A DNA stretch of 64,000 nt from Sipunculus nudus (taxonomy: Eukaryota > Annelida > Sipuncula > Golfingiida > Sipunculidae): contig CM049307.1 of the NCBI GenBank assembly GCA_026874595.1, forward strand, positions 28,928,362 to 28,992,361, given 5' to 3'. Position 1 is the first letter of the stretch. Each line of letters starts with the position of its first letter. The notes under the pieces are model-generated. The model had not been told where the DNA came from. It did no database searches and saw nothing but the letters and a program-made list of their open reading frames with translations. The translations under genes and the position numbers were made by a program. Shown one piece after another: positions 1 through 64,000 of this stretch.

Positions 1-177
1 TGAAACGGACTTTAGTATACAAAATATGGTGAAGACGGACACCATGAACTGCTTGCATTTGAGAACCATTAATTTTGGTGGACTCCCACACTATTGCAGT
101 AACCACTGCTCATAATTTTATTTATGACTCTATGAGAAATGGATTAGCACTCATGTCAATCGATCATCACATATCAT

Positions 178-2395
178 TTTTAGCTCAGCTGACTGAAAGT
201 CATCTCCAAAGTACAGCTCAGAATAATGGAAAATTTGATACAAAAGCTAGAGTATCTGAACAACTAATGCAGAGATAACCATAATTGTTTGCATGGATAT
301 TGATCATGGAGTGTTTCATAAGTTTCTGCAGACTGGTGGCACCACCTGTATTTGTTCAGTTTTTTTTACGAAATTTTTCTGTATTTTTGAGACCTTTAAA
401 GATATGAACATCTGTTAACAGGGCACAAATCATAAAAACTGGACCAAGAATCTTCATTCTTGACACACAGGGAGACCCATGAAAAGTCTCCATGGAAACT
501 TGAAATTAGGTCTCTGTTACCCCATTCTTTAAGCTGTATGGGTCCAAAATAACCCCCCCCCCCCCCCAGAATAATGGAAAATTTGATACAAAAACTGCAG
601 TATTTCAATAACTACAACACTGATGGTCATGATTTTCGGCATACATATTAATCATGAGCTGTTCCATCAGTTTCTGCAGACTGGGTGTGCCACCTCTATT
701 TTTTTACAAATTTTTTCTTTTTTTTGAGACCTTTAAAGATGTGGTTATCTGTCAACAGGGTACAAATCGCAACAACTGGACCTAGAATCTTCATTCTTGT
801 CATGCAAGGAGGCCCATGAAAGGTGCCTGTGGAAACTTGAAATTAGGTCTCTGTTACCCATATCCTTCAAGCTATAGGACTCCGAAGTATCCCTCAGAAT
901 AATGGACAATTTGATACAAAAACTGAAGTATCTGAACAACTAATGCAGAGATCACCATGATTTTTTGCATGGATATTGACCATTAAATGTTTTTATTAGT
1001 TTCTGCAGACTGATGGAGCCACCTGTATTTTTGTATCTGCCAAAACGAAGTTTTGCGGATACTATGTTTTTGACCGAGTTCCTCCACCGCGGCGGCGTTC
1101 GTTTCCAGAGAGCTCCTCGGAGACAAATGGACCGATTTTTCCCAAACTTACACCTATTATCGGGTCACATGTGAACTGGTGCCTAACCAATTTGCGTTGA
1201 CCTCTGACCTTTCCTCTCTATCCAGTGTCCATTTGTGAGTCTGTTTCCACTCATAAACCCTCATATCTCGGGAACCGTTTGACCGATCAGGAAATAAAAT
1301 TGATACAAATGTAGCCCTTGGATTGCTTTATAACATACACAAAAAATGGTGGCGCCACCTGTAACCATGTTTGCACAGTGTCCATCTGTTCATCTGCCTT
1401 GGGTTAAAATCACTCATATCTCTGCAGTGAATTGACTAATTCACCTGAAATTCGTCATGCGTATACATCCAGGATAGCTTTCTTGATTTTATGACAGGTG
1501 GCGCCACCTACGTTCACGTTCACGCTGATGACATCCAAGCTTATATCTTGGGAACTGTTTGACCGATCAGGAAATAAAATTTATACAAATGTAGCCCTTT
1601 GATAGCTCTGTAACATACACAAAAAATGGTGGCGCCACCTGTAACAATGTTTGCACAGCGTCTGTCTGTTAGTTTGCCGTGGCCTAAAATCACTCATTTC
1701 TCTGTAGTGGTTCGACATAACTGCCTAAAATTTTACAGGTTTATACATCGTGGACAGCTTTCTTGATTTTATGACAGGTGGCGCCACCTACATTCTAGTT
1801 AACGCTGCACACATCCAAGCTCATATCTCAGGAACCATTTGACCGATTGGGCCAAAATTGTGCATGTGTTTAGATCTCACATAGGTCTTTATCATACACA
1901 AAACTGGAGGGGTTACCTGCAAAGATTTTTGCACAGTGTTTGTCTGTTTGTCTGCCATGGGCAAAAATCGCTCATATACATGTAGTGGTTTGACTTTTCT
2001 GCCTAAAATTTTGCAGGTGTATACAACTTGGACAGCTTTCTGGATTTGTGGTAGGTGGCACAACCTACATACACATTTAGGCTGCAGACATCCATGCTAA
2101 TATGCAACATACCTCACTCTATTTCCCCTTGCCACTCAATCCATGCCTCACTATCCGATTTTGGCAGATACATGTAGTCACTTGTCGGTTACCCGTATTC
2201 TAGTTTTAAAAGTTTACACATTTTTCTCTATTTTTGAGATATATAAATACAGACTAAATCTCGGCCTGTTGGTTAATCTGTTTGATGCTTCAGTTGAATG
2301 GGTATATACTACCATTCTGATGATAAAATTTCCTTTGCGAATCTCTTCCCAGTCAGCTGAGCGTCATGACCCATGGGTCACTTGTTTGTTTATAT
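178..2395 (+). repeat. Dispersed repeat 'A' copy, interrupted by Helitron-like copy 1
   Basis: It begins tttttagctcagctgactga and ends cagctgagcgtcatgaccca followed by tgggtcacttg. Inside are internal direct repeats (gtttctgcagactgatgg, ctctgttacccatatcc). Sequence 396-939 contains two related ~330-bp blocks and a poly-C run near 549-567. Confidence 0.6.
1031..2203 (+). mobile_element. Helitron/Helentron-like non-autonomous element, copy 1
   Basis: The 5' end TTGTATCTGCC runs into a hairpin (ccaaaacgaagttttgcgg). The core is tandem ~140-bp monomers. The 3' end carries an imperfect hairpin (gtagtcacttgtcggttac) followed by ccgtattCTAG and a T run. It sits inside another repeat (178-2395), whose related copies lack it. 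There is no coding sequence. Confidence 0.7.
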
Positions 2396-3299
2396 TTTAA
2401 GTGAAATTAAATATAACAGTGGGGGCATGCTGAAGGAGCTAGATTTATTTGACAAAGTGTGTCAATGACAAGTCATTGCGGACCTGAGACTGATATTAGA
2501 GGCTTTATTTAGAGCTCCTCCACATAACACAGGTTTTGTGTTCCATTCATCTTTCTTTAAATTCAAAAAGCTCTGAGATTTGAATTTTGCAATGACATTA
2601 TTACCTGAAGGAATTGGTGAATATAAATGAATTACAAGCGAAGTTATTTATAAGAATAATGATTTTATCAATTTACTTTTATTTTTCTAACATACTGAAT
2701 TAATAGCAAATATATAAATATGAATAATAAAAAGATATAAATGCTAAAAGTACAGATAAAAAAACACAATAACTAAAAAAATTAAATTACATGGGTTTTT
2801 TGCCTGAATGTGGTGCTAAAATATGTACCAGTACCATTAAGAAATGGTAAAACAATGAGTGAAAGGGGTCCGTGACTCACAGACCTTTTTTACTCCTTGT
2901 TTTACCATTCTAAGACTGTAAGGTATGTGTGTCAGGGTCCATAAATGTTTATTGTAAAAGTATGTTGCCAAACAGACTTATGTTTTTAACCAAACACAAT
3001 AAACAATATGTCTATAGATACTTTTCTGCTTAAATATCTGGTCAAATTACCATGGGAGTTTAAGAATGATAAATTTCTCTTCAGGTCTAAGGTCCGTGTT
3101 TTACACACTGCCTTGAGCTGTCCACTAGGTCATGTATGATCATTGTCTGTTGGCACCTGAGAGGTTGTCAGTGTCAAGGAAACATGGGGCAGAGCCAGAG
3201 TGCCAGAAAAAAAGGCATGGGTTATGTATGACAAAGGCAAAACTACGCCGCACATCTGTGTAATACAGTGTTGTAATTCAGTCACCCTGTGACCCCCTA
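2396..3299. other. No gene recognised
   Basis: AT-rich sequence with only short chance ORFs. I see no exon-like or repeat structure that I can support. Confidence 0.5.
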
Positions 3300-4330
3300 A
3301 CCTTATTTAATTGGACTCTGTATTATTTGACCCTGCCATATATTGAGTCCGATACTGAGCCCATACAGTGAGAGTTTCTACAAGACACGGGATTAAACTA
3401 TTATGACACCAATAAATATGTTTCATGGTTTCGATAGCAACTAAAATAAAACTTGGATCATTATTTTTAAACATTTACTGACCTTTTTTTATCAGGGGCA
3501 TATCAGCAAGTTTAAAAAGGACTATGAAGAACATGGTGTTATTGTAGTCCATGAGCCAGACCCCCCAAAAAATGGGGTTGACTACCAAATAGGGGGACTA
3601 TATGCTGTTTTGTTTTTCAGTTACTACAGCATCTGAACTGTATGAAAACGTGTGATGGACGTGCAGCATGCCCAGCTAAATGTCTTTTTGGCGGCCATCA
3701 TTAAAATATGTCAGTTTTTCTTGTGTACATGCAATTTAATTTTTGGTAATAATTTGGTTTTTGATCGGTCTTGGCCACATTATATTTACCAAGTGCTAAT
3801 AAAATGGCGAAATATGACTTTCTACAGATACCCAAACAAATTTTGATTAATTATTTTAGATGAATATTAAAATATTGATTCATTTTGTATTAACAACTGA
3901 AAATAAAAACATTTTTGGAATATATTTATATATGTATTGCAAAATAATTATTATATTCCAATAATTTGAATGCCTTACACATATGTATACAAAAAAATTA
4001 AGATATGGCACATTTTTTAGCAATATTTAATAGTTTTTAGGCTTTTGAAGTGATGCTGTGTAATAACAAGAGTAATATCACCTAATATTCAGCATTCAAG
4101 TTATTGTAGTTTAAATCAATCATTAAAGTGGTCAAGAGGTCACCTTTTATCATCCTATATTGTCAGAATGTTGAAAAATCTATTATTAGACAAGAATCAG
4201 GATTTCATAAAAAAAACAAGGCCAGCAGGCCTAATACCTACCTGTGCAATGGGATATACATCAGTTACAATAATGCTTCCATGATAACATGCTTGATCAA
4301 TCTACGAAAAGTGCTTGATTGCTTTTCAAG
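3300..4330. repeat. Left arm of a large inverted repeat
   Basis: Segments at 3300-3365, 3540-3640, 3650-3720, 3850-4130 and 4198-4330 match, in reverse complement and reverse order, segments at 14890-14825, 14220-14155, 14150-14080, 13860-13560 and 13545-13450. Shared landmarks include tgcagcatgcccagctaaat and ccatgagccaga. Confidence 0.7.
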
Positions 4331-5010
4331 TACATGTGTGACACGTACATGTACATAACAAGTACCAAACATTTTGAACCCAATTACACAGGGTCACTCT
4401 TGGTAAAAAAGCTTATATACAACACAAAACTAATTGTAATTGGCACCCCAAGTTTTGTGTATAAGAAAGCCATTCAACATGTATAGACATACAAATTCCA
4501 TGAAGATAATTCAAACCACTCTTAGGCTATATGCACAGATACATGAAACAATTGTAGATGGCACCACAGGTATTGTACATGACGGAGCTGTCCAAAATGT
4601 ACAGATATGCTTAATTTCAGGCTGATATATAAAATCCCAACTGTTTTAAACAGGAACATACACTGCGCAAAAATCATTTGGTGTCATGCAGCCATCAATG
4701 ATGCATTGACATGCCAACATTTCAGGTTGATACATGAAATGTTCTTGAGTTTGGTCAACAACGCTGACAAAGCTCAACTGAGGAAGGCAGTTGCCACCAA
4801 AGTCAACTGTGGCTAAGTGCAAAGTTTAGCTACTGACTGTAATTTTAACCTGTTGCCTTATCTGATACAGTTGGCATTCTGCTAAAGATAAAAATAGTTA
4901 GAGACAAAATCTTGGCCTGTCGCCACCCTCAATTAGTTGGCAGTCTGCCAAGCTGTTTATAGATACAGACAAAATCTTGGCCTGTTGTTAAAAATGTTTA
5001 CACAGACTAA
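4198..5010 (-). repeat. Dispersed repeat 'B', diverged copy
   Basis: It opens with aaggccagcaggcctaatac and continues through caccccaagttttgtg and ttggcagtctgccaag, the same order as in the copy at 63300-64000. It is heavily mutated. Confidence 0.55.
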
Positions 5011-7520
5011 AAGACTGGTAAAATGATTTTTTCATGCTTACATATTCATAAAATTTTTATCGAAAATGTTTAGTAAAACCAGAATACAGATTTTTTTTCG
5101 TGCATTTATCTTGCACATACGTTAGCCATGGACACCAATAACTTTTATGTTGCCAGTAGACCTCTGCTTTTATACCAAGAGAGCTCAGTCTGTTACTACA
5201 ACAAATGTACTAGCTTTGTTAACTAAATTATTTTAATGCCCTTTTATTTAAAACGGTCAAATAATTCAACCAAAATCATTTAAGTAAACTCTGATCAAAG
5301 AAGGACATATAAGAATCGTTTTGGTGCAAATTTTACAGAATTTGAAACAACAGGTTTGCAGAAAAAGACTATTGCAGACCTCAGTTTGATACTTTGTTTG
5401 ATACAGACCATCTTCAGCTTTCCTTGATCAGTGTACTCGGTGTGTTCTTATATAACTTTGACAACCCTACCTAAGGATAATTCTTGTGAAAAATAATATC
5501 ATTTGGCCTGCAGTTTCATCGTTACAGATTTTGATGCAGAAGCTGAAAAGGGATAAATTGAAAAGGTGTTTGCCCATAATAAAAGGTCAATGAAGTTGGT
5601 GCCACAAAAAACTCAGTCTTTCAACATTTGACATGTCACTGATTTTGGCATAAAATTTGGGAAACTTGCTCTTGCTGTTCCTGAGAATTTAATGGGGTGG
5701 GTGAGGGGGTGTCCCTTGCAGCTACTTCTAGGCAGATGAATATGCAAATTTGTTGACTAACACACTAACACATAAATCATATTATAAAATATTTCAGTGA
5801 TCTGCTCTTAAAGTACACAGGAATGTGTGATGTACGCTCCAGACTTCCAGTTAAAGGCCTGCTTTTGGACATGCACACCTACACACAACTACCCCATGCA
5901 AGGGGACATGATAAGCAGGGGACATGATAAGACCTGAAAGAAACACAAAGACAGATTACCTATGATGGAATCCAGGATATTCAACAAATAACTTAATATC
6001 TTGAAAACAAACATTACACACACAAGCAGTTTTTTTTTTGAGCATTCAATATGGCTGCAAGCATTTGGTCAGAAATATCACCAGAGAAAATATGTTGTCT
6101 TGTACACATGCATATACCATATTATTTTCCGAGACTTCACATATTTTACAGTCTCTGTAATTAGAAATAAAAGAACATCACACGCATAAACCAAAAACGT
6201 TACAAATAAAGGAATAGAATTATTCACTATTGTCAGTAAAAAGTTTCTGTAGAGTTTCTCTGACGTTGTGTGCAATTGATTATTTATTGCATATTAAATT
6301 AACAAGAGCTTGGGTTAAACTTCACAATATTATGCTTTATAATTTCGTTAATTGTGATTTTGTTAATGATCATACAATAAACCACATAAATTGAAAAGTA
6401 AAATAAACATTACAAATTCTGTTTTTGATAATTAAGGTGTTTATTTTGATTAGCTCAACTGACTTGATTTTCACACTAATAAGGATGCATGGACTTTAAT
6501 AAATGGGTAAATAAATGGGTAATAAAAAGGTGTTGAAACATGGCATGAAATGAATGCTGGGTCACCAAAATTACTCGGTTTTAAGTGGCCCCCTTGGAGA
6601 GCAAATATTTTATAGCTTCTATTTCAGATTACTTTTTTTACGCGAATCATGCATGTGAATATCTCATTCACTCCCCAGTAAAAGAGTGATCCATTTGTTA
6701 AAATAGGCATGTCTATAAAAGGTGGGAAAACATTTTAAAATGGGTCATCTTCTTTTCCTTAAGTAGCCAGTCACTATAGCTTATCATTATTATGTGAAAA
6801 TGAATCTTATTATATGTCATATACCTATATTGTAGGTTGTCTAAGTCCAATTTCTTGTCAATATTTTTTTTTAAACTGTGATAGATTTATAGGTATTAGA
6901 GATTATATTTATCAGTGACACATGTCTATGTTAAATCAAACATAAAACACTGTATGCGGCACTGGTATTTAGTAATCAGAAAAATGCTGGATAAGAAAGC
7001 CCACAGACATTCAGAATTGCTGACCAATACATTAAGAATTTCTTCTGTCAAAGGACTTCAAAATTGAGATGTAAAAATCATTTAGAAATTATGGGATTGA
7101 TTTGCTGCCAATATTTCATGAGGACATAATTAATTGTTCGAGAACATTACTCTTTGATTTCCGTTTTAGTTGACACCGTACGTTTAACTGTTTGTGCTTA
7201 TTCTAGAATTTGAGTAAATATACTTAGAAAATGTCTTAAAATTCCAGGCATAACCACTCTTGCAAAAAATAATTGAATAAATGAATAAATCAATATGCCT
7301 ACATAACATAGTCTTTGCGGTTAAATGTCCATGCATGTTTCCATTCATTCATCAATAAGAGTGGTTCATTATGTACATTTTGTAAAAACCCTCTAGTCTT
7401 TGTGACAATTTGTCTTACATATTAATTCATTCACTCAGTGAGTCTGTCATTCACTAACCCTTTCATTCTTTTATTGTCCAGGCTTTAAAATAGATATTAA
7501 AATTAACATTCAAACATATT
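5011..7520. other. No gene recognised
   Basis: AT-rich sequence with stops in all frames, no splice-framed ORFs that I can support and no obvious repeats. Confidence 0.45.
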
Positions 7521-8600
7521 TTTTAGCGAACCTGTGAGCTTATGCGATAGTGCGGCGTCGTCCGTCGTGTGTTGTGCGTGGTCTGTACATTAACCATAGC
7601 TATCTCAAAAACGGCAGGAGCTAGCATCACCAAATTTTTTGCAAATAATCAGTCATCCAAAAAACTATATTGGATTTTGTTTATTTTTTTTCTAATTGCA
7701 TTTTCTTAGATTTTATAGGGAAAAAGCTAAAAAAGCTTTAAAAATCTTCTTCTCCGAAACTGTCCAGCCAAATTGTCCAATATTTCACAGAAATGATCCT
7801 TGGAACAATCTTTCTCAAGTTTGTTCGAATGGTTCCAGTTTGGAGATTTTTGGCCAAGTTACAGTAGGTTGAATTTTGTTAACTGTGCAAAAAAGCATAT
7901 TAAAATTTAAATCTCAGAAAAGGCTGGAGCTATCATCACCAAATGTTATACCAATGTTGCTCACATAGGTCATATCAGAAATTGAGGTATTGGTGGCGCC
8001 ACCTGCATCGGCCTTTTTTGTATGGGGTCATTAGTGCCTGTATCACACTGAGGGCTACAAAAAACTTCTTCTCTGAAACCATATGGCCAAAATGTTTAAT
8101 ATTGCACAGAAATGATCCTAGGGAAGTGCTTTCTGCAGTTTGTTCAAATGGTCTCTTTTCAGTGACTTTTGGCTAAGGTATGGGAAGCTGAATTTAGTCA
8201 TATGCCATAACAGCCCATTTTAGCTCAGTGGCTACAAAGATCTTCTTCTCAAAAACCAATGGGCCAAATTCTTAAATCTCACACATTAATTATCCTCAGA
8301 TGTTGATAATTCAAGTTTGTTCAAATGGTTTTTGGTCAGTGCTTTTTGGCTGAGTTACGGGAAGCTGAACTTAGCCAGTTTGCTGTATCTTCTTATATGA
8401 GTTATTAACTTGCGAAACGTTTTTCAACTGATGCCACTGAAGCCAGTTTGTTAAATATTTTACAAGAATAATCCCTTCAATAATTCTTATAATAATTGTC
8501 AATAATGGTTCCACATGAATGATTTTTGGCTGAATTATGGAGATTGAATTGAGTCATTTTACCATATATGTAAGCTGTGTGATGCTGTTATATCTAGCCT
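7521..8600 (+). repeat. Dispersed repeat 'C'
   Basis: It begins near ttagcgaacctgtgagctta and gcggcgtcgtccgtcgtgtg and contains internally repeated blocks (aaaatcttcttctccgaaac; caagtttgttcaaatggt). A second copy in the same orientation lies at 46760-47700. It is non-coding. Confidence 0.55.
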
Positions 8601-8724
8601 GGCACCAGTTCAGCATCTATTACATCATGCCGCTAGACATTTAAATTTCAGGTTAATTGGTTAATATTGACAAGAAAGTTTTTTTAAAAGCTTTTACAAA
8701 TTTGAATTTATGATTTAAGTTATT

Positions 8725-9125
8725 CATCATACCAGGCAATGTTACAATCATGGATAATCAGCTCTCTGTGGCTATATAAAGACAACTGTACATGGATTAT
8801 GAATTATTGGTATCCCTACTCAACTTAATTCAAGAATTTGCCATCAATGATATATATCTGTATTTTAATTTGCATTCAGTATGCATCCGTAATAATTTTA
8901 CATATATATTCCTGATTTCTTTTCTATTCATCATACCAGGCAATGTTACAATCATGGATAATCAGCTCTCTGTGGCTATATAAAGACAACTGTACATGGA
9001 TTATGAATTATTGGTATCCCTACTCAACTTAATTCAAGAATTTGCCATCAATGATATATATCTGTATTTTAATTTGCATTCAGTATGCATCCGTAATAAT
9101 TTTACATATATTCCTGATTTCTTTT
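8725..9125 (+). repeat. Two-copy 204-bp tandem duplication
   Basis: The motif accaggcaat recurs at 8731 and 8935, and the two 204-bp copies are almost identical, including the same 50-odd-codon ORF. A recent duplication; no gene is inferred. Confidence 0.85.
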
Positions 9126-9615
9126 TTATAAAAAGTCAGCTGAAAAGCATTTGGTATTGGGAAAATAAATTTCAAAGTTATTTCAAGTAGGGACCACTTT
9201 TGTGTACAGATGGCAGCACTTGGTTTACCATTGGCAGATTGCCAGTGCCATGATGTAGGCCATAAGCCAAGATGATGTCAGTTCTATAAATAGTTTTGGC
9301 ACAGTGCCAGAATTGGAAGAAGTGCAGCCAGGTATAGATCAAGAGTTCACTCAGTGCAGTAGCTGCATTCTATTTATAGCTTTGGCAGACTGCTCACTAC
9401 ATCATATTTGGCACCAAAGTTCAGCTTGAATCTTTTTATAGCTTTGGCAGACTGCCAACTGTGTCAGAATATGCAACAGGTCAAGAGTTCACTCAGTGCA
9501 GCCAGGTACAGGTCAAAAGTTCACTCAGTCTAGCCAGGTGCAGGTCAAGAGTTCACTCAGTTCAGTAGCTTGAGGCAGCAATTTGTCACAGGTCACTCGG
9601 GGGCAACTGCCTAAA

Positions 9616-9873
9616 GCTGTGTTTCCATTCATCCGTAAATCTTGTACGTCTCGTACGCAAAAAATAGGATCCCTCTTTTTAAGATGAACTGTTTCCATAT
9701 GTACGTTTTAACGTGCTCCACATGCGTATCTGCAAAAACAGACAGTATCGAAACGGATCGGTGAGCGATTCATCCGTTTTGCGGATGGCAAAAGTGCCTA
9801 CATTTCCCAACAGTGCCCCGGTGCCAGGTGTGATGAGACATATTTACCTTCTTCCTGCCTGTCGTCCTTGCAG
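9616..9873 (+). mobile_element. Partial MITE (half element)
   Basis: It begins aaagctgtgtttccattcat and ends near cctgcctgtcgtccttgcag. It matches the right half of the element at 14392-14800 in reverse complement. The other half is missing, so it is a deletion derivative. Confidence 0.65.
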
Positions 9874-10178
9874 TGCATCAAACTCTGGGGAAGTTTCATG
9901 TATTGGACCGATACCTGTCTATGCGTCTTTGATGGTATTCTCATTTACAAGACAGGTGGTGCCACCTACATTGACTTTTTCAGTGTATGCGCCTGCTTAT
10001 TTCTACAGAGGAATTTGATACATCCGCCTAAAATTGGGTGTGTTTATACATATCGGGTAGCTTTATAGTGTAGAAGACTGGTGGCGCCACCTACAATAAT
10101 TTTTGCACAGTGTATGTCCCTGTTAATTTCACAGGAGGGGTTTGACGTATATAAGACTGGTGGTGCCAGCTACAATCA

Positions 10179-11827
10179 TTGTATCAGCCAAAACAGAGTT
10201 TTGCGGATACTATGTTTACAGTGGGACACTCCATAGGTTTCCAGAGAAACTAACCACTGGGCAGAATTTTTTAAATTTCGGAATTAGGATTGGTCAAATG
10301 TGAACTGCTGCGCCCTCATTTTTGGTTGACCTCTGACCTTTCCTCTCTGCCCAGCGTCCATTTGTGTGTCTGTTTCCACACATAAAACCACACATCTCAG
10401 GAACCGTTTGACTGATAAGGCTAAAGATTTTTCACAAATGTAGCCCTTGGAAAGCTATATATCATACACTAAAAATGGTGGCGCCACCTGCAACCATTTT
10501 TGCACAGTGTCCATCTGTTCATCTGCCTTGAGATAAAAACACTCATATCTCTGCATTGGTTGGACTTATCCACCTGAAATTTTGCAGACATCAAAGCTCA
10601 TATCTTGGGAACCGTTTGACCAGTTGGGCCAAAATTTTGCGTGTGTATAGATCTCCCACAGCTCTTTATCATACGCAAAACTGGTGGTGCCACCTGCAAC
10701 CATTATTTGCAAAGTGTCCATCTGTTCATCTGCCTTGGGATAAAAACACTCAGATCTCTCCATTGGTTGGACTTATCAACCTGATATTTTGCAGGTTTAT
10801 ACATCCTGGACAGCTTTCTTGATTTTATGACAGGTGGCGCCACCTACATACACGTTTAAGCTTCAGACATCGAAGCTCATATCTCAGGAACCGTTTGACC
10901 AGTTGGGCCTAAATTTTGCGTGTGTATAGATCTCCCACAGCTCTTTATCATACGCAAAACTGGTGGTGCCACCTGCAACCATTATTTGCACAGCGTCCAT
11001 CTGTTCATCTGCCTTGGGATAAAATCACTCATATCTCTGCAGTGGTTTGACTTATCCACCTGAAATTTTGCAGGTTTATTCATCCTTGACAGCTTTCTTG
11101 TTTTATGACAGGTGGCGCCACCTACATTCAAATTTACGCTGCAGATATCCAAGCTCATATCACAGGAACCATTTGACCGATATGGCAAAAATTTTGCATG
11201 TTTATAGATCTCACACAGCTCTTTATCATACGCAAAACTAGTGGTGCCACCTGCAATCATTTTTGCACAGCATCCGTCTGTTTGTTTGCTGTGGCATAAA
11301 ATCACTCATATCTCAGCAGTGGTTTGACATATCTTCCTAAAATTTTGCAGGTTTATACATCTTGGATAGCTTTCCAGATTTTGTGGCAGGTGGTGCTACC
11401 TACATTTATGTATACACTGCAGACATTCAGGCTTATATCTCAGGACTTGATTGACATATCCCCCTGAAATTTTGCATGTGTATAGATCTTACATAGCCCT
11501 TAATCATACACAAAATTGGTGGCACCACCTGCCACCATTTTTTCACAGCGTCCATCTGTATTTCTGCCATGGTCTAAAATCACTCCTATCTCAGTAGTGG
11601 TTTGACTTATCTGCCTAAAATTTTGCATGTTTATACATCTTGGACAGCTTTCTGGATTTAGTGGTATTAGGCGGAACCTACATACACGTTTTGGCTGCAG
11701 ACATCCGGGCTATTATGTAACACACCTCACTCTATTTGCCCTTGCCACTCAATCCATGCCTTATTCACCTTTCCTACTCTGATTTTGGGGGATACACGTA
11801 GTCGCTTGTTGACTACCCATATTCTAG
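10179..11827 (+). mobile_element. Helitron/Helentron-like non-autonomous element, copy 2
   Basis: It has the same ends as copy 1: TTGTATCAGCC with a hairpin, and gtagtcgcttgttgactac plus CTAG followed by TTTTT. About six to eight half-monomers carry the ggtggcgccacc palindrome. The host sequence on both sides (agctacaatca and tttttgtgttgtgtgcaccc) is continuous in an unoccupied copy near 63460-63520 on the opposite strand, fixing the boundaries. Confidence 0.78.
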
Positions 11828-12029
11828 TTTTTGTGTTGTGTGCACCCATGCCAAAATTGCAGCAGTGATTTTTGTTTAATTGTTTCTTGTTCTAAGTGTT
11901 TAGTACTTGCATTGTTCATATACATGTTACACATGTTCTTGAAAAGTAATGGTCCAGCATTGAAGCATTATACCTGTTGTAATCTCATTGCACAGGTTTG
12001 CATTAGGCCTGTAGGCCTTGTTTCTGTAA

Positions 12030-12816
12030 TATATAGTAAAAATATATGTATATATAAAAATAAATATATTTTTGCAAGTTACATTTTCCTGTAATATATA
12101 ATAATGAAATGTATATTCCAATTATTTCTGTTCATTGATCCATGAAGAGGTTCACCATTGTCCTGTTATAGGGGAAAGACCTAATTGTAAATTAATATAA
12201 TATAAAAAAAAAACTGGGTTTAAAAAGTTGATATCTTTTTATATATCTAAATGTATTCACATCCCTTGCCTTTTTCAGTGAGCGAACTATGCTTTTTAAT
12301 TATAATACGCATTGTTCAAAAGGTATGAAACATTCTTTATTATAAAATGTGTCCATGAAAATTTAAATGTGGCTTTTTCATGGCATTATGGTAAATGAAA
12401 GTATCTATATTGTTCTTTCCTGGGATTCCTTTTGACTTTTTTTTTTATATCAGCCTGGGTACCTTAGAGGAATGCATGGTTGCAAAATAATTTGTCAAAA
12501 TTTGTTCCAAAATGAAACCCTGTTATACTGGACTATGAGGGGAGTTTTTATTTATTGCAACAGGAGGAGTCATTTCAAAGAGATCCAAAGGGGGCAGTAT
12601 AAAAAAGTAGTAAAAAGTAGTAAATATAAATATAATATAAAATGGGGGGAGAGAGAGAGAGAGAGAATATGCATAAAGTAGCAATGTTCTTATATTTCAA
12701 AATTATCTTTTGCTTTTTCTTATAGCCAATAACATTATTATATAAAAGCTTAAATATTAACCAGGATATATGCTGAACAAAAGTATAACAATATACTAAA
12801 CTTTTGCTATATCAGT
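12030..12816. other. AT-rich spacer with a GA microsatellite
   Basis: No gene is seen. A (GA)n run of about 20 bases occurs near 12648-12667. Confidence 0.5.
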
Positions 12817-12973
12817 TGTTACGGGGTGACATTAAAAGCGGACTAAACTGTCTCGCTAGTGAAGCTTGCTTTTCTAGCGAAGCGGTTGGTACGCCGGACT
12901 TGTGCGCCACTTATATGGGTTCGAATCCCGGATCAGCTCACTGTTTTCCCCTGAAAAATTTCTCTTCGTAACA
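12817..12973 (+). repeat. TRIM left LTR
   Basis: A 157-bp TG...CA repeat. The tRNA-like core runs from about 12875 to 12940, with box B ggttcgaatcc intact. Confidence 0.7.
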
Positions 12974-13091
12974 TAATGGGGCTTGTCCAACGAGACAGTT
13001 AACTTTGTGGCCCAGGGAATAATCTCACCAAAGTGTGACTCCTGGGATAATTAGTCTTGTTCTGATTGCAGAACGCTCTTAAGAGGGGGTG

Positions 13092-13228
13092 TGTTACCGG
13101 GTGACATAAAAGTGGACAAACTGTCTCGCTAGCGAAGCGGGTGGTACGCCAGACTTGTGCACCACCGACATGGGTTTGAAACCGGGGTCGGCTCAGTCTT
13201 TTCCCCTGAGCAATTTGTATTCATACCA
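13092..13228 (+). repeat. TRIM right LTR
   Basis: A 137-bp repeat aligning with the left LTR over its whole length apart from a missing ~20-bp stretch. Box B is decayed (ggtttgaaacc). Divergence between the LTRs by eye is about one fifth, so the insertion is not recent. Confidence 0.7.
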
Positions 13229-13449
13229 CAGTTCATTTCTATTTCAGACAAAATCGTTTCTAAATCCAAATATCTATTATGTTAAAGAACAGGAAAAACA
13301 AAGCTGCCATAGTGTATAACAGGCACAAAAATAAACTAGCCTTGAGTTTGAAACGTCTGTCAAGTGATTTTATAATATTTATACATCAAACTAACTGAAA
13401 ACCATATTATAATAAATATAAATATATGGAAAATGAATCAATCCCTTCC

Positions 13450-14890
13450 CTATAATGGTCAAGCATGTTATCATGAAAGCATTTTGCCTGATGTATATAC
13501 CATTGCACAGGTTTGTATTATGACTGTAGGCCTTTTGATTTTTTAAATTAAATCCTGATTCTCATATAATTGGAGGGTATACTTTGCTAGATTTTTCAAT
13601 ATTTTAATAATAGAAGGTAATAAAAGCTGACCTCTTGACATCTGTAATGTTTAATTCAAACTACAAGAACATTATTGCTAATGGGCGATATTAGGTGATT
13701 TTAATCTTGTTACCACCAAATATCACTTCAAAAGCCTGAAAACTAGTAATTTCACTGAAAATAGTGCCATATATCAGGGATATTTTGCATACAGATATGT
13801 TAGACATTCAAAACATTTGAAGTAAATATTTATTTTGCAAAATATATTCATACTCAAAATAAAATGGCGGCATTTTTTAAATTTTGATTACAAAATTGAT
13901 CAATGTTTTAATATTTACCTCATATTATTCATAAAGATTTGTTTGGGTATATGTAGAAAGTTATGTTTCGTTATTTTAACAGCTCTTGGTAAACATAATG
14001 TGGACCAGACCCATCACAAACCAAATAATTAACAAAAATAAAATTGTATTAAAAAAATGCACATAATTTAAATATGCCGCCAAAAAGACATTTAGCTGGG
14101 CATGCTGCACATCCATCACATGTATTCATACAGTTCAGATACCGTAGTAACTGAAAAACATACTGGCATTTAGTCCCCCAATGTGGTAGTCAAAACTGTT
14201 CTGGCTCATGGACTATTGGCCCTTGAATACCTCCCTTTGGGAGCCTGACACTGACTAGAGTGACCGAGAACCAACATTTTGTTACATTTTGTTTTAAAGG
14301 CTCACTTTGAAGTGTGACGCACTGGCACAGTATAATAGTTACACCTGTTGACACTGGTTACAAGGGCATTGAGTGGTGTGTAGCCTTAGGCAAAAGCTGT
14401 GTTTCCATGTATCAATAAAAATCGTATCCACAAAAGACATACATACGCTTCATAGCGCACAGTTAACAAAAACTGTTTCCATAAGTACGTACGTTTTTCT
14501 TGCGGATACCCTTTGACGAGCCTCTTTTGAAACTGCAAGGACGACAGACAGGAAGAAGGTCAATATATACATGTCTCATCACACCTGGCACTGGGGCACT
14601 GTTGGGAAATGTAGGCATTTTTGCCATCCGCAAAACGGATGAATCGCTCACCGATCCGTTTCGATGCTGTCCATTTTTGCGGATACGCATGCGGAGCACG
14701 TTAAAACATACATATGGAAACAGTTCATCTTAAAAAGAGGGATCTGATTTTTTGTGTACGAGACGTACAAGATTTACGGATGAATGGAAACAGCTTTATA
14801 TTGTATTAAATCTCACTGTGTGGCTATCAGACTCAATAATATATATATGGGGCAGGGCCTAATAATATTGAGTCCAATTAAATCGGATGC
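13450..14890. repeat. Right arm of the large inverted repeat
   Basis: Mirror of 3300-4330. Landmarks include atttagctgggcatgctgca near 14090 and gagtccaattaaatcgg near 14870. The arm is interrupted by a ~410-bp MITE at 14392-14800, and 14230-14390 has no clear partner. Confidence 0.7.
14392..14800. mobile_element. MITE with aagctgtgtttccat terminal inverted repeats
   Basis: The left end aagctgtgtttccat and right end atggaaacagcttt are inverted repeats, and further inside gtttccataagtacgt pairs with catatggaaac. It is about 410 bp with no transposase. A clean target duplication is not visible, so the superfamily is not assigned. Confidence 0.65.
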
Positions 14891-15538
14891 ACAGGTGCCA
14901 CTGGACTTAAGTCACCTACATGACTTTAGTTGTCTTATTGCAACACATCTCAAAGCTGCCATCAAATCCATATTACCAAATGTAAACAATACACTATAGT
15001 CAGAACTGTTCACAAGCTCTCTGGTCTAGAACACTTGCACCAAAATGGTTAATAAGCCTTGATATGATTGGTCAGATTCTAGATGCCTTTCTTGACATGC
15101 TAAATATTTGATCTAACTGTAGCAACAGATATGTGTCATCTGCTGCATAGACGAAATGTGTTGGAGTCATTTGATTGATTCACTTGCTTTATTGTCCCCT
15201 TTTCCTTGGTGCAAGGGTTAGGTTCACCTGTGAGGTCAAACGTTTTATATCTATAGCTAGTAGTGGCCTAGTGCTCAAGATATCATGTTATATGGGCTTA
15301 TCTATGAAGCTTGCTTCTTTTGTCATAAAAATATCTCATTATATATCCGAAGAGCCTTTTTGTAGAGATTATTACTTGGTCCAGGATGCATTGGTGACAA
15401 ACTTACAAGTCTCTGAGTTGATGTAGAAGATTCTTTATTTTAACTATACAGGAGAGGGTATGCCAAGCTCCTGTTCAGGGCTTGGTCCCGAGTTTGTAAC
15501 TGCCTCTCCCCAACAGCATTACTTCAAGCAACATTCAT
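14891..15538. other. No gene recognised upstream of the LINE
   Basis: Short ORFs only. The segment 15433-15538 could be LINE leader if the proposed target duplication is wrong, because an open frame runs from about 15500 into the 2A motif. Confidence 0.4.
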
Positions 15539-15559
15539 AAACCATTAGTACAGCTAATA

Positions 15560-16444
15560 TTATCAGGTGATATAGAAACAAACCCAGGCCCTCAAAACAC
15601 AACATTGGACTTCTACCATATTAACATAAACAGTCTAATCAACAAAATAGATGATATCATAATAGAAATTGAAAAATTTGACGTAATCTGTTTCACAGAA
15701 ACACATCTCGATCACAACTTACCAAATGATGATTTACTAATACCAGACTTCCAAGAACCGATACGAAGGGACAGAAATAGATATGGAGGTGGCATTGCAG
15801 TATATGTAAAAAATAATCTGCCATTTAAAAGAAGACATGACCTTGAAAATGATAAAATTGAAAGTGTCAGTATCGAAATCCTGAATCAACCCAAAAAAAT
15901 AATATGTACAACTATCTACAAACCCCCAAATGAAAACATTGAAAGTTGGGAGATGTTAAAGGACTACTTCTTTGATCTTAACTCAATACCGATAATGAAC
16001 CATATCATACTAGGGGACCTAAACAGTGATTTACTAATTGAAAATCCTAAGCCAAAACTGAAAGTCATATTACAAGAACTTGGCCTAAGCCAACATGTCA
16101 AGGAACCAACAAGGATAAATGATAAAAGTAAAACCCTACTAGATGTAATAATAACCAATTTTAATGATCAAATTTCACAATGTGGTACATTCCCCAAACA
16201 CTACAGCGACCATAATGCAGTATACATGAAACTATATTGGAATAAACCTGTCCAAGCACTCCATCCCTTTAGAGTTTGGAAATATAAAGAAGGAAACTAT
16301 ATTAAAATGATAGACATGCTCCAGAAAATTAACTGGGATAATATTGTAGACAAAAAAGAATATATCGACATAGTTTACATAGGACAAATTTACGTCCTCA
16401 GTCCTCTGTATATCAGAACAATGCATCCCAGTAAAAACAGTTAA
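15560..16444 (+). pseudogene. LINE endonuclease domain with 2A-like leader
   Basis: An in-frame segment without an ATG starts with LILSGDIETNPGP at about 15551-15589, a match to the 2A ribosome-skipping consensus D-V/I-E-x-N-P-G-P. The AP endonuclease follows: FYHININSL, CFTETHLDH, the RYGGGIAVYV segment, GDLNSDL and YSDHNAVYM, so all catalytic landmarks are present. The frame is lost after about 16360 (VYIGQIYVLS), where a frameshift separates it from the RT part. Confidence 0.85.
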
Positions 16445-16449
16445 AATCA

Positions 16450-17441
16450 TAACTACCAATAAAGAATGGTTCACTCATGAACTAAAATTAATAAAACACA
16501 AGTGCTTAAGAATCAGATCCAAAGCAATGAGAACCAAAAATACAAATGATTGGGAATTATACAAAAATTCATGTAACAAATTTAATGCGGAGGTCAGAAA
16601 AGCCAAAAGTAAATATCCTTTAAAACTAGCAAATGATCTGAAGGAAAATCTTCATAACAAGACATACTGGTGGAAAACCATAGACGGCCTTATGAAAGGA
16701 ACAACACATAAGACACTACCACCACTGGACAAAGGAAATGAATTGTATGTTACACTACCCAAAGAAAAAGCAGAACTGTTAAACAACCAATTTATACAAC
16801 AAACAATACTAAACCACAATAGCAACTATGTTCCCTTAACACCAAGAAAAACAAATAACAAATTAGAAGAAGTACAATTCGAAATAAATGATATCGAATC
16901 AATTATGAAATCCCTAGATACAAGTAAATCTAAGGGACCAGATGATATACATCCCTTCATTCTAAAGACATGTTATAAAGAATTATCATACCCTATTCAA
17001 AAAATCGCTGAACTTTCCTTTAACACAGGAAAACTACCTACCCCATGGAAAAAGGCAAATGTCACACCTATCTTTAAAAGTGGTGATCCTAAACAACCAA
17101 TAAACTACAGACCCATATCACTAACAAGCTGTATATGTAAAATAATACAGAAAATTATATTTGCCAGAATGCTTAACTTCTTTAAAGAAAACAGAATTAT
17201 ATCAGCATACCAATCAGGATTTTTACCTAGAGACTCTGCAGTGTATCAGTTAACAGACTTGTACAATACTATCACCTATGATTTAGACAATGGAATAGAA
17301 GGAATAGGAATCTTTCTAGATATAAGTAAGGCTTTTGAAAAAGTCTGGACAGATGGCCTTCTCAGTAAGCTACTCTCAGCAGGAATAACAGGTAAACTGC
17401 ACAGATGGTTATACAACTATTTAACAAATAGACAACAATGA
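16450..17441 (+). pseudogene. LINE reverse transcriptase, N-terminal part
   Basis: It encodes the EWFTHELKLIKHK linker, SKGPDDIHPFILK, PINYRPISLTSCICKI and motif A FLDISKAFEKVW, with the catalytic Asp retained and Glu in place of the common Asp in KAFDKV. It ends at a TGA after YLTNRQQ because of a frameshift, and the RT continues in another frame. Confidence 0.87.
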
Positions 17442-18708
17442 TATAATAATAGAAAATGCTCCCTTGGAATGGAAATTCCTACAGGCAGGGGTACCACAAG
17501 GATCGATCCTAGGACCCCTACTCTTCTTAGTCTTTATCAACGACATAGGAGAAAAACTCACAAGTAATATTTGTCTCTTTGCGGACGATACAATGTTATA
17601 CCTAGCCATAGAAAATCCCATCCGAGCAGCCCAGATACTAAATGCTGACCTTGAAAAGATTTACCAGTGGTCAAGGAAGTGGCTAGTCACTTTCAATGCA
17701 GGAAAAACTCAATCGGTACTCTTTTCAAGGAAAACAGCACCTGTAAACCTCCCTGACTTATACCTAAATAAAACAAAAATAACTAGACTCAAAATGCACA
17801 AACATTTAGGAATAATCCTTAGCCATAAATGCAAATGGCAAGAACATATAAACCACATTGCAGCTAAAGCAATGAACAAACTTTTAATCTTAAGCAAGTT
17901 AAAACATCTCCTAGATAGAACAACCTTACAAAATATATATTTCTCATATATCAGACCCCTCTTAGAATATGGAAACATCTTATGGAGCAACTGTACCCAG
18001 GAACAAGACCAGACACTTGAAAAAATACAACTAATAGCTGCAAGAATTGTAACGGGAGGGGTAAAAGGAGCATCACATGAACTTTTATATCTTGAACCAG
18101 GATGGGAAATTCTCCAAAAGAGAAAACAAATCCTCCTTGTACATAAAATGATTAACAACGAAAGTCCGCAGTATCTACGCATTCTTCTTCCACCTCCACA
18201 TAGTAAAATATACGAAACCAGATTTGTAATACACAACCTTACTCCAATACAAGCAAGAACTGATTTATATTTCAACTCTTTTCTCCCATCAATCAGATTA
18301 TGGAACCAAATGGATCTTGATAAGAAAGCTTGCTTGACAAGTGCCTCATTAAACTACCAATTGAAAAAATCAGCTCTAAGAACTAAAACACCTACGTACT
18401 ACAACTCAGGAACCAGAAAATCACAAATAATCCATGCACGCATGAGAATGAAATGTAGTGATCTAAATTATCATATGTACACAAGACATATTAGCGACAC
18501 CAAAAAATGTCAATGTGGCCACCCATCAGAAGATCCCAACCACTACCTATTGCAATGCCACCTCTATAACTCCACTAGGAAAACATACTTACCTAGGGAT
18601 ACCCCATTAAAAGTTCTACTTTTTGGTGACCCAAAAATAGATGACAAATCAAACAAGGAAATATTCGAATCGGTAGCAAACTTTATGGAAAACTCAAACA
18701 GATTCTAA
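17437..18708 (+). pseudogene. LINE reverse transcriptase, C-terminal part
   Basis: It contains motif B GVPQGSILGPLLF, motif C LFADDTMLY with both catalytic Asp residues, the KHLGIILSHKCKW thumb region and a C-terminal CQCGHPSEDPNHYLLQCHLY zinc-binding-like motif. The reading frame is intact to the stop at 18706-18708, so only the two upstream frameshifts disable the polyprotein. Confidence 0.88.
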
Positions 18709-19064
18709 CATAAAATAATTTGACGATTTTGACAAACTCATCCCACACCCACCAAAACTCCTCCCCCCTCTCAACTGGCACCTTACACTTTCCAAATCAC
18801 AACTAAAAACATAGTCATTATGCTATCCACATCTTCCATGATACTTCAGTCATCAATATGTTAACATCACACCCCCCCCCCCCCCCCTGCCATGCATCAG
18901 AAAATTACCACTTTAGAATTCAGGAGCGAGCTTCATAGGCTTTAAGTAGCTTGCGTTCAATCTATTGATACATGTTTATATTTATATATGTGCTTAGGTA
19001 GAATACCACATGAATGTACTTACTATGTATTGTGTCAATAAATCATTCAAACAAACCATTAGTA

Positions 19065-19646
19065 AACCAATCAGAGATTTCCCTGACGTGTCACAACAGA
19101 TGCAATTAAAGAAAGTTGTGCACATGAGCTGAATGAAAGTGCAATTAGACTGAATAGAGTTGCCATGTAATCAAGGCTAAGCAATTACAGTCATTATGTA
19201 AATACCTGGCAGCTCAGCTCTGACATTTGAATACACAAAGTCCCAATTAACTTAAACACCTACAACTTACATAATATATAATAATGATTAAATACAGAGA
19301 GTGAGAACTGTAGTACATAAGTTTAATAGACAGGCCCTTAGTACATTACATTTTGACATACACTCCTACCAGTAACTTCTAGTTTGTGTGCATCTCTTCA
19401 TGAAAATTTCAACTTAGATGGCTGAAATACAAGGAACATGTCCTTTATGAGGGACCAGTACAGTGGCAAGTTTGAAGCAGGAATCGGCATGAGTTCTCAA
19501 GTTACATGCAAGTTACAAAAAACAATGTCACCATTTTACTCAAGTCAAACTCGAGAAGGACAGTATTGTGCTGCCACCTCTTGATATTTTATGGAATTAA
19601 TGTTTCTTATGCTTGTATATTTCAGATATTTGACTTTGACTTGACC
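19065..19646 (+). promoter_or_regulatory. Upstream region of gene A
   Basis: Between the LINE and the gene A start there is no ORF or clear core promoter motif. A pyrimidine-rich acceptor ending at about 19625 indicates that the 3' part is probably a 5' UTR intron. Confidence 0.35.
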
Positions 19647-19774
19647 ATGGCTGCCCCTCCCCCCACCTATCAAGAAGCAATCAAGTTACCATGGAAACTA
19701 TTATATGAGGACTTCATGCCACAAATACTTGAAGAAGGTGGTATCTTTAGTAAACCAACCTATGAGACCTTCGA
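19647..19774 (+). CDS. Gene A exon 1 (coding part)
   Basis: The start ATG at 19647 has a strong context (gaccATGg). It encodes MAAPPPTYQEAIK and runs to the first GGIFSKPTYETF core. It ends in phase 2 at TCGA|GTAAGT. A polypyrimidine-AG acceptor just upstream (intron end at about 19625) suggests that this exon begins with about 21 nt of 5' UTR and that a non-coding first exon lies further upstream. An in-frame ATG at 19506 lies beyond that acceptor and is not preferred. Confidence 0.8.
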
Positions 19775-22700
19775 GTAAGTATAAGCACACAGGAGTTGGA
19801 GGGCTATATTTATGGGCAGGATTCCTGAAGGATTTTATGGTCTTGTGAAATACTTGCTCAGGGTGAGCAAGTTCTGGAGGAGCTATCTTATTGTTGACAT
19901 TACTAGTTCCTTCAATCTACAATATTGCGCTATTATTTATTTGCTTAAATCATATGCATAAACAATATGCATATAGATGTAACAGGTGAAAAATTCTGGT
20001 TGGAGAGTTTGTGATTTATACATGATCTTTATTTGGTGACATGTTGAAAAAAGATTACTGATTATTTTTACTGAAACATAAAAACTTGAGGAAATTGCCA
20101 ATTTGATATAAAACTTATATATTGTTAATATATAAATAAACCTTCTGAACTTATTTATCCAGATTAACATTTATTTTAGTTTAATTTTACAAGGTGATTC
20201 TTAGTTTGATCCAGTTTAATCCTGTTTAATCTGGATAAAACTGGATCAAACCATGCTTTATCCATCATCCTGGATTAAACAAGTTTTATCCGGATACAAA
20301 AACCCTGATTCATACTGAGAGAAACCATTTTTCTTTGCAGTGCTTTAATTAATCGAGCAAACAACTGGCTTTCCCAGCACCCAAACATCAAGGTGATTAT
20401 GTGTGAGAGCTTGGAGCATCCAATTAGACTCAGTGGATGTGTAAAGCCAGAAAAATTATCATACACTCAGCATAAGAATAACAACAGCTACATACGAGCC
20501 CTGAGGTTAGTTATAAATAAGAGTCACTCAGTCAATAATGGCATAAGCACTTTTTTAGCTCAGCTGACTATAAGTCAATTGAGCTATACCAATGGTTCTT
20601 TGGCTGTTTGATGCCCGTCTATCTCTCTGTCCATCCATCTTGAAAACTGCAACATTTTGAAACTGTTGGCTCAACAGAACAAGAATTGATTATTTGTTAG
20701 GTGTCCCCAAAATCTGCTACCGAACCCAAAACTGGGTCACTGGGACTTGGAGATATAAAGAAAAATCTCCATTTTATATTAAAAGCATATTGTTACACTT
20801 CAAGACTATCAGATATTCTCATAATCAATTTCTGCTGAGTGGTATGACCCACAGGTCCCTTAGTTTGTAATTCATTGATTTTAATGCAGTGCTGATCTTG
20901 CCTTCATTCACACTAGTTTATATATTTATATAATGATAGTAAGGTATTTTTATTATTTTTTAGACTGTATTTTGATATGGAATCTTTAGGTTGGACCTCT
21001 ACCATGGACCCTGAGTTCAGTTTTGGGCCGGAAACCTGGACCTTTGTCTTGATATCTTGGTTGGAAGTACCTGGTACCGGGTATCTGTACCAGGGACCAA
21101 AGAATCTGGTATAATGTACTTCAGGCTTATTTTCACATGCATAGTCTATATGTTATATGTTTTTTTTTATGTATTTTATGTATTATTTTGATGTATCTAT
21201 TTACTTACTTATTTTTTTGTCATGAATTGCAAGTCAACAACATATTCCTGGAACTGAAGGCTAATAGATGTTATCTTATCTTATCTTATCTTATCTTTAA
21301 TGATACTTTAAATGGACATGATGACATGCATATACATGAATATTTATTGTTATTATTTGTTTTAATATATTTGCATTGAATCTAAATCATTTGTAAATTT
21401 GCGTTAGTACTGTTTACAATAGCTTGGCCTTCACCTAGAGATAGACTTTAAGGAATTACCTAGAGATCATTTAAATACAAGAGCGTGTGCAGGATTTTAT
21501 TTAAAAGTGCCCATTCACCTGCCTTTAGAAAAGGAATTTATGTGATTTCTGGCTTTCTCTGTACATATATTAATTATCTGAGGGTAATTCTGGTTATGAA
21601 AAGTTCTTATAACACCTCTGTAAAGGATGTATGAACTTGTTTATCAACAACATGTTCATAAACACAGCATTGTTGACAAACAGGGAAAAAAATATAACCT
21701 AAGGTGGTAGGTTGCATATATGAAAGGTCACATAGAAAGGTCACTTATTGCAAAATGCCATTTGCAAAGCTCTGGCTTATTGTACTTGCCACCAGATGCC
21801 CTTGTTGAATTTGTTTTGACTTTTTTGGCGGGCCCCCATATATTATAAACTTGATATATAGATGCAGCCTATTGTGGTGATATCCATGTTTTCATATAAG
21901 CTCCAAGGGATAACCTTGATTTTATAAGGGTCAGAAGATAGGTAATTGGGCCCATTTAAGACAAATAAGAGACTTAAATTGGAAACTTCATCATCAAGTC
22001 TGCTGTTCTTGTGCCCTTGGAAACCCAGGGGCCTAAATCTGTATAGGCCCTTAGGATTACTTCCAATTAAAACTAGAAGCTAACACCAAAGAGATGAAAC
22101 AAAGTTAAGCATTCGCAAGCAATTGACTGGGTCCTATAGGAGATAAAGCCTGATCCGGGCCCCTCTTGAGTTGTCCTAAAAACAGCTATATAAATGCAAG
22201 TTAACATAAAAACCAAAAGAGATTTTCTCATTTTCAAGTATTTTTTGGTGTTTCTCACATAGGAAACTCCTGTTGGGCCACGGCCCCTTTAGATCACTCA
22301 TATTTTATGTTTCATAAAACCTGTGACTTCATCATTTTCGACCTTTTACTTCAGCCTTATTGGAAATTCCTAGCCTAAAATAAAATCAAGTGAGACTTAT
22401 ACATTTTCAAACATTTCAATAGGCCCTATAGGAAACTCTTGGCCAATACGGGTCCCTAAATTAGGCCCCTCAATTTTGATTTAAAACTCCAATTACATAC
22501 TTCTCAAATGACAAACAGGATGTGCATTTCTTTTGCCCTATATAGGACACACCTGACTGACCCAGACCCGGGGGGGTCTCCTAACTGAATTTATATAAGC
22601 TAAAAATAAAAACTAAATTAGCCTACATTTTCAAACATTATTCTACTCTCAGGAAATTCCTGGTCGTTCTGGGCCCCCCCCCCCCCTTGGGCCTGTTGTG

Positions 22701-25700
22701 TCCAGGTACAGTGTACCTGCTGACACCACCGCTCATAGGGCTTGCTTTTAGTTAGATAAACCACGGTGAAGACTGAACACTGCACACTGAAGTTACCAGA
22801 ACGAATCACAGAACCAGTATATATTGGCCAGCCACCAGGACTGTCATGCCCCATGCATAACACCACATGACCCATGCATGAGCAGCAGCTTCCAAAGAGG
22901 ATTTTGTTTGGTCCATCTTAGCTACAAGAGGGGGTCATTCTATACTGTTTCTAAATTGAAACAGTTTTAACTAGGGCCTGCATGGGCCTTTCAAAAACGA
23001 CTTTGTAAGCTTATTTTGCAAAAGGTTTAGGCACATCCTGACAATTTACGAAATTGGGTGCCCCCAAAAATTGTTGAACAGATTTTAGGGGGGGGGTGTA
23101 GCTGGCTTTAAGCTATGAACCATGGATTTCAGGTGTTACACATACTGTGTCAACAGAATGTTCACAGTGTACTGTAAAATTCATGAATTGGAGTTTTTAG
23201 GCTCTACTTTGATTACTGGTTTTGAATTTGCAGGTTGTATCTTATGGACTAGAGATTTCAGGTGTCACACTTCCTATGTCTAGAGAATATTCAAAGTGTA
23301 CTGCACAATTCATGAATTGGAGTTTTTAGGCTCTACTTTGATTACTGGTTTTGAATTTGCAGGTTGTATCTTATGGACTAGAGATTTCAGGTGTCACACT
23401 TCCTATGTCTAGAGAATATTCAAAGTGTACTGCACAATTCATGAATTGGAGTTTTTAGGCTCTACTTTGATTACTGGTTTTGAATTTGCAGGTTGTATCT
23501 TATGGACCAGAGATTTCAGGTGTCACACTTCCTATGTCTAGAGAATATTCAAAGTGTACCGCACAATTCATGAATTGGAGTGCTTAGGCTCTACTTTGAT
23601 TACTGGTTTTGAATTTGCAGGTTGTATCTTATGGACCAGAGATTTCAGGTGTCACACTTCCTATGTCTAGAGAATATTCAAAGTGTACTGCACAATTCAT
23701 GAATTGGAGTTTTTAGGCTCTACTTTGATTACTGGTTTTGAATTTGCAGGTTGTATCTTATGGACTAGAGATTTCAGGTGTCACACTTCCTATGTCTAGA
23801 GAATATTCAAAGTGTACTGCACAATTCATGAATTGGAGTTTTTAGGCTCTACTTTGATTACTGGTTTTGAATTTGCAGGTTGTATCTTATGGACTAGAGA
23901 TTTCAGGTGTCACACTTCCTATGTCTAGAGAATATTCAAAGTGTACTGCACAATTCATGAATTGGAGTTTTTAGGCTCTACTTTAATTACTGGTTTTGAA
24001 TTTGCAGGTTGTATCTTATGGATTAGAGATTTCAGGTGTCACACTTCCTATGTCCAGAGAATATTCAATGTTTACTGCACAATTCATGAATTGGAGTTTT
24101 TTGGCATTACCTTAATTGCTAGTTTTGAATTTTTAGGTTGTATCTTGCACCCAAAGGCCCTGGGGATCCACCATACCCTCAGAAACTGGCACACATCAAT
24201 GTGGTCCCTGCCTGCCAGGAAGCAGGAGGGTTTTTCTCATCTCCTAAATACAGCAACTTCAGCGAAACCGTCTCAGCATTCAATAGAGAACTTAGAATCA
24301 GACCACTCCAAGGTGAGCATGGATTGTGTCAGTCTGGCATTTTATTAGCATTTTCTGTAAAGACTGGTATATGAGTCAACCTGGTTCATCTAAAGTGACA
24401 TGTTCTGATATTACAAGGTTCCTAGATCAAAAGATTCAGGTTTATATATCTCCAGGCTTAATGAATTTTATCGAGGCTTTTTTAATTTTGCCAAATGCAA
24501 ACTCTCAATAAAAAGGGACATAATCAGGATCAATATTATGTCTGTTCTTTCACACTATCAGTTCAGTTTTGCTTTAAACACAGATTTGCCAGCAGAACCA
24601 TCCCAGCATGCACAGTCTCATTTCCTGGCATACAGCTGTTTTACACCTTGCAATGACTGTGTGTGTTGGTAAACATAGTCCATGTGTGACTGTTTACCAT
24701 AACAAGGCTGCGTGACCAGAGGTCTGATTAGAGGGGCAACACACGGTGTTTCATCCAGCGGGAACATGTATTATATTTTTTGGCCAAGTCAGTCAGGGCA
24801 TCCAATGAGTCCTGATTGACACCTGTTGTGGCTCCACGTTGCAAACAGCCCCACACACTGTGTTTATGTTGACACCTGCAATTGCGTCCGGTCCACTGTT
24901 TTTAACACTCGTTTACAGGAGAAAGTAAACAGTTTCAAGGCAGTATTTTGACAGGTACAGATTTATTATAGCGGCATAAAATATAGGTAGTTAGGCCAAA
25001 AAAAAAAGGTATGGTTCTCGGGCACTGCACGCGCCACCTACAGTCATGTTTACCTGAAAGACATCCAAGCTAAAATTCAACACATCTCACTCTATTTCCC
25101 CTTACCACTCAATCAATGCCTCACTTCACCCATACCACTCTGATTTTGGCGGATACATGTAGTCGCTTGATGACTACCTGTATTCTCGTATTGTAATGTA
25201 GTCAGTCTGTGTGATAATTTAAGAGTTTCAGCAATTTTGAGGAATAAGTACACATTTGTGGTTATATTTAAGACTAACTGCTTCTCATTGATACACTTTT
25301 AATTAATTCCAGAGACACAAAAACTTCCTATTCTATTATCTAACTGAACTACAGTGGAACCCCGCCTTACGACCACCCCACAATTGCGACCACCCCCACA
25401 ATAACGACCACCTTACTTGGTCCCAAATATTCGATCCATGTAATTTAGAGTTTCACAATTACGGCCACCCCCAAATTACGACCACTTTGGTCAGTCCCCA
25501 AGGTGGTCGTAATTGTAGGGTTCCACTGTACATGTAATAGCAAATTCAAAGTTACTATTTCAGAAAACATTACTGTAAATAGTTGTGATTGGAATCAATT
25601 AAATAACCAGGTTTTGCACTATGATATAATTTCAGGGTCTGTGTTAAACATAGAAACTCAGGAGATGAAGCTCCACCATGGAAACAGTATAGCAGATCCG

Positions 25701-28700
25701 GACCGGGCTATATGGACAGAACAACAGTATACTTGTTTCCTGTATGTAATACGTGTTTTCTATGTGGTGGGACCTCCAGCATTTGAAGAGATTGGTAATT
25801 ATTGTTATTACCTTATCCAAGGAGACAATGTTTTCTTCACTGTTTGTCATTTTTTTTAGTTTTTGTTTGTCAATTGGTTTACTTGTTGATTTGTTTGTTG
25901 ATCTTTTAGCTCAGCTGACTGAAAGTCATCTTCAGGAGCTATAGCAATCACTCTTTGTCCATCGTCAGGTTGTCTGGCCGTCCAGCCGTCCTTTAACAGG
26001 GCACAAATCTTTACTGTTAGATCCTGAAATGTCTCACTGTACATTCAGGGAGTTCCATTAATAATCTCCTTCAAAACCTGAAGTAAGGTCTCTGTTACCA
26101 ATATCCTTTGAGCTATGGGCCTCATAAAAACCCCCAAAAATAATTTAAAATTTGATACAAAAATTCCAGTATCCGAATAACTAATGCACTGATGGCCATT
26201 ATTCTTTGCATGCTTATTAATTATGGAGTGTTTCATCAGTTCCTGCAGACTGGTGGCGCCACCTGTATGTTTTCTTATTTATTTCTCTGTTTGAGACCTT
26301 CAAATGAAATGGACGTCTATTAACAAGGCACAAATTGTACGCTTTGAACCTAGAATCTTCTAACTTCACATCCACAGAGGTAAATTAAAAATCTCCTTTG
26401 GAAACCTGAAATTAAGTCTCTGTTTTCCATATCCTCCAAGCTGTGTACATAGCTCATATTTACCCCCAAAAATAATTAAAAATTTGATACAAAAGCTCTA
26501 GTATCTGAATAACTAATGCATTGATTGCCATGATATTTTGCAGACATTTTGACCATGGATTGTTTTATCTGTTCCTTCAGACTGGTGGCACAACATGGAT
26601 TTTCTAAAAAAAATGTACGCATTTTATTCAATTTTTGAGATCTTCAAATGAAGCAGTCATATCTTAACATGGCACACTCAAATTGTCGGTGTTGGACCTA
26701 GAATCTTCTAACTTGACATCCAGGGAGGTCCATGAAAAGTTTTCATGGAAACCTGAAATTAAGTCTCTGTTACCCATATCCTCCAAGTCAAATGGCTTGT
26801 ATATATCCCCCAGAATAATTAAAAATTTGTTACAAAAGCTCCAGTATCTGAATAAGTAATGCATTGAATGTCATGATTTTTATGCCCCTGCCACAAAGTG
26901 GCCGGGGCATATAGTTTTATCCATGTCCGTCATTCCGAAATCAAACAGTTGTACGGACTTTTTTTCGCAATGCCTGCAGATATTGGCCTGATTTTTGGTG
27001 TGTGGGCAGATATAGACCAGTTACAGATCGAGTTCGCGTTTCGTCCCGGTTGACCTACTTTTGACTGTTTTACGGCTCCTAAACTTAGAAAATTTCATGA
27101 AAAATAGAAATATTCATGACAGATACACATGTACAGACTTTTTTTCGCAATGCCTGCAGATATTGGCCTGATTTTTGGTGTGTGAGCATATATAGACCAG
27201 TTACAGATCGAGTTGGCGTTTTGTCCTGGTTGACCTACTTTTGACGGTTTTACGCCTCCTGAACATAGAAAATTTCATGAAAAATATGAAATTTCATGAC
27301 AAATACACATGTACGGACTTTTTTTCGCAGTGCCTGCAGATATTGGCCTGATTTTTGGTGTGTGGACAGATATAGACCAGTTACAGATGGAGTTCACGTT
27401 TCGTCCCGGTTGACCTACTTGTGACCGTTTTATGGCTCCTAAACTTAGAAATTTTCATGAAAAATAGAAATATTCATGACAGATACACATGTACGGACTT
27501 TTTTTTCGCAATGCCTGCAGATATTGGCCTGATTTTTGGTGTGTGGGCAGATATAGACCAGTTACAGATCGAGTTCTCGTGTCGTCCTGGTTGACCTACT
27601 TTTGACCGTTTTACGGCTCCTAAACTTAGAAAATTTCATGAAAAATAGAAATTTCATGACAGATACACATGTACAGACTTTTTTTCGCAATGCCTGCAGA
27701 TATTGGCCTAATTTTTGGTGTGTGGGCAGATATAGACCAGTTACAGATGGAGTTTGCGTTTTGTCCCGGTTGACCTACTTTTGACGGCTCCTGAACATAT
27801 AAAATTTCATGAAAAATATGAAATTTCATGACAAATACACATGTACGGACTTTATTTTCGCAATGCCTGCAGATATTGGCCTGATTTTTGGTGTGTCGGC
27901 AGATATTGACCAGTTACAGATGGAGTTCGCATTTCATCCCAGTTGACCTACTTTTGACTGTTTTACGGCTCCTGAACATAGAAAATTTCATGTAAAATAT
28001 ATATTTTCATGACAAATACACTTGTACAGTTTTTTCTTCACAATACCTGCAGATATTGGCCTGATTTTTGGTGTGTGGGCAGATAATGACCAGTTACAGA
28101 TCAAGTTCACGTTTTGTCCCAGTTGACCTATTTTTTACTGTTTGACGGTGCTCTAACATAGAAAATTTCATAAAAAGGTGCACATGTATGGACTTTTTTC
28201 GCAGTGCCTGCAGATACGGGCCTGTTTTTTGGTGTGTAGGCAGATAATGACCAGTTACAGATCGAGTTCTTGTTTTGTCTCAGTTGACCTACTTTTGACC
28301 ATTTGACTGCTCCTGAACATAGAAAGTTTCATTTAAAAATATAAATTTTCATAACAAATGCATATGTACTGACTTTTTTCCTCAATGCCTGCAGATACCA
28401 ACCCTGATTTTTTTTGTGTGGGCAGATAATGACAGTTACAGATCGAGTTTGCGTTTCATCCCGGTTGACCTACTTTTGATTGTTTTACGGCTCCTAAACA
28501 TAGAAAATTTCATGAAAGACAGAAATTTTTATGGAAAATGCACATGTATGGACTTTTTTTCACAATGCCTGCATATACTGGCATGATTTTTGGTGTGTTG
28601 CTTGATAATGACCCGTTACAGATCGAGTTTGCACATTGCCCTTGTTGACCTACTTTTGACCATACGACACCTCCTGAACTTAAAAAATTTTCCAAATTTT

Positions 28701-31700
28701 ACAAATGTTTCTAATATACCCAAGGCGGGGGCATTCGTGTCGTTCCGACACATCTAGTTTTACATGTATATTGATCATGGGGAGTTTTTTAGTGCCTGCA
28801 GACTGATGGAACCAACTGTATTTTTTTAAATTTTTTCGCATTTTTATGTTTATTTTTGAGAACTTCAGATGAAGCGGTCTCCCATTAACAGGGCAGAAAT
28901 TGTAAGTGTTGAACCTATAGAGAATCTTCTAACTTGACATCCTGAGTGTTCCATGAAAAATCTCCAGAAATTAAGTCATGGTGACCTATACTGTATTTTG
29001 CAAATTAAGGGAGAAAACATGATTTTTAAGCACACGGTGAGTCAAATGGGGCTCAATTGTGTCCATATGGCCAACTAAAACCCTCGTACGCGACTTTCAG
29101 GGAGGTCCCTAAAAATCTACTTGGAAACGGGAAATGTCACTCAGACTATTTTCTACGAGCTGTGTGAAAGAAAACAAATGGTAGTAGCTGCATGTAGATT
29201 AAGGTTACTGTAACCGATATCTAAGGGCAATTGACGAAATCCTTAATTTTGAGCACTCTGAGACTCTTTTGGCCCATTGTTCAAGGCTCCTTGAATTCAG
29301 CTGAGCATCATGGCTAATTGGCCACTTGTTTTATTCCTACCACAATTAAAAAAAATTGTTTCAGATCAGTTACACCCCAGTGAGAACAAAAGCATACAAA
29401 GTCAATTACTAGACCAAAAAACCCCTGTTAAGGTGGATGTTAAGTCTAAAATGTCAGTCTCATTAGACTTTAAACTTTGCCTTCCTGGTCTTTTGGGGCT
29501 GTTCCTTCTTGTAGCTTTTCTTAGCTCCCTGGGAAGTGTACAGCCTAAGCAGTCACAATAGGTGCTAGAAGGTTATATGTTCTACATTTGCCTGCCTCCA
29601 TGGACCAATACCCATTCACTCGTGGGTTGACAGAGTGCACTCTTGTGGTAAAATCTTTGGCTGGGAGTTTTATTAATTAGCAAAGACAGTGGTCAGAACA
29701 GGACTTGAACCCACAACCTTGCAGTCACAAGTCCAGCTTCCCACCCATTACATCACCACACTCCACTAACAGGCTATGCACCTATCCTCTAAACAAATGA
29801 TAATACTAATGTATGAGCTGGAGGACTAAATAAATGTGGATGTGACAGAGCTGTAGCCTTACCAACTTAGCATGCATGGGTGCAGGTTTTGTGTAAATGA
29901 CACGTTTTATACCAGATGACCAACACAGGAAAAATTCCTGCTTAAAAGCTTACATTTTTATATTGGTATTTACTCTTTGGGGCATTGTTCCTGGTATTAT
30001 TTTAACCTTGAGCATGTTCCCATTTGATGTTGATACTTGCAGGCTGTGTGGACTTTGTGCCAGGTATTATCAAAGAAGGAGGGATATTCTCGTTACCGGA
30101 GTATGATCCTTTTTCTGCCCTGGTAGACAGAGCTCACATGTGGATGCAACAGAATCCAGGACTACGGATTACTAACATACAGTCTGTCAACTACAGGACA
30201 CACAGTAAGTCTGTCAACTACAGGACACAGAGTCTGTCAACTACAGGACACACAGTAAGTCTGTCAACTACAGGACACAGAGTCTGTCAACTACAGGACA
30301 CACAGTAAGTCTGTCAACTACAGGACACACAGTAAGTCTGTCAACTACAGGAGACAGAGTCTGTCAACTACAGGACTCACAGTAAGTCTGTCAACTACAG
30401 GAGACAGAGTCTGTCAACAACAGGACACACAGTAAGTCCGTCAACTACAGGAGACAGAGTCTGTCAACTACAGGACACACAGTAAGTCTGTCAACTACAG
30501 GAGACAGAGTCTGTCAACTACAGGACTTACAGTAAGTCTGTCAACTACAGGAGACAGGGTCTGTCAACAACAGGACACACAGTAAGTCTAACAACTATAG
30601 GACACACAGTAAATCTTTAAACTACAGGACACACAGTAAATCTGTCAACTACAGGACACATAGTAAGCCTGTCAACTACAGGACCCACAGTAAGCCTGTC
30701 CACTACAGGACACATAGAAAATCTGTCAACTACAGGACACACAGTAAGTCTGTCAGTTACAGGACACACAGTAAAACTCAGGCTGTCAACTACAGGTCAC
30801 ACAGTAAGCCTGTCAACTACAGGACACACAGTAAGTCTGTGAGTAATAGGACACACAGTCTATCCACAGGACAACTATAGGCACACATGGAGGATTGTGA
30901 ATTTTTGTCTGTCAGTGTCTGTTGTTTGATGTGTGTTATAATCTTTGTTTATGGGTAATTGCATTAAAAATGAATGTGACTACTATATCTTCAGATGAGC
31001 ATGTCATAAAAGTTATTTTTTTTCAAATAGTTAAACATTTGAAGGATACTACTTGTTCCTTTAATATGATTAAATGGGAAAAGGGTTCAATTGTGAAAGT
31101 ACACCTTTGTCTTTCAAATCAGGATGATTAAGCATTTAAAATAACCAAGTTCTCTGCTTTCTTTCACATATTTGTGTTTGAAACTGCTTATGATTTTTTC
31201 ACACAGAGATGTCATTAATAATATTTCGCAGAAAGCAAGCGTTTTGACAGCCACGAATCCTTGTATAAACCATCCACTGGAGGGTACACAGTACTGCTGC
31301 GAGTGCTGAGAGTTTGTTACGTCATGACGATGGCTCCCAGGGCGAGTGTTATGCCCCCACCACCCATGCTGACATACAAGACCTTCGCAGCACAGCCACT
31401 GACCCAGTGCTGTGGCAGCCCTAGCTCATTTGAATCCTTACAGGAGATGATGATCAGGGTCCAGGAGTGGCTTCATTATAACACAGGTACTCATGTGACT
31501 GTTCTAGTTCTAAATGTTTCTGGTAGATGGCAGCAACCTAGGTGTAGGAAGGCCTGGAAATATGAATCTCGTTTTATGTGGTGAGACTTTGAAAACTGTG
31601 CCAACAATCTCCCCCCATTGGTACTTAACAAATGTTGATTATAATTTGCTCAGATATCTGGTTAGACCGGCCTGATACATTTTAAAATGTATAATAATTA

Positions 31701-32036
31701 TGGTAATCATATACCTTGAATGTGTACAGTTTATAAATAGAGTGTATACTGTATAAAGAGAGACTTTTTGATAGTTCCCTAAGGTATGTAAAATTATTAT
31801 ATGGTATGCTCGCATATATTTCAGGTGTTCGAGTTCTTGCAGTTGAGACAGTCCCTTTGCTGTTGTCGGGAAGCTCTTCATTGTGTGATTCTGAAAATGT
31901 GATGTCGGTGGATCTGAACAGAACCAGCTACTGGATGTTTGTTTTGCGTTTATACCTTGAAGGTCCGTGGTGCGATCCTCCAGGTCAGCAACCACGTAGA
32001 CCTCAGTCTTCATCTGGAGGCTGCACCGTATTGTAA
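19647..32036 (+). CDS. Gene A: four-repeat protein with CaaX-like C-terminus, 7 coding exons, complete
   Basis: Spliced CDS join(19647-19774, 20341-20505, 24137-24312, 25636-25794, 30043-30204, 31232-31486, 31825-32036) totals 1257 nt and encodes 418 residues plus stop. All introns are GT-AG and every phase fits. Four diverged internal repeats lie at about residues 5-104, 110-207, 210-302 and 304-400. Each has a 'GG-I/F-F-S-x-P-x-Y' block, a helix-like stretch ending in 'W-x-x-x-N/H-P' and a strand-like 'YVIRVFYV' block. The N-terminus contains PPPTY, a PPxY-type WW ligand. The C-terminus is proline/serine-rich and ends GGCTVL, a CaaX-like box with X = L, which would favour geranylgeranylation. 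There is no signal peptide or membrane segment, so a cytosolic or membrane-tethered protein is inferred. I do not recognise the family. Repeat 4 has lost the usual GG-x-F core (it reads QCCGSPSSF). A paralogue lies convergently downstream. Confidence 0.85.
20341..20505 (+). CDS. Gene A exon 2
   Basis: The acceptor is ttctttgcag|t. The first base completes GAT (Asp) with the 'ga' left by exon 1. It encodes ALINRANNWLSQHPN, then a CESLE step and the Y-I-R-A-L strand of repeat 1. The donor ctgag|gttagt leaves 'ag', which becomes AGG (Arg) with the first base of exon 3. Confidence 0.82.
20506..23099 (+). other. Gene A intron 2, part before the 129-bp array
   Basis: A fragment of repeat A lies at about 20550-20870 (tttttagctcagctgactat to gtatgacccacaggtccctt). 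A (TTATC)n microsatellite lies near 21271-21297. Stretches at 21900-22700 carry repeated 'aggaaactcctg...ggcccct' phrases and a poly-C run near 22675. No exon is supported. Confidence 0.5.
23100..24147 (+). repeat. 129-bp tandem array copying the gene A exon 3 acceptor
   Basis: About eight copies have a period of exactly 129 bp (the motif tcatgaattg recurs at 23181, 23310, 23439 and so on to 24084). Each unit contains gaatttgcag|gttgtatctt, the acceptor plus the first 10 bases of exon 3. The real exon follows the last copy. Most central copies are nearly identical, so the array is recent or homogenised. Splicing to an upper copy would meet an in-frame stop within about 5 codons in most units (cttatggactag). 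Confidence 0.9.
24137..24312 (+). CDS. Gene A exon 3
   Basis: The acceptor gaatttttag|g gives Arg-Leu-Tyr-Leu-Ala-Pro, closing repeat 1. The exon then opens repeat 2 with DPPYPQKLAHIN, the QEAGGFFSSPKYSNF core and its helix. The donor is ccaag|gtgagc, phase 1. The exon sits directly after a 129-bp tandem array whose units copy its acceptor and first 10 bases. Confidence 0.83.
25012..25188 (+). mobile_element. 3' fragment of the same Helitron-like family
   Basis: Only the last monomer and 3' end remain: gattttggcggatacatgta, a hairpin around gtagtcgcttgatgactac, and tattctcg with a mutated CTRR. It lies in gene A intron 3. Confidence 0.65.
25352..25528. mobile_element. 177-bp MITE with CAGTGGAACCC inverted repeats and TA duplication
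   Basis: The ends CAGTGGAACCCCGCC and gtagggttccactg are inverted repeats flanked on both sides by TA. The interior has alternating gaccacc and ggtggtcgt blocks that fold back. A TA target and CAGTGGAACC termini are typical of Tc1/mariner-pogo type MITEs. It lies in gene A intron 3, 107 bp before exon 4. Confidence 0.82.
25636..25794 (+). CDS. Gene A exon 4
   Basis: The acceptor is atttcag|gg. Gly-Ser-Val-Leu-Asn is followed by the IETQEMKL step, the DPDRAIWTE segment and FLYVIRVFYVVGPPAFEEI, the best-conserved strand of the family. The donor attg|gtaatt is phase 1. The equivalent exon of gene B (56824-56988) aligns along its whole length. Confidence 0.87.
25905..29330 (+). repeat. Dispersed repeat 'A', long copy in gene A intron 4
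   Basis: It starts ttttagctcagctgactgaa and ends cagctgagcatcatggctaa followed by ttggccacttg. It holds four ~300-bp internal blocks (each with ctctgttacccatatcctcc) and is interrupted by the hairpin-ended element at 26881-28757. Confidence 0.65.
26881..28757 (+). mobile_element. Second hairpin-ended element with ~180-bp tandem core
   Basis: The 5' end is a long hairpin (tatgcccctgccac, aaa, gtggccggggcata). About ten ~180-bp monomers follow, each with cgcaatgcctgcagatattg and ccagttacagatcgagtt. The 3' end is ggcgggggcattc, a perfect hairpin gtgtcgttccgacac, atCTAG and a T run. It interrupts an older repeat within gene A intron 4; the host resumes as acatgtatattgatcatggg. It is Helitron/Helentron-like by end structure, with no coding sequence. 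Confidence 0.72.
29545..29766 (-). mobile_element. tRNA-derived SINE-like sequence
   Basis: On the minus strand, ggtgatgtaatgggtggga (box A-like) is followed about 35 bases later by gtgggttcaagtcctg (box B), in tRNA order. A non-tRNA body of about 140 bp follows. The 3' end and target duplication are not resolved. It lies in gene A intron 4. Confidence 0.5.
30043..30204 (+). CDS. Gene A exon 5
   Basis: The acceptor is cttgcag|gc. It encodes the first half of repeat 3: CVDFVPGIIKEGGIFSLPEY, a helix with ALVDRAHMWMQQNPG, and ITNIQSVNYR. The donor aca|gtaagt is a perfect consensus, phase 1. The last ~24 coding bases and the donor are the founder unit of the minisatellite that follows. Confidence 0.84.
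30180..30870 (+). repeat. Minisatellite copying the gene A exon 5 donor
   Basis: Units of about 27 bp (ctgtcaactacaggacacac then agtaagt) alternate with about 23-bp variants lacking the GT donor (acaggagacagagt). The first unit is the coding end of exon 5 with its donor, and the rest lie in the intron. Many copies keep a perfect GTAAGT. Copies beyond about 30580 are more diverged. Confidence 0.9.
31232..31486 (+). CDS. Gene A exon 6
   Basis: The acceptor atttcgcag|aa keeps phase (a + aa = Lys). It encodes the strand half of repeat 3 (VLLRVLRVCYV), a proline-rich linker (SVMPPPPMLTYKTF) and the first half of repeat 4 (helix MMIRVQEWLHYNT). The donor acacag|gtactc is phase 1. An earlier acceptor ending at about 31206 (cacacag) would break the frame and is rejected. 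Confidence 0.82.
31825..32036 (+). CDS. Gene A exon 7 (last coding)
   Basis: The acceptor is atatttcag|gt. It encodes VRVLAVETV, then YWMFVLRLYLEGPW, a Pro/Ser/Gln-rich tail and a C-terminal GGCTVL followed by TAA. The terminal Cys-Thr-Val-Leu fits Caa[L]. Confidence 0.85.
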
Positions 32037-35000
32037 CCTTGTTTTATACAGGCCTTATTGTCAACTTTTTATACATGTATACACTAGACCACTTTGTAAC
32101 AGTTAGGCCTACTGCTTAGCTCAGGAATGGCAGTCCGTTGGTTCAGAGAGCAGAAGTTGTCATTTTGATAAATCATGAACCTGGCAAGTAAACAGTCAGG
32201 CAGTCATATACTGTGTTTGAATATTGTTTGTGAGGGTTTTTTAATTTGCGATATTTCTGAAAGGGAAAGTATCATGAAAATGAAACATTTTAAGCAGCTC
32301 ATCTACACAGGTGATTGGTCATTTATAATACAGCCTCCTTGCCATTTTGTGTATGTTAACAATGTGACCCCACCTGTATGTCTAAATATCTGAGAAAGAT
32401 TGATATTATAAATAAAAATATATTTTAATGTTACCTGTTAATCAAAGATAAATATGATAAATACTATCAGATTTTCATATTTTCTGTACAATTATTTCCA
32501 CTCGCCGTTGGTATGCGCATTTGAAATAATTAATGTGATGATGGACATTCTACCAGTGTAGGTAGTTACTCTAGTGAGACTGCAAAAATTGAACCTAGCA
32601 AAATACTCAAAATGTGGATATCACAAATCATTTGGTTAATAAATATGAAGAAAACCACAGTGTAGAACTGGTTTTACAGGGAATGTCACATCTTGAAGAT
32701 TAAATATCTTTACTTCTTTCATGATGTTCAAAGAAACTTATTAAAGATATTCAGGGCCATGATGTTTTGAGGAATTATTAGAAGAATTAAGGACTGAAAT
32801 TTTGAAACAGTGCTTCCATGTCCATAATGTGTCACCCAGGAAAATAGACATGATAAAGTAAAAAGCATATAGGGGTTATATTAAATATTTAATAAAGTAT
32901 GATGGATACTATTTTGTGGTTATCTTTACAAAAAAGTAAATGCTATATATTTTTATATTATACATGTATAATTTGATATCAAGCATGTTCTCTTCTATTT
33001 CTCAGATGATTTGGGTCCAAAGGGGAGCATGCACACCCTGTTTCCCCCAAAAGCCACCCTGGTTATAAAATTCATAAAGCAGCTGATGTTAGCAAATCTC
33101 TGAATCAAGGACTGCCATGCTAGAGTTAAGCAGCTAACCTGATGTCACAAAGATGTTGGAGCTGTCATTTATTCAAACGTCAATTATCCAGGTTTCAAGT
33201 ATTTGAATGTACAGATATGTGTTATTTTAAATGATTTTTATATAGAAAAATGTAGTGTATCTGAATATCCAAGTCCAATTATATTCTTAACCTCTCTGTA
33301 TTCATATTGCCTGTGCAATATGTTGTGAGCTTTGTTGAGCTTTGTGAGCAATATGCTTTCATAAAAATAATAGTGAAGTTTTATATACATGTCACATTGT
33401 ACACCTCGTAGTATATACAGCATTGTAAACCCTTACGGATATTAGTGGTAACTAGGAATTGGTTGTGCTGTCATGTTTGACGATTGAAAGAAAGGACTGA
33501 TTATCAATTGTTAATCAATTATTTTATGTACTTTCTTTATCTGTATGAAATCTGCTGTATTGAGTTACTGCTATACTTAAAATAGTGACTGAGAAAATTC
33601 AGTCTGACCAGTGCATCACACTGGAAGGTCAAGGTCATTGACAGTCACCCTCACACACTGATTTCTGAACAAAAATTGCCTGAGATTTAAACCCTTTTTT
33701 TTGCCTTAGAATATTTTTTTGTCTGTATTAAATGGCTTCTTTGCACATGCATTACATAATTTTATGTGATCTATTATGCAAAAATGCAACCAATTCATAT
33801 AAATCATAAAAGAAAACCAACCAATCATTGATATAATCAAATAATTAGCACATCACTAATGGATATGCATGTATACAGTTATTGATGGTATGTAAGTCTA
33901 ATACTTCATCATTAACATTTGACTTATTACATGCATGTAAATCACAGATCAAGCTTTAATTATGTAAAGCATGTTGTGTTAGTTTACCCTTTCCCCTGCA
34001 GATGGAGCATGATATGATATCGATAGGGCATATAAACTTACTCTGAGAGAGCCTGCATTAACAATACATAATGTTCATGTCATGAGATGTGTCATATCAT
34101 TTATTAATTATAAATTTGGTAAAAGTGCAGTACAAGTGACCTGCCATCAAACTTGTTTCCTCAATGATGGTCTGTCCTTATGTTTCTTGCTCCCACAAGG
34201 AGTTTACTTGATGCATGATCCCATCAAGATACACAAATTTGATTATACAAAAATAAGACAACATCAAAGGAAAAATTAACTTTATTCTTAAGTAATAGTA
34301 AAGCTGGTTTACAGCAGGTCACCTATACTTTACTTTTACCATAAATTCTCTAGTACCTGGGTAATTTTGTATGTTTTAATATTGTTGATGAAGAATCTTT
34401 TGTATATTATGTATTAATTATTTAATCATATATATATATACTGAAGCGTTATACTGGTATTTCAGTTCCAGGTGTATATTATCAAAACTATCCCATTTTT
34501 ATGCTTCATATGTATCTTTCATTATGAATTTATATGTCAGACCTGTTCTAATTTCTAATATAAATGGCATAACTTGGCCAAAAACAAAAGCTTGCCTTTA
34601 CACGGTAAATAAGTAGATATTTCTTATATTAACATCTGATGGATGTTCTTTTATTCTAGTATAAATGTTATTATGTATGTACAGTAGTTTTGTACAGGTT
34701 CAGAGAATAATACAAAAATAAATACTCAGGTTCCTACCTCTCACACTGCCAAGCGATGTAAATACAAATATCTGGGAATTAATACACTAAAATTCATGGC
34801 ATTTACAAAGAAAAAATTTTAATTAACATCTCTCCACATCTTCAATCATGTAACCCAGTACAGCCTGTGCTCAGTTAGCACCAACATTAATTTTGACACC
34901 AGTTGATATCAATGTTCATAAACAACTTGTTTCTAATTGAATGTTTTTTATTATTTTTTAATTAAGGGTTATCATAATCATGATTGATAATTTAAAAAAA

Positions 35001-35835
35001 TATATTGTATTTTAAAATACATTCACTTATATTTTGAATGCATGAATAGCTCCCCTGTTGATTAGCTAAAACTATTGAAAATAGAAATATTCATAAAGTG
35101 AACATTATTTTCAAAATATCCATTTGTCCAATTAATATCAAATGTTATCCAGCCTGGTGAGTACATTCTTAAATATATCAGAAAATATATTATATATTAC
35201 CATGATTGTTACTGATGAGACACAGCTTTGTGTCTAGGTTTACTATAGTAACAAAGCCTGACATGTTACTTTTGGTCTTGTTCAAGACAAGGTTTACTAG
35301 GACATATGTATGTTTACTTGTTTATGTGTATATTCTATTGAAAATTACTGCTCTAATTAGGAATACATGCTTGTTATGCTATATTTGTATGTACATTGAT
35401 CATAAACCTTGAAATCAGTAAACAAATCAGTATTGCTGACCTTCTGCATTAGAGAAGTGATTTATGTTGTAAAGCATGTCTTTAAAGGGGACCATTTTTG
35501 AGTGCATTGTTATGCGCCGGAATTCATTTCTATAAACACTCTTTCTTGCACAAACTGACACTTGTTACATGGTAACACTGGTTTCTGTATTGTGTATCTG
35601 GGGATGGTGAAACCATTCATAAACTTAATGGTGATATGTCATCATTCATGGGTATTAGTGGGTCAGCAGACAATAAGCATGACCTACCTTTTTAGAGTTT
35701 TTTTATATATATTAATATACACTGTTTCATGGTAGCAAACACTGAACCTGCTGCTGTGTTCATGCTTTGACAAGGTCTCCATTAGTTCTGTAAAGGTCAA
35801 AATTTTAACCAGTCTGCGAGGCCAAACTTATGCTA
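32037..35835. other. 3' flank of gene A and intergenic DNA
   Basis: AT-rich, largely unique sequence. A 3' UTR of unknown length starts here. No ORF with supportable coding character is seen. Confidence 0.5.
32411..32416 (+). promoter_or_regulatory. Candidate polyadenylation signal of gene A
   Basis: This is the first AATAAA downstream of the gene A stop codon, about 375 nt beyond it. The AT-rich context makes chance matches likely, so support is weak. Confidence 0.25.
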
Positions 35836-35839
35836 GTTC

Positions 35840-35965
35840 TGTTGAGGGAAAGACTCTTTTAGTTCTGTAAAGGTCAAGGCCTTGGTAGTAGTTCACTAAA
35901 GGTCAAGGCCTTGGTAGTCAGTTCAGTAAAGGTAAAGGCCTTGGCAGTCCTTTAAAGTTCATGGC
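35840..35965 (+). repeat. Short tandem repeat of aaaggtcaaggccttgg
   Basis: Three to four imperfect copies of gttctgtaaaggtcaaggcc and ttggtagt, about 35 bp each. Confidence 0.65.
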
Positions 35966-35989
35966 CATTGGCCATCAGTGATATGTTTA

Positions 35990-36350
35990 ATTATGGCTTT
36001 GTCTAATATGTACTCGCCTGGTCCTCCAAATATTTGTTATCCAAGGCCAAACATTTATATATTGTATTTTATACCAATTATCTCATAAAATCCTGAAACT
36101 GCCATATTAAATGAATTTATGGCAATCTTCCATTTGATTATATACTGTTTCAATTTGATGATATGTTTAATTATGGCTTTGTCTAATATGTACTCACCTG
36201 GTCCTCCAAATATTTGTTATCCAAGGCCAAACAATTATATATTGTATTTTATACCAATTCTCATAAAATCCTGAAATCGTCATATTAAATGAATTCATGG
36301 CAATCTTCCATTTGATTATATACTGTTTCAATTTGGTGATGATTCAATTA
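35990..36350 (+). repeat. Two-copy 180-bp tandem duplication
   Basis: The motif atatgtttaa recurs at 35991 and 36171. The copies match closely through ggtcctccaaatatttgtta and tggcaatcttccatttgatt. Confidence 0.85.
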
Positions 36351-39300
36351 ATCTTCATGATGTTACAAGTAGTAAGCTATTTTTATTGTATATGCATAAA
36401 TATGTGTGCCATCATAACCTTGTGTAAAATACATAAAGGTATTTTAATGTTTATACCAAACTGAAAATGTATATATATTGCTTGCCATGTGTATTTATAT
36501 ATTATCAGTTTTTCAAGATATTTAAGCTATGGTGCAATATTTAATGAATATTTTAACAATATCCTGGTACTATCTTGGTACTTAAGCAGACATCACTTTT
36601 CTTTTAATTCAGGGATATTGGATATCTTTAAAAAGGTTTATTTACCAAAATGGTATTTTTGTGTCAGTACTATTTGATATGTTTTACCATGTACAGACAT
36701 TGGCACATGCCAGCATTCTAGTCAAACGGAGTGAAAAACCAAATAGTTATTAGGGTCTTGTTATTTATTTACAGACCATCAGTGTCCTCCTAAAAGTATT
36801 CTGTCAAATCAGATAGGCCTGTAGCCTACATTTGAGAAATCTGATGACCCCAAATGGTCAAGAGCTTTGCAATCATGCCATATTTGGCATATACGTTAAC
36901 ATGTGACACCCTAGCCAATAATCCAGGCTGAATTATTAGACTAGGTAGTCACCAAGCTCAGCTTGATTGTCTGATCAATTGCAAGTGCTGCCTTGCTGGT
37001 CACTAGAAATGGGGCCAAAAACTGATAAGTTAATGCTGACTGAACATATACTGTGAAATGTCAATGTTTCATAAACTTTAAATATTATATGTAAAGTTTT
37101 ATTAATGCCGGAAATGTTTTATTTTTTAACAGAAACATTTTCATTATTTCTCTGATATACTGACTGTAGTGTGATATATTTAAAGCCATGTTCTGTAACT
37201 TACCTGCACTATGACCTGCAGAGGTATATTGTTATGTTTAAATGGACCTGCAATCAGTTTTTCAGAAACTGTTGTATTACCTTCAGCACTATTGACCTGT
37301 AATTTGTTAATCCTGTAGGATAAATAAGTTGAATTTCATATTCATCCTGTGTATGAAGCTATATGAAAAAATTGTCTGGAAAGGACTTTTATTGCAAGAT
37401 CTTTTTTTGTGATACTGCTAATTAAACACATATTGCCAGATATTGGCCTCTTGTTTTATACAGATAAATAAGTATAAGTGATCAGTATAGTATTGAGTTA
37501 TAGTATTCTGATGCTGAGAGAATGACAGATGCCTAAAACAACAGATTCAGTAAGCAAAAATTTATTCAGAACTTTCCACATTCACCCAGGTGGATGCATA
37601 TTATTTTTAAAAACAGTCAACACAACACTGAATGGTCATTTCAAACCATGGCTACTGCAGCTGTGCAGCCTTTCATTGGTGAACCAGCCGCTTCAGATAT
37701 GGCTGAAACAGCTGCTGTTCTAAATCATACCAGTCTCCTGGGTATAACAGATGTACAAACATGGTGAAAGGAATGAAAAAATAAAGTTTAATGCAAAGGT
37801 AGAGCATAAACATTACTCTTTAGGTGACTGAACTCAGAATGCTTACTTTTAAGCTGGGGTACACATAAACATATATAAACATAATATAAAATATTTTATT
37901 TCCATGCAAATACAAAGATTCATTAAATAGAAAGCATAAAATATTGAAAACATAGTAGACTTGATTATGCAGGATCAATATATGTTAATAACATTCAATA
38001 TATCTAAAGACATCAGCAGAATACATATAGTCTACTGTCTGAATAGAGCAATTTCATTTAGAGATGTATTGCTTTATTGTTTTTCATAACGTGATGGTTA
38101 ATCAGGATTTCATTAAAATAAATGTGTATGCATATGGGTAAAAATACTAAATAAATTAAATAAATCAGTCAGCTGATATTCATTTTTTCATAAACAACAA
38201 ATGTAAAAATGTGTGTTTAAAAAATAGGTCTGCTTCAGTACAAATTCAGACCATCATATGTGTTATAATGCACTCAACTAAATGGTTTTTGATCATGGGT
38301 CATGATCTGACAGGCAAACGATAAATCTTTTTGATATGAGAGAGATGGGTATGTTTATATGCAACTCTTTACTCTATCAGCTTTGTCACACCTTGATCAT
38401 GAGACATCAGGCAGTAAACATATTATATATAAATGGCTGGGGTAGCCAGATAGAGAACTGGATTTGTAAATCAGTCCCCTTCATAATTGCTTTCATACCT
38501 AAAGTCACCTAAGTTGGTGTCCTTTGAATACAAAAAGGCCTGGCCTATTAATATTAGGTCCTAGTACACTCCTGCTTTTGTGCCGCTTCATAACCTTTAT
38601 GTTCATGATTACACCTGGCTGGTACAAGGCTGGGTGATTCTAACAGCACTGGCTCTTGGGCAGTCTGCCCAGGGGTGGTTGTTGACTCGTTTCCCATTTT
38701 AATGCAGATTAGAACATTGCTAAGATAAAATAACCTTAGTGTCATAATAGGTGGATGAGCATGAACAAAGTGGGAGGGTAACGTGACCTATTATTTAATA
38801 AGAATAGACTGGCCTTATAAAATAATAAAAGACTGGCCTTTGCTTCATTAGGCCATCTTTCCAGCCTTTAAATGTAGACGAGTAGGGTAAGTTTCTGGAT
38901 ATTCCATTACATGTTTATGCACTTTAGAAATCGGATAAATGAACTGTCAAATCTTACATAATAATTTCAACTTTATGTTTATATAAAAAATAATAAAAAT
39001 AAAACAAAATTGGTATCTACCATTCAGAAATACCAAACCCCTCCTTTTTACAACACCATGAAACTGTTATATAAAGCATCATGAAAACAATAACCCTAAG
39101 TCTGAATATATTAATCTTCAATAACATCAACTAGCTATCATCAAATGCTTTGCAGGATTACTAATTAACATACGTGATCACTATATTTCACAACAATTAT
39201 CAGTCAGCAACAACAACTGCTTAAATTTACATTAAAATGCCACTTGCCTTTATCAGAAAAATATTTCTGCAGAGTTATTGTGCATGACAGGGTTGTGTAT

Positions 39301-40793
39301 AAACACCCTTAGTAAATACTTCTCTTCTGTTGCACATTGTAATTAACTGTCACATGAATGTAAATCATGATATTTTTTTCCTCACAGAAAATCAATACAT
39401 TAAGTGATGGCTATTTAATTAAAATGCCCTTGATTTTATGTTACTTATCTGAGTACCTGGCAAGACACCACATCAGTCTTTTACAAGCTACCTAATACTT
39501 TCTGACACACCTGATCATTAAACATAACACCTTTTATGATATCAGTCACCCTATCATATTTGATGTGTCACCACATAACATGATGTGACTTTTGACACCC
39601 CCCCCCCTCCCCCGATATGATACCCTGTTCAAATCTTCCCAATTTACATGAAACCAGACATATTACCATTTGATATCACACTTTGTAAAATATTTAATAA
39701 AATGAGCCATCATATGTATTATCATCTGACAATCTGACATGTCAAATGTGAATGTCTAACATCTAAAGCCACCAGACATGAAGACTTGACATCTGACAGT
39801 CTTTTCTGAAATCTGACAAAAAGCTATGCCTGACATCTTACCAACTGACAAGACATCCGGCCTCACCAAAAACAGTGTGACATCCTGTTTTCTGACATCT
39901 AAAAACCTTACATCGTCTCGTCTGACATCTAACCCCACAGCCATGGATCGCTCACATGTGTGTGATGACTGAACAACTGGGATAATAACACACCCAGGAC
40001 CCATCTACAGGTGTGGTAGACACCAGGCCTGTGTGACACAGAAATATGAAATAAAATGACAGGAAGTGAGTGCAACCTCACAGTCCCAAATATGAGAATG
40101 GAACTCTGTGATGTTACATACAGAATTAAAGTAATCATTATAAAATGAAAGGCTGTTACCTCCACTTAAAGAAAGATGCCATGCCTACTAGGTGACTACC
40201 AAGCATACATTATTCTTAAATATTATATGTGTTTCATGGACAGGAGATACTAGATCTTGTGCTTGCTTCACTAGTCATCTGAAATAACTTTTCATATCAC
40301 TAGTTGGTGGTTCCTGAAAGTGAATCAATTCACAGGATCTATCTTATAATCTCAAAGATGATCATATAACATTGATGGAGAGGAGCCAAAATACAAGTAT
40401 TTTTAAGTGGCTTTTGTCATGAACAGCATTAAACAAACATCTTAACACACATTTAAAATGTGTTACTTTATCTTACTGGTATCTACTCAGTTATAAATTG
40501 GAGTAATTTACAACAACATTGTAATGGTAAGTTTAGGCATCATTGGTATATTAGAGCACCCAGAGCATGCAATTTTACAGGACTAGAACTGAGACATTAT
40601 CTATGGACCACTAACATGGTAGTCCTTGTCCTTTTTGTGCATTAGAGACAACATCTAACAAGGTGTACAGAAATAAATATTACAGAGGTTATGAAAATGG
40701 CAGCAGTAAATTAGAACTGGTACAGACACTTCTCAGAAAAACCTTTCATTAATCATTTACAGAGGTATCAATTACCTTTTGCTCAATATACAA
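36351..40793. other. Intergenic AT-rich DNA, no gene recognised
   Basis: Unique-looking sequence with a poly-C run near 39598 and a cluster of TGACATCT-like octamers at 39720-39930. No coding exon is supported. Confidence 0.45.
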
Positions 40794-41533
40794 TTAGAAT
40801 ACGGGTAGTCGACAAGCGACTACGTGTATCCGCCAAAATCAGAGTAGGACGGGTGAAGTGAGGCATGGATTGAGTGGCAAGGGGAAATAGAGTTACATGT
40901 GTTACATATTAGAATGGATGTCTGCCATGTAAACATGATTGTATATTTGACTGTTATTTGAAAGAGAAACTATCCAAGATGTATACACATGCAAAATTTC
41001 AGGTGGATAAGTCAAACCACTGCAGAGATATGAGTGATTTTATCCCACAAAAGACAAACAGATGGACCCTGTGCAAAAATGGCTGCAGGTGGCGCCACCA
41101 TTTTTGTGTATGTTATTAAGCTATCCAAGGGCTACATTTGTGTAAAATTTTTTTCCTGATTGGTCGAATGAGTCAGGAGATATAAGCATTAATGTCTGCA
41201 GCGTGAACATGAATGAAGCTGGCGCCACCTGTCATAAAATCAAGAAACCTATCCAGGATGTATACGCAAGGGCTACATTTGTACAAAATTATTTTCCTGA
41301 TCAGTCAAACGGTTCCCGAGATATGTGGGTTTATGTGTGGAAACAGATGCACAAACGGACGCTGGGTAGAGAGGAAAGGTTAGGCATCAGTTCACATGTG
41401 ACCCCTTAATTGGTATAGGTTTCGGAAAAATCCATCCGGTAGTCCCAAGTGAGTTCTCCGGAAACTAACGCAGCGGCGGCGGAACCCGGTCAAAAACATA
41501 GTATCCGCCAAAACTTCGTTTTGGCGGATACAA
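40794..41533 (-). mobile_element. Helitron/Helentron-like non-autonomous element, copy 3
   Basis: On the minus strand it starts TTGTATCCGCC with a perfect hairpin (ccaaaacgaagttttgg) and ends gtagtcgcttgtcgactac, cccgtattCTAA, then TT. The terminal bases fit CTRR. The core is shorter than in copies 1 and 2. Confidence 0.75.
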
Positions 41534-43030
41534 TTAATGAAATTAATCACAGTAAAATTTTAAAATACAGTAAAAAATCTATTTGACACAATTACAATAC
41601 AGCCAGCTTTAGTGATGACATTTTAATGTTATTTTTTATGTAAACTATCCACTCATTAGCATGGCAAATTTATCAAGCAGGTGCTGTAATGACCTATCTG
41701 GTAGCTTTCTTCTGTACAGTCAAAGGTATACCCATAAAATATGGTAGCTAATCTGTTTCTATGTTTATACTTAAGTTACTACAACAAAAGTTTATATGAG
41801 TATTTTCTAAGGAGGATCACCAAACGTCACATACATGTATACCAGAATGATAAATATATTATCACAAATGACTGGTTTCTACATTCAACAAAACTAGTGT
41901 ACACAGAAGAATTGCATAGTGTGAACATATGCCTCACGACTTATTATATTTGAGAGGTAGTTTAGATTTCCTGGATGTCCTCTCCCATCAACTTAATATA
42001 CACAGGTGAGCATTACTTCATCAGCTTCTTTGAAAGTATCACAATATCATAGTGGTTCTCATAACAAATATAAGGCAATTTTTATCATATATATTAATGG
42101 GCATTTACAAGACTGTTGTGGAGAAATCTTAAATGTAAAAATGAATGTTTAATGTCAGTTTTAGCTGACAACAAATTTTGACCAATGAAATTTGGAAGAC
42201 CATGTATATATGACAAAGACTTGGTTATGATGTATATTATACCGTGAATCATAAAACCTGTACACCAATAAGTCATGACTAATATAAGTTTTCCCTGCAT
42301 CTTAAACCAAACCAGTTTTTTTATATATATTAACCTTAAACCTGCAACACAAAAAAAACATTAAAACAAAGATTGTGTCAGAGACTGCCTAGATATATCA
42401 TGGCACATTAAGACTCACTTTTATAAATATATTGATATCTTATCAATAATATAAATTGATATTTCTCTCAATACTCTACCCACTGATAATTTATTGATAA
42501 TAAGTGACTCTTCCAGGGCCCAGGCTTAATTTCAGAAATAACCTATTTGGTTGCCTTTGAGCACTAACAATGTTAAGGCATTAGTGAGGACATCTGAGGC
42601 TCTGTTAAAATCTTATTTATTTCTACCCTCCAGGTTCTTGCTGTATTAAAACCAGGCCAGACCTGCATATTTCCTGAAATACTAAAGAGGAACTCCTACA
42701 GACTCCACAAAAATTCCTCTCTGTTCCCTTACCACTGTTCACCTATTTTAAGCAATTATTTTCACTGAGACTATTTGTTAAAGCAAATATGTCCAAAATG
42801 AAGAATCGGATTAAATGTAATTAATGGTAAAAAGAGTGTTAACCTTATGTGATGTTTCCATGAATTAGAAACCAGTTCACATTTCTTTTTTTTCTGATTT
42901 TAACAATCCATGTAAATAAAAACAAAAAAGCCTAACTGGACATCTACTGTATAATGTGAAAGTGATTAGCATGTTTTGTGTGCTGTCAACCCCACAGTGT
43001 GAGGTTTTTTTCTAAGCATTCAATGAAAGA
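41534..43030. other. No gene recognised
   Basis: AT-rich sequence without supportable ORFs or recognised repeats. Confidence 0.45.
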
Positions 43031-45676
43031 ACAAGGGACCTATGGGTCACGACGCTCAGCTGTTATATATGATAAAAAAATATTATTTAGAAATGAGGCA
43101 CATGCTGGTTTTGTGTGGTAATAAATTTATATAAGCTGTATTATGAGTTGTTGTTCTTTAGCTTATGTATGATTTTGATAGTACCTTTGGAGACAGGGAA
43201 GAGGATTGATTTCATTTATTTTATTAACAAATGGAGTACTATTGTCACACAGATTTTGACTTGGCCATATAACTTATAAGCAGAACATATAATATAAGAG
43301 TTTAACTATTTATTAAAAAAAATTACAAATATTGTCCCAAATATAATTTTTATAAAAAATAATAAGAGAATCATATGATTTTTTTAAATGAAATATAACT
43401 GATATGATTATTAAAATAATATTAAAGAATATATTCATGAATGCATTCATGAATACATTTTGAAAGTATTTGCACGAGTATTCATATACTTTCATTTTTA
43501 CCTGAATTCCTATTCTTTATGCAAGAAACATATAATGGAGTACATAATCATATTCATATTTAAATACAATTACAAAGTATTCACACCATGTCTGGTATTT
43601 ATTCAGTTTCACCAACCAATGATGTTGAGAATCCAGAATATACAAAATTCACACATTTAAATAATGATCATAAGTACCTGGTTTTATGGCTTTTATTTAT
43701 ATTAAAAAATAACTGTAAAAAATTCATTTTGGACCAATTTCACATCAATGTACACACTAGACACAGTAGGAATCTAGATTAATATTATCAACTGCATCTT
43801 TGTCTATCATTAATTTCCTTCATATGATCCCTAATGATTAGTAATGAATAATATGATTTACTTCTTTATCATTTAAATTGAACTGAAAAATGCCATAGGT
43901 GACTGCATGGTGTTATTTGGAATATTTGACATTCTACCCATCGATACAAGATTCTTATATCATCAGGAACTGCAAGTTAATTTCCTGTTATTATAAACTA
44001 ACAAATTCCTTTTCTATTTTTCTTTAATTTGTTATTAAAAACCAATAAAAATTTATTAATGTATTGTTTATTGTTATGTTGTTGGTTAAAACTACTAGAT
44101 GAGTTGGGTTGGACACCTGGATCAACTGTGGCTGGCCATAAGCTGCCTGGATTCCTGTATGCCTCGCCTCAAGCGTGCATAATTTGATGAAAGGTCAACA
44201 AGGTCAACATACAGGTGACTCAAGAGGGGCTGGAGAGAGCCAAAGTCTGACAGGGTCTCATAAAAAACATTAATCAAAGCTACAATTTTTGGCCAATTTC
44301 TTTCAGCTTTCTAAACTAAAAAGCTGAAATCCTATTGTGTGCATGATATGAAAATTATATCAACAGTGCTCACAGGACACAAACGTGCCATGGTCACAGT
44401 TGGGCAAAATTTAAGGTACTAATTTTATATTTATACTAATAACTTATAAAATTTGAAAAATTCAGAACTAATTTTGGGTATTCAATTGAATCTTGATTAA
44501 ATAATGTTACATCCCTGACAAAAAAATCTCTAGCTTCAGCAATGCCCTTGTTAAGGGAGTAAATATATTTCTTGATTTTTTACAAAGTGCATTATGTTTG
44601 GGCCCATAACCTAAAACAATTACGCAATACTGACATCATTCTGGCATGTGCATAGAGAATGAAAAATATGTATATTATTTATGATTAAAGTCAGATCAGT
44701 GGTTTTGATATTAGGCAGTCTTGAAGTGTAACAATGGTTTTTTAATGGAAAAATGAAGTTTTTCATTAATATCTCGAAGGTATTAAGTCCTAGTGACCAA
44801 ATTCTTGGCATGGTAGGGGATTTTGGAGACATCTAACTGTATGCCGAATTTAAGGAACTAAGAGCTGAAGCTGGGGAGCTGAGCTCTTGCAAACTGCATA
44901 ACACTAGCTTGATGTAAACAATATGTTACATGGTGCTTGAAAACTTATTAAAATCTACAGTTTTTGATCAACTGGTTTCAAATTTTTGGTGTTAACAGTT
45001 GAAATGCTAAAAAAAACATGCTGTGAAAATTAAATCCACAGTACTTACAGGAAAAAAACGTGCCATGGTCAAAGTTGGGCAAAATTTAAGGTACCAATTT
45101 TTTATTTTTATTAATATTTTAGAAAATTTAAAAGATTTTCATCTAATTTTGGGTGTACAATTTAATTTTGATTAATTAAAGTTATATTACTGGAAAAAAG
45201 GTCGATAGCTTTAACATTTTTTGTGTTAAGTGATCAAATATCTTTCCTGAATTTTTACAAAATGCATTATGTTTGGGCCCATAACTTTTTTAAATTAAAT
45301 AATACAGACATAATTTCTGGCATGTACATAGGAACTATATAGAGGAATATTTATGGTAAATATGAGGAAAAAACAGATGAGTGGTTTTGATATTATGCAG
45401 TCCTGAAGTGTGAAAATAGGTTTTTAATAAAAAATTGAGGTTTTTCCTTAATTTCTCAAAGGAACGAAGTTGCAAAGACCCAGTTTTCGGCTTGGTAGGA
45501 GATCTTGGGGACATCTAACATTATGCCGAATTTTGGATTCCTAGGTCTTACGGTTTCAAAATGTGCCACATCTACGGACGGACGGGCGGACGGACGGACG
45601 GACGGACAGACGGACGGACGACGGACAATGGACCACGACTATAGCTCAGATGACTTATAGTCAGCTGAGCTAAAAA
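43031..45676 (-). repeat. Dispersed repeat 'A'-type element, opposite orientation
   Basis: It opens aagggacctatgggtcacga and gctcagctg and closes with a (GGAC/GACG)n run at about 45584-45640, then ctatagctcagatgacttat and agtcagctgagctaaaaa. Two internal blocks (44360-44870 and 45040-45570) are related to each other and to blocks at 58400-58880 and 61860-62880. Confidence 0.6.
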
Positions 45677-45954
45677 AGCTACCAGTAGAATCTCAAGATA
45701 CCTGGTTATAAAATTAATACACTTGACATGCCAGCTTTGTATTCAAACAAAATGTATGAACTTTTCTCTTAAAGTGTCTGGTGATTATTGTTTTTAAATA
45801 ATGAAGCTGAAAAAAAATCATCACGGGAAATAGGTGGACAGGGGTACCGGAACAAAACATATAGAATACAAGGTAACAACATCATTGATAAATTGTAATA
45901 TCTAGATGGTAATAATAAATACTCAGGGGATCACATGCATTAGCGCCTGGCAGT

Positions 45955-46181
45955 CTACAGAATACGACAGCAGTCTGTGTCTCCCTGTTGTACTTGTGGC
46001 ATCGGGGGCAGAGCCTGGGGAGGAGGTTCCTGGCAGTACCCGTTCATGTAAACCCTCAGTACAAACAGCCACTGTTCATTACGATCACCAGGATTGTATG
46101 TGTATGTCTGTTCAGTGTTCCCCCACTGGTGACCAGAATACATGCGGATTGCCACCGTCTCAGCAGAAAGAACACGGATAT
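45955..46181 (-). CDS. Gene B last coding exon
   Basis: The acceptor ttccccag|at gives Asn-Ile-Arg-Val-Leu-Ser-Ala-Glu-Thr-Val, parallel to VRVLAVETV of gene A. It is followed by EQWLFVLRVYMNG, a proline-rich tail (EPPPQALPPMP) and a final CCRIL stop. Lengths and phase agree with gene A exon 7. Confidence 0.84.
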
Positions 46182-49100
46182 CTGGGGAATAAATTGCAAC
46201 ATGTCAGCCATAATATCCATATATAGAAATATGAAATGATGGAGGAAACAGTCATTCACATAAGTTATTCGATAATAAAATGACAACAGAACTGAACTAG
46301 AGGCCCATGGGCCATGACGCTCAGCTGAATTCAAGGAAAATTGAACAATGGGTAACATAACATCCCATAGTGCTCAAAATCTTGCATTTTGCCAACAGAC
46401 CTTAGATATAGGTTACAGTGAATAAGATAAACATAAAAGTGAATCCTACAGCCCCATAGCTGAGAGGATATGGGTAACAGAGACAAGGAGATTTTTCATG
46501 GGCCTCCCTGGTTGTCAAGTAAGAAGATTCTAGGTCCAATGGTTACGATTTGTGACTTGTTAACAGATGACTGCTTCTTTAAAGGTCTCAATAATAGAGA
46601 AAACAAAATGCATAAAAATTGGAAAAAAATACATGTGGCACCACCAGTTTGCAGGAACTGATGAAACACTCCAGGATCAATATGTATGCAAAAAATTATG
46701 GTGATCACAATCAATGCATTAGTTATTTAGATACTGGAGTTACAGGATGCTTAAATTAGTCATTTTGCCAAAATGGATTTTAAATTACAATATCAAAAAC
46801 AGCTGGAGCTATCATCACAAAATTTTATGCAGATGTTGGTCGAATGACTCATATTTGAAATTGAGGTATTCGTGGTGCCACCTGCATTAACCTTTTTTGT
46901 ACGAGGGTCATCAGTCAGTACATTAACCCATAATTTCTCAAGAAAAGCGGGAACTAGCATCCCCAAATTTTATGCAAAACTCTGTCACATATCAAATGTT
47001 GTGGGATTGAGCTTTCTGTGGTGCCACCTGCATTAACTGACATTTTATGGGGAAAAAACTAAAAAAAACTTTTAAAATCATCATCTCTGAATTCATTCAG
47101 CCAAATTGTTTAATGTTTCACAGAAAAATCCCAGAGACCAGCTCTCTCAAGTTTGTTCAAATGGTTTGGGTTTGATGAAATTTGTCTGAGTTACAAGAAT
47201 TTGATTTTTAGTCATTTGGTCAAGTAAGCATACTTACATAAAAATCTCAGAAACTATGGGAGCTAGCATCATCAAGTTTTGTGCAAATGTTGTTCACCTG
47301 ACTCCTATTTCAATTTGCAGTTTTTGTTGCGCCACGCACATAAACCTGTTTTTTTAGGGACAAAAACCTCATTATTTTTGCCTCTTTCAACTTAAAAATG
47401 TTTTATGATGAAACTGTTAAGCTGAATTGTTTAATTTTTCACACAAATTTTCCTAGGTTAGGGTTCTTTCAAGTGTATAAGAATAGATTCTGTTCATTGA
47501 ATTTTGATAGAGTCATAGATAGCTGAAGTTGGTCATGTGGCCATTAGTAAGCCTATTTCAAACTGAGGGCTGCAACAGTCTTCTTCTGGAAAACTTCTTT
47601 GACATAGCCCAAAAATGAATCTTAGGAGGCCTTTGTTCAAGTTTACTGAAATAATTTTTAACGGAATTATTGGACCTTTAACAATGAAAGGACCGCATTT
47701 TTTATAATTCTAAACTGTTTGATTAAATAAGCTTATGAATATGTTAGAGTGAAAAAAAGAATTGTAGCCAAAGTCTATCAGCATGTGTAAACAGATTTAC
47801 TAACAGGGCTAGATTGTGTCTGTATCTATAAATAGCTTGGCAGACTGCCAAGTATTTCAGATTTGGCAACAATCCAAAGGTCAGTCTGGATTTATTTATT
47901 GCCTTGGCAGACAGCCAACCGTTTAAGAGAATGCAACACGTCAAGGGTTCACTCAGTGCACCCAACTACAGGTCAAAAGTTCACTTAGTAAAGTAAGGTG
48001 AGGGGGCAACTGCTTTCTCACCTTAACCTGGTTAGCCCAGTGCAGCTGCATTGTTCATGTACATATTACATGTCTCTGAAAAGTAATGGTCCAGCATTGA
48101 AGCATTATACCTGGTGTGTATGCCACTGCACAGGTTCGCATTAGACCTGTAGGCCTTGATGGCATTACGAGCCCCATATCTCAGAGGATATGGGTAACAC
48201 AGTCCTAATTTCTTGTTTCCAAGTAGATTTTTCATGGACCTCTCTGGATGTCGGGTAAGAAGATTGGAGGTCCAATGGTTATGATTTGTGCCCTGTTAGC
48301 GAATGACAACTTCTTTGAAGGTCTCAAAAACAGAGAAAAAATGCATAAAAATTGGGAAAAAATACAGGTGGTGCCACAAGTTTGCAGGAACTGATGAAAC
48401 ACTCCAGGATCAATATGCATGCAAAAAAATCACATGTGGTGATCAATGCATTAGTTACTTAACCTAGTAAGAAACGGCAATTATAACATTGTTTCACAGC
48501 ACAAAATGTTATCCGATACAGCCCACTCTAGCACTGTACAAATTTTACATGACAATGACTTTATATGTAATGATTCTAATGTTATTCCTTAAATATAAGC
48601 ATTGTATTAAAGCTGTTTCATTTATTTTTATGTTTATAAAACATGTTAGTACTACGGGGACGTTGGTTGTAGTCTTTCACCACAGGGAATGATACTTCAA
48701 TTCCATAAGTATCAGGTGGTTGGGATGCCTCTGAAGTCTGGGTGCAACTTATATAATGGACTTTTCCTGAAACAAAACTTTAACGGCTATTCCCGAGGGG
48801 TATCCTAAAAACTTGTAATAAGGATTTGACTTCTACGACTTTTACAATATACTGAAGCCAGGACATGGCTCTCTTCATTGTCTTTGACATGGTTTCAAAA
48901 CTAACTTTTATTTACTGAAGCCAGGACATGGCTCTCATAGTCTGTGACATGGTCTGAATACTTACTTGTATTATACTGAAGCCAGGACATGGCTCTCTGC
49001 ATCATCTGAGACATGGTCTCAATACTTACTAGTATTATTTTGAAGCCAGAACATGGTCCTCTGCATGGTCCGTGACATGGTCTCAATACTTACTTGTATT

Positions 49101-52100
49101 ATACTGAAGCCAAGACATGGCTCTCTGCATCGTCTGTGACATGGTCTCAAACTCTGGTACTGTGAACATTCCACCCTGTGTCAGCTGTACTGGGCAGAAT
49201 GTTTTATATGTAAGAATCGGAGCTGGTGCAGCTGGAGCTCCCCCTGGTGATGTGGTGAAACAAACACGCAAGATCCTAACAAAATATGTCCTCATTTCCC
49301 CATGTTCCCGAAACAATGATCGTTGTGAGTCCAAGCAGCCTCCACCTACAAAACATGCCATAATTAGTTTAAAACTACAGTCTAACTGGCACTGGAAAGA
49401 GTTCCACAGGTCTAAGCTGGACCTAGGCAACATTAAATAATGTAATTTCAAAATGACTTTTCAGTTTTTTTAAAGCAAGGGTTATCATGCGCAGGTTAAT
49501 GTTACAGAACTGAATGGGAACACCCCATTTAGACAACAAAAGTAACAATTCTCTCATATCTAGATCTTTAAGATATCTGTAAATTAAAAAGAAAATAAGC
49601 TTCAATGCAGTTACTATATATAGCGGACACCTCTAAAAAGTGGACAGCTCTGCCAAATCTAAGGAGTGGCCATATTATAGAGGTAACACTGTATGTTACA
49701 ATCTGTAAACTTACTCCATGTTCCTTTAAGTTTATAGTCAATGGACTGTATATTGGTGACATTTATGGATGGGTTTTGCTGAATCCACTGTCTTGCCTTG
49801 TCCACCAATGTATGGAAGGGTGCAAACTCTGGATGAGACAATATACCTCCCTCTCTCAGCTGATCAGGTAAGAAATCAGCAGCACCTTCAAAAGAAAACA
49901 TAATATCTCTGAATGAAACATTAATACCCCATTCTGTTAGCCGATCAGGTATGATATCAGAAGCACCTTCAATAGAAAACATAACTCTGAATGAAACATT
50001 AGTACCTCATTCTGTTAGCCTATCAGGTATGAAACCAGGAGCACTTTCAATAGAAAACATATCTCTGAATGAAACATTAATACCTCATTTTGTTAGTCGA
50101 TCAGGTATGAAATCAAGAGCACCTTCAATAGAAAGTGTATCTCTGAATGAAACATTAGTACCTCATTCTGTTAGCCTATCAGGTATGAAACCAGGAGCAC
50201 TTTCAATAGAAAACATCTCTGAATGAAACATTAATACCTCATTTTGTTAGTGGATCAGGTATGAAATCAAGAGCACCTTCAATAGAAAGTGTATCTCTGA
50301 ATGAAACATTAATACCCCATTCTGTTAGCTGATCAGGTATAATATCAGTAGCACCTTCAATAGAAAACATAGAGAACATTAATACCCCATTCTGTTAGTC
50401 GATCAGGTAAGAAATTAGCAGCACCTTCAAAAGAAAACATAATATCTCTGAATGAAACATTAATACCCCATTCTGTTAGTTGATTAAGTATGAAATCAAG
50501 GGCACCTTCAAAAGAAAAAATATATATGAATGAAACATTATTACCCCATCGTGTTGGCCAATAAGGTATGAAATCAGGAGCACCTTCAAAAGAAAACATC
50601 TTTGAATGAAACATTAATACCCAATTCTGTTAGCCGATCAGGTATGAAATCAAGAGCACCTTCACTAGAAAACATATCAGGTATGAAATCAGGAGCACCT
50701 TCAAAAGAAAACATATCTCTGAATGAAACATTAATACCCCATTCTGTTAGCCGATCAGGTATGAAATCAAGAGCACCTTCACTAGAAAACATATCTGTAA
50801 ATGACACATGATTACCCCATCGTGTTGGCCGATAAGGTATGAAATCAGGAGCACCTTCAAAAGAAAACATATCTTTGAATGAAACATTAATACCCCATTC
50901 TGTTGGCTGATCAGGTATGAAATCAGGAGCACTTTCAATAGAAAACATATCTCTCAATGAAACATTAATACCTCATTCTGTTAGCTGATCAGGTATGAAA
51001 TCAGGAGCACCTTCAAAAGAAAACATATCTCTGAATGAAACATTAATTAATACCTCATTCTGTTAGCTGATCAGGTATGAAATCAGGAGCACCTTCACTA
51101 GAAAGCATATCTCTGAATGAAACATTAATACCTCATTCTGTTAGCCAATCAGGTATGAAATCAGGAGCACCTTTAAAAGAAAACATATCTCTGAATGAAA
51201 CATTAATTAATACCTCATTATGTTAGCTGATCAGGTATGAAATCAGGAGCACCTTCAAAAGAAAACATATCTCTGAATAAAACATTAATTAATACCTCAT
51301 TCTGTTAGCCAATCAGGTATGAAATCAGGAGCACCTTCAAAAGAAAACATATCTCTGAATGAAACATTAATTAATACCTCATTCTGTTAGCCAATCAGGT
51401 ATGAAATCAGGAGCACCTTCAAAAGAAAACATATCTCTGAATAAAACATTAATTAATACCTCATTCTGTTAGCCAATCAGGTATGAAATCAGGAGCACCT
51501 TTAAAAGAAAACATATCTCTGAATAAAACATTAATTAATACCTCATTCTGTTAGCCAATCAGGTATGAAATCAGGAGCACCTTCATAAGAAAACATATCT
51601 CTGAATGAAACATTAATTAATACCTCATTCTGTTAGCCAATCAGGTATGAAATCAGGAGCACCTTCAAAAGAAAACATATCTCTGAATAAAACATTAATT
51701 AATACCTCATTCTGTTAGCCAATCAGGTATGAAATCAGGAGCACCTTCAAAAGAAAACATATCTCTGAATAAAACATTAATTAATACCTCATTCTGTTAG
51801 CCAATCAGGTATGAAATCAGGAGCACCTTCAAAAGAAAACATATCTCGGAATGAAACATTAATTAATACCTCATTCTGTTAGGTGATCAGGTATGAAATC
51901 AGGAGCACCTTCACTAGAAAGCATATCTCTGAATGAAACATTAATTAATACCTCATTATGTTAGCTGATCAGATATGCCAGGAGCACCTTTAAAAGAAAA
52001 CATATCTCAGAATGAAACATTAATTAATACCTCATTCTGTTAGCCAATCAGGTATGAAATCAGGAGCACCTTTAAAAGAAAACATATCTCTGAATGAAAC

Positions 52101-55100
52101 ATTAATTAATACCTCATTATGTTAGCTGATCAGATATGCCAGGAGCACCTTTAAAAGAAAACATATCTCGGAATGAAACATTAATTAATACCTCATTCTG
52201 TTAGCCAATCAGGTATGAAATCAGGAGCACCTTCACTAGAAAGCATATCTCTGAATGAAACATTAATTAATACCTCATTATGTTAGCTGATCAGATATGC
52301 CAGGAGCACCTTTAAAAGAAAACATATCTCAGAATGAAACATTAATTAATACCTCATTAAGTTAGCTGATCAGGTATGAAATCAGGAGCACCTTTAAAAG
52401 AAAACATATCTCTGAATGAAACATTAATTAATACCTCATTATGTTAGCTGATCAGATATGCCAGGAGCACCTTTAAAAGAAAACATATCTCGGAATGAAA
52501 CATTAATTAATACCTCATTCTGTTAGCCAATCAGGTATGAAATCAGGAGCACCTTTAAAAGAAAACATATCTCTAAATGAAACATTAATTAATACCTCAT
52601 TATGTTAGCTGATCAGATATGCCAGGAGCACCTTTAAAAGAAAACATATCTCTGAATGAAACATTAATACCTCATTCTGTTAGCCGATCAGGTATGAAAT
52701 CAGGAGCACCTTTAAAAGAAAACATATCTCTGAATGAAACATTAATTAATACCTCATTATGTTAGCTGATCAGGTATGAAATCAGGAGCACCTTCACTAG
52801 AAAGCATATCTCGGAATGAAACATTAATTAATACCTCATTCTGTAAGCCGATCAGGTATGAAATCAGGAGCACCTTTAAAAGAAAACATATCTCTGAATG
52901 AAACATTAATTAATACCTCATTCTGTTAGCTGATCAGATATGCCAGGAGCACTTTCAATAGAAAACATATCTCTGAATGAAACATCAATTAATACCTCAT
53001 TTTGTTACCTGATCAGGTATGAAATCAAGAGCACCTTCAAAAGAAAACATATATATGAATGAAACATTATTACCCCATCGTGTTGGCCAATAAGGTATGA
53101 AATCAGGAGCACCTTCAAAAGAAAACATCTTTGAATGAAACATTAATACCCCATTCTGTTAGCCGATCAGGTATGAAATCAAGAGCACCTTCACTAGAAA
53201 ACATATCTCTGAATGAAACATTAATACCTCATTCTGTTAGCCGATCAGGTAAGAAATCAGGAGCACCTACAAAAGAAAACATATCTCTGAATGAAACATT
53301 AATACCCCATTCTGTTAGTCAATCAGGTATGAAATCAAAGGCACATTCATTAGAAAGCATATCTCTGAATGAAACATTAATACCTCATTCTGTTGGCTGA
53401 TCAGGTATGAAATCAGGAGCACTTTCAATAGAAAACATATCTCTGAATGAAACATTAATTAATACCTCATTCTGTTAGCCAATCAGGTATGAAATCAGGA
53501 GCACCTTCAAAAGAAAACATATCTCTGAATGAAACATTAATACCCCATTCTGTTAGCCGATCAGGTATGAAATCAAGAGCACCTTCACTAGAAAACATAT
53601 CTGTAAATGAAACATGATTACCCCATCGTGTTGGCCGATAAGGTATGAAATCAGGAGCACCTTCAAAAGAAAACATATCTTTGAATGAAACATTAATACC
53701 CCATTCTGTTGGCTGATCAGGTATGAAATCAGGAGCACTTTCAATAGAAAACATATCTCTCAATGAAACATTAATACCTCATTCTGTTAACCGATCAGGT
53801 ATGAAATCAGGAGCACCTTCAAAAGAAAACATATCTCTGAATAAAACATTAATTAATACCTCATTCTGTTAGCTGATCAGGTATGAAATCAGGAGCACCT
53901 TCACTAGAAAGCATATCTCTGAATGAAACATTAATACCTCATTCTGTTGGCTGATCAGGTATGAAATCAGGAGCACTTTCAATAGAAAACATATCTCTCA
54001 ATGAAACATTAATACCTCATTCTGTTAACCGATCAGGTATGAAATCAGGAGCACCTTCAAAAGAAAACATATCTCTGAATAAAACATTAATTAATACCTC
54101 ATTCTGTTAGCTGATCAGGTATGAAATCAGGAGCACCTTCACTAGAAAGCATATCTCTGAATGAAACATTTATACCCCATTCTGTTGGCTGATCAGGTAT
54201 GAAATCAGGAGCACTTTCAATAGAAAACATATCTCTCAATGAAACATTAATACCTCATTCTGTTAACCGATCAGGTATGAAATCAGGAGCACCTTCAAAA
54301 GAAAACATATCTCTGAATAAAACATTAATTAATACCTCATTCTGTTAGCTGATCAGGTATGAAATCAGGAGCACCTTCACTAGAAAGCATATCTCTGAAT
54401 GAAACATTAATACCTCATTCTGTTAGCCAATCAGGTATGAAATCAGGAGCACCTTCAAAAGAAAACATATCTCTGAATGAAACATTAATTAATACCTCAT
54501 TCTGTTAGCTGATCAGGTATGAAATCAGGAGCACCTTCACTAGAAAGCATATCTCTGAATGAAACATTAATACCTCATTCTGTTAGCCAATCAGGTATGA
54601 AATCAGGAGCACCTTCAAAAGAAAACATATCTCTGAATGAAACATTAATTAATACCTCATTATGTTAGCTGATCAGGTATGAAATCAGGAGCACCTTCAC
54701 TAGAAAGCATGTCTCTGAATGAAACATTAATACCTCATTCTGTTAGCCAATCAGGTATGAAATCAGGAGCACCTTTAAAAGAAAACATATCTCTGAATGA
54801 AACATTAATTAATACCTCATTCTGTTAGCTGATCAGATATGCCAGGAGCACCTTTAAAAGAAAACATATCTCTGAATGAAACATTAATTAATACCTCATT
54901 CTGTTAGCTGATCAGGTATGAAATCAGGAGCACCTTCACTAGAAAGCATATCTCTGAATGAAACATTAATTAATACCTCATTCTGTTAGCCAATCAGGTA
55001 TGAAATCAGGAGCACCTTCAAAAGAAAACATATCTCTGAATGAAACATTAATTAATACCTCATTCTGTTAGCTGATCAGGTATGAAATCAGGAGCACCTT

Positions 55101-56988
55101 CACTAGAATGCATATCTCTGAATGAAACATTAATACCTCATTCTGTTAGCCAATCAGGTATGAAATCAGGAGCACCTTTAAAAGAAAACATATCTCGGAA
55201 TGAAACATTAATGAATACCTCATTCTGTAAGCCGATCAGGTATGAAATCAGGAGCACCTTCAAAAGAAAACATATCTCTGAATGAAACATTAATTAATAC
55301 CTCATTATGTTAGCTGATCAGATATGCCAGGAGCACCTTTAAAAGAAAACATATCTCGGAATGAAACATTAATTTATACCTCATTCTGTTAGCCGATCAG
55401 GTATGAAATCAGGAGCACCTTTAAAAGAAAACATATCTCTGAATGAAACATTAATTAATACCTCATTCTGTTAGCTGATCAGATATGCCAGGAGCACCTT
55501 TAAAAGAAAACATATCTCTGAATGAAACATCAATTAATACCTCATTTTGTTACCTGATCAGGTATGAAATCAAGAGCACCTTCAATAGAAAGCATATCTC
55601 TGAATGAAACATTAATACCTCATTCTGTTAGCCGATCAGGTATGAAATCAGGAGCACCTTCAAAACAAGTTCACATAAACCATAGAGAGCAACTTTCCCA
55701 TCACTCCCATCAGCTGAGTAATCAGTTAAAATAAATCTAATACCTGTCCTTATATCACATGCATATACAAGCCCACTTTGACACACCTCAAATGGTTAAA
55801 ACAAGATGTGGTCAGACAATGGTCCATTAGAGGGCCCTGCATTTCTGGTAGTACTGGACTAGTTTACATACAGGTAAAAAGTTTAGTTTATAGTTCAAAA
55901 ATATGACAAACAGAAACAGGTTTTTATCAATATGCATGAGAGAACAAAAATTCTACGGGTTCAAATCATATTAAAGAAGATATGGTTGAAATAATGTGTG
56001 CAATACGAAATCATCTTTTGTTCTCTGGCAGCCATATTGGATATTTGGCGGGTGTGTATTGTGATGGGGATTGAGCCCTTGAAGGTACCAATCATCCCTG
56101 TGAATATTTAAAAGATCTGGTGTGTTCTTGTTGATATAATGCACGCGAAAATCACAGATTGTGCTCTGACAGCCATATTGAAATTCTAACAGGTCTGTAA
56201 TTCATTAGGTCTGGAGCCCTCATGGGTCCCAATGATCCCTGTGAATTTGAGAAGGATCAAAGTTTTTCTTTTTGAGATATCATGCACGAAAGAAAATCAC
56301 AGATTGTGCTCTGGTGGCCATTTTGGAATTCACATAGACCTGTATTTTGGTAGGGATGGAGTCCTTACAGGTACCAAGCATCCCTGTGAATATGAGAACG
56401 ACCAAGCTTTTTCTTTTTGAGATATCATATGCAAAAGAAAATCATGGACTGTGCTCTGGTGGCCGTATTAGAATTTCTACAGACCTGTAATTTGATATGT
56501 CTGCAGCCCTTATAAGTACCAATCATCCCTGTGAATTTGAGAAAGATCAAGCATGTTCTTGTTGTGACATCGAAAATCACTGATTGTGCTCTGGTGGCCA
56601 TACCCCAAGTCTGGTAGGTCTGTTATTCAATAGGTCTGGAGGGCTGACAGGTAAAAAATCATCCCTGTGAATTTGAGAAAGATTAAGCATGTTCTTGTTG
56701 AGACAAGGTGCGCAAAAGGAAGTGTCACTGATGGACGGAGGGACACAGTGATCACTATAGGGTACCGCTACCCTAATTAAAACAGCATATGAATATATTG
56801 TGAAATAACAAAAGTCACCTTACCTATGTCCTGATAAGCAGGCGGCCCTGCCACATAGAATAGTCTGATTACATAGAGATAGTAGGTGTTGTGGTCCCCG
56901 TGCTCTGTCCAGTAACACTTGTCCGGGTCAACCTCATTACCCCAGCTCTTAAACTTCATCTCCTGGGTTTCTATATTTGTTATGAATC
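45955..56988 (-). CDS. Gene B: paralogue of gene A, 3' four exons, 5' part not found
   Basis: Minus-strand exons 56988-56824, 49885-49715, 49345-49094 and 46181-45955 correspond one to one to gene A exons 4-7. All junctions are GT-AG and phase 1 as in gene A. They give 270 residues plus stop. The segment covers the end of repeat 2, repeat 3 and repeat 4, and repeat 4 keeps the GGMF-x-x-P-E-F core lost in gene A. The C-terminus is proline-rich and ends CCRIL, again Caa[L]. I found no counterparts of exons 1-3 between 57000 and 64000, so they lie outside the window or are lost. No frameshift or internal stop is seen, so the gene is probably functional. Confidence 0.82.
46293..48460. repeat. Repeat mosaic in the last intron of gene B
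   Basis: Fragments in order: repeat A (46293-46740, opening with catgacgctcagctga), repeat C (46760-47700), repeat B (47760-48165, with ttggcagactgcca and gacctgtaggccttg), then a further repeat A piece (48180-48460). None is coding. Confidence 0.55.
48461..48844. other. Gene B intron, no feature recognised
   Basis: Unique-looking AT-rich intron sequence up to the exon-6-donor tandem copies. Confidence 0.4.
48845..49150 (-). repeat. Tandem copies of the gene B exon 6 end and donor
   Basis: Five copies of a 61-65-bp unit begin near 48851, 48914, 48975, 49038 and 49103 (plus-strand motif actgaagcca). The last is the true exon end. Each copy covers roughly the last 50 coding bases (MQRAMSWLQYNT) plus the donor region. 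Some copies keep GTAAGT and others are mutated. Confidence 0.85.
49094..49345 (-). CDS. Gene B exon equivalent to A exon 6
   Basis: The acceptor is ttttgtag|gt and the donor atacaa|gtaagt. It encodes the strand half of repeat 3 (YFVRILRVCFT), a Pro/Ala linker (GGAPAAPAPILTYKTF) and the repeat 4 core TQGGMFTVPEFETM with helix MQRAMSWLQYNT. Its 3' end and donor are tandemly copied just downstream in the intron (48845-49093). Confidence 0.84.
49715..49885 (-). CDS. Gene B exon equivalent to A exon 5
   Basis: The acceptor cttttgaag|gt completes a Gly codon. It encodes GAADFLPDQLREGGILSHPE, a helix with LVDKARQWIQQNPS and NVTNIQSIDYKLKGTW. The donor is atgga|gtaagt. The acceptor and first ~40 bases are the founder of the large 78/82-bp array upstream. 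The nearest array unit could act as an alternative acceptor at 49966, adding 27 codons in frame. Confidence 0.83.
49860..55665 (-). repeat. Large 78/82-bp satellite array copying the gene B exon 5 acceptor
   Basis: Roughly 70 units fill most of the 6.9-kb intron between 56823 and 49886. On the minus strand each unit is a pyrimidine-rich acceptor (ttttcttttgaag) followed by ~40 bp like the exon start (gtgctcctgatttcatacct). The 82-bp form has an extra TTAA making taattaat and stops; the 78-bp form is 26 open codons. Variants (cttcaaaag, ctttaaaag, cttcactag, and agatatgcc with a deletion) alternate in higher-order patterns. Confidence 0.93.
56020..56750 (-). repeat. Five-copy 134-145-bp tandem repeat in gene B intron
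   Basis: The motif gattgtgctctgg recurs at about 145, 145 and 134 bp, with catccctgtgaatttgagaa in each unit. It lies between the acceptor array and the exon at 56824 but does not contain the exon's donor. Confidence 0.75.
56824..56988 (-). CDS. Gene B exon equivalent to A exon 4
   Basis: The acceptor is ttcacag|ga and the donor gacatag|gtaagg on the minus strand. It encodes FITNIETQEMKFKSWGNEVD, a DPDKCYWTEHGDHNTYY segment, then YVIRLFYVAGPPAYQDI. It is two residues longer than its gene A counterpart. The incoming phase shows that an upstream exon must exist. Confidence 0.85.
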
Positions 56989-57025
56989 CTGTGAACAAAA
57001 ACAAAACAATGTCAATGAAGTACAA

Positions 57026-58312
57026 TAAGAGTCTACTTCACAGCTGTCATGACTATAAACATCCATACACATGATAAATTGCCAGTATCATGTGGAATTC
57101 AAAGATCATTAACAATTTCTCTGTCAATTATGCCAGACAATTGTTTACTTTTGTTTATTGTGATAAGGTTAATATTACTATTATATCATGATAGTGTGTC
57201 AAATATTTTAAACAGCACAAAGAGATAAAAAGCAAATGTTTAGTCAAAATGACATTTCCATGCATGGCAACCAGATTTCTATAATAAGGTTTTAGGTCTG
57301 TAATCTGATGTCAAACACAAAGCAGTCTCCGCTGACTTTACTCTATTTTCCCTCATATGTCAGGCCCGTCATCCTGATCAGCTTTTCTTAGCTGCCTCAG
57401 GAGGACATAACCCAGAGGTCAAGTGTTTCAGTGTGGAGAAGAGTCTAAACAGAATGTGAACCCATGTACTTGGGTATAGATTTATGAAACAAGGCAGGGG
57501 TAACTGAAAAATGGTATTGTAATTGAATGTAATTAATAACATGATTTCATGTAAATGAAAGTAATTTGTAATTTGACATATTTTAAATAACAAGTAATTG
57601 TAATTGTTACTAGAATGTGGACAGTCTACAAGTGACTACATGTATCCCCCAAAAAATCACAGAGGTATGGGCAAAATAAGGCACTGAATGTTCCTGACAT
57701 GACATGACTCCAATTTTGTACCATCAGTAATGCCAACTTAACTCCTCATATTTGTGCATTTTTTACTAAAAACTAATTTTTACTTGACCTCTGATCAGTT
57801 AACCTCAAAATCTACAGATTTCCTCACTTTGGGCAAGTAAGCCATGTGTGAAAGATGGAAGGTTTGGGATGAAAAGTTTGATTTACAGTGCATCCACAAT
57901 CTTTATAAAGTTGTGGCTCCTGTGACCTTCAACTTTGATCTCTGGACCCTGAAAATCAAAATGAATTTACTTAAGTGGTGGGTCATTAATAAATCAAGTT
58001 TGAAGCCAATCTGTTAATCACAAGCAGAATTATCATTCATAAACTAATTTGTGAATGGATAGGCCCTGTGACCTTAACCTTTTACCCTATGACCCAAAAA
58101 TCAAATAGAATCTTGCCCTATGGACAGGTCAGCAATATCTTGAAGATGGGAAGGTTTGTGAAGAAAGGTTTGGCTTGAAATGGTTCATCTAATGGTTTGG
58201 ATTTGTAAGTCCAACGGTTTTAAAATGTGCCCTGTTAACGGACGGACGGCCGGACAGACGGACAAAGGACCACAACTATAGCTCAGATGACTTATAGTCA
58301 GCAGAGCTAAAA
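57026..58312. repeat. Upstream of known gene B exons: unique DNA then a repeat A-type tail
   Basis: Position 57026-57614 has no recognised exon. From about 57700 there are phrases such as ctcctgtgaccttcaacttt. The tail acggacggacggccggacag, then actatagctcagatgactta, marks an element end near 58312. Confidence 0.45.
57615..57690 (-). mobile_element. Short 3'-end fragment of the Helitron-like family
   Basis: The plus strand reads gtctacaagtgactacatgt and then a degraded match to the wgattttggcgg end of copies 1-3. It is truncated internally. Confidence 0.45.
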
Positions 58313-61300
58313 AACTTCAATAATTAGAATAATTTTTAATCTTTTGCTTTCAAATTTCAGATTAAACATTTTAAATCCATATGTATCCCAGCTGTGAAAA
58401 ATAAATTAAATTTACTTACAAGAAAAAAACGTGTCATGGTCAAATTTGGGCAAAATTTAAGGTACCAATTTTAATATTTTCATAAAATTTTAGAAACTTT
58501 GAAAGATTTTGATCTTATTTTGGGTAAACAATTAAATTTTGATTAATTAAAGTTATATTACTGAAAAAAGTCCCTAGTTTTAACATTTTTGTGTGTTAAG
58601 TTACCAAATAAGGGCCCATAATGTTTTTCAGATTATATAATACAGACCTAATTTCTGGCATGTACATCGGAACTATATAGAGGAATATTTATGGTAAATA
58701 TGAGGAAAAACAGATGAGTGGTTTTGATATTAGGCAGTCCTGAAGCGTGAAAATAGGTTTTTAATAAAAAATTGAATGAAGTGGCAAAGACCCAGGTTTC
58801 GGCTCGGTAGGAGATCTTAGGGACATCTAACATTATGCCGAATTTTGGATTCCTAGGACTTACAATATCAAAACTTGCCACATCTATGGACGGACGGACG
58901 GACGAAGGGCAGACAGATGACGGACAGTGGACTACGACTATAGCTCAGATGACTTATAGTCAGCTGATCTAATAAGGGACCCATGGGTCACGGCGCTCAG
59001 CTGATCGTGATTGTACTATAAAATGTTTCTCCACTGTGATACTATATCGAGTCGATAAAGCTTATGAATATCATGGACATAAAGGAATGTAATGTAATAT
59101 GTGAGTAAATGATAAATGAAATTACCTGACTGATGGGTTAATAGAGTCAAATATAGTGGTTTATTTTTTATTTATTTAGGAGGGGTTGAAAATTGTGATA
59201 TATTTGAGCAAATATGAATGCAATGACAGCAGTAATAAGCAGTAGTAGAATGATGATAAGGCTATTTGTTGAAGGATCTAAAGTGTATGGTAGTCTGCAA
59301 GCTTTCAATTTGACAGATATGATGTTATGATTAACTATGCTGATGAAGTGATTTATGAATTTGTGACTGTATGACACAATATCTCTTTAGTCTTGACAAG
59401 GTACATTATTGTGATGCCCACTATGTCTACATATTACACAATATTGACATAATTTCTGGCATGTACATAGGTACCTATGGACGAATAGTTATACAAAATA
59501 TTAAAGTATGAATATATCTGATTCATCTTGTTCTTGCTTACTGAGGCTGACTTTGGGATGGGGTTCGGAGAAGGGAAAAGTGAGGGCAGCACGAAGGTGG
59601 ATGTAGAAATATTCTATTGTAATGTTTTTCATTTATATAAGAATATGAAAAGCTAAGAGGAAAGGGGCCCTCCTACTTCGTTATAGTAAAGTTCTAAATA
59701 TATGATTGCAAACTAATACTCTGACAAGACTGTCATGAAGAAAAACAGTAAAATTTTGAGATACTGTGATGCATATGAAAATTTACAGATGGACAGGCAA
59801 GGGGGCAGAATGGACTGATACCTTTATTTCACTTTCAAGGGAATAATGCATTTAAGTTCATATGTAATCCTATTTTTTAAGCATATCCACTTTTTCCATT
59901 AAGAAATTTTTATCTGAATCATTTTTTTATTTACAGGTTTTATAAATTTTTAATAAAAAAACCTGAAAATATAAGTTAAAATATTAGAATTGTTGCAAAA
60001 GTTGCAATCATTATATATACAGAGTAAAAAACTGAAACTCTAAATTAAAATATTAGAATTGTTGCAAAAGTTGCAATCATCTTGAAGATGGGAAGGTTTG
60101 TGAAGAAAAGTTTGGCTTGAAATGCATACACTTTCTTTTTAAAGAAATGGGTCCTGTGACCTTGACCTTTGGCCGCTGGACCCCAAAATCGACACGGTTC
60201 TTACTTTTGTGGTGAGCCATAGATAAGTTAAGTTGGAAAACAATTATGTCAGACTCAACTGGAGTTATTATCTGGAAATTAATTTGTGAACAGATGGGTC
60301 CTGTGACCTTGACATTTGACCTTGTGACCCCAATTTTATTTATGCTCTGCCAATACTGGCCAGTAAGCTAAATGTGCAAGCTGAAAAGAGTGGGATGAAA
60401 AGCTTGGCTTCACAAGGAACATCAGCTGAATTTTGAAAAAAAAAATATCAGCAACTGCAAAATATTTTTATTTCTTTTGGTTTTTCATGTATATTTGCAT
60501 TTGAAAAGAGAGAATGGCTGTGCTAAAATGAAACTGTAAATTATAGAATAATGGGCATAAGCTAAAGCATACGCACTGTGAAATAAATGAAACCTGTGGC
60601 ACCAAGGGAAACTAGGGCTCAAGGACTGGGGGAGGGGGGGGGGGGGAGTTTCAACACCTTTGGAAATAAATACAGAATACGGAATTAAATTCATCGGTGC
60701 TCACAGGGACTGGTGGGAGTTACAGCACCTCTGCATATACTTAAAGGATAAAATTTAATTTAAATGAAATTTCAAGGGAATAATGCATTTAAGTTCATAT
60801 ATAATCCTATTTTTTAAGCATATCCACTTTTTCCATTAAGAAATTTTTATCTGAATCGTTTTTTTATTTACAGGTTTTATAAATTTTTAATAAAAAAACC
60901 TGAAAATATAAGTTAAAATATTAGAATTATTGCAAAAGTTGCAATCATCTTGAAGGTGGGAAGGTTTCCTATTTTTTAAGCATATCCACTTTTTCCATTA
61001 AGAAATTTTTATCTGAATCATTTTTTTTATTTACAGGTTTTATAAATTTTTAATAAAAAAACCTGAAAATATAAGTTAAAATATTAGAATTGTTGCAAAA
61101 GTTGCAATCATATATCCAGAGTGTAGCTCATATTGGGTCATATTATGCATACACATATATTTTATTATTTTTAAATCATAAATGTTTAAATTGAATTTAA
61201 AAGAAAATAATGCCACAACATGGCATCTACAAGAATATTCCTTGAATCACTATTAAAAAGTTTTGCACATTGGAGTTTTCAGTACATGCTTAATTTTATT

Positions 61301-62990
61301 CACCAAAATAAAATAAAAGTAAATTTGATCAAATAAAACATCTTTTCAAATAAAGTATACACACTGTTGGTTGAATGAGGGACAAACAATATCATTGTGC
61401 TAATAACTATCCCAGTTTTAATTTATTACTGGAATTAATAGTCAATTTCACACCTGGTGAAGTTTTTTTCTCTTCTGAAGTAAGGAATTACTTATCTGAT
61501 GAACATCCACACTTTCATAACAGTTCACCACTTTGTGGACACAATTAAATGTACACTTTAATCATTGTTACCCTGGTGGTACAATACAAAATCTAAAATG
61601 TAGCATAGCCTAGAATAAGAATGAATCAAATACAGAAAATAATAACATTCATCTAGTTTATGCACCATCTGGGGGGGGGGAGTGCAGGGCAGAGGGGAAG
61701 CCTGCTGGTAGTGGCCAGGCTGACCCAAGGCAAGCTGCCTGGGGTGGGTTACATAATGCAAGTGAAGGCTGTACTACTAGGTGGGCTAGATGTAAACAAC
61801 ACTTGACATGGTGTATGAAAACATGAATAAAAGCTATTCTTTCCAATCAATTTCTTTGAAATTTCAGATTTTAAAAGATTAAATCCTTATGTATATATGC
61901 TGTGAAAATTAAATCAACAGTGCCAAAGTTGGACAAAATTTAAGGTATTGATTTTTTATTTATGCTAATAACTTGAAAAATTTGCAAAATTCAGATCTAA
62001 TTTTGGGTAAACAATTGAATCTTGATTAAATAAAGTTATATTCCTGAAAAAAAAGTCTCTAGGTTCAGCAATTCAGTTTTTTTTCCTTAATATCTCGAAG
62101 GAACGAAGTCCTAATGACCCAATTTTTGGTATGGTAGGAGATTTTGGGGACATCTAAAATAATGCCAACAGCCTGGGGAGCATAGAGAAGTGCAATGAAT
62201 GACCTACAGTCATCAAAGTGGACTGCTTGACAATGTAAGGGAATACAACAAGAGCCTCCAAAAAAATTCCATAACTAGCCTAATTTTGCAGCTTTTATTT
62301 TCAAATTTCAGATTTTAACAGATTAAATCCTTATGTATACATGCTGTGAAAATTAAATCCACAGTACTTAAAGGAAAAAAAACATGCCGTGGCCAATGTT
62401 GGGCAAAATTTAAGGTACCAATTTTATATTTTTGCCAATATTTAAAGAAATTTAACAGATTTTGATCTAATTTTTGGTATACAATTAAATTTTGATTAAT
62501 TAAAGTTGTATTACTGGAAAAAAGTCCCTACCTTTAAGACTTTTGGTCTTAAGTGACCAAATATCTTCCTGATTTTTTTACAAAGTCCATTATGTTTGGG
62601 CCCATAATTTTTTTAAATTATATAATACTGACTTGTACATAGGAACTATATAGAGGAATATTTATGGTAAATATGAAAAAACCAGATGAGTGGTTTTGAT
62701 ATTAGGCAGTCCTGAAGTGTGAAAATAGATTTCAAATAAAAAATTGAGGTTTTTCCTTAATATCTCGAAGGAACGAAGTCCTATTGACCCAATTTTCGGC
62801 ATGGTAGGAGATTTTGGGGACATCTAACTGTATGCCAAATTTCAGATTCGTAGGTCCAAAGGTGTCGAAACGTGCCAGTCTTATGGACGGACATCCGGAC
62901 AGATGGACGGACAGACGGACAGACAGACAGACGACGGACAATGGACCACGACTATAGCTCAGATGACTTATAGTCACCTGAGCTAAAAAT
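58313..62990. repeat. Mosaic of repeat A-type copies
   Basis: Element tails with ggacggacgg runs and agctcagatgacttatagtc occur at 58885-58972 and 62885-62990. A new element head (agggacccatgggtcacggc) starts at 58975. Blocks containing ggaactatatagaggaatat and gtggttttgatattaggcag recur at 58670-58740 and 62640-62710. Confidence 0.55.
59845..61110. repeat. Three copies of a ~170-bp repeat with a palindromic core
   Basis: Copies at about 59845-60080, 60783-60955 and 60966-61110 share taagcatatccactttttcc, then caggttttataaatttttaa followed by taaaaaaacctg, an imperfect palindrome, and gttgcaaaagttgcaatcat. Confidence 0.75.
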
Positions 62991-63299
62991 GCAGCCATAT
63001 TATTTTTAAATAAGTGAGTCCTGTGACCTTGACCACTGACCTCATTACCCAAAAATCATATAGTGTTTTGCTTAAATGGTTGGCCATATTAAAGTCAAGT
63101 TTGAAATCCATGTGTCAATCCAACCTTGAGTAATTAACTGGAAACAAATTTGTGTGAATGGCTGCTTGGACAGACAGACAAACAGACAGACAGGGTGATC
63201 ACTATAGGGCATCCACTTGTGATCAATAAACATACCAGGTTTTGGGACACTAGATGCATTCACAGCTGAGAAATTGACACGATTGTTGTCATTTTATAG

Positions 63300-64000
63300 T
63301 AAACAAGGCCTACAGGCCTAATGCGAACCTGTGCATTGGGAAATACATCAGGTATAATGCTTCAATGCTGGACCATTACTTCTCATGTATATGAACAATG
63401 CAAGTACTAAACATTTTGAATAAGAAACATTTACACAAACATCACTGCTGGAATTCTGGCATGGGTGCACACAACACAAAAATGATTGTAGCTGGCACCA
63501 CCAGTTTTGTATACAACAATGCTATCAGAGATATATACATATGCCCAATTTCAGACTGATATATCAAACCCCTCCTGAAAATAAGCAGGGACACACACTG
63601 TGCAAAAATTATTGTAAGTGGCACCACCAGTCTTGTAAACAACAAAGCTATTCAATATGTATATATATGCCCAATATCAGGCTGATAGATCAAATTCCTC
63701 TGTAGAAATAAGCAGGCACATACACTGTGCAAAAGTCATTGTAGGTGGCGACACCTGTCTTGTGAAAGAGAAAGCCATCAAAGACACATAGACAGGTCAA
63801 AATATCAGGCCAATACATCAAAATTACCTTGAGTCTGATGCATGGGGCTGACCAGGCTTAGGTGAGAAAGGCAGTTGCCCCGAGTGAAATGTGACAAATT
63901 TGCTGGCTCAGGCTACTGCACTGAGTAAACTCATGACCTGCACCTGGCTAGACTGAGTGAACTCTTGACCTGTAGCATAATCTGACACAGTTGGCAGTCT
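63300..64000 (-). repeat. Dispersed repeat 'B', runs off the window end
   Basis: It opens aaacaaggcctacaggccta and contains three monomers with gtagctggcaccaccagttt-type blocks, then gcaaaggcagttgcccc-like and agactgagtgaactcttgac sequence. It holds the unoccupied target of Helitron-like copy 2 at about 63470-63500. Confidence 0.65.

Follow-up and report, generated by a model that had tools for sequence, protein, structure and literature searches.

Genes and gene family

The window, by which we mean the whole stretch of 64,000 nucleotides that was analysed, has a G+C content of about 36% and belongs to an animal whose assembly comprises 1,426,538,692 bases (1.43 Gb) in 153 contigs and represents one genome and one haplotype. 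It contains the predicted gene A and, on the other strand, exons 7 to 4 of the predicted gene B (Table 1). The exon edges of these genes, and of the two further family genes C and D described below, are predicted boundaries obtained from the reading frame, the GT-AG sites and paralogy. When all of its exons are included, the model of gene B gives a protein of 473 amino acids counted from the first ATG. Genes A and B are paralogs; over the part of B that the window covers, their identity is 41% (111 of 271 columns). Six intron positions are common to A and B, so these positions are older than the arrays that now lie beside some of them.

By internal matches in sequence comparison, the protein of this family resembles a repeat of a single domain. 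Pfam returned no match for A, for the window part of B or for three single-frame relatives, and PDB returned none for a 270-aa part of B. Outside the window the family includes two more intron-bearing genes, C, which is located on a different large contig, and D, which is located about 0.3 Mb from A, as well as relatives with a single open frame. A candidate third paralog near 9.7 kb of the window was discarded; it was a weak tblastn match (E 0.061), and reading the region led us to attribute it to chance. No RNA family reached the gathering threshold in the window, and a program that uses the bacterial code predicted no tRNA or tmRNA there.

Table 1. Coordinates of the predicted genes, the junction arrays and two intronic arrays away from junctions. 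Positions are those of the window unless stated otherwise.
Feature	Position	Strand	Description
Gene A	19647..32036	+	7 coding exons, uninterrupted spliced frame, 418 aa
Gene A coding exons	19647-19774, 20341-20505, 24137-24312, 25636-25794, 30043-30204, 31232-31486, 31825-32036	+	Frame-consistent model
Gene B exons 7-4	45955-46181, 49094-49345, 49715-49885, 56824-56988	-	Frame-consistent model
Gene B exons 1-3	outside window, ~G000:C2:28995090-28997800	-	Gene model
Array 1, A exon-3 acceptor (A3)	23125..24146	+	TRF: 129 bp x 7.9; 8 copies aligned; predicted junction 24136|24137
Array 2, A exon-5 donor (A5)	30181..30859	+	TRF: 27/23-bp units; 25 copies aligned; predicted junction 30204|30205
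Array 3, B exon-6 donor (B6)	48848..49150	-	TRF: 64 bp x 4.8; 61-65-bp unit, 5 copies; predicted junction 49093|49094
Array 4, B exon-5 acceptor (B5)	49825..55665	-	TRF: 78/82-bp unit; 74 copies aligned; predicted junction 49885|49886
Gene C exon-4 acceptor array (C4)	family gene outside window		45 bp x 20
Gene D exon-6 donor array (D6)	family gene outside window		47 bp, 9 copies seen; array continues past the end of the locus
Non-junction intronic array	26950..28660	.	180-bp unit, dispersed repeat; 24-mer with 12,435 exact genome matches
Non-junction intronic array	56073..56703	.	145-bp unit, dispersed repeat; 24-mer with 130 exact genome matches

Tandem arrays at splice junctions

The initial annotation had described four splice junctions of A and B as the founders of tandem arrays that run into the adjacent intron, and a run of Tandem Repeats Finder (TRF) recovered all four at the places named. 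We refer to each array by its gene and exon (Table 1). The number of visible internal junctions had been given as about ten; the window really has 19 of them, 12 in A and 7 in B. When an 80-mer was taken across each of these junctions, four had further copies spanning the junction and 15 were single-copy. Each unit does contain the splice site, as had been claimed, but the accompanying figure of 10 to 50 exon bases did not hold, as the exon part amounts to about 10 bases in A3, about 24 in A5, about 57 in B6 and about 59 in B5, where it is joined to about 19-23 intron bases. In A5 the 27-bp units are mixed with a 23-bp form that lacks GTAAGT. The predicted splice site falls in the exon-proximal unit in all four window arrays, and the copy that fits the protein always adjoins the body of the exon, being the last copy at acceptors and the first at donors. 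Intron 2 of A (20506-24136, compared with 23125-24146 for its array) is mostly non-array sequence, and the remaining array-bearing introns also exceed their arrays in length. The largest array is B5, with 74 copies over 5.8 kb.

In its exon part each unit matches an exon conserved across the paralogs, and for this reason the exon is the founder of the array and not the reverse. On the predicted boundaries, the founder includes the real exon edge in five of the six arrays, while D6 has only about 5 exon bases. We also searched the 1.43 Gb genome with short words from the units and found 6 matches for a 20-mer of A3, 7 for a 25-mer of A5 and 33 for a 20-mer of B5, every one of them in its own array. 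By contrast, two strong arrays of these genes that lie away from junctions (26950..28660 and 56073..56703) are members of dispersed repeats, with 12,435 and 130 exact matches of a 24-mer in the genome. A mobile or introner-like repeat was rejected as the source of the arrays because the words of A3, A5 and B5 are confined in this way and the units of the window arrays and of C4 are not alike. Comparison of the A3, A5, B5, B6 and C4 units with one another (10 pairs) detected no likeness beyond chance, the lowest value being 29 of 300 shuffles. At each of the A3, A5, B5 and B6 junctions, the matching junction of the other paralog is single-copy. The claim that the four window arrays are independent is thus upheld by the lack of significant likeness among their units and by their single-copy counterparts. 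Five comparisons of the D6 unit with the other units gave 6 of 300 shuffles for A5 and 14 of 300 for B6, the rest being unremarkable; this weak likeness perhaps comes about through the donor consensus. B6 and D6 occupy the equivalent exon position in two paralogs, and this position together with the weak likeness of D6 means that full independence cannot be claimed for the arrays concerned.

Placement of the arrays compared with chance

We re-placed at random, in 20,000 trials, the 13 TRF arrays that are located in the gene spans (19647-32036 and 45955-64000, the latter being gene B with intron 3). The test is post hoc and the window was picked for its pattern, so the p values that follow are a guide only: with an exon overlap of at most 62 bases, the expectation is 0.72 junction arrays and 4 are observed (p = 0.0036, or 0.36% of trials), and with an overlap of at most 100 bases 0.99 are expected against the same 4 (p = 0.011, or 1.06% of trials). 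When only the eight arrays with a score of at least 380 are re-placed, at least four junction arrays occur in 0.07% of trials under the 62-base limit and in 0.39% under the 100-base limit. For the six strong arrays not repeated elsewhere in the window, a set that leaves out 60805-61111 and 63477-63763 because further copies of these are present in the window, the corresponding values are 0 of 20,000 trials and 0.08%. The statement in the initial annotation that such placement is hard to put down to chance is therefore borne out to the extent that the placement exceeds a simple chance model, in a window picked for the pattern.

Recurrence in the gene family and in control families

Junction arrays recur in the family beyond the window, at the exon-4 acceptor of gene C and at the exon-6 donor of gene D. 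These are 2 of the 18 junctions read in the two genes (11 in C and 7 in D), with D exons 3, 5 and 7 and C exon 1 (not found) left uncounted. Apart from a plain AT run near the C6 donor, no extra copies were seen in the sequence read around the remaining 16 junctions of C and D or around the five junctions of B exons 1-3; for C2, C6, C7, D4 and D6 this sequence extended only about 400 bases to each side. Over the whole family, 6 of 42 junctions carry arrays, three of them among 21 acceptors and three among 21 donors. The weakest case is D6, in which only about 5 exon bases are common to the copies, and this array may merely abut the donor.

As controls we used 20 kinesin exons (of 126 matches, among the best 27) with flanks of about 450 bases, 17 chaperonin exons (of 63 matches, with the 12 long-frame loci L037-L048 and also L051 left out of 30 loci) with flanks of about 1500 bases, and, flanked by about 210 bases, 12 P450 exons taken from the shorter of 95 matches. 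Each control edge is the end of a profile match and only approximates the junction; in four cases it is the end of a domain. None of the 98 edges in the kinesin, chaperonin and P450 exons carries an array that contains the splice site, and the upper 95% bound is about 3%, calculated for 0 of 94. Two kinesin near-misses were not counted as junction arrays: in L081 a 17-bp array stops before the acceptor, and in L074 an array of 38 bp x 2.1 begins just past GTAAGT.

A Fisher test over the whole family (6 of 42 junctions, compared with 0 of 98 edges in the controls) gives p = 0.0006, a value that includes the window picked for the pattern. For C and D only, which were not picked for the pattern, the test of 2 of 18 against 0 of 98 gives p = 0.023. 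If D6 is removed this becomes 1 of 18 (p = 0.16) or 1 of 17 (p = 0.15) against 0 of 98, and if the two near-misses are entered as control hits, p is 0.11 for 2 of 18 against 2 of 98 and 0.009 for 6 of 42 against 2 of 98. With its small control set, the replication in C and D is suggestive and not strong. The absence of such arrays at all 98 control edges means that junction arrays are not common at junctions in general. Kinesins and chaperonins are highly conserved, and in view of this conservation it is a fair reading that the array-bearing family is under weaker constraint than they are.

Splice signals and divergence of the copies

The AG is present in 7 of 7 non-authentic copies of A3, 64 of 73 of B5 and 17 of 19 of C4, and the GT is present in 18 of 24 non-authentic copies of A5, 3 of 4 of B6 and 7 of 8 of D6; the six misses in A5 and the single miss in B6 are gaps in the local alignment. 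Among the B5 copies without AG, 8 of 73 read AA and 1 reads AT. Conservation of the AG columns in the B5 array does not exceed that of its other columns (entropy 0.30 vs 0.23). Judged by eye, copies often come as close to the splice consensus as the authentic site does, or closer, as in A3, where TTTGCAG is found in the copies and TTTTTAG at the authentic site.

Mean pairwise identity of the units is 0.87-0.94 in five arrays. In A3 the middle six copies are 0.985 alike and are 0.89-0.90 identical to either end copy. This difference is the usual mark of a homogenised interior and is clear in A3; homogenisation of the interior is not clear in A5, B5, B6 or C4. Similarity to the authentic copy in C4 is 0.95 for the nearest six copies, 0.85 for the middle four and 0.89 for the farthest nine. 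A gradient of similarity outward from the exon was considered for C4 and rejected, as no copies beyond the nearest six are set apart and the rank correlation has p = 0.06. One reading frame of the C4 array runs open through 294 codons, and the codon changes of the array comprise 20 synonymous and 44 non-synonymous ones (one of them to a stop), as compared with 30, 97 and 8 stops for all single changes. The idea that this array is coding sequence was rejected on these codon changes, which look close to neutral, and on a stop ahead of the last two acceptor copies. If exon 4 of C has the same reading as its counterparts in A and B, this in-frame TAA implies that the acceptor in use is one of those two copies.

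The bases that follow the acceptor showed a further pattern. In the family, GT comes directly after 6 of 21 acceptors, and these six include every acceptor that bears an array (A3, B5 and C4), so that arrays are present at 3 of 6 AG|GT acceptors and at 0 of 15 others (p = 0.015, in a post hoc comparison with three arrays). The D6 junction also has AG|GT, which is absent at A5 and B6. In C4, 12 of the 19 non-authentic copies read TCAG|GTAAG, a sequence that is close to the recursive-splice consensus.

Proposed origin of the arrays

We consider it likely that the six arrays are minisatellites founded at splice junctions, of the kind known in amphioxus as 'mirages', and that they have grown neutrally on the intron side. 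Each of them would have started with a small tandem duplication of a segment straddling the splice junction. Such a duplication would be tolerated if the spliceosome keeps to the exon-proximal copy, leaving the mRNA unaltered and turning the other copies into intron, and the exon-proximal site would presumably be the only one in use. Growth would then proceed toward the intron, probably by slippage or unequal exchange, with the exon-side edge held in place by selection on the coding exon, and the copies and their splice signals would drift neutrally. The arrays recur in four paralogs and mostly at differing junctions. Taken by itself, the neutral account leaves two things unexplained, namely the preference for junctions over the interiors of introns and the bias toward this family compared with the 98 control edges.

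A reading that could complement the neutral account, which we hold tentatively and regard as unlikely, is that the AG|GT copies have a dual use as acceptor and donor and make the arrays self-healing. If an upstream copy were misused as the acceptor, its GT would be spliced to a later AG and the normal mRNA would be restored; AG|GT junctions would as a consequence tolerate any number of copies, and acceptor arrays would be found there. The location of all three acceptor arrays at AG|GT (p = 0.015) and the likeness of 12 of 19 C4 copies to the recursive-splice consensus agree with this, as do the human UBC arrays of AGGT, which are spliced, and the 8.4-fold enrichment of tandem repeats reported for such introns in excerpts of PMC10809524. 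It is opposed by the copies of A3 and B5, whose GT appears by eye to be a weak donor (GTTGTA and GTGCTC), by the B5 copies with AA or AT instead of AG, and by the post hoc nature of a test on three arrays. Two of the three donor arrays (A5 and B6) are also without AG|GT; however, the first donor suffices in a donor array, so that donor arrays need no such repair. The broader proposal that AG|GT acceptors are safe harbours, in which duplications pile up and introns gain kilobases, with several independent ongoing cases in this family, is in our opinion quite unlikely. The shared mechanism at exon edges that the initial annotation had suggested might take the form of junction-specific mutation, in which tandem duplication strikes preferentially at exon edges, for example through short direct repeats shared by the splice consensus and the exon. 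This is possible, although we lean against it. The excess of junction arrays in the re-placement test would be expected, and the joint of the duplication pairs an exonic donor-like stretch with the real donor (in B6 TACCAGAGTTTGAG with TACAAGTAAGTATTGAG, and similarly in A5), which makes a microhomology seed possible in the two cases of donor arrays in the window; this likeness comes from the alignment of two arrays only. The 0 of 98 control edges (95% bound of about 3%) speak against a high rate for junctions generally. A special mechanism of duplication at exon edges may or may not be at work, and by the evidence of the control edges it is uncommon among junctions overall.

Selection for decoy splice sites had also been suggested, the copies being kept to tune splicing efficiency or the choice of isoform. 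Most copies do retain their AG or GT, and two of the downstream repeat units of human IFI6 serve as splice donors (excerpts of PMC4526556). Since the core columns of the largest array are not more conserved than its other columns (64 of 73 copies with AG) and the copies are often as good as the authentic site or better by eye, the evidence runs against this suggestion, and the C4 codon changes (20 synonymous, 44 non-synonymous) are without clear coding constraint; we judge selection on decoys to be improbable. We assign a similarly low probability to chance, that is, to repeat-rich introns in which some arrays happen to touch exons. The window was chosen by its reader for the pattern, the merged TRF arrays occupy about one fifth of it, and the replication is small, with p = 0.15-0.16 without D6 and 0.11 with the near-misses counted; chance is opposed by the re-placement test (p = 0.0036 to 0.011) and by the comparison of C and D with the controls (p = 0.023). 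An artefact of assembly or collapse is very improbable. Assembly of long arrays with near-identical units is difficult and the copy numbers may be off, but the units have diverged (0.87-0.94 in five arrays) and the arrays are located in the interior of contigs of 84 and 98 Mb.

On the neutral 'mirage' account, each array can be seen as a natural experiment in which up to 74 near-identical candidate splice sites are offered and one should be chosen, and the arrays raise the question of how the correct site gets chosen among good copies. Six arrays in four related genes provide tests of the rules of splice-site choice and of the neutral growth of introns, as well as of the harmlessness of duplications that cross AG|GT and can be spliced away. 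For gene predictors, such arrays present dozens of false exon edges.

Comparison with known systems

Arrays of this kind are already known from the amphioxus mirages, the donor minisatellite of IFI6 and intron gain by duplication across a boundary. Compared with these, what is new is their scale, their recurrence as six arrays in one family, the control set and the link of the acceptor arrays to AG|GT. In excerpts of PMC3087553 and PMC3902484, mirages are described as minisatellite-like repeats of exon-intron boundaries, on the donor or the acceptor side, with units of about 10-160 bases. They are reported there for Adh3, the globins BflGb6 and BflGb9 and TnC, with similar repeats in PGBD5; AG or GT is present in many copies, not in all, and the interior is homogenised. 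The present arrays resemble them, as far as these excerpts describe them, in having units composed of the splice site with exon and intron bases (in D6 about 5 exon bases), in affecting both donor and acceptor boundaries, and in keeping the AG or GT in many copies and not in all, except that A3 keeps it in all. They differ in size, the largest having 74 copies and extending over 5.8 kb, and in forming six arrays in four members of a family. The assembly itself, at 1.43 Gb and with a window of about 36% G+C, does not fit Branchiostoma, whose genome has about 0.5 Gb. According to the same excerpts, splicing and length instability were examined in amphioxus, whereas the present arrays are known from one genome sequence.

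Human IFI6 (G1P3, 6-16) has a minisatellite that holds multiple copies of its donor site (Turri 1995, as related in excerpts of PMC4526556) and is similar in this respect to the present donor arrays. It differs from the present arrays, on that account, in being one gene with the repeat on the donor side and in using the downstream copies as donors, which gives rise to isoforms. Dual-specific AGGT sites in a tandem array are spliced in human UBC (excerpts of PMC10809524), and the A3, B5, C4 and D6 units are like this array in carrying AG|GT, while the A5 and B6 units are without it. In UBC, as described there, a coding monomer serves as the unit and the intron comprises a multiple of it, while the present arrays form part of larger introns. 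For the RdRp gene of potato, excerpts of PMC4974935 describe the gain of an intron by tandem duplication over an intron-exon boundary, which is similar to the present arrays in that the duplication crosses the boundary and the splice signals are copied. A new intron arose in that case, whereas the intron positions shared by A and B predate the arrays.

Reading frame through the gene C array and arrays beside other junctions

The array of 20 units of 45 bp over the exon-4 acceptor of gene C comprises 294 codons open in the exon-4 frame, which are read as 15-amino-acid repeats. None of the 19 units read contained an indel, and the single TAA lies upstream of the final two copies of the acceptor. 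Other tandem arrays were found near junctions without containing the splice site: among the kinesin control genes, one stops short of an acceptor and another begins just past a donor. The 35-bp array of gene D, which has 4.8 copies within the locus and continues beyond it, lies approximately 230 bases 5' of the exon-4 acceptor and is not at the junction.

Protein family and single-frame relatives

The proteins of genes A and B both end in a CaaX-like motif (CTVL and CRIL, respectively), which we take to be suggestive of prenylation; their family is without a Pfam match. Relatives with one uninterrupted frame of 391 to 440 amino acids are present at two loci, L035 and L034 (two in the latter), also without a Pfam match. 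The listed matches include an additional single-frame relative.

Location of the features
Feature	Position	Strand or contig
Gene C exon-4 acceptor array	L032 1767-2648	
Array before kinesin acceptor	L081 35-463	
Array after kinesin donor	L074 667-746	
Gene D 35-bp array	L090 1-169	
CaaX-like end, gene A	window 32019-32036	+
CaaX-like end, gene B	window 45955-45980	-
Single-frame A/B relative	L035 2321-3640	G000:C4
Single-frame A/B relative	L034 1232-2404	G000:C13
Single-frame A/B relative	L034 8449-9684	G000:C13
Additional single-frame relative	19939594	G000:C13
180-bp tandem repeat	window 26950-28660	
Chaperonin-locus array	L061 2047-3180	
Copies with GGTGGCGCCACC-like core	window 1263-2103, 10583-11706, 40906-41324, 63477-63822	
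Non-LTR retrotransposon	window 15500-18705	
547-aa GroEL-type frames		G000:C61, C62, C66, C72, C73, C75, C89 (two), C99

Dispersed repeats and composition of the assembly

The 180-bp tandem unit in the window belongs to a very abundant dispersed repeat, a 24-mer of which has 12,435 exact matches genome-wide; the chaperonin-locus array has the same period. Another dispersed family has several copies in the window, with tandem units of 126 to 280 bp around a GGTGGCGCCACC-like core, and the endonuclease and reverse transcriptase matches of the non-LTR retrotransposon are spread across three frames.

Nine intact GroEL-type frames with equal scores are all located on contigs numbered C61 and above, so some contigs of the assembly seem to be bacterial, derived either from a symbiont or from contaminating DNA. 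At least 25 of the 95 P450 matches span nearly the whole domain in a single frame, and thus many P450 genes seem to lack introns within it.
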